Source: Psychrobacter sp. 4Bb (GTDB lineage Bacteria; Pseudomonadota; Gammaproteobacteria; Pseudomonadales; Moraxellaceae). From it: a stretch of DNA of 49,203 nucleotides. The notes under the pieces were generated by a model that saw nothing but the letters and a program-made list of their open reading frames with translations, searched no databases and was not told the DNA's origin. Below, piece after piece: positions 1-49,203 of the stretch (positions are counted from its first letter, which is position 1; each line of letters opens with the position of its first letter). The position numbers and the translations under genes were made by a program. The DNA lies in NCBI RefSeq assembly GCF_002836735.1, contig NZ_PJAS01000065.1, forward strand, positions 1 through 49,203, in the 5' to 3' direction.

Positions 1-126
1 ATACTTCATAGTAAAAATAGCATCACCTTTTCTAACTAGCGCATATCCATCATGATAGACGTCCTGTATCAAAGACAGCATAATAAACTGCCTACTACTA
101 GGTAAATTGCCGCTATTGGATATCAA
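1..126 (-). CDS. possible partial small ORF at the left edge
   Basis: A minus-strand frame is open from a TTG at 126-124 to the window edge (42 codons) and reads like protein (for example DVYHDGYALVRKGDAIF). If the window is a circle, the frame continues into 49203 and stops at TAG 49179-49177 after eight more codons, giving a protein of about 50 residues. No family was recognised, and no good ribosome site precedes the TTG. It could be chance or the tail of a longer gene. Confidence 0.25.
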   Translation of the reverse strand, partial: MISNSGNLPSSRQFIMLSLIQDVYHDGYALVRKGDAIFTMKY

Positions 127-218
127 TTTGAGCTACTAAAAGGAATACTTTAGCCGCTCATATTCGTTATAATCCGCTCACCAATCAAAAACCACCAATC
201 GTTAATGAGGAAACCACT

Positions 219-443
219 ATGGTGAAGTGTCACTTATCGACCATTATGGGCGAAAGACGCCTTAAAATTGCCGATGTCGCAAGAGATACTGGTATCAATC
301 GTGGCACCATTACTCGCATGTATCATGAAGAAGCCACCCGAGTTGATCTAGATGTCATCGAGTCTTTATGCACGTATCTTAGAATCAATGTTGGTGATTT
401 ATATGAAATTATAAATGAGGACAGCAGTGAAACGCCTGAGTGA
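219..443 (+). CDS. small XRE/Cro-type HTH transcriptional regulator
   Basis: This 74-residue protein is almost entirely one helix-turn-helix domain of the Cro/C1 (YozG-like) type. Residues about 10-35 (GERRLKIADVARDTGINRG) form the first helices and turn, followed by a recognition helix (TITRMYHEE) and the usual C-terminal IESLCTYLRINVGDLYE. It should bind DNA as a repressor or control protein; its target cannot be read here. A GAGG at 207-210 sits 8 nt before the ATG, and a TATAAT-like -10 lies at 168-173. Such stand-alone proteins are common on plasmids. Confidence 0.75.
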   Translation: MVKCHLSTIMGERRLKIADVARDTGINRGTITRMYHEEATRVDLDVIESLCTYLRINVGDLYEIINEDSSETPE

Positions 444-484
444 ACACCCTCGCTCATAAGACATTATCACCTTTAGACGCATAA

Positions 485-560
485 AAAGACCTTTAGAAGG
501 TCATTTTCTCTTGCAATAGATTAAAATATAGGTATAATTTGACCTGTAGTAGGTCATTTT
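485..560. other. two similar GACCT/AGGTC hairpins
   Basis: Two short hairpins with nearly the same stem lie in the 156-bp gap before the next gene: GACCTT-TAG-AAGGTC at 488-502 and GACCT-GTAGT-AGGTC at 541-555. Each is followed by ATTTT. The first could terminate the HTH gene. The repeated arm sequence could also be a protein-binding site; this is inference only. Confidence 0.35.
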
Positions 561-599
561 ATCCATTATTTACATACAATAATCTATAGGAGAATATCT

Positions 600-875
600 A
601 TGAACACTAATTTATCGCGGCTCAACAGCTGCACATGGTTTAGTGAACAGACTAAAGCTTTAGCCTCTCAGCTGTTATTCAGCTTACAAATACAGCAGGG
701 CGTACAACTGGCATCATTACTTGGTGTTGACGCTATCCTTTATAATGATGAAGCGATTTATGTCTGGGTGCAACGACAGCTAGATGACGGTCTTATGATT
801 GATGATTATACGTTAAGCACCCTTGAAACCGCCTTTATAGAGTTGGTCACAGCTCATACTGACCAAGCAGCCTAG
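600..875 (+). CDS. hypothetical protein, 91 aa
   Basis: A 91-residue soluble protein that I do not recognise. It starts at an ATG with a good ribosome site (TAGGAGA at 587-593, 7 nt before the start) and ends at TAG 873-875, just before a strong terminator, so it looks like a real gene. The sequence is mixed hydrophobic and acidic (WVQRQLDDGLMIDDYTLSTL) with no signal peptide or membrane segment. It follows the HTH gene on the same strand, but the hairpins between them suggest separate or attenuated transcription. Confidence 0.55.
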   Translation: MNTNLSRLNSCTWFSEQTKALASQLLFSLQIQQGVQLASLLGVDAILYNDEAIYVWVQRQLDDGLMIDDYTLSTLETAFIELVTAHTDQAA

Positions 876-928
876 TCACTTTAGCTTATATTTACAGACT
901 TCTTGTTTAACAAGAAACAATAACCCTT

Positions 929-965
929 AAAGCCAGATAAAGTGTCATTATCTGGCTTTTTAATA
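929..965. terminator. intrinsic terminator, likely bidirectional
   Basis: A perfect 12-bp stem (929-940 with 948-959, loop of 7 nt) ends in TTTT on the plus strand and has an A-run at its left base. It lies between the end of the plus-strand hypothetical gene and the end of the minus-strand mob genes, so it may serve both. Confidence 0.75.
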
Positions 966-1063
966 TAGACAAAGATAACGACAATCAAACAAGCCTTTTT
1001 TCAGTCTTATATGTTTTAGAAGACGCACTTTTGGGCAATATAGCTCACTATTACCATACGTCT

Positions 1064-2020
1064 TTACTCAGTCGGCTCTGCACGCGGCACCCCAGCTATT
1101 TTATAATAAACAAAGCCTCTCTCATCTCTCAAAACACTCTTACTGTCTGCTCTAACGCACCAGCTGATTGCATCAGGCTGCTCTTTATTAACATCACAAG
1201 CCAAAATAAACTGCGCACTTTGAGCATTATTAAAGGCCTGTTTCCAACCCGTTTCAAGCTCATCGATGCCGCGCTGTAGCTCTGCTTGCTGGTATTTCAT
1301 CTCTGCAATCTCATCAAAGCTTGGCACATACCAAAATACCAGGGCCACCAAACTTATTATCACAGCCATCGTACCCGCTGCGACAGCGGCTGCAATCCTT
1401 TTAATACTCATAGTCTCAATGGACTTATGAATTTTGTCCAAGTCTTTACTAGCTCTAGCCTCGACCTGCTCAATCCGCGTTTTGGTGGTGGTCTCAAAGG
1501 TCTCAATATCTTCAATAATCTGCTTATGACCAGCTTGGTACTGATTGGTGAATAGGGCTAGATTGTCAGCGCTTGCGCTAAGTTTATCAGCCACCGCTTG
1601 CATGGTACTGATTTGTACCTCTATGCTGTCGTTTTTAGCAGTAACGATCGACTCTACAGCCGTATCAATCTGCTGTTTCATATCGGTGATGATGCCTGCT
1701 ATTTTGTCATCATAACGACGCGGCATCTCATTGTCAGTAAAAGCAGTCACTGCCGCTTGTAGCTGCTTTAACACGAGTTCTTGATACTGACTCAATGCCT
1801 GCGAAGTCGTGCTTGCGCTACTACCTAATTCTTCAATGGCAGAAGACACCTCATTCACCTTGCTATCAATACCGCTAAGCGAACGCTCAAGCCGCCTCGC
1901 TACCGCATCATCGGCTCGCTTAATCAGCTCACGCAAGGCCCCAATGACCGGAGTCAATGAAGTCACTAGGTTAACAATTTGATCGTGTATGTCTTGCTCA
2001 TTGCTATTGTCTTTATTCAT
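1064..2020 (-). CDS. MobB-like coiled-coil membrane protein beside the relaxase
   Basis: From ATG 2020 the protein has 318 residues; an in-frame ATG at 2092 would overlap the relaxase gene and give 342. Most of it is predicted helical coiled coil rich in Glu, Gln, Lys and Ala. One clear membrane segment lies near residues 208-232 (AAAVAAGTMAVIISLVALVFW), followed by a soluble C-terminal part with two cysteines (ILACDVNK, ISWCVRAD). It begins 25 bp after the relaxase stop, so it is probably co-transcribed. The position and the single membrane anchor fit a mobilisation accessory protein that tethers the relaxosome to the membrane, as proposed for MobB of MOBQ plasmids. Homology is not shown, and the ribosome site is weak at either start. 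Confidence 0.55.
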   Translation of the reverse strand: MNKDNSNEQDIHDQIVNLVTSLTPVIGALRELIKRADDAVARRLERSLSGIDSKVNEVSSAIEELGSSASTTSQALSQYQELVLKQLQAAVTAFTDNEMPRRYDDKIAGIITDMKQQIDTAVESIVTAKNDSIEVQISTMQAVADKLSASADNLALFTNQYQAGHKQIIEDIETFETTTKTRIEQVEARASKDLDKIHKSIETMSIKRIAAAVAAGTMAVIISLVALVFWYVPSFDEIAEMKYQQAELQRGIDELETGWKQAFNNAQSAQFILACDVNKEQPDAISWCVRADSKSVLRDERGFVYYKIAGVPRAEPTE

Positions 2021-2045
2021 GGGGTACTCATTATTATAATGCCGC

Positions 2046-4694
2046 CTAAAATGGGCGTGGTGAGGAGTAGCGGCGTGTTTGTGCTTGTTCATGCGCTTGG
2101 ATGGCGTTCTTCGTTTTTTGCAGGTGATCTGTCACAGTTTGTGTGAGCGTTGCCCCATCTATGGTGATAGCAGGAACGTGCTCAAAGCGCTCATTGATTT
2201 TCGTTAACACCTCGACCTTATCTTGATTGTCAGGCAAGCGCTCAAGCTGTTGCCATAGCGTCGTTGCTGTCTTCTGCACCTGCGTTGCAATTTTTTTGGC
2301 ATCGGTGTCTCGTAAACTTTTTTGTAGTGTCGTAAAGCTGTCAGTGTGTTTTAGAGTAGTGAATATAAATGCTTGTGCGGCAACCGCCTCAGCCGCGTTG
2401 ATCACTTCGATCGGTGCATCAACGGCCTTAAAATCAAGGGTATTAACGCGGTTACGCACCCGTACCACTAAATTGTCAAATCGATCTCGATATGCTTTGG
2501 TCTCATTGATTCGCTGACGCTTAAGAGATGCCTGCTGCCGCCTCTGTTTTAAGGTTTCTCGCCGCCTGATCAAAGCCTCCTCTCGTGCGCGCTCAGCCTC
2601 TTTCTTAAGCTTTGCTTGCTCATGCGCTTTGTTGAGCTGATATTGCAGCGCCATAGTACGGCTGCGCCAGTCCTCAAGCCGATCTGCATTCAACTGAGTA
2701 GTCTTGGTACTTATGATTTCATCGTATAAATCATCATCTTGCACGATCACCGCCTCACTTTGATCCAGTAAGGCGATACGCTGCTCATAAAACGGTGATA
2801 AGCGCTGATAAGTCTTTTTACTGGTATTAATTTGCTGCTTTAACTGTTTGATGTCTTCATTATTGGTGGTCTTAAACGCTTTAACATCAGCGGCCAATGC
2901 CGTCAAACGAGTATCAGCATCCGCGTTTATCTCTACCGCTTTTAACGTACTGAGCACCTCACGCTCTTTTTGAAGATATTTAAAGCGCTCAACATCCAGA
3001 TCTGCAAATGCGGCAAACTTATGATAAGTGTCCATGTTATTGGTGACGTCTATATCTTGTAGATCCGAAAACGCTTGATCCCACTGTAAGGATAAGTCGG
3101 ATTTTTCAATATCAATCTCATCAAGAGCTTTAAAGCCAGTCGCCAGTTTATTCAGCTTTGCGGCAAAGGGTTTTAGCGTGGCCTTCAACCCTTTGTAGTC
3201 AGCAATGACTTCATTATTAAGCGGGATCAGCTTTTTTAAAACCGTTTTATTGTTCAGCACCGTTTTATCAATCTGTGACAGCTGCTCTTCAAGACGGCTA
3301 ACAGCGCGGCCTGTTTGTAGGGTATCATCTTGTCTAAACTCCTCAACCAACGCTAAAGCCGCCTTTAGTGCCTCACTTTGCTCTTTTGTGCTTATCTGCC
3401 TAGCAAGCTCAATCATTTTTTGGCGGGGGTCACTAAAATCCTGTCCCACCTCCTCGGTGAACCGCTGGGTACTCTTAATGTTTTTATCAATGGTAATAAT
3501 CTGTTTAGACTGGTGCGCTAACTCTTCATGCAGCGCATCAATGGTTGAAAATAAGGCGCTGCGTACCATCTTTTTTTGACTCACAAAGTCGGCTGAGATT
3601 GCTAAAAGCTCATCAAGTACGTGATCATTGGCCGCATCACTATGCGTCTGACTGTTACTTTTAGGGATAGCGGGTTCAAGTTCAGCGGCAGGATCTACAA
3701 AGCGGATATTACTGAGCTCAATTCGCGCAAAGGGTTTACGCTTTTTATAATGTATTGTGACGCCGTTAACCTCTTGTTCATTGCTTTCTAGGTCAATACG
3801 TCCCTTGTCGTCGTACTCAATTACTAAACCATTTTTTTCAATGTAAGCATTGATCTCATCAATCGTCTCGTTGTACTCGTGAATCACTGAACGATTGCCT
3901 TTGAGAATATCCTTATATAGTGATTTACCCAGTTTCATTTTTGGTAAACGATTGATGCCCAGCTCACGGTAGGATTTCTCACTAATGGTTTTATTCTTAG
4001 GCAGTAGCTCATTGGCCATATCCGCCCAAAGGGTGCGTTGATATTTAAGCTCATCGCCGCGTCCGTTTAACCCCTTAGATAACCGCTCCTCCGTTGACCA
4101 CTGCAACCAATTCTTGCGTGCTGATAAAGCATAACCCTCAACATCCGCTACTATCTCACGGCTTGAGAGTAAAATATGGGCATGAAAGTTACGACTGGTC
4201 AGCTCAACCACTTCAACCTCCCCCACATGTTTCTCGTGACTGTGGGGCCGATGAATGGCCACATCGACAAGCACGTTATAGCGATCAGATAAGGTTTGAG
4301 CGTAGCGCTCGACCAGAACTATACGCTGATCCGCGGTGATCCCATCAGGAAACATCACATCAATCTCAGTACCCAATTGCGCGTTTTTACGAGTCTCAAT
4401 GCGTTCAATATCATTCCAGAAACCCTCACGTGTCACTGCTAGATCCCCAGCAATAGTTGGCGTTAACAACGCCGTATGCACCACATTTTTCTCAACAACT
4501 TGCGTGTATTTAGTACCATCACTGTCCACTAAATTTAAGATTTTGTCTTTAGCTTTACTGGTGTAATCGTGGACGACTCCTGACTGTTCATCAACCAGTT
4601 TTGAGCCAGAATTATAAGCCGACTTTGCCACCACGCTATGATTTTTCGCCTTACTAACAGCGCTAACCGATAGATGAAATCCTTTATTATTCAT
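2046..4694 (-). CDS. mobA: MobA/MobL-family relaxase
   Basis: This is a long (882 aa) relaxase for conjugative mobilisation. The N-terminal third has the MobA/MobL fold: start NNKGFHLSVSAVSK, a catalytic-tyrosine region around YNSGSKLVD, and the histidine cluster HRPHSHEKH (about residues 148-156) and RNFHAHILLSS (HAH about 171-173), which binds the metal used in nicking. Residues from about 360 to the end are coiled coil, with an Arg/Glu-rich stretch near 700; this part has no recognised enzymatic domain. I chose ATG 4694; an upstream TTG would add five residues. A strong oriT-like region lies directly upstream, as expected for MOBQ plasmids. The protein nicks oriT and pilots the strand; transfer would need a helper mating apparatus, since none is encoded here. 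Confidence 0.9.
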   Translation of the reverse strand: MNNKGFHLSVSAVSKAKNHSVVAKSAYNSGSKLVDEQSGVVHDYTSKAKDKILNLVDSDGTKYTQVVEKNVVHTALLTPTIAGDLAVTREGFWNDIERIETRKNAQLGTEIDVMFPDGITADQRIVLVERYAQTLSDRYNVLVDVAIHRPHSHEKHVGEVEVVELTSRNFHAHILLSSREIVADVEGYALSARKNWLQWSTEERLSKGLNGRGDELKYQRTLWADMANELLPKNKTISEKSYRELGINRLPKMKLGKSLYKDILKGNRSVIHEYNETIDEINAYIEKNGLVIEYDDKGRIDLESNEQEVNGVTIHYKKRKPFARIELSNIRFVDPAAELEPAIPKSNSQTHSDAANDHVLDELLAISADFVSQKKMVRSALFSTIDALHEELAHQSKQIITIDKNIKSTQRFTEEVGQDFSDPRQKMIELARQISTKEQSEALKAALALVEEFRQDDTLQTGRAVSRLEEQLSQIDKTVLNNKTVLKKLIPLNNEVIADYKGLKATLKPFAAKLNKLATGFKALDEIDIEKSDLSLQWDQAFSDLQDIDVTNNMDTYHKFAAFADLDVERFKYLQKEREVLSTLKAVEINADADTRLTALAADVKAFKTTNNEDIKQLKQQINTSKKTYQRLSPFYEQRIALLDQSEAVIVQDDDLYDEIISTKTTQLNADRLEDWRSRTMALQYQLNKAHEQAKLKKEAERAREEALIRRRETLKQRRQQASLKRQRINETKAYRDRFDNLVVRVRNRVNTLDFKAVDAPIEVINAAEAVAAQAFIFTTLKHTDSFTTLQKSLRDTDAKKIATQVQKTATTLWQQLERLPDNQDKVEVLTKINERFEHVPAITIDGATLTQTVTDHLQKTKNAIQAHEQAQTRRYSSPRPF

Positions 4695-4737
4695 AGCAAA
4701 AAAACCCAATATTGAGAGATGATTTTTTGGGGGTTGT

Positions 4738-4857
4738 AGGGGGTTCGCCCCCTGCCGAACGACGGAGTTTATGTAAAAAAACAGTACCCCTTGTGGGTCT
4801 TTTTTACATAAACTCCTAAGTTCGCTCTTAACAGAGGGTTAAAATACTACTGCGCCC
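4738..4857. other. probable oriT (MOBQ-like)
   Basis: Between the divergent relaxase gene and the 4957 gene lie stacked palindromes: AGGGGG-TTCG-CCCCCT at 4738-4753; a perfect 17-bp repeat at 4764-4780 and 4800-4816 with a 19-nt loop, extended by CGAAC/GTTCG at 4756-4760 and 4820-4824; and TTAAC-AGAGG-GTTAA at 4828-4842. The last is followed 8 nt later by TGCGCCC at 4851-4857. A small inverted repeat followed by a TGCGCCC-type nic core is the known layout of RSF1010-like origins of transfer. The nick itself is inferred. Confidence 0.65.
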
Positions 4858-4956
4858 ACGAAAAGATGTGGTCTTGTGTATTTTACTACCTTGCATACCT
4901 ATGTATGTACTGCTAGGATCAACTCTATCATAGTTGGCTAAAAAAAGGATGAGGTA

Positions 4957-5298
4957 ATGTCAGTAATATCAGATGATTTATTCGCAAATAAGATTAAGCA
5001 ATTACAGGCTCTTAAAAAAGAGATTGATCAGGACAGGCTTGAAGCACATAAAATATTGGGGGAGTGGTTGGCCAACGCATTAGACGATGATGATAATCAT
5101 GAACTGCAAGCTATTTTTTTAGACGCACACGATAATGAAAAATATGCTCGTTTGAAAAAGCACCGTGAATTTTTGAAAGCAATTGCCAATAAAATACAAA
5201 GTAAAGCTGAGGTGGTACCAAGCAGCTTTACACCACCTAAAAACAGTCAGGACAGTGACCACGGTTCATTGCTTGATATTTATTCATCATCACAGTAG
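4957..5298 (+). CDS. hypothetical protein, possible mobilisation accessory
   Basis: A 113-residue soluble protein, helical and charged, with an acidic middle (NALDDDDNHELQ) and a Ser/Pro-rich tail. It starts at ATG 4957 behind overlapping ribosome-site candidates (AAGGA and GAGG at about 4945-4954). It diverges from the relaxase gene across the putative oriT, the place where MobC-type relaxosome proteins sit on MOBQ plasmids. I see no recognisable ribbon-helix-helix motif, so the MobC role is only positional inference. Confidence 0.5.
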   Translation: MSVISDDLFANKIKQLQALKKEIDQDRLEAHKILGEWLANALDDDDNHELQAIFLDAHDNEKYARLKKHREFLKAIANKIQSKAEVVPSSFTPPKNSQDSDHGSLLDIYSSSQ

Positions 5299-5496
5299 CT
5301 ACTCGAAATCGCCTAATTGAAGGTACAGCTGGATCGTCTACTAATTAGCGAAAGGTTAGGAGACGGTTATCGGCTGTTTTAAGCGTTTTAGAATAGCTTT
5401 AGCTACCATCGTATCGGACAGAGCGTAAAACGTATATAAGAGTGGTTTCTAGGCTTTTTAGCAACGGTTTGATAAGTGTTTACAGATGTGTCGATA

Positions 5497-5667
5497 ATGG
5501 CTACTGAAAATGAAGACAAACTATCTACAAAAAATGAGACTGATATTGAGAATGTGAAAACAGGGTTGTCCAGAATGACAGACGAAGATATTCAAAATAT
5601 CTTTGACCATGCTTTTGAAGATCTTCAAAGATCTAAGCTTGATCCGAACCATGCGAACGTGGAATAA
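5497..5667 (+). CDS. small acidic hypothetical protein
   Basis: This frame gives 56 residues from ATG 5497, or 63 from a GTG at 5476. Neither start has a clear ribosome site. The product is very acidic (TDIENVKTG, MTDEDIQNIFDHAFEDLQ) and is predicted helical. I do not recognise it. It lies just upstream of the replication origin and may be a minor plasmid gene or spurious. Confidence 0.3.
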   Translation: MATENEDKLSTKNETDIENVKTGLSRMTDEDIQNIFDHAFEDLQRSKLDPNHANVE

Positions 5668-5754
5668 CATTAAGTAAGTGGACAATTGCATTCTGAGCTA
5701 CTGATCAGTTTTACAAGTGATTGGTCGATCAAATTATCATCTTAAATCCGTCGG

Positions 5755-5866
5755 TTTTTTGGTTTTTTCCTTATTATTTAAAATAAAAATATATTTTTTA
5801 CTTTTAAAAACTTTTAAAGACTTTTAGACAGTCTGTAAGCTTTGCTATTAAAGGGTTACGCACTCT
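5755..5866. other. AT-rich stretch beside the iterons (candidate unwinding element)
   Basis: The sequence at 5755-5830 is almost all A and T, with repeated CTTTTA(A) motifs (CTTTTAAAAACTTTTAAAGA). Next to the iterons, this fits the DNA-unwinding element of a Rep_3 origin. I found no exact DnaA box (TTATCCACA). Confidence 0.5.
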
Positions 5867-5951
5867 ATTATGCTACTTTTATCCCGCATTATGCTACTTT
5901 TATCCCGCATTATGCTACTTTTATCCCGTTTAAATGCTACTTTTATCCCGC
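5867..5951. repeat. four iterons of the plasmid replication origin (oriV)
   Basis: Four direct repeats of a 21-22-bp unit with the invariant core TGCTACTTTTATCCCG occupy 5867-5887, 5888-5908, 5909-5929 and 5930-5951. They are head to tail with no spacer, so the binding sites lie on the same helix face. The fourth differs by TTAA in place of ATT before the core. Iterons of this length directly upstream of repB are the RepB binding sites for initiation and copy control. Confidence 0.92.
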
Positions 5952-5984
5952 ATTATGCTAGTATCTTAAAGTAACTAGCATAAT
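5952..5984. promoter_or_regulatory. inverted half-iteron repeat, probable repB autorepression operator
   Basis: A perfect 10-bp inverted repeat, ATTATGCTAG (5952-5961) and CTAGCATAAT (5975-5984), repeats the first half of the iteron in opposed orientation and ends just before the repB ribosome site (GAGG 5985-5988). In Rep_3 plasmids such inverted half-iterons bind Rep dimers and repress rep transcription; that role here is inferred. Confidence 0.75.
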
Positions 5985-5996
5985 GAGGTTGTCATA

Positions 5997-6950
5997 ATGA
6001 ATGATGTCGAGCTATACGAAAAAAAATATCCTGAAAAATGGATTGTTATGCAGAATAAAATTACTCAAGCTTTTAGAGAGATGTCTATTGATGAGAAGCG
6101 CATCATTATTCTAGCGAGCCCATTGGTTAGGGTTAATAATGCTACTGAAAAAACACCGATAGAGGTTGCGTCTTCTGAATTTGCTAAGCTTAGCGGAATA
6201 GATAGAAACTCGGCTTATAAGCAAATGAAATCAGCTAGCAAAAAATTAATGAAGCGTACATTCATTTATGAGGATAAGGATGGTGATGATACAGAGGTTC
6301 AATGGCTAATCAGGTCGAAATATGCAGATGGCTATATATCGATGCATTTTACAGATGAGGTAATATACTTACTTCAGGTTTTTGATAAGCTCAACCCTTA
6401 CACTAAATATTTAAAAGAAGATATCTTAAACCTCAAATTGACTTACTCGTTAGACCTTTACCATCTAGCAAAAAAGTCTGAGGGGAAGGGTGGTTTTTCT
6501 ATGACTTTAGATCAATATAGGCAAGAACTTGGCACGCCTAAGTCGTATGAGCGCATCAACAATTTGAAAGAGAATGCAGTTGATGGACCCATAAAAGAAA
6601 TTAATCAGAAAACCGACATCAAAATCACCTATGAAAACATCAAACGTGGACGCACAGTTACAGGTTTGACATTCACCGTCAAGGCCAAGCCAACTAAGAA
6701 AAAAGGACAGGAGGGCCTAAATCAGAATAATGAGGATAGAGATATCCCACCTCTAACCGTTAAGCAAATTGATCGTTTTGCCCCTTTGTTGGCTAACTAC
6801 TCACCGTTTGGTAGTTACGCACCATCAGGTAAAAGCACTCAAGAAGTTATTAGTTGGTTACACACTCAATTAAGAGATGAGGCTTTTTTAAAGACCCACA
6901 AAAAGCACTTACTGGCGATAGGCTATACGTTCCCTAAGCAGAAATCATAA
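5997..6950 (+). CDS. repB: RepB, Rep_3-family replication initiator
   Basis: A 317-residue initiator of the Rep_3 superfamily (two winged-helix domains). Typical segments are visible: NKITQAFREMSIDEKRII near the N terminus, the SSEFAKLSGIDRNSAYKQM helix-turn-helix region, the YTKYLKEDILNLKLTYSLDLYHLAKK block and the C-terminal LGTPKSYERINNLKENAVDGPIKEIN-type helix. The protein binds the iterons directly upstream, opens the AT-rich region and recruits host replication proteins. The ATG at 5997 has GAGG 8 nt upstream. Length and context match intact initiators. Confidence 0.93.
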   Translation: MNDVELYEKKYPEKWIVMQNKITQAFREMSIDEKRIIILASPLVRVNNATEKTPIEVASSEFAKLSGIDRNSAYKQMKSASKKLMKRTFIYEDKDGDDTEVQWLIRSKYADGYISMHFTDEVIYLLQVFDKLNPYTKYLKEDILNLKLTYSLDLYHLAKKSEGKGGFSMTLDQYRQELGTPKSYERINNLKENAVDGPIKEINQKTDIKITYENIKRGRTVTGLTFTVKAKPTKKKGQEGLNQNNEDRDIPPLTVKQIDRFAPLLANYSPFGSYAPSGKSTQEVISWLHTQLRDEAFLKTHKKHLLAIGYTFPKQKS

Positions 6951-6976
6951 TATGAAAAAAGCATGCTTAGTAGTTT

Positions 6977-7031
6977 TGGCATTACAAATGGTTTATATTG
7001 TACGTACATATATAAGCCATTTGTAATGCCA
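6977..7031. promoter_or_regulatory. 15-bp inverted repeat reaching the dinJ-like start codon
   Basis: TGGCATTACAAATGG (6977-6991) is mirrored exactly at 7017-7031, and the spacer holds the palindrome TGTACGTACA (6999-7008). The right arm ends on the A of the ATG at 7031 and covers the place where a ribosome site should be; none is visible. This is most likely the antitoxin autoregulatory operator, and a transcript carrying it could also mask its own start. Confidence 0.65.
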
Positions 7032-7264
7032 TGACGACAACCAATTATAATATCAGGCTCGATCAAGAGCTCAAGGATAGCGCCTTTGCCGTGTTTGAAA
7101 GCTATGGATTAACGCCGTCTCAAGCAATCAAATTGTTCTTAACTCAAGTGGCGCAAACCAATACCGTGCCGTTATCCTTTGATTATCAAAAACCCTCTAA
7201 TCTTAATACGCCGCCACAAACTTCTGCGGGTGATTACGGATTGAGCGGCCAGCGCCATAAATAA
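7031..7264 (+). CDS. RelB/DinJ-family antitoxin without a partner toxin
   Basis: A 77-residue protein. Residues 1-55 match the DinJ/RelB ribbon-helix-helix type closely in style: TTTNYNIRLDQELKDSAFAVF, then YGLTPSQAIKLFLTQVAQ, then TVPLSFDY. The tail after residue 55 (Pro, Thr, Gly rich) is short and should carry the toxin-neutralising part. Normally a YafQ/RelE toxin follows within a few bases, but the next gene, 94 bp on, is an unrelated Phd/YefM antitoxin. It is therefore an orphan antitoxin, possibly an anti-addiction gene or a relic. Confidence 0.8.
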   Translation: MTTTNYNIRLDQELKDSAFAVFESYGLTPSQAIKLFLTQVAQTNTVPLSFDYQKPSNLNTPPQTSAGDYGLSGQRHK

Positions 7265-7281
7265 ATCAGTGTAAAAATAAC

Positions 7282-7314
7282 TGTACAGATATAAGTACAG
7301 CTATGGTATATAAT
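7282..7314 (+). promoter_or_regulatory. yefM-yoeB promoter and operator
   Basis: TGTACA at 7282-7287 and AGTACA at 7294-7299 are 12 bp apart centre to centre, and the arms CTGTAC/GTACAG form an inverted repeat (7281-7300). A TATAAT -10 lies at 7309-7314. YefM-YoeB of E. coli represses through TGTACA-core sites with the same 12-bp spacing, so this is very likely the autoregulatory operator. Confidence 0.7.
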
Positions 7315-7357
7315 ATCAGTCATACAAATAAATATGACCAAACACGGAGTAATCGTT

Positions 7358-7648
7358 ATGGATGTTGTGAACTACACTGATTTTAGAAAGGGCCTAGCCA
7401 AATATATCGATAAGGTAGATACCGACAAATCGCCGATCGTGATTACTAGACAAAACGCCAAACCTGCGGTACTCATGAGTTTAGAAGAGTTTAATTCATA
7501 TGAGGAAACGCTTCATCTGCTAAAAAGCCCCACTAATGCCAAGCGCCTCAGACGCTCTATAGCCGATGCTAAGGCGGGTCGTTTAATCGAGCATGACATC
7601 AATACGGATGACGCATTATTGACTTGTGATGATGAGGTGGACGCTTGA
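7358..7648 (+). CDS. yefM: YefM/Phd-family antitoxin
   Basis: From ATG 7358 (GGAG at 7346-7349, 8 nt upstream) the antitoxin has 96 residues; an upstream ATG at 7334 lacks a ribosome site. The N-terminal Phd/YefM fold is clear: MDVVNYTDFRKGLAKYIDKV, then SPIVITRQNAKPAVLMSLEEFNSYEET. The acidic C-terminal tail (EHDINTDDALLTCDDEVDA) is the disordered segment that wraps the toxin. It neutralises YoeB and, with it, represses this operon. The stop overlaps the toxin start. Confidence 0.9.
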   Translation: MDVVNYTDFRKGLAKYIDKVDTDKSPIVITRQNAKPAVLMSLEEFNSYEETLHLLKSPTNAKRLRRSIADAKAGRLIEHDINTDDALLTCDDEVDA

Positions 7649-7899
7649 TCTTATCTTGGACACAGGATGCGTGGGAGGACTACGAATACTGGCAAAAAAC
7701 CAGCAAAGAGAAGGTCAAGCAAATAAGTAAGCTGATTAAAGCCATCAAACGTGACCCATTTGAGGGTATTGGTAAACCTGAACCACTCAAACACGATCTG
7801 GCAGGCTATTGGTCGCGTCGCATTGATCAAGAGCATAGACTGGTTTATGAGGTTCAAGATGATGCCATTATCATCGTTCAGTGCCGATATCATTATTAA
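7645..7899 (+). CDS. yoeB: YoeB/Txe-type mRNA interferase toxin
   Basis: An 84-residue RelE-fold endoribonuclease nearly colinear with E. coli YoeB. It has WTQDAWEDYEYWQ at the N terminus, FEGIGKPEPLKHDLAGYWSRRI in the centre (catalytic Glu and Arg) and the C-terminal CRYHY, whose His-Tyr pair is catalytic. All the expected active-site residues are present, so the toxin looks functional. It starts at TTG 7645, overlapping the antitoxin stop by 4 nt (TTGA), which implies translational coupling. It cleaves ribosome-bound mRNA and stabilises the plasmid by post-segregational killing. Confidence 0.92.
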   Translation: MILSWTQDAWEDYEYWQKTSKEKVKQISKLIKAIKRDPFEGIGKPEPLKHDLAGYWSRRIDQEHRLVYEVQDDAIIIVQCRYHY

Positions 7900-7918
7900 G
7901 TAAACAGTGTTAGTTCAC

Positions 7919-7956
7919 AAAAGTGCTTGATCCTAAGAATCAGGCACTTTTTTATT
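7919..7956 (+). terminator. intrinsic terminator after yoeB
   Basis: AAAGTGC (7920-7926) pairs with GCACTTT (7944-7950), with inner pairing TGAT/ATCA, followed by a run of six T. It ends the yefM-yoeB transcript. Confidence 0.8.
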
Positions 7957-8117
7957 TTCCATTCTGGCTATGTGTCCTAAAACGAACGAGAAAGCTCTGT
8001 AGAGACGTCTAAATATATTGGTTAGTATTTCGACCTAAACATTCGATAACAAACCTTATGTGGTCATACGACGCCATATAATTGCTAATAATGACTATAC
8101 CTCTGATCACGTTACCA

Positions 8118-8215
8118 CAGATTGACTTCCTCCCCGACCTAAAGGAACGGGGATTCCTACTAAAGACGGCCAAGCCCGACCGCGAGAATGTTTTTTGCTC
8201 CATTAACATCTCTGT
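8118..8215 (-). ncRNA. putative reRNA (omega RNA) of the TnpB element
   Basis: TnpB nucleases use an RNA made from the tnpB 3' end and the right end of the element. Here the region past the TAG at 8160 folds into a GC hairpin (TCCCCG at 8149-8154 region with CGGGGA) and ends in GGAAGTCAA, after which flanking DNA would supply the guide. Borders are inferred from the family and not measured. Confidence 0.45.
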
Positions 8216-9236
8216 TATGGGTCGTTTTACAAGAACGACAAAACCATGCTCTTATACCAAGACCTTCTCTACCTTTCGGACTGTCTTGGCGAGAGCCGCA
8301 ACACGAGCAGGTTTGGGTGGTGTACGCTTCATTGACTTCGATATAGTGGCAACCTGCGTTCGCGCATTTATAATCCAGTTGCCGCTTAATCTCAAACCAA
8401 CCAGCATCATAGACGGATTTGGCCAGTTTGGATGAAGTGAATGAGTTTGATTTGATTTTACCAACAACGATTAAGCTGTTGGCTTTGACAAGCTTTGATG
8501 TGAATTTATGAATCAGATCTTGGCGGGTGTTTTTAATCTTGGCATGAATGACCTTAACCCGTTTTTTGTTTTTGGCACGTTGAGCGATGGCCAGTTTTTC
8601 TGCGTATTGATGGGTGACTTTGATTTGTAGCTGATCACCCTCACTACTGACTGCGGCATCTTTACAGCCTAAATCAATACCGACTTGGCCCGTACCACAA
8701 ACTGTTTTTGGAAATTCTTTGACGGTGATACAGGCGTACCAGTGACCTCGTGCATCTTGTACCAGCTCACAAGTATTGATGGTATAGAGCGAGAGGTTAT
8801 AGCTATCCCACAAATCAATGATCAGCTTTTTGCCTTTAGCGAGGCTTAGCTGAATAGTAGATTTAAGGCTTTTCTTGCCTGACTGACGGGTTGTTAGGTG
8901 CTTAATGGCGGTCTTTTTAAACGGAATCCAGCCCAAGCTTCTTCTCTTGGCTTTTGGGTTATTGGTACGCCAGTTGAGTTTGGCTTTTTTAAACTGTTTA
9001 CGGGATTTAGCGTGAACCTCACTGATCGCTTGCAAGGTTTGACTGTGCAGATTCAGGTATTCACCCGCCCCTTTAGTATAAGCGGCCAAGTCATAGGCTG
9101 AAAAGAATTTGCCCGTGCGCTGTAAATGTTTAAAACTTAGCTCATTGACGTAGTTCCAGACAAAGTTGACTGCCCCAGCTAAGATATTGAGCTGAGTGGC
9201 GTGTTTGTCTTTGATGCGTAGTTTGAGCGTTTTCAT
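8160..9236 (-). CDS. tnpB: TnpB, RNA-guided RuvC-like nuclease
   Basis: A 358-residue TnpB, of full length for the family. The three RuvC catalytic residues are present: Asp in VGIDLGCKDAA, Glu in YIEVNEAYTTQT and Asp in HNRDVNGAKNI. A four-cysteine zinc site is seen in CSCCGS and FCRSC. The N-terminal OrfB/helix-turn-helix portion (FVWNYVNELSFKHLQ) is also intact. TnpB cuts DNA next to a transposon-specific motif, guided by the reRNA, and helps the element persist. No Shine-Dalgarno is obvious before ATG 9236. Confidence 0.93.
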   Translation of the reverse strand: MKTLKLRIKDKHATQLNILAGAVNFVWNYVNELSFKHLQRTGKFFSAYDLAAYTKGAGEYLNLHSQTLQAISEVHAKSRKQFKKAKLNWRTNNPKAKRRSLGWIPFKKTAIKHLTTRQSGKKSLKSTIQLSLAKGKKLIIDLWDSYNLSLYTINTCELVQDARGHWYACITVKEFPKTVCGTGQVGIDLGCKDAAVSSEGDQLQIKVTHQYAEKLAIAQRAKNKKRVKVIHAKIKNTRQDLIHKFTSKLVKANSLIVVGKIKSNSFTSSKLAKSVYDAGWFEIKRQLDYKCANAGCHYIEVNEAYTTQTCSCCGSRQDSPKGREGLGIRAWFCRSCKTTHNRDVNGAKNILAVGLGRL

Positions 9237-9343
9237 GGAGTAATTATGATCTCAATGCAGTTGGGTATCAAGGGGTTCGCCATACTGGGCGACAACGACT
9301 GACGCCTGATATCCACGCCCTAGAAGGACGTGGTTTTACGGCG

Positions 9344-9631
9344 TTAGATGATAAAATAGACGAATTACCGCCACTAACTGCTAAGCAGCAAGCAGACTCA
9401 GAGCATCTAGCCACGCTTAGCGATGACGACATTGATTTATCGGACATTCCAGAAGTCACCGACTGGTCAGGCGCGATCCGTGGCAGTATCAAATCTCAAG
9501 CGTTGTCTACGGAAACCAGTGTCATTAGCCCAAGTATCCTTACCAAATTCAAGGACAGAGCTAAGCAAACAGGCGGTAACTATCAAGACATGATCAACGA
9601 TGCCCTAGAAGAATACCTAACCGATCACTAG
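9344..9631 (+). pseudogene. brnA: brnA-type antitoxin lacking its start codon; brnT absent
   Basis: The frame from about 9344 to TAG 9631 reads as a BrnA/CopG antitoxin: KIDELPPLTAKQQ, then DLSDIPEVTDWSGAIRGS, then a ribbon-helix-helix tail ILTKFKDRAKQTGGNYQDM and INDALEEYLTDH. About 95 codons are intact, but no ATG, GTG or TTG lies in frame upstream into the TnpB element, and the BrnT toxin gene that normally precedes brnA is missing. The TnpB insertion, or a deletion it caused, probably removed brnT and the brnA start. A rare start such as ATA or CTG cannot be excluded. Confidence 0.75.
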
Positions 9632-9652
9632 GCATTAAATAACAAGCACATG

Positions 9653-9678
9653 ACCTCAAGATTACTTGGGGTTTTTTT
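9653..9678 (+). terminator. intrinsic terminator after the brnA remnant
   Basis: ACCTCAAG (9653-9660) pairs with CTTGGGGT (9665-9672, one G-T wobble) and is followed by seven T. It lies 20 bp after the brnA stop and isolates the next gene from it. Confidence 0.75.
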
Positions 9679-9684
9679 ACATTC

Positions 9685-9739
9685 TATATTGTAGTATGTT
9701 GTATATTGTAGTATATTATATACAACATACTACAATATA
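9685..9739. promoter_or_regulatory. perfect 21-bp inverted repeat upstream of kfrA
   Basis: The arms at 9685-9705 and 9719-9739 are exact reverse complements with a 13-nt spacer. A partial third copy of the motif (TTGTAGTAT) sits in the spacer. The block ends about 20 bp before the kfrA ATG and replaces any obvious other promoter. KfrA-type proteins repress their own promoters by binding such repeats, so this is a likely autoregulatory operator. Confidence 0.75.
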
Positions 9740-9759
9740 CTATTAAGGGATACAAAATC

Positions 9760-10728
9760 ATGGCACTCACGATACAAGATATTCATGCAGCAGCAGACCA
9801 ATTACAAGAGCAAGGGGTTAAGCCGACACTGGCAGAGGTGCGTAAGGCGCTAGGCGGTGGATCATTCACGACTATCAGTGATGCTATGCAAAGCTGGAAG
9901 CGAGAACAGCAAGAAGAGCAAGAGCTACAGCAAGTAGACTTACCTAGTGGTATCACAGAACGCTTGCACACGCTTGGGGCTGATATGTGGCAGACGGCTA
10001 TTGATATGGCTAATGATAGATTGTCTAAAGAGCGTGAAGCTTTAGAGGTGGTTAAGATCAAGGCACAAGCAGAGATGGACGAAGCGCAAGAAGCGGTTAA
10101 GACCTTGGAGGGGGAACAAGCGGATTTACTACAGCAACTGGACGAGGTGACCGGCACTGCGGAAACAGCAACTAAAAGCGCACAGCAAGCCACAGCTGAC
10201 CATGACGCTACCAAACAGACGCTATTAGATACTAGGCATGAATTAGAGCTTGAACGCACTAAGGCTAAGACCGCGCAATCACAGCTTGCAGAGGTGAGTA
10301 ATGCATTAGATAAGCAATCTATAGAGCTGACTAGCAGTCTTGGTGAGGTAGCCACGCTTAAAGCCACAGCTGATAGTGATAAGGCAGAGATTGCACGTTT
10401 AAAGATTGAACTTAAAAATACTAAGTCAGAGCTAAAGGCAGTCACCACTGAGCGGAATGATATACAAACGGCTACCGCAGAGATCAAAGGAGAGTTAAAG
10501 GCAGTCACCGCTGAACGTGACAAGCTATCAGGACTTAATAATCAGCTGACTCAAACTCAGGCTAAGCTTGAAGCCGAGCATAGCGTATTGAATAAACAAT
10601 ATAGCGAGCTATCAAGCCGTCATTTATCAAAGCAGGAACAAGTGACTCTGTTACAAGATCAACTTAAGAAAGCACAAGATGCTCTAATACTTATTCAAAA
10701 CAAAGATAATACTTTGGATGCTGACTAA
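9760..10728 (+). CDS. kfrA: KfrA-like plasmid DNA-binding coiled-coil protein
   Basis: A 322-residue protein. Residues about 4-60 form a KfrA-type N-terminal DNA-binding domain (TIQDIHAAADQLQEQGVKP, then TLAEVRKALGGGSFTTISDAM). The rest, from about 75 to 315, is an uninterrupted alpha-helical coiled coil rich in Glu, Lys, Gln and Ala. KfrA proteins of IncP and related plasmids repress their own gene and aid stable inheritance by a poorly understood, nucleoid-like role. The start has AAGGGA at 9745-9750. A large inverted repeat lies upstream. No parA or parB is seen in the window, so this may be the main stability factor besides yefM-yoeB. Confidence 0.85.
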   Translation: MALTIQDIHAAADQLQEQGVKPTLAEVRKALGGGSFTTISDAMQSWKREQQEEQELQQVDLPSGITERLHTLGADMWQTAIDMANDRLSKEREALEVVKIKAQAEMDEAQEAVKTLEGEQADLLQQLDEVTGTAETATKSAQQATADHDATKQTLLDTRHELELERTKAKTAQSQLAEVSNALDKQSIELTSSLGEVATLKATADSDKAEIARLKIELKNTKSELKAVTTERNDIQTATAEIKGELKAVTAERDKLSGLNNQLTQTQAKLEAEHSVLNKQYSELSSRHLSKQEQVTLLQDQLKKAQDALILIQNKDNTLDAD

Positions 10729-10921
10729 ATAAAAGTATTCGAGGTTTCAGTTTAATTAGGATTTCAAGATAAAGAACAGTTATAAGTTTGGGAGGTAGTT
10801 TACCCAAGGCATAGATCTCGTTCTATTCACACTAAGCTTATGAATCAACCATGACAATATCGACTCACTGAATAAGTGACTGCTGTATAATAACTATTCT
10901 AAATTTTTCTCTGGACTCTTA

Positions 10922-10950
10922 TAGTATATAGCCGAGTGGGCTATATACTA
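10922..10950. repeat. perfect 12-bp inverted repeat
   Basis: TAGTATATAGCC at 10922-10933 and its exact complement at 10939-10950 flank GAGTG. There is no T-run, so it is not an ordinary terminator. It may be a protein-binding palindrome or the base of an RNA stem downstream of kfrA. Confidence 0.6.
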
Positions 10951-11002
10951 CTTAAATTAGCCTAAGTGAATTTATGCTGATTTTGGAGCCTTGAGCAGAT
11001 TT

Positions 11003-11071
11003 CAAGGAACACTCACCCTAAAGCGATTATGAGTAGATAAAATACTCACAATCGCTTTAGTGCATTCCTTG
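11003..11071. repeat. long interrupted hairpin
   Basis: CAAGGAA (11003-11009) pairs with TTCCTTG (11065-11071). Inside it CTAAAGCGATT (11018-11028) pairs with AATCGCTTTAG (11050-11060), and TGAGTA (11030-11035) with TACTCA (11043-11048), closing a 7-nt loop. About 24 base pairs form, with small internal loops. The function is unknown. Confidence 0.65.
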
Positions 11072-11386
11072 GATTTGATGTGATTAGTCATGCCGACTTC
11101 ATCGCCCATCGCGTCATCAAGACCGTATCACTGTATCAAGCTACGGTTGTTAAGATTACGGCTGATAGCACCGCCTAGACACGCTCTTAACCGCTACTGT
11201 GCTGTCATACGCTAGCAAGGGCATAAACCCAATATACCGCTACGATATGCACGAGTAACCACTCATTGCGTTGCTCAATATGTCTAGAACCCCCTGTCGA
11301 GAGCTTACCCCTGTGTCAAACGCAGTCGTCGCCGAGGCCTGCCACCCATTTGACGGGTAACGGGTACAAAGAGAGCAGCACAAGGA

Positions 11387-11546
11387 TGTAACGAGCGAAC
11401 AAGCAGTTTTTAAAATGTATAGTGAATAAGGTTGATATGAAAGCAGTTTTTGGATAAAATGACCCTAAACGGGCATTTAATGCTGTTCAAATAACGCAGT
11501 CTGTGTGCTTATTTGTTCGTTACAGGGTGCGTCAACACGCTGTAAC
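11387..11546 (+). ncRNA. candidate structured RNA with competing stems
   Basis: GTTACA at 11519-11524 can pair either with TGTAAC at 11541-11546 (enclosing GCGT-CAAC-ACGC, with a GGGT bulge) or with TGTAAC at 11387-11392 (extended by GAACAA/TTGTTC). The two folds exclude each other and lie just before a strong terminator. No coding gene follows on this strand, so a stand-alone RNA is more likely than a leader. This is sequence-based inference; no RNA family was recognised. Confidence 0.35.
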
Positions 11547-11566
11547 CGTTATCTATATTTAAAACT

Positions 11567-11607
11567 AAATGCCTCTGGGAGTCAACTCCCAGAGGCATTT
11601 TTTTGTT
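11567..11607 (+). terminator. strong intrinsic terminator with no gene upstream
   Basis: A perfect 15-bp stem (11567-11581 with 11586-11600) with a TCAA loop is followed by an unbroken T-run. The nearest upstream plus-strand gene ends 840 bp earlier, so a terminator of this quality implies another, probably non-coding, transcript. Confidence 0.85.
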
Positions 11608-11805
11608 TAGTCTTTCGATATGACTCTGGTAAATCTTTAGGTGCTATCATAATCAACTTTCTCAAGTACTTCAAATCGCTTTGAGAGTGTCATAATCTCT
11701 CAAAAAACCATCTGAACCGCCTCAGGTTTTCGGAGACTAAACAGTCTTAGAGAGTACGACGAACTCGGGGTGGTTTACCCATACGCTTTGAGCTAAGCCA
11801 CATCT

Positions 11806-11982
11806 TCATGAGCGTCGTTTCGTAATTTGTCTTGTAATGCTAGCAATCCAAAAATTTCTCAGTTTTGCGCCAGAAATGTGCAGGTAGTGCACAAGCGGTA
11901 TCATGTGGCATCTTAAACGCGCTTGCCGATAATTCTTGTAATGAGTAATGATATCAGTAGTGTCTATTTCTGACTGATCAAA
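11806..11982 (-). pseudogene. possible gene relic or small ORF, unrecognised
   Basis: A minus-strand frame of about 58 codons reads like protein (DIITHYKNYRQARLRCHMIP, then LHISGAKLRNFWIASI) and ends at TGA 11808-11806. It has no convincing start. I do not recognise it; it may be the tail of a deleted gene. Confidence 0.25.
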
Positions 11983-12018
11983 TCATGAAAGGTTAAATAC
12001 ACCCTGATGTTAAGCACA

Positions 12019-12056
12019 AAAAAACCCAGCAATGATAGTAAGATCACTACTGGGTT
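12019..12056 (-). terminator. intrinsic terminator of the CHAP-like gene
   Basis: AACCCAG (12023-12029) pairs with CTGGGTT (12050-12056), with inner TGAT/ATCA. On the minus strand it is followed by a run of T (A-run from 12018). It lies about 40 bp past the stop of the minus-strand gene. Confidence 0.75.
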
Positions 12057-12096
12057 GGAGAAAAGCAATAAATATGTTGTGCTGACTTCTCAGGTC

Positions 12097-12819
12097 TTAT
12101 TTATCATTCATAGCAAGGTAGATATTACGATCTGATGCGGATGCGTCATCCACATATTTTGAATCACGCCATGTCGTATAAGCATAGACACCACTGTATG
12201 GGCTGATACTGTTCTGACGGAAGTCAGAAATCCAATTTGTACCATCGAAAATTTGAATATGGCCATGTGGACGCTTTGATGAGCGATCATAGACAATAAC
12301 ATCACCTACTTGGGTTGGCATATCATTGCTGATTTTGCTGAAACCTGCTTTCTCAAGTGTGCCACGAGTAGCGTACTGATAGGCTGAAGGATTTGGAGTG
12401 AACTCATAACCAGCTGATTGTAGTGCTTTACGTACGTAACGGGCACAGTATCCAGAGCTGCTAGATAGAGCCACTCGTGAAGCGCGAGCAGCAGCGATAG
12501 CGGGTGCTGAATTGCTATCAGGGATAGTATTGACTTGCTGCTGTTGTCTTTCAGCATATAAGCGGCTACTTGATAACGAAAGCTGTTTCTCTTTTTGTTG
12601 AGCCTGCGCACTTAAGTTGCTAATTGCTTGACTGATTTCATCATTGCTAGAAACATAAGTACCACTTTTGGTGCTATAAATATTTTTTGACGAACTGTAG
12701 TTTGATGCCGCAGAAATATTGGTTATATTATTACTTGTTTGAAAGGTCGTTACAGCAGCAGTACTCGTTTGTGCTATGCCCATACCCAGTACTGACAAAA
12801 TCAATAAGGCCTGTTTCAT
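12097..12819 (-). CDS. secreted CHAP/NlpC-like protein, putative peptidoglycan hydrolase
   Basis: From ATG 12819 the product has 240 residues with a signal peptide (MKQALLILSVLGMGIAQTSTA). An upstream in-frame start would spoil the signal and was rejected. A Ser/Asn/Gln-rich linker (about residues 25-110) leads to a C-terminal cysteine-peptidase fold: SGYCARYVRKALQSAGY carries the nucleophile Cys, and KRPHGHIQIFDGTNW carries the His, with GDVIVYD before it as in CHAP domains. It probably acts in the periplasm or outside on cell-wall peptides. It could assist mating or be an exported effector; no immunity gene is evident. It is a single gene with its own terminator. Confidence 0.65.
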   Translation of the reverse strand: MKQALLILSVLGMGIAQTSTAAVTTFQTSNNITNISAASNYSSSKNIYSTKSGTYVSSNDEISQAISNLSAQAQQKEKQLSLSSSRLYAERQQQQVNTIPDSNSAPAIAAARASRVALSSSSGYCARYVRKALQSAGYEFTPNPSAYQYATRGTLEKAGFSKISNDMPTQVGDVIVYDRSSKRPHGHIQIFDGTNWISDFRQNSISPYSGVYAYTTWRDSKYVDDASASDRNIYLAMNDK

Positions 12820-13368
12820 AAATCTAATACCTACGGTTAATTCAAAATGGTCTGTTGCCCATAACAGAGCAGTCAATTAAATCTCAACAACTCAAGAATA
12901 TACACATTGTGGTGACTAATAATTATGCTGCAAACCCTTATTCCATAGGCGGCCGGCATTATCAACGATTTCGCTAAAACCTTATAAATTTATTGGAAAT
13001 CAAACTGTTAGCCAAAACACAAATCGGACTTTAGCATAGGCTGTAAAGCATGTCATCACTAATAAAAATCTGATAAAAGCTCTTTTTAAGCTTATAAAAT
13101 GATAAAAAATACCTATTTTATAATGTAATTTCGTGTAACATTTATAGAATATAGCTGACCAACCTGACAACAATATCTCCTGTTTGATAAGCAGAAAAAA
13201 ACGTTTGAGGATTAAATCCTTAATTTAGATTTAATCCTCAAACGTTTTTTTAGTGGGTGAAGTAATTATGCTATATAGGGTTTAACCAATTATTAAAATA
13301 ATATACTAATTTATAGTGTCAATATGAATTTTAATTCGCTAAGGAACTATGTAATCTTACGTAATTGT
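12820..13368. other. AT-rich intergenic region
   Basis: No credible gene was seen in these 550 bp. The right half holds the long perfect hairpin at 13195-13251. Just before the IS256 element AAGGAACTA (13341-13349) pairs with TAGTTCCTT beyond the element (14693-14701). Confidence 0.5.
13195..13251. terminator. perfect 24-bp hairpin, bidirectional terminator-like
   Basis: The arms 13195-13218 and 13228-13251 are exact complements with a 9-nt loop. The left arm starts with seven A and the right arm ends with seven T, so it could terminate transcription from both sides. It stands alone between the CHAP-like gene and the IS element. Confidence 0.7.
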
Positions 13369-14670
13369 GAGCCCATCCCGAATTCTGTGTAACTGCCCTT
13401 TAGATTAAATGCTTACTGATACGATCATCAAACATAATCATAAAGCGATTAAGAGCAGACGTCCAGTTACGAATAGGCATCGACCACTTTTTGGATGCCT
13501 GCTGGGTGGCTAAGTACACCACTTTAAACGCTGCCTGATCAGACGGGAACACCTTACGCTTATTCACCGCTGTCCGAATCACACTGTTTAGCGACTCAAT
13601 AGCATTGGTGGTATATATGACTTTTCTAATGTCTTTAGGGTAGCCAAAGAACACCGTTAAGCCCTCCCAGTTATTACGCCAAGACTTAACCACATGCGGA
13701 TACTTATCACCCCACACCTCATCAAAGTGCTCAAGATTGGCCTCTGCCATCTCAAGGGTATCAGCGCCGTAAATGGCCTTTAGATCAGCCGCTACGGCCT
13801 TTTTATCCGTCCACGGCACAAACTTCATTGAATAGCGCACCATGTGTACGATACACAGCTGAACCTGTGCCTTTGGATAGACGGTGTTAATGGCATCAGG
13901 GAAGCCCTTTAGACCGTCAACACAAGCGATTAAGATGTCTTGTACGCCGCGGTTTTGTAGTTCAGTGAGAACACCAAGCCAGAATTTAGCGCCCTCGTTC
14001 TCTGATAGCCACATGCCAAGCAGCTCTTTTTTACCATCAAGAGCAACGCCTAAGGCCAGATAGATAGCTTTGTTGATGATCTGCTTGTCCTGACGAACTT
14101 TGACGACAATGCAGTCTAAGTAGACGATAGGATAAACACTGCTCAGCGGCCGGTTCTGCCAAGCGGTGATGTCCTCTAATATGTTATCGGTGACTCTTGA
14201 GACAAGAGAGCTTGAGATGTCGACGTCATAGAGCTCTTTAATGCTCTCTACAATCTCGGTGGTGGTTTGACCCTTGGCGTAAAGGAATATGATTTTATCA
14301 TCAAGGCCGCTAATACGGGTTTGATGCTTGCGCACGAGTGTAGGTTCAAAGTCACCATGACGGTCTCTTGGGGTGGAGATCTCAAGATCGCCTGTATCAC
14401 TGCGGACGGTCTTTTTAGTGTGTCCGTTGCGCTTGTTTGGTTTATCTGCTTTCTCATGCTTGGGGTAGCCGAGATGATCTTCCATCTCAGCTTCAAGGGC
14501 AGTGTCGATAAAGGACTGCATGAGTTGCTTCTGAAAGTCTTTGATGTCATCGAAGCTTTTCATACTACCAGCCATTTGCTCGGCCAGTTTTTTAATGTCA
14601 GATTGAGTAGTCATTGCTTATTCTCCTGTTAGTGGATTATAAGCAGTTACACACTTTTTAGGAAAGGCTC
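13369..14670 (-). mobile_element. IS256-family insertion sequence, complete
   Basis: The element is 1,302 bp long. Its ends are imperfect inverted repeats of about 28 bp: the left (13369-13396) and right (14643-14670) share GAGCC, TCC and GTGTAACTGC. It is flanked by an exact 8-bp target duplication, GTAATTGT, at 13361-13368 and 14671-14678. It carries one intact transposase gene. An exact duplication suggests a fairly recent insertion. Confidence 0.95.
13400..14614 (-). CDS. IS256-family (mutator-type) transposase
   Basis: A 404-residue transposase of full length. The DDE triad is visible: Asp167 in VYLDCIVVKVR, Asp233 in IACVDGLKGFPDAI and Glu340 in YTTNAIESLNSVIR. The mutator-family cysteine-histidine region VQLCIVHMVRYS lies between. 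A good ribosome site (AGGAG) precedes ATG 14614. It catalyses excision and insertion of the surrounding element, so the copy looks active. Confidence 0.96.
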   Translation of the reverse strand: MTTQSDIKKLAEQMAGSMKSFDDIKDFQKQLMQSFIDTALEAEMEDHLGYPKHEKADKPNKRNGHTKKTVRSDTGDLEISTPRDRHGDFEPTLVRKHQTRISGLDDKIIFLYAKGQTTTEIVESIKELYDVDISSSLVSRVTDNILEDITAWQNRPLSSVYPIVYLDCIVVKVRQDKQIINKAIYLALGVALDGKKELLGMWLSENEGAKFWLGVLTELQNRGVQDILIACVDGLKGFPDAINTVYPKAQVQLCIVHMVRYSMKFVPWTDKKAVAADLKAIYGADTLEMAEANLEHFDEVWGDKYPHVVKSWRNNWEGLTVFFGYPKDIRKVIYTTNAIESLNSVIRTAVNKRKVFPSDQAAFKVVYLATQQASKKWSMPIRNWTSALNRFMIMFDDRISKHLI

Positions 14671-14941
14671 GTAATTGTTGCGATACATCATGTAGTTCCT
14701 TGTATTAATTTCTAAGAAATTGGTTATTTTAAAGACAGATAACATCTAAAATAGGTTACATTGACATAAAAAGTTACATATCCAAATTTATTTTTAGCTT
14801 TTGAAGTTCCACTATCTGATGAAAAAATTAGGTTTAGGAATAAAAATCCTTGTACTAACATAGGTATTAATTCTGCAAATGGAATGTATCTTGTTAGAAC
14901 TGCATTTATATTTATTTGTTCATGCACCTCGACACTTATTT

Positions 14942-15826
14942 CTAATATGCAGACTGCTTACCCCAATCATAAATACCGCGTTTGTAAGCATAAATCAGCA
15001 TGATTAAGCCGGCGATAATCATCGGCGCGCTTAAGATTTGCCCTTTGGTCATCCAACCTAATAATATGAATCCTTGGTCAGCATCTGGCTGGCGGAAGAA
15101 TTCAATGATAAAGCGGCTGATGCCATAGCCTAGTAAGAATACAGCGGAGGCGGCCATACGTGGACGTGGTTTTGATGAATACCACCATAAGAATATAAAT
15201 AGCAGCAGACCTTCGGCAAAGGCTTCATATAGCTGTGATGGATGACGAGGCAATATGTATTGACCATTGACTTCAATCATCAATTCTTGCAATTGTGGAT
15301 TGCTCTGTAATTGCTCCATATCAAACGCCGCGGCTTGCGGAAAGTAGGTCAGCCAGTTATAGCCACCGTCTGAGACGCGACCCCATAATTCGCCATTGAT
15401 ATAGTTGCCGATACGCCCAAACAGTAAGCCGGTTGGTACACAAGGAACGATAAAATCGAATACTTGAAAGGTAGTCTTTTTATATTTACGGGCAAAGAAC
15501 CACATACCTAGCATGACGCCGATAAAGCCGCCGTGGAAAGACATACCGCCTTCCCAGACTTTTAATATATAGGCAGGGTTTTGGAGTAATTCACCGAACT
15601 GATAAAACAGCACATAGCCAATACGACCGCCTAAGATGACACCAAGCGCGCCATAAAAGACTAAGTCAGAGACCATGTCGGTGGTCCAATTGTCGCGTTT
15701 GGTACTGCGATACCAAGCCAAACCGTAAGCGGCAGCAAAGGCTAGCAAATACATTAGCCCATACCAGTGCACTTCCAATGGACCCAAGGAAAGCGCTACG
15801 GGATCATACTGAGGATGAATCATCAT
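14942..15826 (-). CDS. lgt: Lgt, prolipoprotein diacylglyceryl transferase
   Basis: A 294-residue inner-membrane enzyme that attaches diacylglycerol to the lipobox cysteine of lipoprotein precursors. The family signature GRIGNYINGELWGR is at residues 137-150, the HGG motif at 98-100, and about seven membrane segments are seen. Length is normal. It is usually a single essential chromosomal gene, so a plasmid copy is notable. It sits convergent with nothing, upstream of copS on the same strand, at the edge of the copper island, which encodes a lipoprotein with an LAAC lipobox (19994-20632). Confidence 0.95.
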   Translation of the reverse strand: MMIHPQYDPVALSLGPLEVHWYGLMYLLAFAAAYGLAWYRSTKRDNWTTDMVSDLVFYGALGVILGGRIGYVLFYQFGELLQNPAYILKVWEGGMSFHGGFIGVMLGMWFFARKYKKTTFQVFDFIVPCVPTGLLFGRIGNYINGELWGRVSDGGYNWLTYFPQAAAFDMEQLQSNPQLQELMIEVNGQYILPRHPSQLYEAFAEGLLLFIFLWWYSSKPRPRMAASAVFLLGYGISRFIIEFFRQPDADQGFILLGWMTKGQILSAPMIIAGLIMLIYAYKRGIYDWGKQSAY

Positions 15827-16009
15827 AAAGGCACCATAATTATTGGTAATAGAATGTATGAAATAGGCTTATATAAGAAATTTTTTGTCCAACAATTGAA
15901 AAGTACAACTATCGCAAGTCAGAATCTCATCTTATGGATAGAGAGACCTTCCAAGTAAACTCGCCTTCGATCTAATCTGAGCGGTTCATAGACAGTATGA
16001 AGGTATTTA

Positions 16010-17482
16010 CTACCTGGCAATCAACAACTTTACAGCAACCTCAAAAAGACACTCATCTTTGATAGTAATACTAACTTTGCCATTATGAGCATTGGCGATA
16101 GCTTGCACAATAGATAAGCCTAAGCCTGTTCCTGAATGCATCGTATTCGTTTTATCATGACGATAGAATCGCTCAAACAGTTTATCGGCTTCAATCTGAT
16201 TTAATGGTTTGTCTAGACGGTTGGTCATAGTTATTCTTAACCAGAGCTGCTCTGGGGATTGAATATCGTCTTTTGGCGCATTAAGCGAGGTGCTTGAAGT
16301 GAGGACAGTAGCGGATATCATAATAGTGCTATTACTAGCCGCATAATGAATCGCATTTGACATCAGGTTGGCAAACAGCCGTTGCAATAAGCCTTTATCA
16401 CCTAGTACTGTTTTAAAATCACCCGATTTTTCAAAGATTATCTCACGATCCTCAGCAATCATCTCATAATAATCTATAAGCTTTGTGATCAAGCTCTCTA
16501 TATCGACATGACTGATTTGCGAATCACTCAGCTCTTTTTGAGTTTTTGCCAGTAATAACATATCGTTAATCATGGCGGATAACTGCTTTAACGTATCATG
16601 CTGATGATGCAATTGCTCAATGTATTCGTCGCTTTCTCTTGGCTTAGTTAACATGACTTGCGTTTGCGTACTCAGCGTCGCTATTGGCGTACGTAGCTCA
16701 TGGGCGATATTGTCTGAAAACCGTGATAATGATTCAAAGTTACTTTCAAGCTTGACCATCATAGAATTATAAGACTCCGTTAGTGGACGTAATTCTAACG
16801 GCATATCGCCAACCACAATTCTTTCATCTAACCTTTGAAGATTAATGCCTTTCATCTTTTGTACGATAGTAGCTAGGGGAGCAAAACCCCAGTGTACACT
16901 TAGTGCTGCTACTGAAACCAATAATAAGGTAATGGCGATAAGTATCAAGCTCAGCTGGCGATTAAACTGGATAAGATATTGATGATGCACATCGCTAGGT
17001 AGAGCAATAAATGCCAAAACCTCTTGATGTGTAATGATAATGGCTCGGTAATGCCTATTATTTATCTTGATCATAAACTGCTGATCGCGATAGTCCTGCA
17101 ATAGTTGTAACAAGCTAAAATCTGCCGGTAGATCATTGATGAAATTACTGGGATCGCTGGATAATAATTTGCCATTTTTATCTGATACTAAGGTTTTTAA
17201 ATCATAATCCAGCCAAGAAGAATGTAGATGATTGGCATCAATTAGCGCTTGCGATTTTGATACTGTGAATGGTTCTATGTGATCTTCCAAACTAACCATA
17301 CGTTTACGCAGGTTAAAAGCTGCATGGGTAATAATCTCTGAGTCCATTTGCTCAAAGTGCTCGTTAACAGAGCGCTGAACCCATATATAAATAACAACTT
17401 GAGAGATAACAACAAATATTGTCAGTAAAAAAACAGTACGCCATAACAGTGACCAACGCCGATTCTTAGATTTATGTCTCAT
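16010..17482 (-). CDS. copS: copper-responsive sensor histidine kinase
   Basis: From ATG 17482 the kinase has 490 residues and overlaps the end of copR by 11 nt. Two membrane segments (about 15-35 and 175-197) bracket a periplasmic sensor domain of about 140 residues. A HAMP region follows, then the dimerisation box SDNIAHELRTPIATL with phospho-acceptor His about 261, an N box (LMSNAIHYAAS) and the G box HSGTGLGLSIVQAIANAHNG. It belongs to the CusS/CopS heavy-metal group. It should sense periplasmic Cu(I) and phosphorylate CopR. The copper assignment comes from the adjoining resistance genes. Confidence 0.9.
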   Translation of the reverse strand: MRHKSKNRRWSLLWRTVFLLTIFVVISQVVIYIWVQRSVNEHFEQMDSEIITHAAFNLRKRMVSLEDHIEPFTVSKSQALIDANHLHSSWLDYDLKTLVSDKNGKLLSSDPSNFINDLPADFSLLQLLQDYRDQQFMIKINNRHYRAIIITHQEVLAFIALPSDVHHQYLIQFNRQLSLILIAITLLLVSVAALSVHWGFAPLATIVQKMKGINLQRLDERIVVGDMPLELRPLTESYNSMMVKLESNFESLSRFSDNIAHELRTPIATLSTQTQVMLTKPRESDEYIEQLHHQHDTLKQLSAMINDMLLLAKTQKELSDSQISHVDIESLITKLIDYYEMIAEDREIIFEKSGDFKTVLGDKGLLQRLFANLMSNAIHYAASNSTIMISATVLTSSTSLNAPKDDIQSPEQLWLRITMTNRLDKPLNQIEADKLFERFYRHDKTNTMHSGTGLGLSIVQAIANAHNGKVSITIKDECLFEVAVKLLIAR

Positions 17483-18218
17483 TTGATGCCAGACTGTCTT
17501 TATTAATACTATCGTCGCCCATGCCACTATCCACGTCGACAGCCAGTGGCTCTAACTTGTAGCCCATTCCGCGTACCGTATGAATCAGCTTTATATCAAA
17601 TCCATCATCAATTTTTATCCGCAAGCGCCTTATAGCCACGTCAATGACATTCGTATCACTTTCAAAGTTTACATCCCATACTTGCGAGGCGATCACAGTG
17701 CGCGGCAGTACCTCACCTTGACGTTCTAAGAAAAGTTGTAATAAAGCAAACTCTTTAGCAGTCAATTTTATATTAGTGTTGCCTCTATGAACGGTGCGTT
17801 TGGCAATATCCATTTTCAGATCAGCTATGTGTATGACCGAGCTTTTATAATCAGATTGATTGGCACGGCGCAATAGGCTTTTTATTCGGACAATTAGCTC
17901 GGCAAAAGCAAAAGGTTTGGTCAGATAATCATCGCCACCAATTTCAATGCCTTTGATCCGATCGATTAAATCATCTTTAGCGGTTAAAAATAAAACAGGC
18001 GTATGCTTTCCAGCAGCACGGTAGCGCTGTATCAGCTCAAAGCCGCTGACGTCAGGCAGCATCACATCCATCAAAACCACACTAAAATCTTCAGTCATTA
18101 ACGCATGATAGCCATCTAAACCTGTCATGTGATGATCCACGATGAAGCCTGCTTCACTTAAGCCTTTTTTTATATACTCGCCTAGTTTCAACTCATCTTC
18201 TACCAGTAGTATTTTCAT
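17472..18218 (-). CDS. copR: OmpR-family response regulator for copper
   Basis: A 248-residue regulator with a receiver domain (acidic pair EDE 7-9, phospho-Asp51 in VVLMDVMLPD, conserved Lys in LTKPFAF) and a winged-helix DNA-binding domain (RTVHRGNTNIKLTAKEFALL, then VIDVAIRRLRIKIDDGF and IHTVRGMGYKLE). A tail of about 20 acidic and Ser residues extends past the usual end. It is first in a copR-copS operon that diverges from the copper genes. Repeated TGACAAAAA motifs in the divergent promoter are likely binding sites. Confidence 0.92.
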   Translation of the reverse strand: MKILLVEDELKLGEYIKKGLSEAGFIVDHHMTGLDGYHALMTEDFSVVLMDVMLPDVSGFELIQRYRAAGKHTPVLFLTAKDDLIDRIKGIEIGGDDYLTKPFAFAELIVRIKSLLRRANQSDYKSSVIHIADLKMDIAKRTVHRGNTNIKLTAKEFALLQLFLERQGEVLPRTVIASQVWDVNFESDTNVIDVAIRRLRIKIDDGFDIKLIHTVRGMGYKLEPLAVDVDSGMGDDSINKDSLASNET

Positions 18219-18268
18219 AGTAACCCCTCAACACGATTATGATTATTTGACATCCTAATCAATATAGA

Positions 18269-18300
18269 TGACAAAAACGTTTTGTAACTGACAAAAATGT
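18269..18300. promoter_or_regulatory. candidate CopR box (direct repeat)
   Basis: TGACAAAAACGT (18269-18280) and TGACAAAAATGT (18289-18300) are 20 bp apart, two helix turns, in the divergent copR / 18446 promoter region. CusR/CopR boxes known elsewhere use TGACAA/TTGTCA half sites, and GATTGTCA follows at about 18318. The role is inferred. Confidence 0.6.
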
Positions 18301-18445
18301 CATGTACTCGTAATCAGATTGTCAGTCTTCATTTGCTAATCTATATGAATGAAACATAGTTGCTCGTTCCTAATATCTAGCTACTACGAATTATTTTCAC
18401 AGGTAATCAATTTAAACGCCTAATAACTTACAAAAGAGGTTTTAT

Positions 18446-18772
18446 ATGAAAATTCACGGTTCATTCAAAAAAGTAGTATTGCTATCGGTATCTGTACTTA
18501 TAGGTATTACTACTGCTAATGCGCATACGACCAATCTAAGCACTTCAATTATCGATAGCTGCGATAACGTTACCAAGTTTGCTAAAAACCTAGATCACAA
18601 TAATGCAAATGTATCGGATGCTGAAATGAAAAGCTATATCGATGCTAGAGTTGCTTGTGAAGTTCAGCATCAAGATCAGCACTTGCAGTCTGAAAAGGAT
18701 TTCGTGAACAAATATGGTCGCGATCGCGATAGAAGCCCTCAAGTCATACTAAAGGATTCTATTAAGAATTAA
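18446..18772 (+). CDS. small exported protein of the copper cluster
   Basis: A 108-residue protein with a signal peptide (KVVLLSVSVLIGITTANA, cleavage about residue 26) and a mature part with two cysteines (DSCDNVTKF, RVACEVQHQDQHLQ) and several His. AGAGG precedes ATG 18446 by about 7 nt. It is the first plus-strand gene after the divergent copRS promoter, so it is probably copper-induced. I do not recognise the family. A periplasmic copper-binding or disulfide-bonded role is guesswork. Confidence 0.65.
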   Translation: MKIHGSFKKVVLLSVSVLIGITTANAHTTNLSTSIIDSCDNVTKFAKNLDHNNANVSDAEMKSYIDARVACEVQHQDQHLQSEKDFVNKYGRDRDRSPQVILKDSIKN

Positions 18773-18787
18773 AATCTAGAAACGTTA

Positions 18788-18818
18788 AGATGACAATATT
18801 GTAATCTTATTGTCATCT
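18788..18818. promoter_or_regulatory. 10-bp inverted repeat with TGACAAT/ATTGTCA arms
   Basis: AGATGACAAT (18788-18797) and its complement (18809-18818) stand just upstream of a -35/-10 promoter. The half sites match the TGACAA motif seen in the copRS promoter, so it may be a second CopR site. Without a T-run it is less likely a terminator. Confidence 0.5.
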
Positions 18819-18863
18819 ACCAGTCAGAAAGAATAAGGTATCATCTAAACCAATTTAACAGTC

Positions 18864-18892
18864 TTGACATTAAACAGACTCAGGCGTTAATA
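18864..18892 (+). promoter_or_regulatory. sigma-70-type promoter
   Basis: TTGACA (18864-18869) and TTAATA (18887-18892) are separated by 17 bp, 20 bp before the Met-rich gene at 18912. Confidence 0.6.
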
Positions 18893-18911
18893 AAATAAAT
18901 AGGAATTAATT

Positions 18912-19172
18912 ATGTCATTATCTAAATCAATCGCTGCCACTGCTGTAGCTCTAATCCTTTCAACCTCAGCTATGGCGCATTCTCCAGAGATGCATGCGAA
19001 AAAAGATAGTATGAGTTGTGAAAAGATGGAGAAAAACATGCAAATGATGGAAAAAATGGATCATAGCAAGATGGATATGAAAGATCCTGCTATGAAAGCA
19101 ATGATGGCTAACATGGGTAAAATGAAGCAAATGTACCAAAAAAACTGCGTTACTAACGACAGTAAATCTTAA
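18912..19172 (+). CDS. Met-rich periplasmic copper-binding protein
   Basis: An 86-residue protein with a signal peptide (SLSKSIAATAVALILSTSAMA). The mature part of about 63 residues holds some 16 Met plus MDHSK motifs (MEKMDHSKMDMKD) and two Cys. Such Met/His clusters bind Cu(I), so this is probably a periplasmic copper sponge or chaperone. AGGAA lies before the ATG. A promoter and possible CopR sites sit upstream. The family name is not certain. Confidence 0.7.
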   Translation: MSLSKSIAATAVALILSTSAMAHSPEMHAKKDSMSCEKMEKNMQMMEKMDHSKMDMKDPAMKAMMANMGKMKQMYQKNCVTNDSKS

Positions 19173-19233
19173 AAATTTTAGCTCTGCTAAATAGCAGTCA
19201 ACACTTAACGAAAATAAAGTTTTAGGAAAACAT

Positions 19234-19824
19234 ATGAAATTTTTATTGGGTGCGCTCTTTACCGTATTTGTGGCAATCGTTGGCGTGTTTGCGGTTGTTA
19301 CTAGTGGTGTTGTCAATGTGGGAGCTGACCAAGAGCATAGCCCAATGATGTTTAGCTTTTTGGAAACCGCTCGCAATCGTTCCATAGCAAATGCCAGTAA
19401 AGATATTGTGGTACCAGACTTAGAGAAGGTCGATATCATTTCTGGGGGCGCGGACTATAAGGATATGTGTGCAGGCTGTCACTTGTCTCCGGGAGTGGCA
19501 CAAACTGACTTTAGTGAGGGCTTATATCCAAAGCCGCCCAACTTTACCAAGGCTGATATTGTCAAACGTTATCAAACAGAAGACGGTGCAAAGCAAGGCT
19601 TTTGGGCAATCAAGCACGGTATTATGGCATCTGGAATGCCTACGTGGGGTGCTTCTCATGACGACGCTAGAATGTGGGCAATGGTAGCCTTCATTAGATC
19701 GTTACCTGAATTAGATGAAGCTCAGTACACGATGCTAACCACTAGGATAGATGGCGATATGATGGACATGTCATTTGACGGTGATATGAATATGTCGGAT
19801 GATGAATCTGGAATGCAGCATTAA
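19234..19824 (+). CDS. membrane-anchored c-type cytochrome
   Basis: A 196-residue protein with an N-terminal membrane anchor (about residues 3-25) and one heme-c site CAGCH at 79-83. The likely distal ligand is Met135 in ASGMPTWG. The C-terminal tail is rich in Met and Asp (DGDMMDMSFDGDMNMSDDESG), like the copper-binding repeats of CopB nearby. It may pass electrons to or from the multicopper oxidase or oxidise Cu(I); this is inference. Heme attachment needs the Ccm system, part of which is encoded at 33110-37644. AGGAAA precedes the start. Confidence 0.85.
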   Translation: MKFLLGALFTVFVAIVGVFAVVTSGVVNVGADQEHSPMMFSFLETARNRSIANASKDIVVPDLEKVDIISGGADYKDMCAGCHLSPGVAQTDFSEGLYPKPPNFTKADIVKRYQTEDGAKQGFWAIKHGIMASGMPTWGASHDDARMWAMVAFIRSLPELDEAQYTMLTTRIDGDMMDMSFDGDMNMSDDESGMQH

Positions 19825-19878
19825 TACTTTCTAGATATGAAAGCCTCCTAACTCACGGTTGTCGCTATTATATTAATA

Positions 19879-19914
19879 ATGCAGTACTGAACAGTGCTGC
19901 ATTTAATGTTTTTA
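19879..19914 (+). terminator. probable intrinsic terminator after the cytochrome gene
   Basis: ATGCAGTACTG (19879-19889) pairs with CAGTGCTGCAT (19892-19902) with one wobble, followed by TTAATGTTTTT. The U tract is imperfect, so it may be partial. Confidence 0.5.
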
Positions 19915-19993
19915 GTTAAGTACATAAGAATTAAATATAGGGTGTAAGTTTTTAGAATATCGAGCATAATAATAGACGTTTAGGAGTAATTTA

Positions 19994-20632
19994 ATGAGAC
20001 ATTACACACATGTGCTTTCTAATGGACATAGCTGGTTATCCAGTCGTGTCCTTTTATTGGTGGTGACATCGTCACTCTCGTTAACGCTAGCCGCTTGCAG
20101 CCAATCTAATACCAGTGGCTCTGATTCTCAACCAGTAAAGGTTGAACAGTCTGCTACCCAGAATGCACAAGTACAAAATGAAAGTTCTGCTCCTACAAAT
20201 GCTCCCGTTAACAGCTCGTCATCATTACTCAAAAACGTCTCAGCCACAGTTTATAAAGATGCCAACTGCGGCTGCTGCAAAGAATGGGTAGGCTATGCCG
20301 AAGGTCATGGTCTAAGCGCAACTGCGCAAGACGTTACAGATTTATCTTTATTTAAAGAGCGTTACGGTGTCCCGCAGCAAATGCGCTCTTGTCATACCGC
20401 CGTCACTACTAATGGTTATGTTTTTGAAGGTCACGTTCCTGCTAAACACATGGCTGAATTCTTAGCAAATCCTCCTGCACAAGCTATTGGACTTGCCGTA
20501 CCGAGTATGCCGGTTGGTAGCCCCGGTATGGAGTATGAAGGTAAATTCATGCCCTATAAAGTCATGCAATTGAACAAGGATGGCAGCACTCAAGTGTATG
20601 CGGCTATTGAGTCGCCAGCGCAGCAGATGTAG
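19994..20632 (+). CDS. DUF411 metal-binding lipoprotein
   Basis: A 212-residue protein with a lipoprotein signal; the lipobox LAAC puts the lipidated residue at Cys35. A Ser/Gln-rich linker follows. The DUF411 domain spans about 80-205, with CGCC at 91-94, SCHTA (Cys132, His133), the GHVPAKHM motif and VPSMPVGSPGME. DUF411 proteins occur widely in copper and silver clusters and are taken as periplasmic metal binders. AGGAG lies before ATG 19994. Maturation requires Lgt, which the same island carries. Confidence 0.88.
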   Translation: MRHYTHVLSNGHSWLSSRVLLLVVTSSLSLTLAACSQSNTSGSDSQPVKVEQSATQNAQVQNESSAPTNAPVNSSSSLLKNVSATVYKDANCGCCKEWVGYAEGHGLSATAQDVTDLSLFKERYGVPQQMRSCHTAVTTNGYVFEGHVPAKHMAEFLANPPAQAIGLAVPSMPVGSPGMEYEGKFMPYKVMQLNKDGSTQVYAAIESPAQQM

Positions 20633-20699
20633 TTCTATTAATAAGTTATCAGATATATAAGTTCAACTCTCATTTCATGGATTAACTTAGGTCAATATT

Positions 20700-22397
20700 A
20701 TGAATAAAAACAGATTTAACCGCAGGCGTTTTTTGACAGGGTCATCCACCTTGCTCGGCGCGTCGATGCTATCCACACTACCGACGATGGCTAATAGTGC
20801 TTTAACTAAAAGCCAAAATGTCGTAGTCAATAGTGATAGAGCCGATCACATTGTACCTATACTGACAGGCAAAGAGTTTGATCTTTATGTCAGTGAGAAG
20901 ATGATAACGGTCAACGGCAAGTCAAGCATGGCAACGCTGATAAATGACTCACTGCCTGCGCCAACGCTTAAGATGCAAGAAGGCGATACGGTCACCATTC
21001 GAGTCCATAATCAGCTGAATGAGTCGACCTCTATTCACTGGCATGGCCTCTTAGTGCCGTTTGAGATGGATGGCGTACCGGGTATCAGCTTTGATGGTAT
21101 TCCTGCGGGTAGCACCTTCACGTACAAATTTAAACTGATACAGTCAGGCACTTATTGGTATCACTCGCATACTGGCTTCCAAGAACAAACCGGTATGCGC
21201 GGGGCCATCGTCATTGAGCCGAAAGGGCGCGAACGTCATCCTATCGAGGAAGACCATGTCATTTTGCTCAGTGATTGGACGCATCGCGATCCGCATAATC
21301 TGCTAAAACTACTTAAGCAGCGTGCTGACTTTGATAATTATCATCTGCCAGACTTTAAAAAGCTATTGTCCGATATTGCCGAAACGGATCTGAAAACCGC
21401 GTTTGATAAGCGCAAAAGTTGGAATCAGATGCGCATGATGCCCACTGATTTTACGGACTTGTCGGGTGAAAACACATTTACCTACCTTATCAATGGCAAA
21501 ACCACAGCGGCTAACTGGACGCAACTTGTCAAGGCTGGACAGCCTGTCAAACTACGTTTTATTAATGGTTCAGCGCAGACGATATTTGATGTACGCATCC
21601 CCGGCCTAAAAATGAAAGTCGTCGCGACGGATGGGATTGATGTCAGTCCCGTCGATATCGATGATTTCCGTATTGGGGTGGCCGAGACTTATGATGTCAT
21701 CGTGACGCCCACTAAAGACGCGCATACCATATTTGCTCAAAACATAGATCGGTCAGGCTATGTTGCGACAACGCTTGCTACCAAAAAAGGTGCTCGTCCT
21801 GCGATACCTGCTATGGACAAAATCGAATGGCTGACGATGGCCGACATGATGGGCGCCATGGGATCGAATGGCTATAACGCTAAACATGCCAAAACAGAAT
21901 ATGACTTTAAGTCCGATATGCGCGTTGATAGTCCGCGTATGAACCTTGATGACCCTGGTATTAATCTACGTAACATTGATAGAAAGGTTTTGAATTATAG
22001 TCAGTTGCGCTCTGTCGGCGATGAGATAATGGCAGAGCAGCGCAAACCCACCAGAGAGATTGAAATACATCTGACGGGAAACATGGAGCGCTATATTTGG
22101 GCTCTAGACGGGGTTATGTTCAAAGATGCCGCACCGGTCAATATTAAGCCGGGTGAGCGCGTACGTATTACCTTAGTCAATGACACCATGATGAATCATC
22201 CCATGCATTTGCATGGTATGTGGAGCGATCTGCGGATGCCTTCAGGTGAGTTTCAAGTACGTAAGCATACGATAATGGTACAGCCTGCACAAAAGATAAG
22301 CTTTGATGTCACCGGAGAAGCTGGCAGATGGGCATGGCATTGCCACTTGCTCTATCACATGGAAGCAGGGATGTTTAGAGAAGTTGCCGTTGTTTAA
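20700..22397 (+). CDS. copA: CopA/PcoA-type multicopper oxidase
   Basis: A 565-residue periplasmic copper oxidase. The N terminus has a Tat signal (NRRRFLTGSS, then a hydrophobic stretch ending near PTMANSA). All four copper-ligand motifs are present: HWHG 113-116, HSH 155-157, HPMHLHG 500-506 and HCHLLYHMEAGM from 547. It oxidises Cu(I) to the less toxic Cu(II). Export must be folded and through Tat, whose genes lie downstream in the island. It is followed within 26 bp by copB. Confidence 0.96.
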   Translation: MNKNRFNRRRFLTGSSTLLGASMLSTLPTMANSALTKSQNVVVNSDRADHIVPILTGKEFDLYVSEKMITVNGKSSMATLINDSLPAPTLKMQEGDTVTIRVHNQLNESTSIHWHGLLVPFEMDGVPGISFDGIPAGSTFTYKFKLIQSGTYWYHSHTGFQEQTGMRGAIVIEPKGRERHPIEEDHVILLSDWTHRDPHNLLKLLKQRADFDNYHLPDFKKLLSDIAETDLKTAFDKRKSWNQMRMMPTDFTDLSGENTFTYLINGKTTAANWTQLVKAGQPVKLRFINGSAQTIFDVRIPGLKMKVVATDGIDVSPVDIDDFRIGVAETYDVIVTPTKDAHTIFAQNIDRSGYVATTLATKKGARPAIPAMDKIEWLTMADMMGAMGSNGYNAKHAKTEYDFKSDMRVDSPRMNLDDPGINLRNIDRKVLNYSQLRSVGDEIMAEQRKPTREIEIHLTGNMERYIWALDGVMFKDAAPVNIKPGERVRITLVNDTMMNHPMHLHGMWSDLRMPSGEFQVRKHTIMVQPAQKISFDVTGEAGRWAWHCHLLYHMEAGMFREVAVV

Positions 22398-22422
22398 TAA
22401 ACCTTCGAATATGAGCCTTATT

Positions 22423-23568
22423 ATGAAAATATATAAAGTAGGTCTACCGTTTATTGGCATGTCATCTTTGATGCTACTAATGTCACCTTTAGCAAACGCT
22501 GCTGAGATGTCGAACATGGATCACAGCAGCATGGACATGTCTGGTATGGATATGTCAGATATGGATCACAGCAGCATGGATATGTCGGGCAATATGTCAG
22601 ATATGGACCATAGTGGCATGGATATGTCAGGCGATATGTCAGATATGGACCATAGTGGCATGGATATGTCAGGCGATATGTCGGATATGGATCATAGTGG
22701 TATGGATATGTCAGGTGACATGTCAGATATGGATCACAGTGGCATGGATATGTCAGGCATGGACCATAGCAAAATGGATATGTCAGGCATGGACCATAGC
22801 AAAATGGATATGTCAGGCATGGACCATGGCAGTATGGATATGTCAGGTACGCAAGGTGGTAAAGCTCCAGCTGATGCTCGCAGTCCTGACTATTCAAACG
22901 GCGTTCCCTATGGTCGCTTTGGTAAGCCTGTGATGATGGATAGCTTACCGTTATGGGGTGTGTCAGTAGAAACTTTGGGCTATCAGTTTGAGAATGACCA
23001 AATCGATTTTGAGTTTGATACGTGGTACGGTACTGATAGTAATCGTGTCACTCTACGCAGTGAAGGTAGTGCTCAAACTAACGATGATAAAGAGATCGAT
23101 AGCTTAACCTCACTCGCTTATTGGAAGCCGCTCGGTATCTTCTGGAATGGAGAAGCGGGTATTGCTTATAATACTGAAAACGATAAGTCCGCAATCATGG
23201 CAGGCATTGTTGGTACGGCGCCGTACTTCGTTGAGACTGACGCAAGAGCTTATCTATATACTGATGGTCAAGTCCAGCTTGATCTTGGGACAGCGTACGA
23301 GTGGCGCTTAGATCAGCGTTGGGTGGTCAGACCAGAAGTGCAGTTGACTGCTTTCAGTAAAGATGATACTGACAACGGTATTACTAAAGGTTTTAATGAG
23401 CTTGAAACTGAAGTTCGGTTAGCTTATGAAACCCTAAGTCGTCAATTATCACCCTACGTTGGTTTTAGTTATGCATCAGCCTTAGGGGATGCACGAGACT
23501 TACGCCGCCAAGAAAACGTAGCCGTTGATTCTAATAGTCTGACTGCTGGTGTGATGTTTTGGTTCTAG
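22423..23568 (+). CDS. copB: CopB outer-membrane copper-resistance protein
   Basis: From ATG 22423 the protein has 381 residues; a longer frame overlapping copA was rejected because this start gives a clean signal peptide (MSSLMLLMSPLANA). Residues about 27-145 are a Met/Asp/His/Ser repeat tract (MDHSGMDMSGDMSD units). The last 230 residues form a CopB/PcoB beta-barrel domain: YGRFGKPVMMDSLPLWGV, then antiparallel strands to a C-terminal aromatic (GVMFWF), as in outer-membrane barrels. It may sequester copper or help move it across the outer membrane. The repeat tract is unusually long. Confidence 0.92.
   Translation: MKIYKVGLPFIGMSSLMLLMSPLANAAEMSNMDHSSMDMSGMDMSDMDHSSMDMSGNMSDMDHSGMDMSGDMSDMDHSGMDMSGDMSDMDHSGMDMSGDMSDMDHSGMDMSGMDHSKMDMSGMDHSKMDMSGMDHGSMDMSGTQGGKAPADARSPDYSNGVPYGRFGKPVMMDSLPLWGVSVETLGYQFENDQIDFEFDTWYGTDSNRVTLRSEGSAQTNDDKEIDSLTSLAYWKPLGIFWNGEAGIAYNTENDKSAIMAGIVGTAPYFVETDARAYLYTDGQVQLDLGTAYEWRLDQRWVVRPEVQLTAFSKDDTDNGITKGFNELETEVRLAYETLSRQLSPYVGFSYASALGDARDLRRQENVAVDSNSLTAGVMFWF
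22509..22850 (+). repeat. in-frame tandem repeats inside copB
   Basis: About four near-identical 42-bp units encode MSDMDHSGMDMSGD, and three 27-30-bp units encode MDMSGMDHSK. The strong nucleotide identity between units suggests recent slippage or unequal exchange, so the copy number may vary between strains. Confidence 0.85.
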
Positions 23569-23611
23569 TGTTAACCATGTAAGTAACAACAGTTTATAAC
23601 ACTAGCTCTAA

Positions 23612-23645
23612 AAAAAGGCACCTCTTTATTTAGGTGCCTTTTTAC
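23612..23645 (+). terminator. intrinsic terminator after copB
   Basis: A perfect 12-bp stem (23612-23623 with 23632-23643), AAAAAGGCACCT and its complement, with an 8-nt loop and terminal T-run. It separates the copA-copB transcript from the DUF305 gene. Confidence 0.88.
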
Positions 23646-23663
23646 TAAATTAAGGACAAGAAT

Positions 23664-24140
23664 ATGAATAACCATATGGATAATAAACAGAAGCAAATGA
23701 ACCCTTATGTAAAGTTCACAATCATGATTTTAACATCCACAGTGGTGATGTTTATCATGATGTATTTTAACACCTATCAGTGGGATCATATTTACTTTAG
23801 TGAAACCCGAGCTTATATGGCGCTGTATATGGGCGCGGTAATGGCAATTATCATGCTCGCCTTTATGACTAATATGTATAAAAAAACCAAGATAAACTTG
23901 ATGGTTTATGGGGTTAGCGTAGTTTTATTTGCCTTTGGTCTTTGGGGCGTACGCTCTCAGCAAACGGTCGATCAAGTGGATTGGATGCAGGCGATGATAC
24001 CGCATCACTCGATTGCTATTTTGACCAGTTCGCGTGCTGATATCGAAGATCCACGTGTACGTCAGCTTGCTGATGACATTATCGAAGCACAAAAGCGTGA
24101 AATCGGTGAGATGCAAGCACTTATTGATGAGTTGGAATAA
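23664..24140 (+). CDS. DUF305 membrane protein
   Basis: A 158-residue protein with three membrane segments (about 16-36, 50-70 and 78-96) followed by a short DUF305 domain, WMQAMIPHHSIAILTSSRA with His114-His115, then a helix of charged residues to the end. DUF305 proteins often sit in copper loci and have a ferritin-like fold. Their exact role is unknown. AAGGA precedes ATG 23664 by 7 nt. Confidence 0.85.
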   Translation: MNNHMDNKQKQMNPYVKFTIMILTSTVVMFIMMYFNTYQWDHIYFSETRAYMALYMGAVMAIIMLAFMTNMYKKTKINLMVYGVSVVLFAFGLWGVRSQQTVDQVDWMQAMIPHHSIAILTSSRADIEDPRVRQLADDIIEAQKREIGEMQALIDELE

Positions 24141-24285
24141 TATATTATGATACCAATAAGTAAGCTTTTCTTTAAAAACTATTTACTATATCGCGTCTTT
24201 TAATTCTAACTATACCTACTCCTTACTTCAAAAATAACCTGTAAAACTGAAGTTCTACGAAGAAATAGATTAAGGTCGAATAAGT

Positions 24286-25629
24286 ATGAAGCAAGATAGA
24301 ACGACTCGCTATCAGAAGGATAGTTTGACATTATCAGGAACAGTTATGCTAGGTACCGGTGTCATGATCGGTGCTGGTATTTTCGCTCTGACCGGTCAGA
24401 TGGCTCAGATGACGGGTTCGCTTTTCCCACTTGCTTTTCTAGCCGCCGCAATCGTTGTTTCTTTTAGTGCCTATTCTTATATCAAAATCTCTAACGCTTA
24501 CCCGTCGGCTGGCGGTGTTGCAATGTACCTGCATCAAGCATACGGAGATCGTTTACCGACTGGATTTAATGCCCTGCTGATGTATTTCTCCATGGTTATA
24601 GCGCAGAGCTTTTTGGCCCGGACGTTCGGGTCATACACTATGCAGTTATTCGGTGGCGATGACAGCGGTCGCATGGTATCCATCCTTGGCGCCGCGCTTA
24701 TTCTTGCTGCGTTCTTTATCAATTTACTTGGTAATCGTTGGATTCAGGGGGTTGCATCGGTTATCGGTATTATAAAAATTGTCGGTATTCTTATATTCGG
24801 GTTGGTTGGTATCTGGCTAGCTGATAGCTTTGCAGTTGATTCTTCTACATTAGGTGACACTAATACTGTTGGTGACTTTCTTGGCGCAACGGCGCTAGGC
24901 ATACTGGCATTTAAAGGCTTTACCACGATTACCAACAGTGGCTCGGAAGTAAAAAATCCTCATCGCAACGTCGGCCGTGCCATTGTAATATCAATCGCAA
25001 TATGCGTAGTTATTTACACTCTAGTCGGTTTCGCGGTGTCTAGTAATCTATCTCTTGCCGAAATCATCGAAACTAAAGATTACTCCTTGGCTGCCGCCGC
25101 ACGCCCAGCACTTGGCGACTATGGTCTATGGTTCACAGTTGCAATCGCAATGGTAGCTACCGCTGGCGGCCTCCTTGCTAGCATCTTCGCAGTCTCTCGT
25201 ATGCTTGCTATGTTGACTGAGATGAAGCTGGTGCCTCATCGTCATTTGGGAATGCCGGGAAGCGTTCAAAAACATACGTTGGTCTATACTGTGGTGTTGG
25301 GTTTAGCTTTTACGACGTTATTTGACTTATCACGAATTGCAGCGCTTGGCATTGTTTTCTATCTAATTATGGATATCGCCATTCATTGGGGTGTTTTGCG
25401 ATACCTTCGTCAGGATATAAAGGCGGTGATGTGGGTGCCTATAGTGGCCATACTTCTTGACCTGTTGGTTCTCGGCGGTTTTGTCTGGATTAAACTAAAC
25501 TCAGATCCATTCGTACTTGGCGTAGCAGTCGTCACTATTGTAGTGATTGCTGTGGCTGAGCAGGTTTACCTGAAATCTTCAGCGAGGAAAAAAGCTATCG
25601 AAAAAGATACGCTTGCAGACCATCATTGA
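24286..25629 (+). CDS. APC-family amino-acid/cation permease
   Basis: A 447-residue permease with about 12 membrane segments. The first carries the APC-superfamily motif GTGVMIGAGIFALTG, and a conserved loop GFTTITNSGSEVKNPHRNVG follows about residue 210. The substrate cannot be told from sequence. It sits within the copper island on the same strand but with 145 bp upstream, so it may have its own promoter. It could supply a metal-ligand amino acid or simply be a passenger. Confidence 0.85.
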   Translation: MKQDRTTRYQKDSLTLSGTVMLGTGVMIGAGIFALTGQMAQMTGSLFPLAFLAAAIVVSFSAYSYIKISNAYPSAGGVAMYLHQAYGDRLPTGFNALLMYFSMVIAQSFLARTFGSYTMQLFGGDDSGRMVSILGAALILAAFFINLLGNRWIQGVASVIGIIKIVGILIFGLVGIWLADSFAVDSSTLGDTNTVGDFLGATALGILAFKGFTTITNSGSEVKNPHRNVGRAIVISIAICVVIYTLVGFAVSSNLSLAEIIETKDYSLAAAARPALGDYGLWFTVAIAMVATAGGLLASIFAVSRMLAMLTEMKLVPHRHLGMPGSVQKHTLVYTVVLGLAFTTLFDLSRIAALGIVFYLIMDIAIHWGVLRYLRQDIKAVMWVPIVAILLDLLVLGGFVWIKLNSDPFVLGVAVVTIVVIAVAEQVYLKSSARKKAIEKDTLADHH

Positions 25630-25758
25630 CAGTAACATCAAAGAGTTTACAGAAAATTGTTTGGTTAAAAATTGCATAGATTTAAGCGTCTGCTTACTAT
25701 CTTCAAGAATTGATTTCATGCAATACGATATTCATAAAGACAACAGGGAAAGTAAGCT

Positions 25759-26412
25759 ATGAATGAGTCATTTAATCACGCTGGAACTTGGGGTCTCGCA
25801 CTAATTGTTATTGTTCTGATTTCTTGGTTCTTTTACCGTTATTTCGCACCAAAGAACTGGCGTGAATGGGCGGGTGCTGGTGTAGTTCAGGCTTTCATTA
25901 TTGCACTTTACGCAGAAATGTATGGCTTTCCGCTCACTATATATTTATTAGTACGGTTTTTTGGTTTGGACAGCCAATATGTCAGCGCTAGCTTATGGTC
26001 GACCCTTGTTGGTTTAGGTGAGACAGGCATGATGATCTCAATGCTACTCGGCTATGCTATTGCATTTTTAGGAGTCGGTCTTTTTGCTCAAGGTTGGCGC
26101 CAAGTCCACAAAGCACGAGGGGAAAATCGTTTAGTAACTGATGGACTCTATGCCTACGTACGTCATCCTCAGTACACCGGGTTGTTTATTGCACTGTTCG
26201 GTGAGGGTGTGGTGCATTGGCCAACTCTGTTTTCAATCGGTCTGTTTCCAGTGATTGTGCTTGTATACACATGGTTAGCTCGACGTGAGGAACGGCATAT
26301 GTTTGAAGAGTTTGGTAAAGACTACCTTGCTTACAAACAGCAAGTGCCAATGTTTATTCCTCAATGGGGTCAATGGCGTCAACTTGCCGCCGCCGCACGA
26401 GTTAAAAAGTAA
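25759..26412 (+). CDS. isoprenylcysteine/phospholipid methyltransferase-like membrane protein
   Basis: A 217-residue membrane protein with about five segments. The C-terminal half has the ICMT/PEMT-like signature LVTDGLYAYVRHPQYTGL, followed by ARREERHMFEEFGKDYLAYK. These residues bind S-adenosylmethionine in the family. The substrate is unknown. Similar proteins recur in heavy-metal islands, but no function has been shown that I know of. Confidence 0.8.
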   Translation: MNESFNHAGTWGLALIVIVLISWFFYRYFAPKNWREWAGAGVVQAFIIALYAEMYGFPLTIYLLVRFFGLDSQYVSASLWSTLVGLGETGMMISMLLGYAIAFLGVGLFAQGWRQVHKARGENRLVTDGLYAYVRHPQYTGLFIALFGEGVVHWPTLFSIGLFPVIVLVYTWLARREERHMFEEFGKDYLAYKQQVPMFIPQWGQWRQLAAAARVKK

Positions 26413-26524
26413 TATCAATACAGGATAAAGCTTTAATTCATACAAATCCTTAGAGTTAGCATGGTTAGATACGATTGGTTATCTTGAGCTTGAACCACAT
26501 CATACAATAGTGAGGATTACTAAG

Positions 26525-26803
26525 ATGGTCAAATCAAACTTAACAACAAGTACTTTAAGGATTGCCCCTGTTGGCAATAGTGTATCGTTGTTTCTACTTA
26601 TTAGTTACCTGTTATGCATAGGCTTTGGTTTACTCGCACCCGAACAGATAGCGATGCACGAAGCTTGGGCACCTCTACTACCTGGCTTTGAGTGGTTAAC
26701 ATGGACAGGTTTTCTAATTGGACTTGTAGAATCATATCTTTACGGTTGGTATTTCGCCATCTTGTTCGTGCCACTATATCGTTGGTTCGCCAAAGTGCGC
26801 TAA
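26525..26803 (+). CDS. small membrane protein (DUF5676-like)
   Basis: From ATG 26525, with GAGGA 8 nt upstream, the product has 92 residues; an upstream GTG at 26510 lies inside the ribosome site and was rejected. Two membrane segments are seen (about 20-38 and 62-85), with the loop PEQIAMHEAWAPLLPGFEWLTW between them. Short two-helix proteins of this kind accompany copper ATPases in other clusters. The DUF5676 assignment is tentative. Confidence 0.65.
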   Translation: MVKSNLTTSTLRIAPVGNSVSLFLLISYLLCIGFGLLAPEQIAMHEAWAPLLPGFEWLTWTGFLIGLVESYLYGWYFAILFVPLYRWFAKVR

Positions 26804-26901
26804 AGATATTGATATATTAACAGTCAGTAAACCTCTTCGGTTCGAGTAAAAATTAATTGAAGAGTTGGAGTGATCACAGTTTAGACTGAGGAGAAATCAT
26901 A

Positions 26902-27057
26902 ATGAATGGGTCAATGCATGGCATGATGAACGGCTCAATGATGTATGGCATGGGCTGGGTTATGATGCTTATCTGTTTGTTATTCACCCTACTATTTTTC
27001 GCAGTACTAGTACTAACAATCATGGCACTGCTCAAGTATTTGCGTGATAAAAACTAA
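26902..27057 (+). CDS. 51-aa Met-rich single-pass membrane peptide
   Basis: A short gene of 51 codons from ATG 26902 to TAA 27057, with a strong ribosome site (GAGGAG 26888-26893). The first 22 residues are loaded with Met (MNGSMHGMMNGSMMYGMGW, nine Met in all up to VMM), followed by one membrane helix (LICLLFTLLFFAVLVLTIMAL) and a basic end LKYLRDKN. It lies directly before the copper ATPase gene. The Met cluster could bind Cu(I) on the periplasmic face and feed or modulate the pump; this is inference. Confidence 0.7.
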   Translation: MNGSMHGMMNGSMMYGMGWVMMLICLLFTLLFFAVLVLTIMALLKYLRDKN

Positions 27058-27195
27058 ATTCCAATTGAAAAGTATAGAAATTATTTTTTAGAGGTTTTTA
27101 GATTAATGATTAGATGAATAGCAATCGAGGATTGATGATAGTGCTTTAAGAGTTGTACTTATTATAAATATTTATTGTCTTCAAGGAGTGGTTTT

Positions 27196-29805
27196 ATGAA
27201 ACATATTGCCGATGAAAAATCTATCAAAGGTGGTCAGTACGATAAAGTACCAGAAAATTATAGTGGTACGGTTTATATCTGCCCGATGCATCCTGAGGTT
27301 AGAGATACTGAGAAGAGCGATTGTCCGATATGCGGCATGTTTCTCAAACCTGAAGACGAGGTTGCTGAATCCAACAGTAATGAGGGCAGTCATGCGCATT
27401 GTCATAAAGCGGATGCTAATAATAGTACTGAGTTAAAGTCTGTCGAAGGCAATAAGTACGACAAGATACCAGAAAATTATAACGGCACGATTTATATTTG
27501 TCCTATGCATCCAGAAGTAAGAGATGTTGAAAAAAGTGACTGCCCAATATGTGGCATGTTTCTTAAACCTGAAGACGAAGTTGCTAAAGATGATAGTCAC
27601 GCTAGCTGTCATGGAAAGGATACTGATAGTAGCGGAGTAAAATCTGTTAAAGGCGGTAAATACGATAAAGTACCTGCTGATTACGATGGCACGGTATATA
27701 CCTGTCCTATGCATCCTGAAGTGAGAGACGTTAGAAATAGCGGTTGTCCGATATGTGGTATGGCGCTTGAGCCCGAAACGCTTACTATCGGTGAAGAGGA
27801 CACCTCAGAGCTTGACGACATGACTCGTCGTTTTTGGATATGTACCGTGTTGACTGTACCGCTATTAATATATGTGATGAGCGGTATGTTTGGAGTTGAC
27901 TTTAGTCAGTATGGTATCTCTTCAAAGATCTTACAATGGGCTGAGTTAGTGCTCGCGACCCCTGTAGTGCTTTGGGGCGCCGCCCCGTTTTTCGTCCGTG
28001 GCTGGCAGTCTATAAAAAGCCGCAATCTAAATATGTTTACCTTGATTGCGATAGGCGTAGGCGCTGCTTATATTTTTAGTATTGTCGCGACCTTTTTTCC
28101 CGATATTTTCCCAGACAGTTTCAGAGATGCCTCTGGTCAAGTCGGAGTCTACTATGAAGCGGCAGCGGTCATTGTGACCTTGGTGCTACTGGGTCAAGTA
28201 TTAGAGCTCAAAGCTAGAAGTCAAACTTCAGGTGCGATTAGAGCTTTGCTTGAGCTCGCACCACCAACCGCAAGACGTGTCGATGAAAACGGTGAAGAAG
28301 TCGAAGTCTCGCTTGATGAGGTCGTCACTGGCGATAAGCTACGGGTTAAACCAGGTGAGAAACTACCCGTAGATGGTACAGTGATCGATGGTAATAGTAA
28401 TGTTGATGAATCAATGGTGACGGGTGAGCCAATCCCTGTATCAAAAGTAGCAGGAGATACAGTGACTGGTGGTACGGTAAATGGCACCGGAACGCTATTA
28501 GTCGAAGCGGTCAATGTTGGAGCAGATTCAGTATTATCTAAAATTGTACAAATGGTTGCTGAAGCCCAGCGTAGCCGCGCACCTATACAGAAATTGGTAG
28601 ATCAAGTGGCGGGTTGGTTCGTACCTATTGTTATTGTCACCTCTATCATAACCTTTATTGTCTGGGCGATATTCGGCCCTGAGCCCGCTATGACCTATGC
28701 TTTGGTTAACGCGATTGCGGTACTGATTATTGCTTGTCCTTGTGCCCTTGGTCTAGCGACGCCGATGTCCATTATGGTTGGTACCGGCAAAGGCGCGCAA
28801 AACGGCGTCCTCATCAAAAATGCTGAAGCGTTAGAGAGTATGGAAAAAGTCGATACCATTGTCGTCGACAAGACCGGAACACTGACCGCTGGTAAGCCCG
28901 AGCTTACCGCAATTGATGCGCAGGTAGGTCAAGATGAAGACGAGTTCCTCGCATTGGTAGCCTCAGTAGAAAGCGCTAGCGAGCATCCTTTAGCAGAAGC
29001 TATCGTTAGAGCAGCTCAAGAAAGATCACTCATTATTCCTAAAGCTACTGACTTTAATTCGACTACTGGCGAAGGCGTACAAGCCGTGGTCGATGGTAAG
29101 AAAGTCGCTATTGGTAACTCTAAGCTTATGGAAAGCCTAAATAGTTTTGATAATGAGCTGTCCACTAAAGCTGATGTCCGTAGAAAAGACGGTGAAACGG
29201 TAATGTTTGTGGCTATAGACGGTAAAGCTGCTGGTATTATTTCAGTTGCTGACCCTATTAAACCAAGCACTAAAGAGGCTATTTCACTGCTTCATGACGC
29301 AGGTTTAAAAGTTGTGATGCTAACCGGTGACAACGAAAAAACTGCTCAGGCAGTCGCTAATAAATTAGGTATTGATGAAGTTCATGCGGATGTTTCACCA
29401 GAGGATAAAAACCGTATCGTCAAAGAAATGCAAGACAGCGGTAAATTGGTCGCTATGGCGGGTGATGGTATCAACGACGCACCAGCGCTAGCGCAAGCTA
29501 ATGTTGGTATCGCTATGGGAACCGGTACCGATGTGGCGATGGAGAGTGCGGGCATTACCCTGCTAAAAGGTGATTTAATGGGCATTGCCAAAGCTTATAA
29601 GCTTAGCCACGCCACCATGCGCAATATCAGACAGAATCTGTTTTTTGCCTTTATCTACAATGCACTTGGTGTTCCTATTGCCGCAGGTGTGCTCTATCCC
29701 ATATTTGGGCTTCTGCTCAGTCCGATGATAGCAGCGGCAGCGATGAGCTTGTCGTCATTCTCGGTGATTGCTAACGCGCTGCGATTGCGCCGTTTGAAAC
29801 TATAA
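27196..29805 (+). CDS. copA: P1B-type copper-exporting ATPase with three HMBD modules
   Basis: From ATG 27196 (AAGGAG 27183-27188) the pump has 869 residues; a TTG seven codons earlier was rejected. The N terminus has three heavy-metal-binding modules (about residues 15-55, 88-127 and 155-194), each with CPMHPEVRD and CPICGM, separated by His-rich linkers ([18 protein letters not shown]). Then come eight membrane helices with CPC in [12 protein letters not shown] (about 513), DKTGT (about 558), SEHPLAEA (about 595) and [10 protein letters not shown] (about 755). It drives Cu(I) out of the cytoplasm. One such module is usual, so the triplication is odd. Its symbol matches the oxidase by convention only. 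Confidence 0.95.
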
Positions 29806-29885
29806 TTCTGGTACGGTAAAAAGTGTTCTAAAGCACACTGACACATACTGGTCTAAACAAGATCACAAAATATAAGGATACCGTT

Positions 29886-30170
29886 ATGGGCAGCTTTTCT
29901 ATTACACATTGGCTGATTTTATTGGTCGTAGTGGTGGTCGTATTTGGTACTGCCAAGCTTAAAAATGCAGGTAAAGATTTAGGCGGTGCGGTGAAGGGTT
30001 TTAAAGAAGCGGTCAAAGATGAAGAACCCGAGAATGCTCGCAAAAATCATGTGCTTAGCCATGAAAATAGTACGCCAGCTGCAAGTAATGATTTAAATAC
30101 GCGTGTAGGTAATCAGGCTGATGATATGGAAATCAGCCCTATTTCCACTGATGACCAGCCTAAAGTATGA
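29886..30170 (+). CDS. tatA: TatA twin-arginine translocase subunit
   Basis: A 94-residue protein: one short N-terminal membrane helix ([20 protein letters not shown]), then the TatA amphipathic helix ([20 protein letters not shown]) and an unstructured acidic tail. It forms the pore of the Tat system, which exports folded proteins. AAGGA lies about 8 nt before ATG 29886. It is the first gene of a tatABC operon on a mobile replicon, downstream of the copper ATPase. Confidence 0.93.
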
Positions 30171-30225
30171 AGCGCGCCGCTTATAAATAGCGGCACTAAG
30201 TAGTCTATTAATATATGTGACTGTT

Positions 30226-30612
30226 ATGTTTGATATTGGGTTTTCCGAATTACTCTTGTTTGGCGTCATTGCTTTAATCGTATTGGGCCCAGAAAAACTG
30301 CCGCAAGCCGCACGTACCGCTGGGCAATGGTATGCCAAACTGCGCCGTACAGTATCCACTCTACAATCTGAAATAGAAGCTGAGCTTGATCTAGCTGAAA
30401 CACGTCAACAAATGCAAAATGAACTTGCGAAAATCCGTCAGACCGAGTCGGATATGAAGCGCGAATTAGCAGAAATGCGTGGCAGTATGCAAAAGTTTGA
30501 GCAGTCACAGAACCAAAGCCTAGACGCTTCACATCAGTCAATCACCCCTTATGATAAAGACCATCAACAGAATACTACCTCCTCGTTCATTAAACAGGAG
30601 GCGGATCAGTGA
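30226..30612 (+). CDS. tatB: TatB twin-arginine translocase subunit
   Basis: From ATG 30226 the protein has 128 residues and starts MFDIGFSELLLFGVIALIVL with the TatB Glu in the membrane segment, followed by GPEKLPQAARTAGQWYAKL and a long charged helix. A GTG three codons upstream was rejected. TatB works with TatC to recognise twin-arginine signals. The stop TGA overlaps the tatC GTG by 4 nt. Confidence 0.92.
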   Translation: MFDIGFSELLLFGVIALIVLGPEKLPQAARTAGQWYAKLRRTVSTLQSEIEAELDLAETRQQMQNELAKIRQTESDMKRELAEMRGSMQKFEQSQNQSLDASHQSITPYDKDHQQNTTSSFIKQEADQ

Positions 30613-31478
30613 GCCTATTTAAACGGCAAAAAAGTCGACAAGAAAAAATAACAGATATAGAGTTTGAGGCGCCAACAGATACAACACAGAATAGTGAGTC
30701 TGGAGATACGTTAGGTACGCTTGGCGATATGCCTATTACCGGACATTTAATCGAGCTGCGTACGCACTTAATAAGAATATGCGTGGTCGTCTTAATTATA
30801 TTCTTAGTATTGGTGGGATTTTCACGCGAGCTTTATAATCTTTTATCAGACCCATTAGTGGCGCAGTTACCCATCAATTCGACCATGATTGCCACTGATA
30901 TAACGTCAAACTTTATGGCACCCATTCGCTTAACGATATTCGTCGCCGCATTTTTAGCAATGCCTTATATCCTGTATCAAATTTGGTCATTTGTAGCTTC
31001 CGGCTTATATAAAAAAGAGAAGAAAATTGCCATTCCTGTACTGCTATCTTCGATATTTCTATTTTATGCTGGTGTTGCTTTTTCCTACTTTGTCGTACTC
31101 AAAGGGGTATTGAAATTTTTTATTATGTTCGCTCCGCAGAACGTTATACCAATGACCGATATTGACAGTTATCTGAGCTTTGCCCTCAAGCTATTTATGG
31201 TGTTTGGACTGACTTTTGAGATTCCAGTGGTTACCTTATTGCTGATAATGGCCGGAATCGTTTCTACTCAAAGTTTAGAAGATAAGCGTCGTTATATCAT
31301 AGTCGGCTGTTTTGGGATCGCCGCGGTAGTGACACCGCCTGATGGTGTATCAATGCTGTTGTTGGCGATTCCTATGTGGCTATTATTTGAGCTGGGTTTA
31401 CTCTTAGCAAAGATATTAATTAAAAATGAACGAAATAATGATTTAGTCTCAGGGAATGAAACATTAGAAAGTAGCTAG
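30609..31478 (+). CDS. tatC: TatC twin-arginine translocase core
   Basis: A 289-residue protein with the usual six membrane segments. After a hydrophilic N-terminal extension of about 40 residues comes the TatC signature MPITGHLIELRTHLIRI, and later FAPIRL-like and LSFALKLFMVFGLTFEIPV blocks. It starts at GTG 30609 with AGGAGG at 30596-30601, overlapping tatB. TatC binds the RR motif of the signal. The nearby CopA oxidase is the only clear Tat substrate in the window. Confidence 0.94.
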   Translation: MSLFKRQKSRQEKITDIEFEAPTDTTQNSESGDTLGTLGDMPITGHLIELRTHLIRICVVVLIIFLVLVGFSRELYNLLSDPLVAQLPINSTMIATDITSNFMAPIRLTIFVAAFLAMPYILYQIWSFVASGLYKKEKKIAIPVLLSSIFLFYAGVAFSYFVVLKGVLKFFIMFAPQNVIPMTDIDSYLSFALKLFMVFGLTFEIPVVTLLLIMAGIVSTQSLEDKRRYIIVGCFGIAAVVTPPDGVSMLLLAIPMWLLFELGLLLAKILIKNERNNDLVSGNETLESS

Positions 31479-31503
31479 CACTACTTAAACACGCCAAGAA
31501 CCT

Positions 31504-31531
31504 TTTTTACTTTTTACTTTTTACTTTTTAC
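31504..31531 (+). repeat. four copies of TTTTTAC
   Basis: Four perfect 7-bp repeats lie in the gap between tatC and the ATP-grasp gene. They could vary by slippage and change promoter spacing, but no promoter is evident. Confidence 0.6.
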
Positions 31532-31575
31532 TAGAGTATGTCAGCGTGAGTACTCTACTTAGCGACGGACTCTAA

Positions 31576-32865
31576 ATGGAACACCCAACTAATAACAACG
31601 AAAAAAATGACGGTCTTGCAAATCGACTTAACCAAGAGTGCTACTGCATTACCCTTGATCGTAAAGCGCTTAATACAAGCCTTCAAGATCAATTGGTAGA
31701 AACTAGAAACAATCCAATAGGAGCGAACGAGCTTAATAAGCTTTTTTCAGCAACACCCGTGTTCGTTCCCAAAACAGAGATAGAGGCGATGGAGCGAATC
31801 GTCAGGGCTATCGAGTCAGCTGCCGAACTGCCATTGTATCAAGAGCAAGTGCTGTCGTGGGCACCAGAAATAGCTGCTTTCGACCCAGGCCCAATAGGGG
31901 CCCTCATGGGTTATGACTTTCACTTGGGTAGCGATGGACCTCAGCTCATCGAGGTCAATACTAATGCCGGTGGCGCATTTCTGAATGTGTTGCTCGCTCG
32001 CGCACAAAAACGCTGTTGCAACCCCTCAGAGCAAAGCGCTGCAACCAATCAAATGCTAGATAGGTTCGAGGAAGCAGTGTTTGACATGTTCAAGCAGGAG
32101 TGGCAGCGACAGTCCGCTGTTGCTATGCCCAATCGGATAGCCATTGTGGACAATGACCCCGAGAGTCAGTTCATGTTCTTAGAGTTTGAGTTAGCCTGTC
32201 AACTGCTCCAAGCTAGAGGTATTGATACTGTGATACTTGATCCCTCTGAACTCGAGTATATCGACGGTACGTTAACAGCCCATGGCCAGAAAATCGATAT
32301 GATTTACAATCGGCTTGTCGACTTTGCATTTGAGGACCCTGACCATGTATTGCTTAAGCAGGCTTATTTAGAGGGTGCTGTGGTAGTGACACCCAATCCC
32401 CGCGTACATGCTATGTTGGCCAATAAGCAAAACCTGACATTGCTATCAGACTCCCAAATATTGCGCTCTTGGGGTCTGGATGAGGCTGCAGTGGAGTGCC
32501 TCGAAAGGTCTGTACCGAGGACTAAGATTGTATCAAGAGACGATGCAGCAGAGTTGTGGCTTACTCGGCGGCAACTGTTTTTTAAGCCAGTTGCTGGTCA
32601 TGGAAGCAAAGGCGTTTATCGCGGTAGCAAACTGACTCGACGCGTCTTCGAAAACATTCTGGATGAAGATTATATCGCACAGACCTTTGTCCCTGCAGGA
32701 GAGAGATCACTCAAAATTGATGACATCGTAACAACAAGAAAGGTAGATATACGTCTTTATACGTATGGCGGAAAACTGTTACTACCTGCTGCGCGTGTGT
32801 ATCAAGGTCAGGTGACTAACTTCCGTACGCCAGGCGGTGGATTCGCGCCTGTCTTTCAGGTGTGA
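31576..32865 (+). CDS. ATP-grasp-like protein of unknown function
   Basis: A 429-residue soluble protein. I see ATP-grasp-type segments in a rearranged order: YDFHLGSDGPQLIEVNTNAG (the metal-binding Glu-x-Asn near residue 127), a central Rossmann-like part (IAIVDNDPESQFMFLEF), and FFKPVAGHGSKGVYRG with DDIVTTRKVDIRLYTYGG near the end. This suggests ligase chemistry (carboxylate plus amine with ATP), as in glutathione-like or peptide-tag synthetases. The substrate is unknown. It stands alone between tatC and ccmF in the copper island. It might make a metal-binding peptide or simply be a passenger. Confidence 0.65.
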   Translation: MEHPTNNNEKNDGLANRLNQECYCITLDRKALNTSLQDQLVETRNNPIGANELNKLFSATPVFVPKTEIEAMERIVRAIESAAELPLYQEQVLSWAPEIAAFDPGPIGALMGYDFHLGSDGPQLIEVNTNAGGAFLNVLLARAQKRCCNPSEQSAATNQMLDRFEEAVFDMFKQEWQRQSAVAMPNRIAIVDNDPESQFMFLEFELACQLLQARGIDTVILDPSELEYIDGTLTAHGQKIDMIYNRLVDFAFEDPDHVLLKQAYLEGAVVVTPNPRVHAMLANKQNLTLLSDSQILRSWGLDEAAVECLERSVPRTKIVSRDDAAELWLTRRQLFFKPVAGHGSKGVYRGSKLTRRVFENILDEDYIAQTFVPAGERSLKIDDIVTTRKVDIRLYTYGGKLLLPAARVYQGQVTNFRTPGGGFAPVFQV

Positions 32866-33109
32866 TCGTCTAGGTCTTATTTAGATGGCATTAGGCTGTT
32901 ATAAGTCCGGTTAACTAATTCAATATTCTTCTTACCTAACAAAAGATGGTTGTATATTTATGATTGTCTATTACTTTCGGCACGCTTTTCAAAACACTTC
33001 GAAAACAATTGGAGCTAGAGATAGCAGTAAATTTCAATAGTTTCCAATAATAAAAATCCAACCGTTACAGTGAGCTTAAATCATATTAGAGTAAACAGGG
33101 TTAGACCGT

Positions 33110-35164
33110 ATGTTAATCACAGAATTGGGTTATTTTGCCTTGCTAGCCGCCTTAATCTTGGCGATTTTGCAGGTGGTATTACCAACGATAGGCGTTATGC
33201 GTGACCATGTTGCTTGGCAGCGTTTGGCACCGAGTTTGGCATGGGCGCAGTTTGCTGCCATGATTTTTTCATTTGTTGCATTGATGGCAGGCTTTTATTT
33301 TAATGACTTTAGTCTCGTCTATGTCACGCAGCATTCTAATACCTTGCTGCCTTGGTATTATAAGTTATCAGCAACGTGGGGCGGACACGAAGGCTCGCTA
33401 CTGCTATGGATGACGATCATGGCCACGTGGTGCGCGCTGGTCTCCTATTTTAGCCGTGGCTTACCGTTGTCGATGCGCGCGCGGGTACTCGTGATATTGG
33501 CCGGTGTGCAGGTCATGATGCTAGCGATGCTGATTTTTACCTCGTCGCCATTTGATCGTACCTTGCCCAATCTGCCCGTAGATGGGGTAGATCTCAACCC
33601 ACTTTTGCAGGATTTTGGGCTGATCGTTCACCCACCGATGCTGTATATGGGTTATGTGGGCTTAGCGGTGCCATTTGCTTTTTGTATGGCGGCATTGTGG
33701 GAAGGGCGTTTGGATGCAGTATGGACACGTTGGTCGCGTCCATGGGCGCTAGCGGCTTGGGGGTTTTTGACCGTTGGTATCGCTCTTGGCTCTTGGTGGG
33801 CGTATTATGAGCTTGGCTGGGGCGGCTGGTGGTTTTGGGATCCTGTAGAAAACGCCTCACTGATGCCTTGGCTTGCCGGTTTAGCCTTGCTGCATTCGTT
33901 GGCAGTGACTGAGAAGCGCGGTGTCTTTAAAGCATGGACCATTATGCTGGCTATCTTTGCTTTTGCCTTAAGTCTCTTGGGTACTTTCCTTGTACGTTCA
34001 GGGGTTATTACCTCAGTGCATTCGTTTGCCGCTGACCCCACTCGTGGTCTGGTAATTTTAGTGATTCTTGGCATCATCGTCGGTGGTGGTTTGCTGATGT
34101 TTGCGCTGCGTGGCTGGCGTTTGACGATTGAAAGTCAGTATCAACTGGTTTCGCGTGAGTCATTTTTAGTCATTAACAACGTCATCATTTTGATTGCAAC
34201 GTTAGTGGTATTGCTTGGTACCCTCTATCCTATCATTGCCGACGCCTTTAGCTTGGGTCAGGTATCGGTAGGTCCTCCGTACTTTAATGCGCTATTTGTG
34301 CCTTTAACATGGCTATTGCTGGTTGCCATGGGTATGGGCTCCAATATCCGCTGGAAACAAGATAAGCGTCCATTGTTAGGCGTTGGTATGGTCATTGCGG
34401 CGAGCAGTCTAGTATTAGCTGCAGTCATCACTTACTTTGTCAGTCCATCTGCCATGCTTAATATTGGTGTAACACTAGCAGTAAGTTTTTGGGTACTGTT
34501 CTGGATGGTGGTTGATTTCAAAGACAAAACCAAAAATGCACCAAGCTTTTTGCAAGGCTTAAATAAGCTGCGTTTAAGCTACTGGGGTCAGCAAACGGCA
34601 CATATTGGTGTGATTGTAGCGGTCATCGGTGTTGCCTTTACCAGTACCTTGAGTATCGAGCGCGATGTGGCATTGAGTGTTGGCGAAACGGTCCATGTCC
34701 AAGGTTACGACTTCACCGTTAAAGGCTTCCGCGAAGTCAAAGGCAGTAACTATGATGCGACCCAAGCTGAGGTCGAAGTGAGTAAAGATAGCCGTGCTGT
34801 GACTACGTTATACCCTGAAAAACGCAATTACATTATTAGCATGATGCCAATGACCGAAGCAGCGATTGATGACAGTCTGATGCGTGATGTGTACGTCGCA
34901 CTTGGTGAACCTATAGCTGAAGGCAGTAATAAATGGGCCGTACGTATTTATGTGAAGCCATTGATTCGTTGGATATGGCTCGGCGCTATTATTATGGCAT
35001 TGGGTGGTCTGCTGAGTATGCTTGATAGGCGCTATCGTCTCAAAACATCCAAGACCCCTGCACAAATTGCAGCGAGTAAGTCAGGCTTTACGACGGTTAC
35101 TGATTTAGATGTTAAAAGCACTACTAATAACACGACACTAATAGGGGAGAAGCAAAATGACTAA
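33110..35164 (+). CDS. ccmF: CcmF, cytochrome c heme lyase subunit
   Basis: A 684-residue membrane protein with about 14 segments. The heme-handling tryptophan-rich motif WGGWWFWDP is at 237-245, and conserved histidine regions (SATWGGHEGSLLLW, LIVHPPMLYMGYVG, VHSFAADPTRG) are in place. Length is normal. With CcmG, CcmH and CcmI it forms the ligation module that attaches heme to CXXCH in the periplasm. Its stop overlaps ccmG by 8 nt. The heme-delivery genes ccmABCDE are absent here. Confidence 0.96.
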   Translation: MLITELGYFALLAALILAILQVVLPTIGVMRDHVAWQRLAPSLAWAQFAAMIFSFVALMAGFYFNDFSLVYVTQHSNTLLPWYYKLSATWGGHEGSLLLWMTIMATWCALVSYFSRGLPLSMRARVLVILAGVQVMMLAMLIFTSSPFDRTLPNLPVDGVDLNPLLQDFGLIVHPPMLYMGYVGLAVPFAFCMAALWEGRLDAVWTRWSRPWALAAWGFLTVGIALGSWWAYYELGWGGWWFWDPVENASLMPWLAGLALLHSLAVTEKRGVFKAWTIMLAIFAFALSLLGTFLVRSGVITSVHSFAADPTRGLVILVILGIIVGGGLLMFALRGWRLTIESQYQLVSRESFLVINNVIILIATLVVLLGTLYPIIADAFSLGQVSVGPPYFNALFVPLTWLLLVAMGMGSNIRWKQDKRPLLGVGMVIAASSLVLAAVITYFVSPSAMLNIGVTLAVSFWVLFWMVVDFKDKTKNAPSFLQGLNKLRLSYWGQQTAHIGVIVAVIGVAFTSTLSIERDVALSVGETVHVQGYDFTVKGFREVKGSNYDATQAEVEVSKDSRAVTTLYPEKRNYIISMMPMTEAAIDDSLMRDVYVALGEPIAEGSNKWAVRIYVKPLIRWIWLGAIIMALGGLLSMLDRRYRLKTSKTPAQIAASKSGFTTVTDLDVKSTTNNTTLIGEKQND

Positions 35165-35807
35165 GTCTAATCATTTTTCCGAGCAACCCCCTGAAACAAA
35201 AGGTAATCGAACAATGAAAAAAAGCCAAATTAGAATATGGTTTTTGATCCCGCTGATCATCTTTGCTGCTGTTATGGTTATGCTTTATTTTCGTTTGGGG
35301 CAGCCGACTGAAATCGTAACCAATACCGCGCTTGAACGCCCAGTACCAGCGTTTGAGCTGCCATTGTTGTCCGATACCAGTCGGATCATGACCAATGACA
35401 ACTTACCTGATGAGCCCTTTTTGATGAATATTTGGGGCTCTTGGTGCCCAACTTGCGTTATTGAGCATCCTTTTTTAATGCAATTAGAAGAGCGCGGAGT
35501 CAATTTGGTTGGTGTTAATTACAAAGATGACATCGGTGATGCGCTAGGATATTTAAATCGTGGCGGCGACCCATTCTCCATGTCTATTCAGGATTTGTCC
35601 GGCCAGTTTGCCTTGGACTTAGGGTTGACGGGTGCGCCTGAGACTTTCACTGTCGATGGTGAAGGCGTTATTCGCCAGCACATTGTTGGTGAGATTAACG
35701 AGAGTAACTGGCAAGATCGTATTGAGCCTTGCTTAACGGTACTCAATGATGCCAATGATAATAACGTCAGTCCAGATGCGATTCAGGTTGAAGAGGTGTG
35801 CAAATGA
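35157..35807 (+). CDS. ccmG: CcmG/DsbE thiol-disulfide oxidoreductase
   Basis: A 216-residue protein, membrane-anchored (about residues 23-42) with a periplasmic thioredoxin fold. The active site is GSWCPTC (Cys97 and Cys100) and the conserved GAPETFTVDGEGVI follows. The start overlaps ccmF and has GGGGAGA 6 nt upstream; a second ATG at 35214 is possible. It keeps apocytochrome cysteines reduced for heme attachment. The N-terminal cytoplasmic extension is a little long. Confidence 0.94.
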   Translation: MTKSNHFSEQPPETKGNRTMKKSQIRIWFLIPLIIFAAVMVMLYFRLGQPTEIVTNTALERPVPAFELPLLSDTSRIMTNDNLPDEPFLMNIWGSWCPTCVIEHPFLMQLEERGVNLVGVNYKDDIGDALGYLNRGGDPFSMSIQDLSGQFALDLGLTGAPETFTVDGEGVIRQHIVGEINESNWQDRIEPCLTVLNDANDNNVSPDAIQVEEVCK

Positions 35808-36367
35808 TAGCCCTTTCAATAAAGGCCGTTACGATAAAAGTAGCGAGCTTAATACTTGCCTGTCTCCTAAGTGTGACCAGCTATGCGGCGATTGACGTCT
35901 ATGATTTTGATTCTGTCCAACAAGAAGCACAATACCGAGGATTGATCGAAGAGCTACGTTGCCCGAAATGCCAAAACCAAAACTTGGCAGGTTCTGATGC
36001 ACCGATCGCTCAAGATTTAAAGCAAAAAACCTACGATATGGTAAAAGACGGTCGTAGTGATGGTGAGATTCGCGCTTATATGCAAGAGCGCTACGGCGAT
36101 TTTATCAGCTACAAGCCGCCTGTACGTCCATCGACATGGATTTTATGGTTTTTTCCGCCATTGCTACTGATCGTATTATTGATAGGGTGGTTTTGGCAAA
36201 GCCGTCGCCGCCAGCTGGTAGCGAGCGGTCAGAGTAGAGTGACGGTAGATAATACCGCCTCGGAGCTGACTGCCGCCGAAAAAGCCGAACTTGATCGTCT
36301 GCTATCGCGTGCCAATAGCACCGATAATGACGCTCATGACACCACAAGCCCCGAGGACAAAAAATGA
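35804..36367 (+). CDS. ccmH: CcmH (CycL-type) cytochrome c maturation protein
   Basis: A 187-residue protein with a signal/anchor at the N terminus, the redox motif LRCPKCQNQNL (Cys53 and Cys56), the conserved SDAPIAQDLKQKTYDMV helix, and a C-terminal membrane helix (TWILWFFPPLLLIVLLIGWFW). It reduces apocytochrome thiols together with CcmG. ATG 35804 has AAGAGG upstream and overlaps the ccmG stop (ATGA), so translation is coupled; a GTG two codons earlier was rejected. Confidence 0.94.
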   Translation: MIALSIKAVTIKVASLILACLLSVTSYAAIDVYDFDSVQQEAQYRGLIEELRCPKCQNQNLAGSDAPIAQDLKQKTYDMVKDGRSDGEIRAYMQERYGDFISYKPPVRPSTWILWFFPPLLLIVLLIGWFWQSRRRQLVASGQSRVTVDNTASELTAAEKAELDRLLSRANSTDNDAHDTTSPEDKK

Positions 36368-37644
36368 CCATATTCTCTACTTTTGGCTTATTTATTGCCC
36401 TAAGCTTATTTATTGCACTGATACTAGCCCTCATCGTTATCATGCCATGGTTGCGAGCGTCACGCTTACGAGAGAAACCTGTCGATAACCAGTTACTAGA
36501 TATCAATATCGCCGTTTTTCGTGAGCGTTTGATAGAATTACAGTCCGATAAAGACAATGGCACGATTGATGACGCCCATTATCAAAATCAAAAAACGGAG
36601 CTTGAGCGTCAGCTATTGGATGCTCAGCGTGAAGTAACACCTATGGTCGCACCTGGTATCAAGATCCGTTTGATTATCATGGTATGGGTGCCAGTACTTG
36701 CAGGATTGGCTTACTTTTTGGTTGGTGACCGTACACCGGTGTTTGACTTGTGGACAGCAGAAGATAAAGTTGCCCAAGTAGCCGATGATTTATTAACCGG
36801 TAAGATTGACCAGCCACCAGCTTGGGCGATTGAAGATGGTACGCAATTAATCAGCGCGATGCAGACCAACGTTTATCGTCATGCCGATGATCCTGATCGC
36901 TGGATGCGTTTGTCAGAGCTGTTTTTATCGCTTGAAGCTACCGACTCAGCGATTGAAGCTTTGTCACGCGCTTACCGTCTGTCACCAGACAATGAAGAGA
37001 TTGCGACCACTTATGCGCAGATTAGCTTTTTTGCCAATAAAGGTCAGCTTGATGCCAGTAGCCGCCGTGTATTACAAGATGTCCTTGCCAAAAATCCACA
37101 GCATGAAGGTGCGCAGATGCTAATGGCAATGGGTGAGGCACGTGGTAGTAACTTTGCAGAAGCGCAAGGTTGGATTAAGCGTTTACGTGAGAGCATCGCT
37201 GCCAAACCAGGTGACCATAGTAAAGCGCTAGCGAGCCTTGATGAGCTAAGTGCTAATGTCATCGAGCAAGAGCAGCAAGCCGCGCAAGGTATCGAAGTTA
37301 CCGTCTCTATTGATGCGAGTCTATTACCATTGGTTAAAGCCAATGATGTGTTGTTTGTAGCGATACGTGATGTGAAAGGGGGCCCTCCGTTTGCCGCCAA
37401 ACGTTTACCTATTAGTATCATCAAGCAAGGTAAAGCCAGTATCCGTTTAAGCGATCTTGATGCGATGATGCCAGAACGCACGTTACAATCTGCCCGTAGC
37501 GACAAAACTCAGTTAGCAGTCGTTGCTCGTGTTAGCCATAGTGGGACTGCGTCCGCAGAGTCGGGTGATCTATCAGGTAACCCAGTAGTGATTAGCGCTG
37601 AACAGACTCAAGTTAATATTGAAATCAATCAACAGATCCCTTAA
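36364..37644 (+). CDS. ccmI: CcmI, apocytochrome c chaperone with TPR repeats
   Basis: A 426-residue protein. Two membrane helices at the N terminus (about 6-28 and 95-120) bracket a cytoplasmic coiled loop (VFRERLIELQSDKDNGTIDD). The periplasmic part has TPR helices (DDPDRWMRLSELFLSLEAT, then DSAIEALSRAYRLSPDNEEI) and a C-terminal beta domain (GPPFAAKRLPI). It presents apocytochrome to CcmF/CcmH. The start overlaps ccmH (ATGA), completing a tight four-gene operon. Confidence 0.93.
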   Translation: MTIFSTFGLFIALSLFIALILALIVIMPWLRASRLREKPVDNQLLDINIAVFRERLIELQSDKDNGTIDDAHYQNQKTELERQLLDAQREVTPMVAPGIKIRLIIMVWVPVLAGLAYFLVGDRTPVFDLWTAEDKVAQVADDLLTGKIDQPPAWAIEDGTQLISAMQTNVYRHADDPDRWMRLSELFLSLEATDSAIEALSRAYRLSPDNEEIATTYAQISFFANKGQLDASSRRVLQDVLAKNPQHEGAQMLMAMGEARGSNFAEAQGWIKRLRESIAAKPGDHSKALASLDELSANVIEQEQQAAQGIEVTVSIDASLLPLVKANDVLFVAIRDVKGGPPFAAKRLPISIIKQGKASIRLSDLDAMMPERTLQSARSDKTQLAVVARVSHSGTASAESGDLSGNPVVISAEQTQVNIEINQQIP

Positions 37645-38109
37645 CAAATGATTATTACAGTAAGTTTCATAATACTAGAACCGTATGTAGGACAGCTTTT
37701 GAAAGTGGTGCTATCAATAGCTGTATAACCTATTAGTAAAGAAGTAAAAAACGGCTATGGTGTTTTGCTAGTGAAATAATTGGACGGATGACTATAGAAA
37801 GTCTTGATTAAACATAACAGACAGCTCATTTTCAGCTTCCCGCAGAAGAGGTATATGGCTTAATAACTCTACTAAAGACTTTTTAACAGTGGGACCATGA
37901 GTAAATACGGTGGCAAAGGTTTGCTTGCTGCTCACTATTTAGAATTAGTACCGCACAGGCAACCATGCCTCGAATGAATTCTTAGTTATCTATCCCTATC
38001 TGAGTATCCCGCGTTTCAGCTATGGTCCGCGTAGCTTGTTTTTACATCAGTATTGTTAGCTCTAGCAGTGATAATGAATATATTCACTGTCAGATAACTT
38101 TGGTTTAAT
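37645..38109. other. intergenic region between ccmI and the TSUP gene
   Basis: No gene is recognised in 465 bp between two convergent genes. There are no strong terminator hairpins. A short minus-strand stretch (FIRGMVACAVLILNSEQQ, about 37950-38010) reads like a protein but is broken by stops, so it may be a relic. Confidence 0.4.
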
Positions 38110-38874
38110 TTAAAACAGAATCATGACGTTTTGGACAATCATCACTACGCCACTAATGACCATTAATAGGATCAGCATCACTCTAAACTGCTTGATATTC
38201 ATACCTGCTAAAAAGCGCTTACCAATGATGTTGCCAACCACAGCACCAAGCCCTAAAGCAAAGCCATAAATCCAAAGATTGGCAGTCAATACGCCAAAAA
38301 AAGTATAACTACCAATCTGAGCCAATCCTACAAAGAATGAATTAGCTGTTTTAGTAGCGATTAAATCTTCTTTTTGTAATCCCGTATTCATATAGAAAGG
38401 ATTGAGCACAGGACCCAAACCGCCGACGAGTGTGCTAATGAACGCCGTAATAAAACCTAAAGGCACAAACCCCAGTTTAGGCATATTAAAAGATTTTTCT
38501 ACTTTGCCAAAACGATACTGCAAGACGGTAGATATCAAAAATGCACCCACTAATAACTGAATCCAGCTCCCATCAAGACGGCTAAATAATAATGCAGCTA
38601 ACCACGCACCAACGATAGCGCTTGGCGCATAATACTTTATTAGCGACCAGTCGATATGATGCCAAAATAAATAAAGACGTGAAGGGCGACTAATGAAATT
38701 ACCTAAATTAATCACGGGTGGCGCAGCCGAGATCCCTATCAGCGCAGAGGTGACAGGTATAAGTAAAAGTGCACCGCCACCTCCTGATATGGTGGAAATC
38801 ACAAAAGCAATCATACCCGCCAAAAACAGCCCTGCAAGATGCCAATTAGGAATTGCTTGTAAAATATCGAGCAC
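38110..38874 (-). CDS. TSUP (TauE/SafE) family permease
   Basis: A 254-residue membrane protein with about eight segments and the family features FVISTISGGGGALLLIPV near the start and AFISTLVGGLGPVLNPFYM in the middle, the two related half-repeats. It starts at GTG 38874 with GGAG about 9 nt upstream. TSUP proteins export or import sulfur-containing or organic anions; the substrate is not evident. It is convergent with the ccm operon and not clearly part of the copper system. Confidence 0.88.
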   Translation of the reverse strand: MLDILQAIPNWHLAGLFLAGMIAFVISTISGGGGALLLIPVTSALIGISAAPPVINLGNFISRPSRLYLFWHHIDWSLIKYYAPSAIVGAWLAALLFSRLDGSWIQLLVGAFLISTVLQYRFGKVEKSFNMPKLGFVPLGFITAFISTLVGGLGPVLNPFYMNTGLQKEDLIATKTANSFFVGLAQIGSYTFFGVLTANLWIYGFALGLGAVVGNIIGKRFLAGMNIKQFRVMLILLMVISGVVMIVQNVMILF

Positions 38875-38949
38875 GGCTAAGCTCCAACATTAACAGAAGG
38901 GAACGAGATTGTTTTAGAGCTATATCCTATCTAAAGTCACCATAAAACG

Positions 38950-39090
38950 TTACCTGAAGAGCAAGATGCCAAGCGTGCCAAAAATGAGCTCATACAGTTT
39001 GCTACTGATCATGGTCATAAACTTGCTGCGTTCTACGTAGAGAATGGGTCAGGGGCAAAGCTAGTACATCCAAAGCTGATAGCTATCATA
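38950..39090 (+). pseudogene. 5' fragment of a serine resolvase gene, cut by IS982
   Basis: The frame reads EEQDAKRAKNELIQFATDHG, then HKLAAFYVENGSGAKLVHPK, closely matching the second resolvase relic at 47868-48000. It lacks the N-terminal catalytic serine portion and stops at the IS982 target duplication. Past the element only ITKEAK and a stop remain, so the gene was already damaged or fused before the insertion. Confidence 0.75.
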
Positions 39091-40116
39091 ACCCCAGTTC
39101 GGGATAAGCCACATTGTAACTCATTGATACTATTTACAATGTTGCTACCTGTCCCTGCTGAGGCATATTTTTGATGGTGGGTTTATAGGGAAACCAGCAA
39201 TAAGCAATCAAACCTGACAGCAAGTTTGTGATAAACCCCGTGACACTACGATGGCGTGAGTGTTCAATTTGACACAAGTTTTTAAGCTCTCCAAACACCG
39301 TTTCAACCAAAGAGCGATGATTGAGTAGTACCTCATCCATAGGCTCAAGTAATTGGGGTTTCATATGACGCCGAAGTTTGGTTATCAACGTGGTATCACT
39401 GTGTTTTGTGAGCCACGCGTTTAGGGCTTTACTGATATAGCCTCTATCCCCAAACACCTTGCCAAACACAGGCGTTGCCATATCCTTAACAGGCGCTCTG
39501 TCATCCGTATTACCCGCAGTGACTTTAACAGATACAAGCTCGCCCTTATGATTGATAATGGCGTGCAGCTTAAAGCCATAGAACCAGCCCATGCTGCTTT
39601 TGCCTCGGGTTGCAAGTCCCTTAAAGACTTTATGACGGTAGATACGCTTGTTATGACAAACTGCTATCTTGGTTGAATCAATATAGCTGATACCCGTACA
39701 GTCGCCCATCATGCTTTGCAAGTAGCTGCACAGTGGTATGATACTGCGCGGCACAAGCTCTATAAATCGCGAGTAGCTCGGCAGATTTGGAAACTCCCGT
39801 TTCATCATGCCAAGCATGTGATGGTAGTAAAAAGACTTAAACTGTCGATACCGCAGTTGATGAAACAGTACCAAGATGGTCATAATCTCTGCTACACTTA
39901 TCTGGCATGCTCTTAGCCGTTGACGGCCCGTTGCGATTAAATGAGCGTCAAACTCAGGTTTGAATTGCTAATAAAAGTCGTCAATATGGCAGTATAGTTC
40001 GGTTAGGTTGTCCATGTAAGAAGTCCTTGTTGTGAAGTTTGTCTTGGTAAACTTACTTTAGCAACTTTGGACTTCTTTTTTTATCTTTTTTTTGAGCGCT
40101 TATCCCGAACTGGGGT
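39091..40116 (-). mobile_element. IS982-family insertion sequence
   Basis: The element is 1,026 bp with terminal inverted repeats ACCCCAGTTCGGGATAAGC (39091-39109) and its complement (40098-40116), flanked by an exact 7-bp duplication TATCATA (39084-39090 and 40117-40123). Its transposase frame has a premature stop, so it is probably not autonomous. It landed inside a resolvase relic. Confidence 0.93.
39134..40015 (-). pseudogene. IS982 transposase interrupted by an amber codon
   Basis: The full frame would run from ATG 40015 (MDNLTELYCHIDDFY) to the stop at 39134, about 293 codons. Codon 16 is TAG (39970-39968), where related proteins have a coding triplet. After it the frame continues without damage through a DDE transposase: GISYIDSTKIAVCHNKR, GNTDDRAPVKDMA, FGDRGYISKALNAWL and SLVETVFGELKNLCQIEHSR. 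Internal initiation at ATG 39883 would give 249 residues but lose the N-terminal domain. Suppression or an assembly error at one base could also explain it. Confidence 0.85.
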
Positions 40117-40140
40117 TATCATAACTAAAGAAGCGAAGTA

Positions 40141-40260
40141 ATACTCAAATACTCAAATACTCAAATACTCAAATACTCAAATACTCAAATACTCAAATAC
40201 TCAAATACTCAAATACTCAAATACTCAAATACTCAAATACTCAAATACTCAAATACTCAA
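40141..40260. repeat. fifteen perfect copies of the 8-bp repeat ATACTCAA
   Basis: Exactly 120 bp consist of ATACTCAA repeated 15 times without a mismatch. It begins 24 bp after the IS982 end, next to the severed resolvase relic. An octamer repeat of this purity implies ongoing slippage and variable copy number. It is not within a credible gene. Confidence 0.98.
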
Positions 40261-40501
40261 AATCATTTTGACTATCTGTATCAAGGCTTGTCAAATTACA
40301 ATGGTCTGTTATCAGCAGTTCCTTTTATACAGTCTGTTTTAAGTAGTTTATTAGCGTAAATAGGGTCAAGAAAAATATTGATTACGTTTTAGGCTATGGT
40401 ATTTCAGCCGAATCTCTTATAGCCGAATCATCATCGCAACGATGATATTTATACCAGATTGATTATCAAAGTAGGCTTCCCTGCATATAGCAGGGTCTGT
40501 T

Positions 40502-42085
40502 CTACCTATTCAATTCATCTGTCTCATCTTTAAAGGTCTCTACAACGACAGAGAAAATATCGTCCCAAACCTCATCATTTGTTAAAAATGGATAATCCTT
40601 AAGTAACTTATTACTTTTAGCACCCTTATTTTGCAGCATACTGCGAATGATTCTATCGGCATAGCTGTTGGGCATCTCAACAATCTCTTTTATCGCCAGT
40701 CGTGCATGGTCATGCTTTCTTAGGTACTGTGACTCGTTATGCATCTCTTTTTCAATAACATGAGCAATCAGTCCTGATAAGTACTGAACGTGAGGCGTTA
40801 GATCCATAAAGCGCCATGCAGGTTGAATCAGGTGAGTATTTCCAAAATTTAAGTTTGAGCGAATACCATCAGGGTAGGTAACTGCCTTTTTATCAAAGCT
40901 GTAATGATCACGGATTTGCTTCATAAGCGGCACAGAGACACGGTCTAAAATCTTATCATAGGCATGACGGTCTGAGGGATGCTCAGCAATGGCTTGTGAT
41001 ATAGGTAGGATAATCGGCTCATGAATGACCTGGTCTCGTCTGAGGACATCATTAATCAAAAAGCGATGTACGCGGCCATTGCCATCCGCCAGCGGATGAA
41101 TATATACAAAAGCAAAGGAGGCAACAGCACTACGCATCAGTGCTGACTGTCCCTCAGTCTTTTCCATAAATACCTGTAACCCTGCTAGCTTGTTAGCAAT
41201 GTCATCAGCTGGTGGAGCAATATAATGCACAATTTCTTTAAAGCCATTCACCTGAGTGTGCGACACAAAAACTGGTGATTGACGGACACCATACTGCTGG
41301 ATAACCGTTTTGCTACCGAGTATCTCTTGTTGCAGCTCTGCTAGTGATTCAGGATCAAGCGGAATGTCACCGGTGCCGGTACGCCGTGCCATCACATCGG
41401 CAAAACGTTCAATGCGTTTTAATTCTTTTCCCTCACCTTCTATGGTAAAGCTGGCTTTACTCTCTCGTAATGTCATCCATACGGAGGCACGCATCAGTAA
41501 GTCTTGCCCAAATTCATCGTTAAGTTTGTCAACCATCATGGCAATATCGAGTGCAGCTGCTTGCGTAAAGGCCTCTGTTTTCACCAGTATCGGACAGAAA
41601 TGACGGGTTCCTGCTAGATTGTCATTGATACGCCAACGAGCATTCTTGATGACATGCGCAGGGCTTGAAGTAACCTGCTTCTTAGCATCTAAAGCGTCCA
41701 CATAGTTACCGCCTAAATTACTCGGTACTGCTAACTGCTGACCCATGAGCCATTCATACAAGAAAGCCATTCTACGGGCATAGCTGCCTGTGGGCTCAGC
41801 GTTTACCCATGCTTGTACATCATCAGCCCCTATCTGCTCAAACAGACGAGTCAGTAACTCTAAACTCAGTACTTCATGACGCATGTGAAATTGTAAGTGC
41901 GCAATGATTGTGTCCAGTGGACGCGCGGTTTCCTGATAAGCGTTATGAATGACGTCACCGTCTTTATAGGTTTGTCTGCGCCCACCGATACTACTGCTGA
42001 CATATAAAGGGGCAGCCAGCTCGATGCTTGCATGACGGATAAGCCATGCTGCGCCAATAGGGTCTGAGGTAGGGGTGTTCATCAT
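40502..42085 (-). CDS. Fic-domain protein (class II, predicted AMP transferase)
   Basis: A 527-residue protein. The Fic core motif HPLADGNGRVHR is at 330-341, with the catalytic His and phosphate-binding Gly-Asn-Gly-Arg. The inhibitory motif SFTIEGE (Ser212 to Glu216-Gly217) lies before the Fic domain, as in class II enzymes that restrain themselves. A large C-terminal helical and winged-helix-like region follows. Such proteins transfer AMP to targets, often stress or replication enzymes. It is a single gene preceded by about 300 bp of AT-rich sequence. The target and any link to the neighbouring recombinase are unknown. Confidence 0.9.
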   Translation of the reverse strand: MMNTPTSDPIGAAWLIRHASIELAAPLYVSSSIGGRRQTYKDGDVIHNAYQETARPLDTIIAHLQFHMRHEVLSLELLTRLFEQIGADDVQAWVNAEPTGSYARRMAFLYEWLMGQQLAVPSNLGGNYVDALDAKKQVTSSPAHVIKNARWRINDNLAGTRHFCPILVKTEAFTQAAALDIAMMVDKLNDEFGQDLLMRASVWMTLRESKASFTIEGEGKELKRIERFADVMARRTGTGDIPLDPESLAELQQEILGSKTVIQQYGVRQSPVFVSHTQVNGFKEIVHYIAPPADDIANKLAGLQVFMEKTEGQSALMRSAVASFAFVYIHPLADGNGRVHRFLINDVLRRDQVIHEPIILPISQAIAEHPSDRHAYDKILDRVSVPLMKQIRDHYSFDKKAVTYPDGIRSNLNFGNTHLIQPAWRFMDLTPHVQYLSGLIAHVIEKEMHNESQYLRKHDHARLAIKEIVEMPNSYADRIIRSMLQNKGAKSNKLLKDYPFLTNDEVWDDIFSVVVETFKDETDELNR

Positions 42086-42391
42086 GAGTGGCTCAAGCGA
42101 TTATAGATAAGCCATTTTGCAGAAAAGCGATTATGAATGCAATATAATGATTATAATGAAGCCTCAATGCATTAAATCGATTTTTATATGACGCTGTGAT
42201 GTCTTTAGATAAAGATCGAGGGGCGTTTTAAGTGGGCATAATTGAACGAAATTGAATGATGAAAATACACCGTTTTTAACACAGATACGTAGTAATAGAG
42301 TACCTATTTCTGCAAATAAAGCCTTCTTGCCTCGCGTGTAATGCCTTATATATCAGCTGTTTATGAACAAAAATAAAATAAAATACCTCAG
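42086..42391. other. intergenic region between the Fic and recombinase genes
   Basis: These 306 bp probably carry the fic promoter (minus strand) near 42100-42200. They show no gene, no strong hairpin and no repeats worth naming. Confidence 0.4.
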
Positions 42392-42985
42392 CTATGAGCC
42401 TGGCTTTAACACCCGGTAAACAGTAGCTACGCCAACACCAACTGCCTTAGCGATTTCCTCTTTTGTCATATTGCCTTGACTGTCTAATTCTCTAATACGA
42501 TTGTGTTTCGTTGTATTAGGCTTCTTACCGGAGGGCTTATAGCCACTGTTAGCCAATCCCTGCTTGATACGCTCTCTACGCTTGTCGTTATCAAGCTTTG
42601 CCATCGTTGCTAATAAGTCGATCAGCATATGGTTAATCACTGTTAGGATCTCACCTGTCATGCCATTATTAACTGTATGCGTCGTTGGTAGATCAGCCAC
42701 CACCAATCGCAAGCCTTTGTCTTTGATACGCTGCTTTAGAATTGCAAAATCATCTTGAGATAATCGGCTTAATCTATCCACGCTTTCAACCAGTAGAATA
42801 TCGCCTTGCTCAGCGTCCTTTAGCAGCTTGGCTAATAATGGTCTATCGAGCTTTGTACCACTGAAATGCTCGACGTACTCAACATGGTTATCATCATAAC
42901 TTGTACTGAAAGCCACCAAATCAGCCAATGCTCTGGTAGCGTCTTGATCCTTAGTGCTGGCTCTCACATAAATACGAACAGTCAT
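42392..42985 (-). CDS. serine recombinase (resolvase/invertase family)
   Basis: A complete 197-residue small serine recombinase. The catalytic serine is Ser10 in IYVRASTKDQDATRAL, and the arginines of VESVDRLSRLSQDDF complete the active site. The long E helix (GEILTVINHMLIDLLATMAKLDNDKRRERIKQGL) leads to a C-terminal helix-turn-helix (NMTKEEIAKAVGVGVATVYRVL). It could resolve plasmid dimers or invert DNA. Candidate binding sites lie just upstream (43067-43130). Confidence 0.93.
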   Translation of the reverse strand: MTVRIYVRASTKDQDATRALADLVAFSTSYDDNHVEYVEHFSGTKLDRPLLAKLLKDAEQGDILLVESVDRLSRLSQDDFAILKQRIKDKGLRLVVADLPTTHTVNNGMTGEILTVINHMLIDLLATMAKLDNDKRRERIKQGLANSGYKPSGKKPNTTKHNRIRELDSQGNMTKEEIAKAVGVGVATVYRVLKPGS

Positions 42986-43015
42986 AACCCACCTCTATTA
43001 TTTAGACTTAATAAT

Positions 43016-43130
43016 TAGTGCTCATTGATAATAACAAGATATTACTATCATTTAATAATATAAAAAAGTCTAATGATAGATAGATTATCATTTAAAGGTT
43101 TTATGTTTTGGGTATAGTCTAATGGTAGAT
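43016..43130. other. candidate res/crossover site of the serine recombinase
   Basis: AGTCTAATGATAGAT (43067-43081) and AGTCTAATGGTAGAT (43116-43130) differ by one base and lie about 49 bp apart. The first overlaps AATGATA/TATCATT, an inverted repeat spanning 43072-43092. Repeated 12-bp-type arms beside the gene are what a resolvase binds. The rest of the 328-bp gap up to arsB has a 27-codon frame starting at ATG 43122 that looks like a gene tail. Confidence 0.5.
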
Positions 43131-43272
43131 TGTCAGGCGCTTTCACTGGTTCGGTACCCTAGTGAGGACTTGAATGCTAAGCTGCGGGCTAATGTTATCA
43201 ACGCTTTAAATCGCTGAAATATTCACAGTGTACTTCATGGTGTACTTACCATACATATTCTATCTATGTTCG

Positions 43273-43293
43273 GTGCCCTATACAGGCACCGTA
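43273..43293. other. 7-bp hairpin past the arsB stop
   Basis: CGGTGCC (43273-43279) pairs with GGCACCG (43287-43293). It lies 20 bp beyond the arsB stop but has no T-run on the minus strand, so it is at best a weak terminator. Confidence 0.4.
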
Positions 43294-43313
43294 CTATAAG
43301 AATGACCGCTTAC

Positions 43314-44624
43314 TTAAACACTGGGTAACATAGGCAACCAAAATACTAAAGCTAAAAGCGTTACGAGTAGTACTGGCGGTGTTATGAATAAGCCAATCTT
43401 CATATACTGACCCCAGCTGATTTTATAATCCTTTTCCGCCAGTACATGTAGCCATAACAATGTTGCTAAGCTACCAATTGGGGTGAATTTTGGTCCTAAA
43501 TCATTACCAATAACATTGGCATAAATCATCAACTCACGCGTTGCAGTGGGAACTTGGGCGCTATCAATTGCCAGCGCTCCTATGAGGGTTGACGGCATAT
43601 TATTCATTACAGATGCTACGATAGCTGATAGAAAGCCTGTGCCGACCGTCGCAATGACGTTACCTTGCTGTCCTAACCAGTTTAGTATTTGCGCGCCATA
43701 TGCCGTGAGTCCTGCGTTACTTAAGCCATAAACCACTAAATACATACCGATGGAAAACAAGACAATTTGCCAAGGAGCTTTACGTAGAACGTGGGTCACA
43801 GAAAATTTGGTATCACGACCGCCTTGCCACCAGCGACCTGCGATTGCCATAAGCACTAGCGCCGCGATACTAGTCACCAATGAAATCACAAGACCTAATG
43901 ACTCGGTGGCAAAATAAGCGATAAGTAGTAAGGCCAATAATGGAAAGGCCGCTCGAAAAACCAAAGGGTCTTTGATAGCAGATTGCGGTGAGCTTAGACT
44001 ATCCATTGAATAATGCTTCGGGATATGTCGCGCATAGACAAGCCATAATACCAGTAGCGTTGCGATAACAGATACGATATTCACTGGCACCATGACTGCC
44101 GCATAGCGACCAAAACCAATATCAAAATAATTAGCGCTAACGATGTTGACTAGATTAGACGTTACTAATGGCAGACTTGCGGTATCGGCAATAAAGCCAG
44201 TAGCTATGATAAAGGCTAAAGCTGATTTGGGTGCAAAATCAAGGCGCAGCAAAATGGCAATGACAATAGGAGTAAGCAATAACGCCGCCCCATCATTAGC
44301 AAAAAAGGCGGCAATGAACGCACCTAGAATCACAATCATGGGAAACAGTCGCCGACCATGACCATTACCTAATCTTGCAACATGCAATGCCGCCCAGCCA
44401 AAAAATCCAGCCTCATCTAATATCAATGAGATGATGATGAGCGCGACAAAGGTAAAGGTGGCATCCCAGACGATATTCCAGACGATAGCCACATCTGATA
44501 ATTGCACCACCCCCAAAAGCAGGGCAACTACTGCGCCGCCCATTGCACTCCAACCGATACCCAGTCCTTTTGGCTGCCATATGACTAAGGTCAAGGTGAC
44601 AATAAAAATCGCTAATGCGAGCAT
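43314..44624 (-). CDS. arsB: ArsB arsenite efflux permease
   Basis: A 436-residue permease with about 12 membrane segments, typical of Ars[24 protein letters not shown] early, [16 protein letters not shown] with the conserved Asn-Asp-Gly-Ala, [21 protein letters not shown] in the middle, and [14 protein letters not shown] with [24 protein letters not shown] near the end. It expels As(III) and Sb(III). AAGG lies 7 nt before ATG 44624. It is the last gene of arsR, arsC-arsH, arsB. Confidence 0.95.
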
Positions 44625-44682
44625 AAAGGTGCCTTAATAAAACAATGGTATTAGAGAAGGTTAACGTTAGATACGCTTGAGT

Positions 44683-45822
44683 TTAGAGTGATTTTTGATT
44701 TACACGCTGTGATACTTCCTCACGACTCTCTACGCGCTCAGAATAACGATCGGTTAGATAAGTGGAGCGACCACGTGTGAGCCACGTAAACTTCACTAAT
44801 TCCTCACACACATCAACGATACGCTGATATAAAGGCGAATTAAGCATACGATTATTGTCATCAAACTCTAAAAAAGCTTTCGGAACAGACGACTGATTGG
44901 GTATGGTAATCATACGCATCCAGCGGCCCAAGATACGCAGCTGATTGACGGTATTAAAGCTCTGACTGCCGCCACTGACTTGCATTACTGCCAGCGTCTT
45001 GCCTTGAGTCGGTCGAACGCCACCTAATGACAGTGGAATCCAATCAATCTGCGCTTTCATGATGCTAGTGATACTGCCATGGCGCTCAGGGCTAACCCAT
45101 AGCATGCCCTCAGACCACGCTGCTAGCTCACGTAACTCTCGTACTTTCGGATGATTAGCATCGGTACTATCAGGTAACGGTAAACCTGTGGGATCAAAGG
45201 TACGCACCTCGCAACCATACCAACGCAATACCCGACTTGCCTCTTCACTTGCTAATTTAGAGAACGAGCGTTCACGTAAAGAGCCGTATAGCACCAATAT
45301 TCTTGGTGGATGACGGGGATCATTTGCACCAATCAGAGCCTCAATATCAATCGGTTGCAGCTCTACTGCATCTATATTTGGTAACTCCGTTAAATCGACA
45401 GAGGCGTCTAAACTATTATCTTTAGTAGATTGGACTATTTCACCATCTTCTTTGGTAAAACGACTCACTGGATTGTCTAATAATTCAAATACCCGCTCCG
45501 AAGGTCGGCACAGCGCTGCGCCGCTAGAGGTCACCACAATAGGACGATTCATCAAAATAGGATGTGTCATCATGGCATCAATCAGTTCATCATCAGATAA
45601 CGTAGTATTATCCAAACCAAGCTCATCATAAGGCGTACCTTTCTGACGTAGAAGCTCACGCGGTGAAAGTTTCATCAAGCCTAACAGCTCAATCAAATAT
45701 TCACGAGTAGGCGGTGTTTTGAGGTATTCAATGACGTTCGGTTGCTCGCCTGAAGCCTTCATGATGGCCAAGGTATTGCGAGACGTACCACAATTAGGGT
45801 TGTGAAAAATGATAGGTGTCAT
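44683..45822 (-). CDS. arsC-arsH: ArsC-ArsH fusion (arsenate reductase plus ArsH flavoprotein)
   Basis: A single 379-residue frame joins two enzymes. Residues 1-120 are a glutaredoxin-type arsenate reductase: catalytic Cys11 in [12 protein letters not shown], then [19 protein letters not shown] and [11 protein letters not shown] with the binding arginines. A linker (about 121-165) leads to ArsH, residues about 170-360: FMN-binding [18 protein letters not shown] (from 179), [22 protein letters not shown] (243-262) and [21 protein letters not shown]. ArsC turns arsenate into arsenite; ArsH oxidises trivalent organoarsenicals or acts as an NADPH:FMN oxidoreductase. Both are usually separate genes. 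AAAAGG precedes ATG 45822. Confidence 0.93.
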
Positions 45823-45874
45823 AACGACCTTTTTATAGTGTTAGAAGGGTTTGTATTCTTAAAAGAATAGTAGC

Positions 45875-46234
45875 TTAGCTGTTGGGTTTGTCGGATGGGT
45901 TGATATCGCAGGCACTCAAGCTGTCCAAAAGAGAGCCACATAACTCTGGGTGACCTGCACAGCAGTCTTTTAACAAGAATTGAATGACATCTTCGACATG
46001 CGTAAGAGACGCACGATAAATAATCTGGCGGCTTTGTCGTTGTGAGCTTACCCATCCTGCCCGGGCAAGCACGGCTAAATGAGCCGACATCGTATTATGT
46101 GGCACACCAAGATTGCGAGCGATTTCACCAGCAGGCAGACCATCAGGCTCATGACTAACCAAAAGTCTAAAAGCTTTTAATCGAGTTTCTTGAGAGAGCG
46201 CAGCAAAGCTGGTAGTAGCATTTATTATTTCCAT
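45875..46234 (-). CDS. arsR: ArsR-family arsenic-responsive repressor
   Basis: A 119-residue winged-helix repressor (AALSQETRLKAFRLLVSH, then GVPHNTMSAHLAVLARAGWVSSQRQ). The cysteines in LLKDCCAGHPELCG (91, 92 and 99) near the C terminus could bind As(III), as in ArsR types that have moved the site to the end of the protein. It lies 52 bp before arsC-arsH, and the AT-rich segment upstream (46235-46280) is the likely operator. It releases DNA when arsenite binds. Confidence 0.92.
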   Translation of the reverse strand: MEIINATTSFAALSQETRLKAFRLLVSHEPDGLPAGEIARNLGVPHNTMSAHLAVLARAGWVSSQRQSRQIIYRASLTHVEDVIQFLLKDCCAGHPELCGSLLDSLSACDINPSDKPNS

Positions 46235-46284
46235 AAGTCCAATAATATAGACATATAAAAATAAATCAAGATATTTTATGAGGT

Positions 46285-46352
46285 GAGACCATCCCAGATT
46301 CTGTGTAACTGACGTTTAGATTAAATACTTACACAAAATTTAGGAAGGTCTC
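46285..46352. mobile_element. 68-bp mini-element made of two IS256-type ends
   Basis: The left part GAGACCATCCCAGATTCTG...TTTAGATTAAATACTTAC matches the left end and stop-codon region of the IS256 element at 13369. The right part TTACACA...TTTAGGAAGGTCTC matches its right end. Everything between is gone, leaving inverted repeats back to back. No target duplication is visible. It is either an internal deletion of a related IS or a non-autonomous (MITE-like) unit. Confidence 0.8.
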
Positions 46353-46630
46353 TGAAAATTAACCACCTGACACAACTCGTCACCTACTAACAGATCTTGG
46401 CGGTCATAAAAGTTGCCCCAACGCTTATAATTATTATCCGTTCTCGACTCAGGGTTATAAGTAATGGCGATGTAGGTTTGAATTTTATTAGTGTCCTAAA
46501 TTAGTTGACCACCACCAGATTCTTATCAAAGACTTCATCATCTATTATTCGCCAAACGGCAACTTGCTGATGGTCTTTGGTGGTGACTAGATTTAAAGTT
46601 TGTTCAATCATTGCTTGAGGTCTCATATCC
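46353..46630 (-). pseudogene. decayed gene fragments, possibly restriction-enzyme related
   Basis: A minus-strand stretch near 46490-46350 reads KIQTYIAITYNPESRTDNNY, then KRWGNFYDRQDLLVGDEL, in the style of a TdeIII-like restriction endonuclease C terminus, and is cut at the mini-element. A second fragment (ATG 46628 to TAA 46503, MRPQAMIEQTLNLVTTKDHQ then WRIIDDEVFDKNLVVVN) is 42 codons and unrecognised. Neither is an intact gene. The family hint is weak. Confidence 0.3.
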
Positions 46631-46725
46631 TTATGATGTTTATTTGCTTCAAACCCAGTTACTTTACACTTAGCGGTTTAATTAAGCTACTTACTTGAGC
46701 TATTTGCTTCAGTTATTAGGCTTGG

Positions 46726-47562
46726 CTACTTACTCAACTTCAATATTCTAAAGGCGCCCTGAATAACTAAAGCAAATACGATGCTACCAATAATCAAATC
46801 AGGCGTACTAGAGTGTAACCAATTAACCAAAATCCCTGCAACAATTACCCCTAAATTGATAATCACATCGTTTGAAGTGAAAATCATACTGGCTTGCATA
46901 TGGGCTTCTTCTCCTTCTTTGCTTTTCGATTTTTGTAGTAAATAGAGGCAAATCAAGTTTGCAATTAGCGCAAGAATCGATATGACTATCATGGTAGAAA
47001 AGTCAGGTAACTGCTCATTGCCAAAGAAACGTCTTAGTACTTCTAAAAAACCAAGAATCGCTAGCGTAATTTGAAAATATCCGGCAATTCTAGCAATCCG
47101 TTTTTTCTTAATGACCGTTCCACCGACCGCAAATAAGCTAATTCCGTACACGAAGCTATCTGCTAACATATCTAAGCTGTCGGCGACCAACCCCATCGAA
47201 CGAGAAATCAGTCCCGTGCTCATTTCAATAATAAAGAAAGCAAAGTTAATGACCAGCACTATCCATAGTAGCTTTCTTTGCTCAGCATCTTTTTTGTGAC
47301 TAGAGTCAGCATCAATTTTAAAATTATTGTTGGGATCAGAGGGGTCAATGGTTTCGGTCGAGAGTAGGGTGTCTCCTAATTTTAGGTCATGAATAGCAGT
47401 CTCTATCCCTTCTATATTGTCATGATGAAACACAGTTAATTGACGGTTAGGAATGTCGAACTCAAGATGTTCAATATTCGAGTGGCCCTCTAATTTCATT
47501 CGGATTAGGTTTTCCTCCGAAGGGCAGTCCATCTTCGATATTTTAAAAGTTGTTTTATTCAT
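46726..47562 (-). CDS. cation diffusion facilitator with an N-terminal HMA-like domain
   Basis: From ATG 47562 the protein has 278 residues; a longer frame to 47730 reads through the repeats upstream and was rejected. Residues 1-70 resemble an HMA fold but with MDCPSEENL in place of CXXC, so only one Cys remains. After it come six membrane segments with the CDF metal motifs VADSLDMLADSFVYG and TSNDVIINLGVIV. It probably exports a divalent metal; which one is unclear. A resolvase cassette now separates it from the divergent MerR gene at 48771. Confidence 0.85.
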   Translation of the reverse strand: MNKTTFKISKMDCPSEENLIRMKLEGHSNIEHLEFDIPNRQLTVFHHDNIEGIETAIHDLKLGDTLLSTETIDPSDPNNNFKIDADSSHKKDAEQRKLLWIVLVINFAFFIIEMSTGLISRSMGLVADSLDMLADSFVYGISLFAVGGTVIKKKRIARIAGYFQITLAILGFLEVLRRFFGNEQLPDFSTMIVISILALIANLICLYLLQKSKSKEGEEAHMQASMIFTSNDVIINLGVIVAGILVNWLHSSTPDLIIGSIVFALVIQGAFRILKLSK

Positions 47563-47666
47563 AGTTACATTTATATCCGGGTGGTGGTTCAAAAAGTAGG
47601 CTGAAAAAAAACAGGCTGAGAAATTGATAAATAGTGAAATGCAAATGACACTATACATCAAATGCC

Positions 47667-47714
47667 CAGCCTGTCTAAGTGACAATATAACAGCCTGTCT
47701 AAGTGACAATATAA
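47667..47714. repeat. perfect 24-bp tandem duplication upstream of the CDF gene
   Basis: CAGCCTGTCTAAGTGACAAT plus ATAA occurs twice in a row (47667-47690 and 47691-47714). It lies about 105-150 bp upstream of the CDF start, where it could double a regulatory site or alter promoter spacing. Confidence 0.9.
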
Positions 47715-47760
47715 AGAAAAATGGTTTCAAAAGCCATACCCCAAGGGCACTATCAAAACA

Positions 47761-48520
47761 GGTCTCTTAATCAATTAATAGTCTACTTATAATAGACTGC
47801 AATAATGGAACCACTTATAACAGACTATTTTAGGTGTTTATGTTTATCAGAGCATAGAGCGCCCATCAAAGATCAAGATGCCAAGCGTGCCAAAAGTGAG
47901 CTCATATAGTTTGCTGCTGATCATGGTCACAAAATTGCCGCCTTCTATGTTGAAAACGAGTCAGACGCAACTTTAATACGTCCACAGTTAATGTAACTGA
48001 TAAATGATGCCCATGAAGGCGATATAATTTTGGTTGAGCAGATTGACCGCTTAGCACGTTTGAACCAAGCTGATTGGGATACGCTCAAAAGAATGCTATC
48101 AGAAAAAAAGCTCTCTATCGTGTCAAAAGAGCTGCCGACCTCATATATGGCGCTTCAATCTGAAAGCAGTACAGAATTTATGAGCAGTGTATTGCAGGCC
48201 ATTAACTCGATGATGCTGGATATGCTCGCAGCCATTGCTCGAAAAGACTATGAGGATCGCCGTAACCGTCAGATGCAAGGTATTGCTCGTGCTAAAGTAG
48301 AAGGTAAGTATGCCGGTCGTGGGAAGGATACCGAAAAGCGCAAGATCATCGCTAGTCTACTCAAATCAGGCCATAGCTATTCTGATATTCAGAAAATGGC
48401 CAAGTGCTCAAGGCATTTGATCGCTGATGTGGCCAAGGAAAGACTGAGGATGCTTAGTACTCGTTAAGTGGTTCCACTACAGCAGTCTACTATGAGTAGT
48501 CTATTAATTGATTAGTGAGC
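47761..48520. mobile_element. recombinase cassette bounded by about 56-bp inverted repeats
   Basis: The left arm (47761-47817) and right arm (48465-48520) are imperfect inverted repeats sharing TAATCAATTAATAG, TAGACTGC and TGGAACCACTTA. Between them is only a decayed serine-recombinase gene, whose stop overlaps the right arm. The unit sits between the divergent CDF and merR genes. It may be a small mobile element or an invertible segment with its crossover sites. Confidence 0.6.
47840..48467 (+). pseudogene. serine recombinase gene with a frameshift and two stops
   Basis: ATG 47840 begins MFIRA, then TAG follows, and the IKDQDAKRAKSELI continuation is in another frame. That frame has TAG at 47907-47909 and TAA at 47994-47996 before the intact C-terminal part (VEQIDRLARLNQADWDTLKR, then GIARAKVEGKYAGRGKDTEK, to TAA 48467). 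The 145-residue open stretch from 48030 lacks the catalytic serine. The sequence is clearly homologous to the relic at 38950. Confidence 0.85.
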
Positions 48521-48770
48521 CTTTTTAGATGGTTCCGCTGGGATATACTCATGTAGAACTGCATGTAATAACACTAATTTGGACTTTGATAATGAAAAAG
48601 GATAAACCATACATTGTTGTGGTTTAATATTGTTGTAACAACGGTAACTTTACTTATTTAATAGAAGAAAAAACAAAATCAATTAGCGATGTTTAAACTG
48701 GTATTCATTGATGGTCACTTTAATTAGATATAAAGTAAGTAAACAAAAAGTCAGTAAGGTAATTGATAAC

Positions 48771-49163
48771 GTGTCTAAACGAACCATAAGTATGTTGGCT
48801 AAAGAACTGAGTGTAAATGTCGAAACAATTCGCTTTTATGAACGCAAAGGCTTAATTAAACAACCACCAAAGCCTATGCAGGGCTATAGACATTACCCGA
48901 AAGAAACGGTAAATAGAATACATTTTATCAAGCGTTCTCAAGAATTAGGTTTTACGCTAAATGAGATTGAAGGGTTACTTGCGTTAAACGATAGTCCATG
49001 TAGTAAAGTACAAGAATTAGCTAATAAAAAACTGATCGCAGTACAAAAAAAGATGGCTGACTTGTTGTTGTTAGAACACGCTTTGGAAGAACATTTAGGA
49101 CAATGCCAAAATAATGATGACGATAGCCACTGCCCAATAATTGATTCGTTGCAACCGAAGTAA
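48771..49163 (+). CDS. merR: MerR-family regulator with mercury-type cysteines
   Basis: I start it at GTG 48771 (VSKRTISMLAKELSVNVET), giving 130 residues; ATG 48711 or TTG 48708 would add about 20 atypical residues. The MerR helix-turn-helix and wing are clear (SVNVETIRFYERKGLIKQPP, then GYRHYPKETVNRIHFIKRS). Three cysteines, in DSPCSKVQE, GQCQN and SHCPIID, are spaced 35 and 9 residues apart, as are the Hg(II) ligands Cys82, Cys117 and Cys126 of Tn501 MerR. No merTPA genes are present in the window. Its target may be the CDF gene. Confidence 0.85.
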   Translation: MSKRTISMLAKELSVNVETIRFYERKGLIKQPPKPMQGYRHYPKETVNRIHFIKRSQELGFTLNEIEGLLALNDSPCSKVQELANKKLIAVQKKMADLLLLEHALEEHLGQCQNNDDDSHCPIIDSLQPK

Positions 49164-49203
49164 ATGATTCACTTAACTACCATTTCCCACTAAAACAGCG
49201 AGA

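What the first reader, a model, noticed from the sequence alone, without database searches (positions are those of the whole stretch)
14942..37644. Mobile copper island carries matching protein-maturation machines (Lgt, Tat, Ccm)
Three exported copper proteins need three different maturation routes, and each route is represented in the same island: the DUF411 lipoprotein (LAAC lipobox) needs Lgt (14942), the multicopper oxidase (RRRFLTG signal) needs Tat (29886-31478), and the CAGCH cytochrome needs Ccm (33110-37644). These are normally core chromosomal genes. The pairing suggests selection for self-sufficiency or for extra capacity under copper load. The genes are seen directly; the functional link is inference.
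Basis: partly seen in the sequence, partly recalled or inferred. Interest (0 to 1): 0.85.

Follow-up and report, generated by a model that had tools for sequence, protein, structure and literature searches.

The report
Copper plasmid carries protein-maturation spare parts
A copper-resistance plasmid of a Psychrobacter-type bacterium carries second copies of the cell's own enzymes for finishing exported proteins (Lgt, TatABC and the late half of Ccm), which likely keep those proteins maturing when copper would otherwise block the host's own copies.

Summary
The window is a whole plasmid-like contig (Rep3, MobA/MobL) with a cop cluster, Lgt, TatABC and CcmFGHI. The host has its own lgt, tatC and ccmFGHI elsewhere, and a second contig (C37) adds Lnt, LspA and a third CcmFGHI beside cadR. 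In 70 genomes of the genus, 126 of 160 extra copies of five maturation genes lie within 15 kb of a copper marker (DUF411 or CopB), against 0 of 201 single-copy genes and 18 of 150 listed plasmid replication genes. Trees of TatC, Lgt and CcmF put the plasmid copies apart from the host's own, with different histories. Comparable islands occur in Halomonas, roseobacters, Enterococcus and others. So the link is real. 'Self-sufficiency' fails: the rest of Ccm, LspA and Lnt are not here. Matching to cargo fits this window and a TMAO-reductase module, but cadmium-type modules carry CcmFGHI with no cytochrome c found. I favour supplementary capacity at steps that copper is reported to disturb. Copper-operon lgt in Listeria and Enterococcus is in print; the combined Gram-negative kit was not found in my searches. 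Function is untested.

The parts
14942..15826 (-). Lgt, second prolipoprotein diacylglyceryl transferase of this host; downstream of cusS, same strand (183 bp gap)
   Evidence: PF01790 and TIGR00544; host copy on C49; gap
16010..17527 (-). CusS-type sensor kinase
   Evidence: HisKA and HATPase_c above cut-off; CusS domain 22.6 bits, just under its cut-off of 24.1
17472..18218 (-). CopR/CusR-type response regulator
   Evidence: TIGR01387 300.6 bits, cut-off 279.2
18269..18306 (.). CusR/CopR-like box between copR and the cop genes: exact palindrome TGACAAAAATGTCA at 18289-18302 and an imperfect tandem copy before it
   Evidence: recalled consensus; the only 0-mismatch match in the window; tandem repeat; sequence; box at the same place in L046 and L053, no exact box in L097, L098 or L099. 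Function inferred
19234..19824 (+). cytochrome c, one CAGCH motif
   Evidence: PF13442, PF00034; motif
19994..20632 (+). DUF411 protein with LAAC lipobox (predicted lipoprotein)
   Evidence: PF04214; lipobox pattern
20700..22397 (+). CopA/PcoA-type multicopper oxidase with twin-arginine signal RRRFLTG
   Evidence: TIGR01480 739 bits; three Cu-oxidase domains
22303..23568 (+). CopB, Met/His-rich repeats
   Evidence: PF05275; repeats. The listed start overlaps MCO; the true start is probably later
23664..24140 (+). DUF305-domain protein
   Evidence: PF03713
24286..25629 (+). amino-acid permease family protein
   Evidence: PF13520
25759..26412 (+). PEMT/ICMT-family methyltransferase
   Evidence: PF04191, PF04140
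26510..26803 (+). DUF5676 two-helix membrane protein
   Evidence: PF18926
27175..29805 (+). copper-type P-type ATPase with three heavy-metal-binding (HMBD) stretches
   Evidence: TIGR01511 610.5 bits; PF00122, PF19335
29886..31478 (+). TatA (29886-30170), TatB (30217-30612), TatC (30609-31478), 80 bp behind the ATPase gene
   Evidence: PF02416 twice, PF00902, TIGR00945; gaps
31576..32865 (+). 429 aa ATP-grasp-like protein, neighbour of tatC in 21 of 22 copper-type loci
   Evidence: no Pfam or NCBIfam hit; loci; some source names of homologues say circularly permuted type 2 ATP-grasp or RimK family
33110..37644 (+). CcmF (33110-35164), CcmG (35157-35807), CcmH (35798-36367), CcmI (36364-37644): late half of cytochrome c maturation, overlapping genes
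   Evidence: PF16327, PF01578, PF08534, PF03918, PF23914; overlaps; motifs WGGWWFWDPVEN, WCPTC, LRCPKCQ intact

Best explanation
The plasmid likely supplies supplementary copies of envelope-protein maturation enzymes (Lgt, TatABC, CcmFGHI) that would keep its exported copper-defence proteins, and perhaps host proteins, maturing when copper blocks those steps. Shown: the genes have intact frames, the tested ones (Lgt, TatC, CcmF; LspA and Lnt on sister modules) are under purifying selection, they are separate from the host's own copies, and they are linked to metal-resistance genes far more often than plasmid replication genes are. Reported by others: copper acts like Lgt depletion in E. coli, and cytochrome c biogenesis is named as a periplasmic target of copper. 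Inferred: CopR turns on copR-cusS-lgt under copper; Lgt then lipidates DUF411, TatABC (behind the efflux ATPase gene) exports the multicopper oxidase, and CcmFGHI, fed by the host's early Ccm proteins, attaches heme to the cytochrome. The kit adds capacity and does not replace the host pathway. On sister plasmids LspA and Lnt complete the lipoprotein route.
For: Linkage: of copies beyond one per genome, near a marker are Lgt 15 of 17, TatC 21 of 26, CcmF 31 of 45, LspA 27 of 37, Lnt 32 of 35; single-copy genomes 0 of 53, 44, 33, 35, 36. Rep3 control 18 of 150 listed (172 in all); of 140 Rep3 contigs 19 carry marker and maturation gene, 0 marker alone, 1 maturation alone (a Tat+Ccm+TorC plasmid), 120 neither. 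Six of 70 genomes have all five on one contig; four of these contigs are 44.8-62.0 kb. Selection: dN/dS 0.009-0.29 in 14 pairs within mobile clades. Trees. Other lineages with heavy-metal genes beside the maturation gene: Halomonas, Dinoroseobacter, Roseovarius, Sulfitobacter, Phaeobacter, Stutzerimonas, Vibrio, Jiella, Paraburkholderia, Enterococcus, Lactococcus, Paenibacillus. Literature: PMC6538781 (passages), PMC7558416 (passages). Cadmium-type modules with CcmFGHI and no CXXCH frame found favour capacity over strict matching. Regulation: CopR-like box.
Against: No expression or phenotype data. 43 of 64 CopB matches have none of the five genes within 15 kb, and the host's own copper cluster on C7 has the same cargo without a kit, so copper clusters manage without it. 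Some copper clusters with tatC lie on chromosome-size contigs (G030, G034, G065), so the pairing is not only mobile. The plasmid copies have nearly the same Cys and His numbers as the host's except for LspA His, so no sign of copper-proof versions. Tat is not known to me as a direct copper target. The Tor module is not about metals and fits cargo matching better. The counts are not phylogenetically independent. No exact CopR box lies before tat or ccm, and none was found in L097-L099, which also hold copR.
Confidence: 0.5

Rival explanations
1. Strict cargo matching: each maturation block travels because the plasmid's own exported proteins need it, at any copper level, so that the cargo works in hosts with weak or mismatched machinery.
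For: In this window each route has its substrate. A second cargo shows the same logic: TorA (twin-arginine signal) and pentaheme TorC with TatABC and CcmFGHI (L178; L014 has TorC, Tat and Ccm). Cadmium-type modules lack both a Tat substrate (by pattern) and Tat.
Against: Cadmium-type modules carry CcmFGHI with no CXXCH frame of 40 aa or more, also on the complete 23.9 kb plasmid L096. No lipoprotein was found by pattern beside Lgt or LspA-Lnt in L102, L117, L183, L115, L112, L185 and L187 (the pattern can miss, as it did the LSAC frame in L178). The genus already has the routes: 70 of 70 genomes have Lgt, CcmF, TatC and LspA matches and 69 of 70 Lnt.
Confidence: 0.25
2. Specialised paralogues: the plasmid enzymes prefer the plasmid's own substrates or work in copper-loaded membranes where host enzymes do not.
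For: TatC, Lgt and CcmF of the mobile modules group apart from the host copies and stay under purifying selection.
Against: Amino-acid identity to the host copies is 67-91% (13 pairs) with the same motifs where checked and nearly the same Cys and His counts except LspA His; nothing marks a changed specificity.
Confidence: 0.13
3. Hitch-hiking: chromosomal genes were picked up by IS-rich metal plasmids and are carried without effect.
For: Transposases and a resolvase flank the island; some plasmid records in the survey carry such genes in what look like plain chromosome fragments.
Against: Low dN/dS, repeated joining of metal genes and maturation genes in distant lineages, and the near-perfect contig-level association.
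Confidence: 0.07
4. Lipoprotein remodelling: the real purpose is to cap lipoprotein N-termini so that they do not bind copper, as proposed for Lit2 in Listeria, and Tat and Ccm are secondary.
For: Lgt, or LspA with Lnt, recurs beside metal genes in several phyla; PMC8275575 reports copper binding to the diacyl lipopeptide (passages).
Against: Does not explain TatABC and CcmFGHI; Lnt and LspA were not found on this plasmid.
Confidence: 0.05

Closest known systems
lit2-lgt2 copper operon of Listeria monocytogenes and Enterococcus (mobile elements)
   Same: A second lgt inside a mobile copper-resistance locus, reported as copper-induced and co-transcribed with copper determinants (PMC8275575, passages; PMC7387801, passages; lgt on the E. 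faecalis copper island: PMC4511184, passages).
   Different: Gram-positive; partner is Lit2 and not LspA/Lnt; no Tat or Ccm mentioned in the passages read.
pbr lead operon of Cupriavidus metallidurans pMOL30 (pbrC, predicted prelipoprotein signal peptidase)
   Same: A lipoprotein-maturation enzyme inside a plasmid metal operon (PMC3431237, passages).
   Different: Only the LspA step, lead rather than copper, described there as fused to PbrB; no Lgt, Lnt, Tat or Ccm in the passages read.
pco/cop copper resistance (CopA/PcoA, CopB/PcoB, CopRS)
   Same: MCO, CopB, CopR/CusS and a copper ATPase are here.
   Different: The plasmid adds Lgt, TatABC, CcmFGHI, an ATP-grasp-like protein and a cytochrome c.
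Roseobacter plasmid copper islands (e.g. Dinoroseobacter pDSHI03)
   Same: CcmFGHI without annotated CcmA-E in the stretch, beside regulator, MCO, P-type ATPase and cytochromes c; Roseovarius pTHAF8_a adds LspA and Lnt.
   Different: CcmF only about 45% identical, other gene order, no Tat annotated in the stretches read.

Membership tests
pco/cop-type copper resistance cluster | CopA/PcoA multicopper oxidase, CopB, two-component copper regulator | tested here: met
   TIGR01480, PF05275, TIGR01387 all over cut-off
Ccm System I (complete) | CcmF, CcmG, CcmH, CcmI | tested here: met
   motifs intact
Ccm System I (complete) | CcmA, CcmB, CcmC and CcmE (CcmD is too short for the scan) | tested here: not met
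   no such family among 40 of the 59 window ORFs of 90 aa or more that were scanned; PF01578 finds only CcmF in the window; the genome's one CcmE is on C29
Gram-negative lipoprotein maturation pathway (complete on this plasmid) | Lgt, LspA and Lnt | tested here: not met
   only Lgt here; PF01252 and PF20154 find none on C21; LspA and Lnt are on C37 and, with Lgt, on single contigs of relatives
TatABC translocase | TatA, TatB and TatC genes in one unit | tested here: met
lit2-lgt2 copper operon | second lgt in a mobile copper locus | tested here: met
lit2-lgt2 copper operon | Lit-type transacylase beside lgt | tested here: inconclusive
   none named among the 40 window ORFs scanned with Pfam; no Lit-specific search was run
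lit2-lgt2 copper operon | copper induction | not testable with these tools
   only a CopR-like box upstream of copR-cusS-lgt

The most novel reading that the evidence does not exclude
Mobile elements spread resistance and respiration together with their own protein-finishing kits: in metal islands of many phyla, spare Lgt-LspA-Lnt, late Ccm and Tat are a resistance class of their own ('target supplementation'), and the same kit logic equips a TMAO-respiration module with Tat for TorA and Ccm for TorC.
Probability: 0.35. Interest if true: 0.86.

Novelty: new variant of a known kind. Interest (0 to 1): 0.7.

Why it matters
If true, metal resistance includes a layer that is neither efflux nor detoxification: adding back capacity at envelope-assembly steps that the metal blocks. 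It would explain why lgt, lspA, lnt, ccmFGHI and tatABC turn up on metal islands of unrelated bacteria, give a genomic pointer to which envelope steps each metal damages in nature, and show that mobile cargo can be tied to host maturation capacity.

Tried and rejected
Single recent block capture from the host chromosome: rejected. Chromosomal lgt and tatC of this host lie about 15 kb apart, but trees and identities give different histories.

Copper-proof enzyme versions: no clear sign in Cys and His counts (LspA differs, 4 against 9 His; TatA was not compared).

Strict matching as a full account: rejected as universal because of the cadmium-type modules and other lineages, kept as a rival.

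General claim from TatC alone: weak. Plasmid tat in Acinetobacter pittii has no metal genes annotated in the stretch read; in A. variabilis it lies beside PhoX, with a cation transporter and cadR 5-6 kb off across IS elements.

Four records that look like chromosome fragments filed as plasmids and Klebsiella grimontii lgt (ars genes about 3 kb off) count against the cross-lineage link and are told here. Novosphingobium has an MCO gene 3-5 kb off in an island that looks sulfur-related.

Literature: ten searches. No paper held all of tatC, copper resistance, ccmF and plasmid.

Trees were not built for LspA or Lnt. Fragments covering under 75% of the query were dropped. Only one distance (15 kb) was used for the linkage counts.

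No structure prediction was run.
Full report
What is there. The window is the whole contig C21 (49,203 bp) of a 3.36 Mb genome. Its closest named relatives are Psychrobacter and Moraxella plasmids and Psychrobacter genomes, so I call it Psychrobacter-type; the genome itself is unnamed. It carries Rep3, MobA/MobL and KfrA.

Layout. copR-cusS-lgt run leftwards from a divergent region with one exact CusR/CopR-like palindrome, the only exact match in the window, and an imperfect tandem copy (the consensus is recalled). The box is at the same place in L046 and L053, but no exact box was found in L097, L098 or L099, which also hold copR. Rightwards run cytochrome c, DUF411, MCO, CopB and more, then the copper ATPase, tatABC 80 bp behind it, an ATP-grasp-like gene, and ccmFGHI after 244 bp. 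Operon membership is inferred from spacing.

The host. It has a second lgt and tatC on C49, ccmFGHI on C12 and one CcmE match, on C29. Contig C37 carries lnt, DUF411, a CHAP protein, cadR, a heavy-metal P-type ATPase (my label cadA), a third ccmFGHI and lspA. I name this the cadmium-type module after the annotated cadR; its metal is untested. Named plasmids pPspP2G3a, pPspP11G5a and the M13 plasmid carry the same module; pPspP2G3a and M13 also have lgt. The host's own copper cluster on C7 has the same cargo (CopR, CusS, cytochrome c, DUF411, MCO, CopB) and no maturation gene in 17 kb.

Linkage in the genus. Seventy genomes at least 90% complete, drawn evenly from the window's genus, were searched for Lgt, CcmF, DUF411, TatC, LspA, Lnt and CopB. 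A marker is a DUF411 or CopB match within 15 kb on the same contig. Extra copies (beyond one per genome) near a marker: Lgt 15 of 17, TatC 21 of 26, CcmF 31 of 45, LspA 27 of 37, Lnt 32 of 35, in all 126 of 160. In single-copy genomes none is near: 0 of 53, 44, 33, 35 and 36 (201 in all). Partial matches are included, for instance TatC in G014 and G050. Some misses are Tor modules (G004, G012, G046; below). As a control for plasmid genes in general, 18 of 150 listed Rep3 matches (172 in all) are near a marker. Of 140 contigs with a listed Rep3 match and no searched-for match beyond position 200,000, 19 have marker and maturation gene, none has the marker alone, one has maturation genes alone and 120 have neither. 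The exception, G046:C14, has the same length as the contig of L014 and carries TatABC and CcmFGHI; L014 has TorC. In the other direction the kit is optional: 43 of 64 CopB matches have none of the five genes within 15 kb. It is also not only mobile: in G030, G034 and G065 a CopB match and a second TatC lie together at chromosome-scale positions. These plasmids share descent, so the counts are not independent events.

Complete kits. Six of 70 genomes have Lgt, TatC, CcmF, LspA and Lnt on one contig with copper markers (G018:C9, G041:C2, G056:C2, G059:C12, G061:C15, G068:C3); in G050 all lie within about 23 kb of a large contig, with a partial TatC.

Histories. In the TatC tree (90 rows) the 27 copper-island rows plus one Tat+Ccm plasmid (L014) form one group (SH-aLRT 99) apart from the chromosomal rows, including the host's. 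In the Lgt tree (45 rows) the six plasmid rows and one row labelled chromosomal (L044) form a group (95) near chromosomal Lgt of P. maritimus and similar strains, away from the host's own. In the CcmF tree (58 rows) the host's three copies fall in three groups: copper, cadmium-type and chromosomal; a fourth group holds the Tor-module rows. So there was no single capture from this host. In 14 pairs of Lgt, TatC, CcmF, Lnt and LspA within mobile clades dN/dS is 0.009-0.29; against the host copies it is 0.03-0.13 where dS could be computed (1.3-2.7, near saturation). This speaks for working genes.

A second cargo. L178 (G004, a 3.3 Mb contig) holds TorA (TIGR02164, 1486.5 bits, cut-off 1465) with a twin-arginine signal, TorC (TIGR02162, 505.8 bits, cut-off 478.2) with five CXXCH motifs, and a TorD-like protein beside TatABC and CcmFGHI. 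L014, on a contig whose relaxase genes are 97-99% identical to the window's, holds TatABC, CcmFGHI and the TorC-like cytochrome; TorA was not seen in that 20.9 kb stretch. L181 (G012) holds molybdopterin and NapC/NirT-type proteins of the same lengths with CcmFGHI and no Tat hit.

Matching or capacity. Over three modules the match is good but not full. Copper: all three routes have a substrate, though LspA and Lnt are missing. Tor: Tat and Ccm match; a short frame with a lipobox-like LSAC (missed by the pattern) has no Lgt beside it. Cadmium-type: DUF411 with an LFAC or LFSC lipobox and Lnt/LspA match, Tat is absent as expected, but CcmFGHI has no CXXCH frame of 40 aa or more on the five sequences searched, one of them a complete plasmid and the others partial.

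Other lineages. Plasmid records matched in PLSDB, chromosome-size records included: Lgt 453, TatC 129, CcmF 197, Lnt 289, LspA 1227. I read 16 contexts outside Psychrobacter and Moraxella that I chose myself. Eight have copper, cadmium or other heavy-metal genes beside the maturation gene by annotation, Novosphingobium is unclear, and 7 do not, of which four look like chromosome fragments; A. variabilis has cadR and a cation transporter 5-6 kb off, K. grimontii ars genes 3 kb off. For a fairer view I listed 16 Lgt records at even steps of the ranking: 9 were read and all 9 have copper or cadmium-type genes (by annotation, in Lactococcus only an MCO) within 8-12 kb; 7 were not read (one chromosome-size record and six Enterococcus).

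Why capacity. PMC6538781 (passages) reports that copper treatment of E. coli mirrors Lgt depletion and supports a model in which copper blocks the Lgt reaction. PMC7558416 (review, passages) names cytochrome c biogenesis among the periplasmic targets of copper. PMC7283390 (passages) reports that cadmium lowers cytochrome c in a strain without CadA; that paper places the cause in heme synthesis, so it is only weak support for Ccm. PMC8275575 (passages) reports copper binding to a diacyl lipopeptide and describes a copper-induced lit2-lgt2 unit. [quoted passage not shown] From these I infer added capacity at disturbed steps. For Tat I know of no direct block, so cargo demand is the likelier reason there.

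Novelty. Copper-island lgt is in print for Listeria and Enterococcus and a predicted signal peptidase is in the pbr operon. The paper on strains P2G3 and P11G5 (PMC4754876) holds none of the words lipoprotein, ccm or twin-arginine in its main text (term search). My ten searches showed no account of the combined kit in their listings; most subscription papers are not in that library.

Verdict. Its purpose is inferred. On re-checking I weakened the regulatory evidence and some wording; the odds did not need to change.

Noticed in passing
L178:4519-17400; L014:9305-18690; L181:707-9899: TMAO-reductase-type module (TorA/TorC, TorD-like in L178) with CcmFGHI and, in L178 and L014, TatABC; L014 is on a contig with relaxase genes 97-99% identical to the window's (TorA not seen in that stretch).
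   Followed up: partly
window 31576-32865: ATP-grasp-like protein without a Pfam or NCBIfam family, next to tatC in 21 of 22 copper-type loci, with 7314 matches among 7998 candidates scored; an ATP-grasp protein is also annotated about 5.5 kb from plasmid lgt in Paraburkholderia.
   Followed up: partly
window 44683-45822: ArsC joined to an NADPH-dependent FMN reductase domain in one 379 aa frame, between arsB and a gene with an ArsR-like helix-turn-helix.
   Followed up: no
window 22516-22849: CopB has an array of Met/His/Asp-rich repeats (42- and 30-base units); open frames of CopB matches in the genus differ in length, perhaps through such arrays.
   Followed up: no
window 40140-40261: Perfect 8-base tandem repeat AATACTCA, 15 copies.
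   Followed up: no
L012, L058: Contigs filed as Streptomyces cinereus and a Planctomycetia MAG carry cop-tat pieces whose TatC falls inside the Psychrobacter copper-island group; probably contamination or misbinning.
   Followed up: no
L112:6517-8882: A secY gene lies directly before plasmid lgt, about 3 kb from a heavy-metal P-type ATPase, in Paraburkholderia fungorum.
   Followed up: no
L102, L112, L185, L186, L188: DUF2933 genes sit at or within 3 kb of plasmid lgt in Halomonas, Paraburkholderia, Enterococcus and Lactococcus.
   Followed up: no
window 12097-12876; L092:5810-6529; L096:6316-7038: A CHAP-domain protein is shared by the copper and cadmium-type plasmids and lies beside cadR in the latter.
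   Followed up: no
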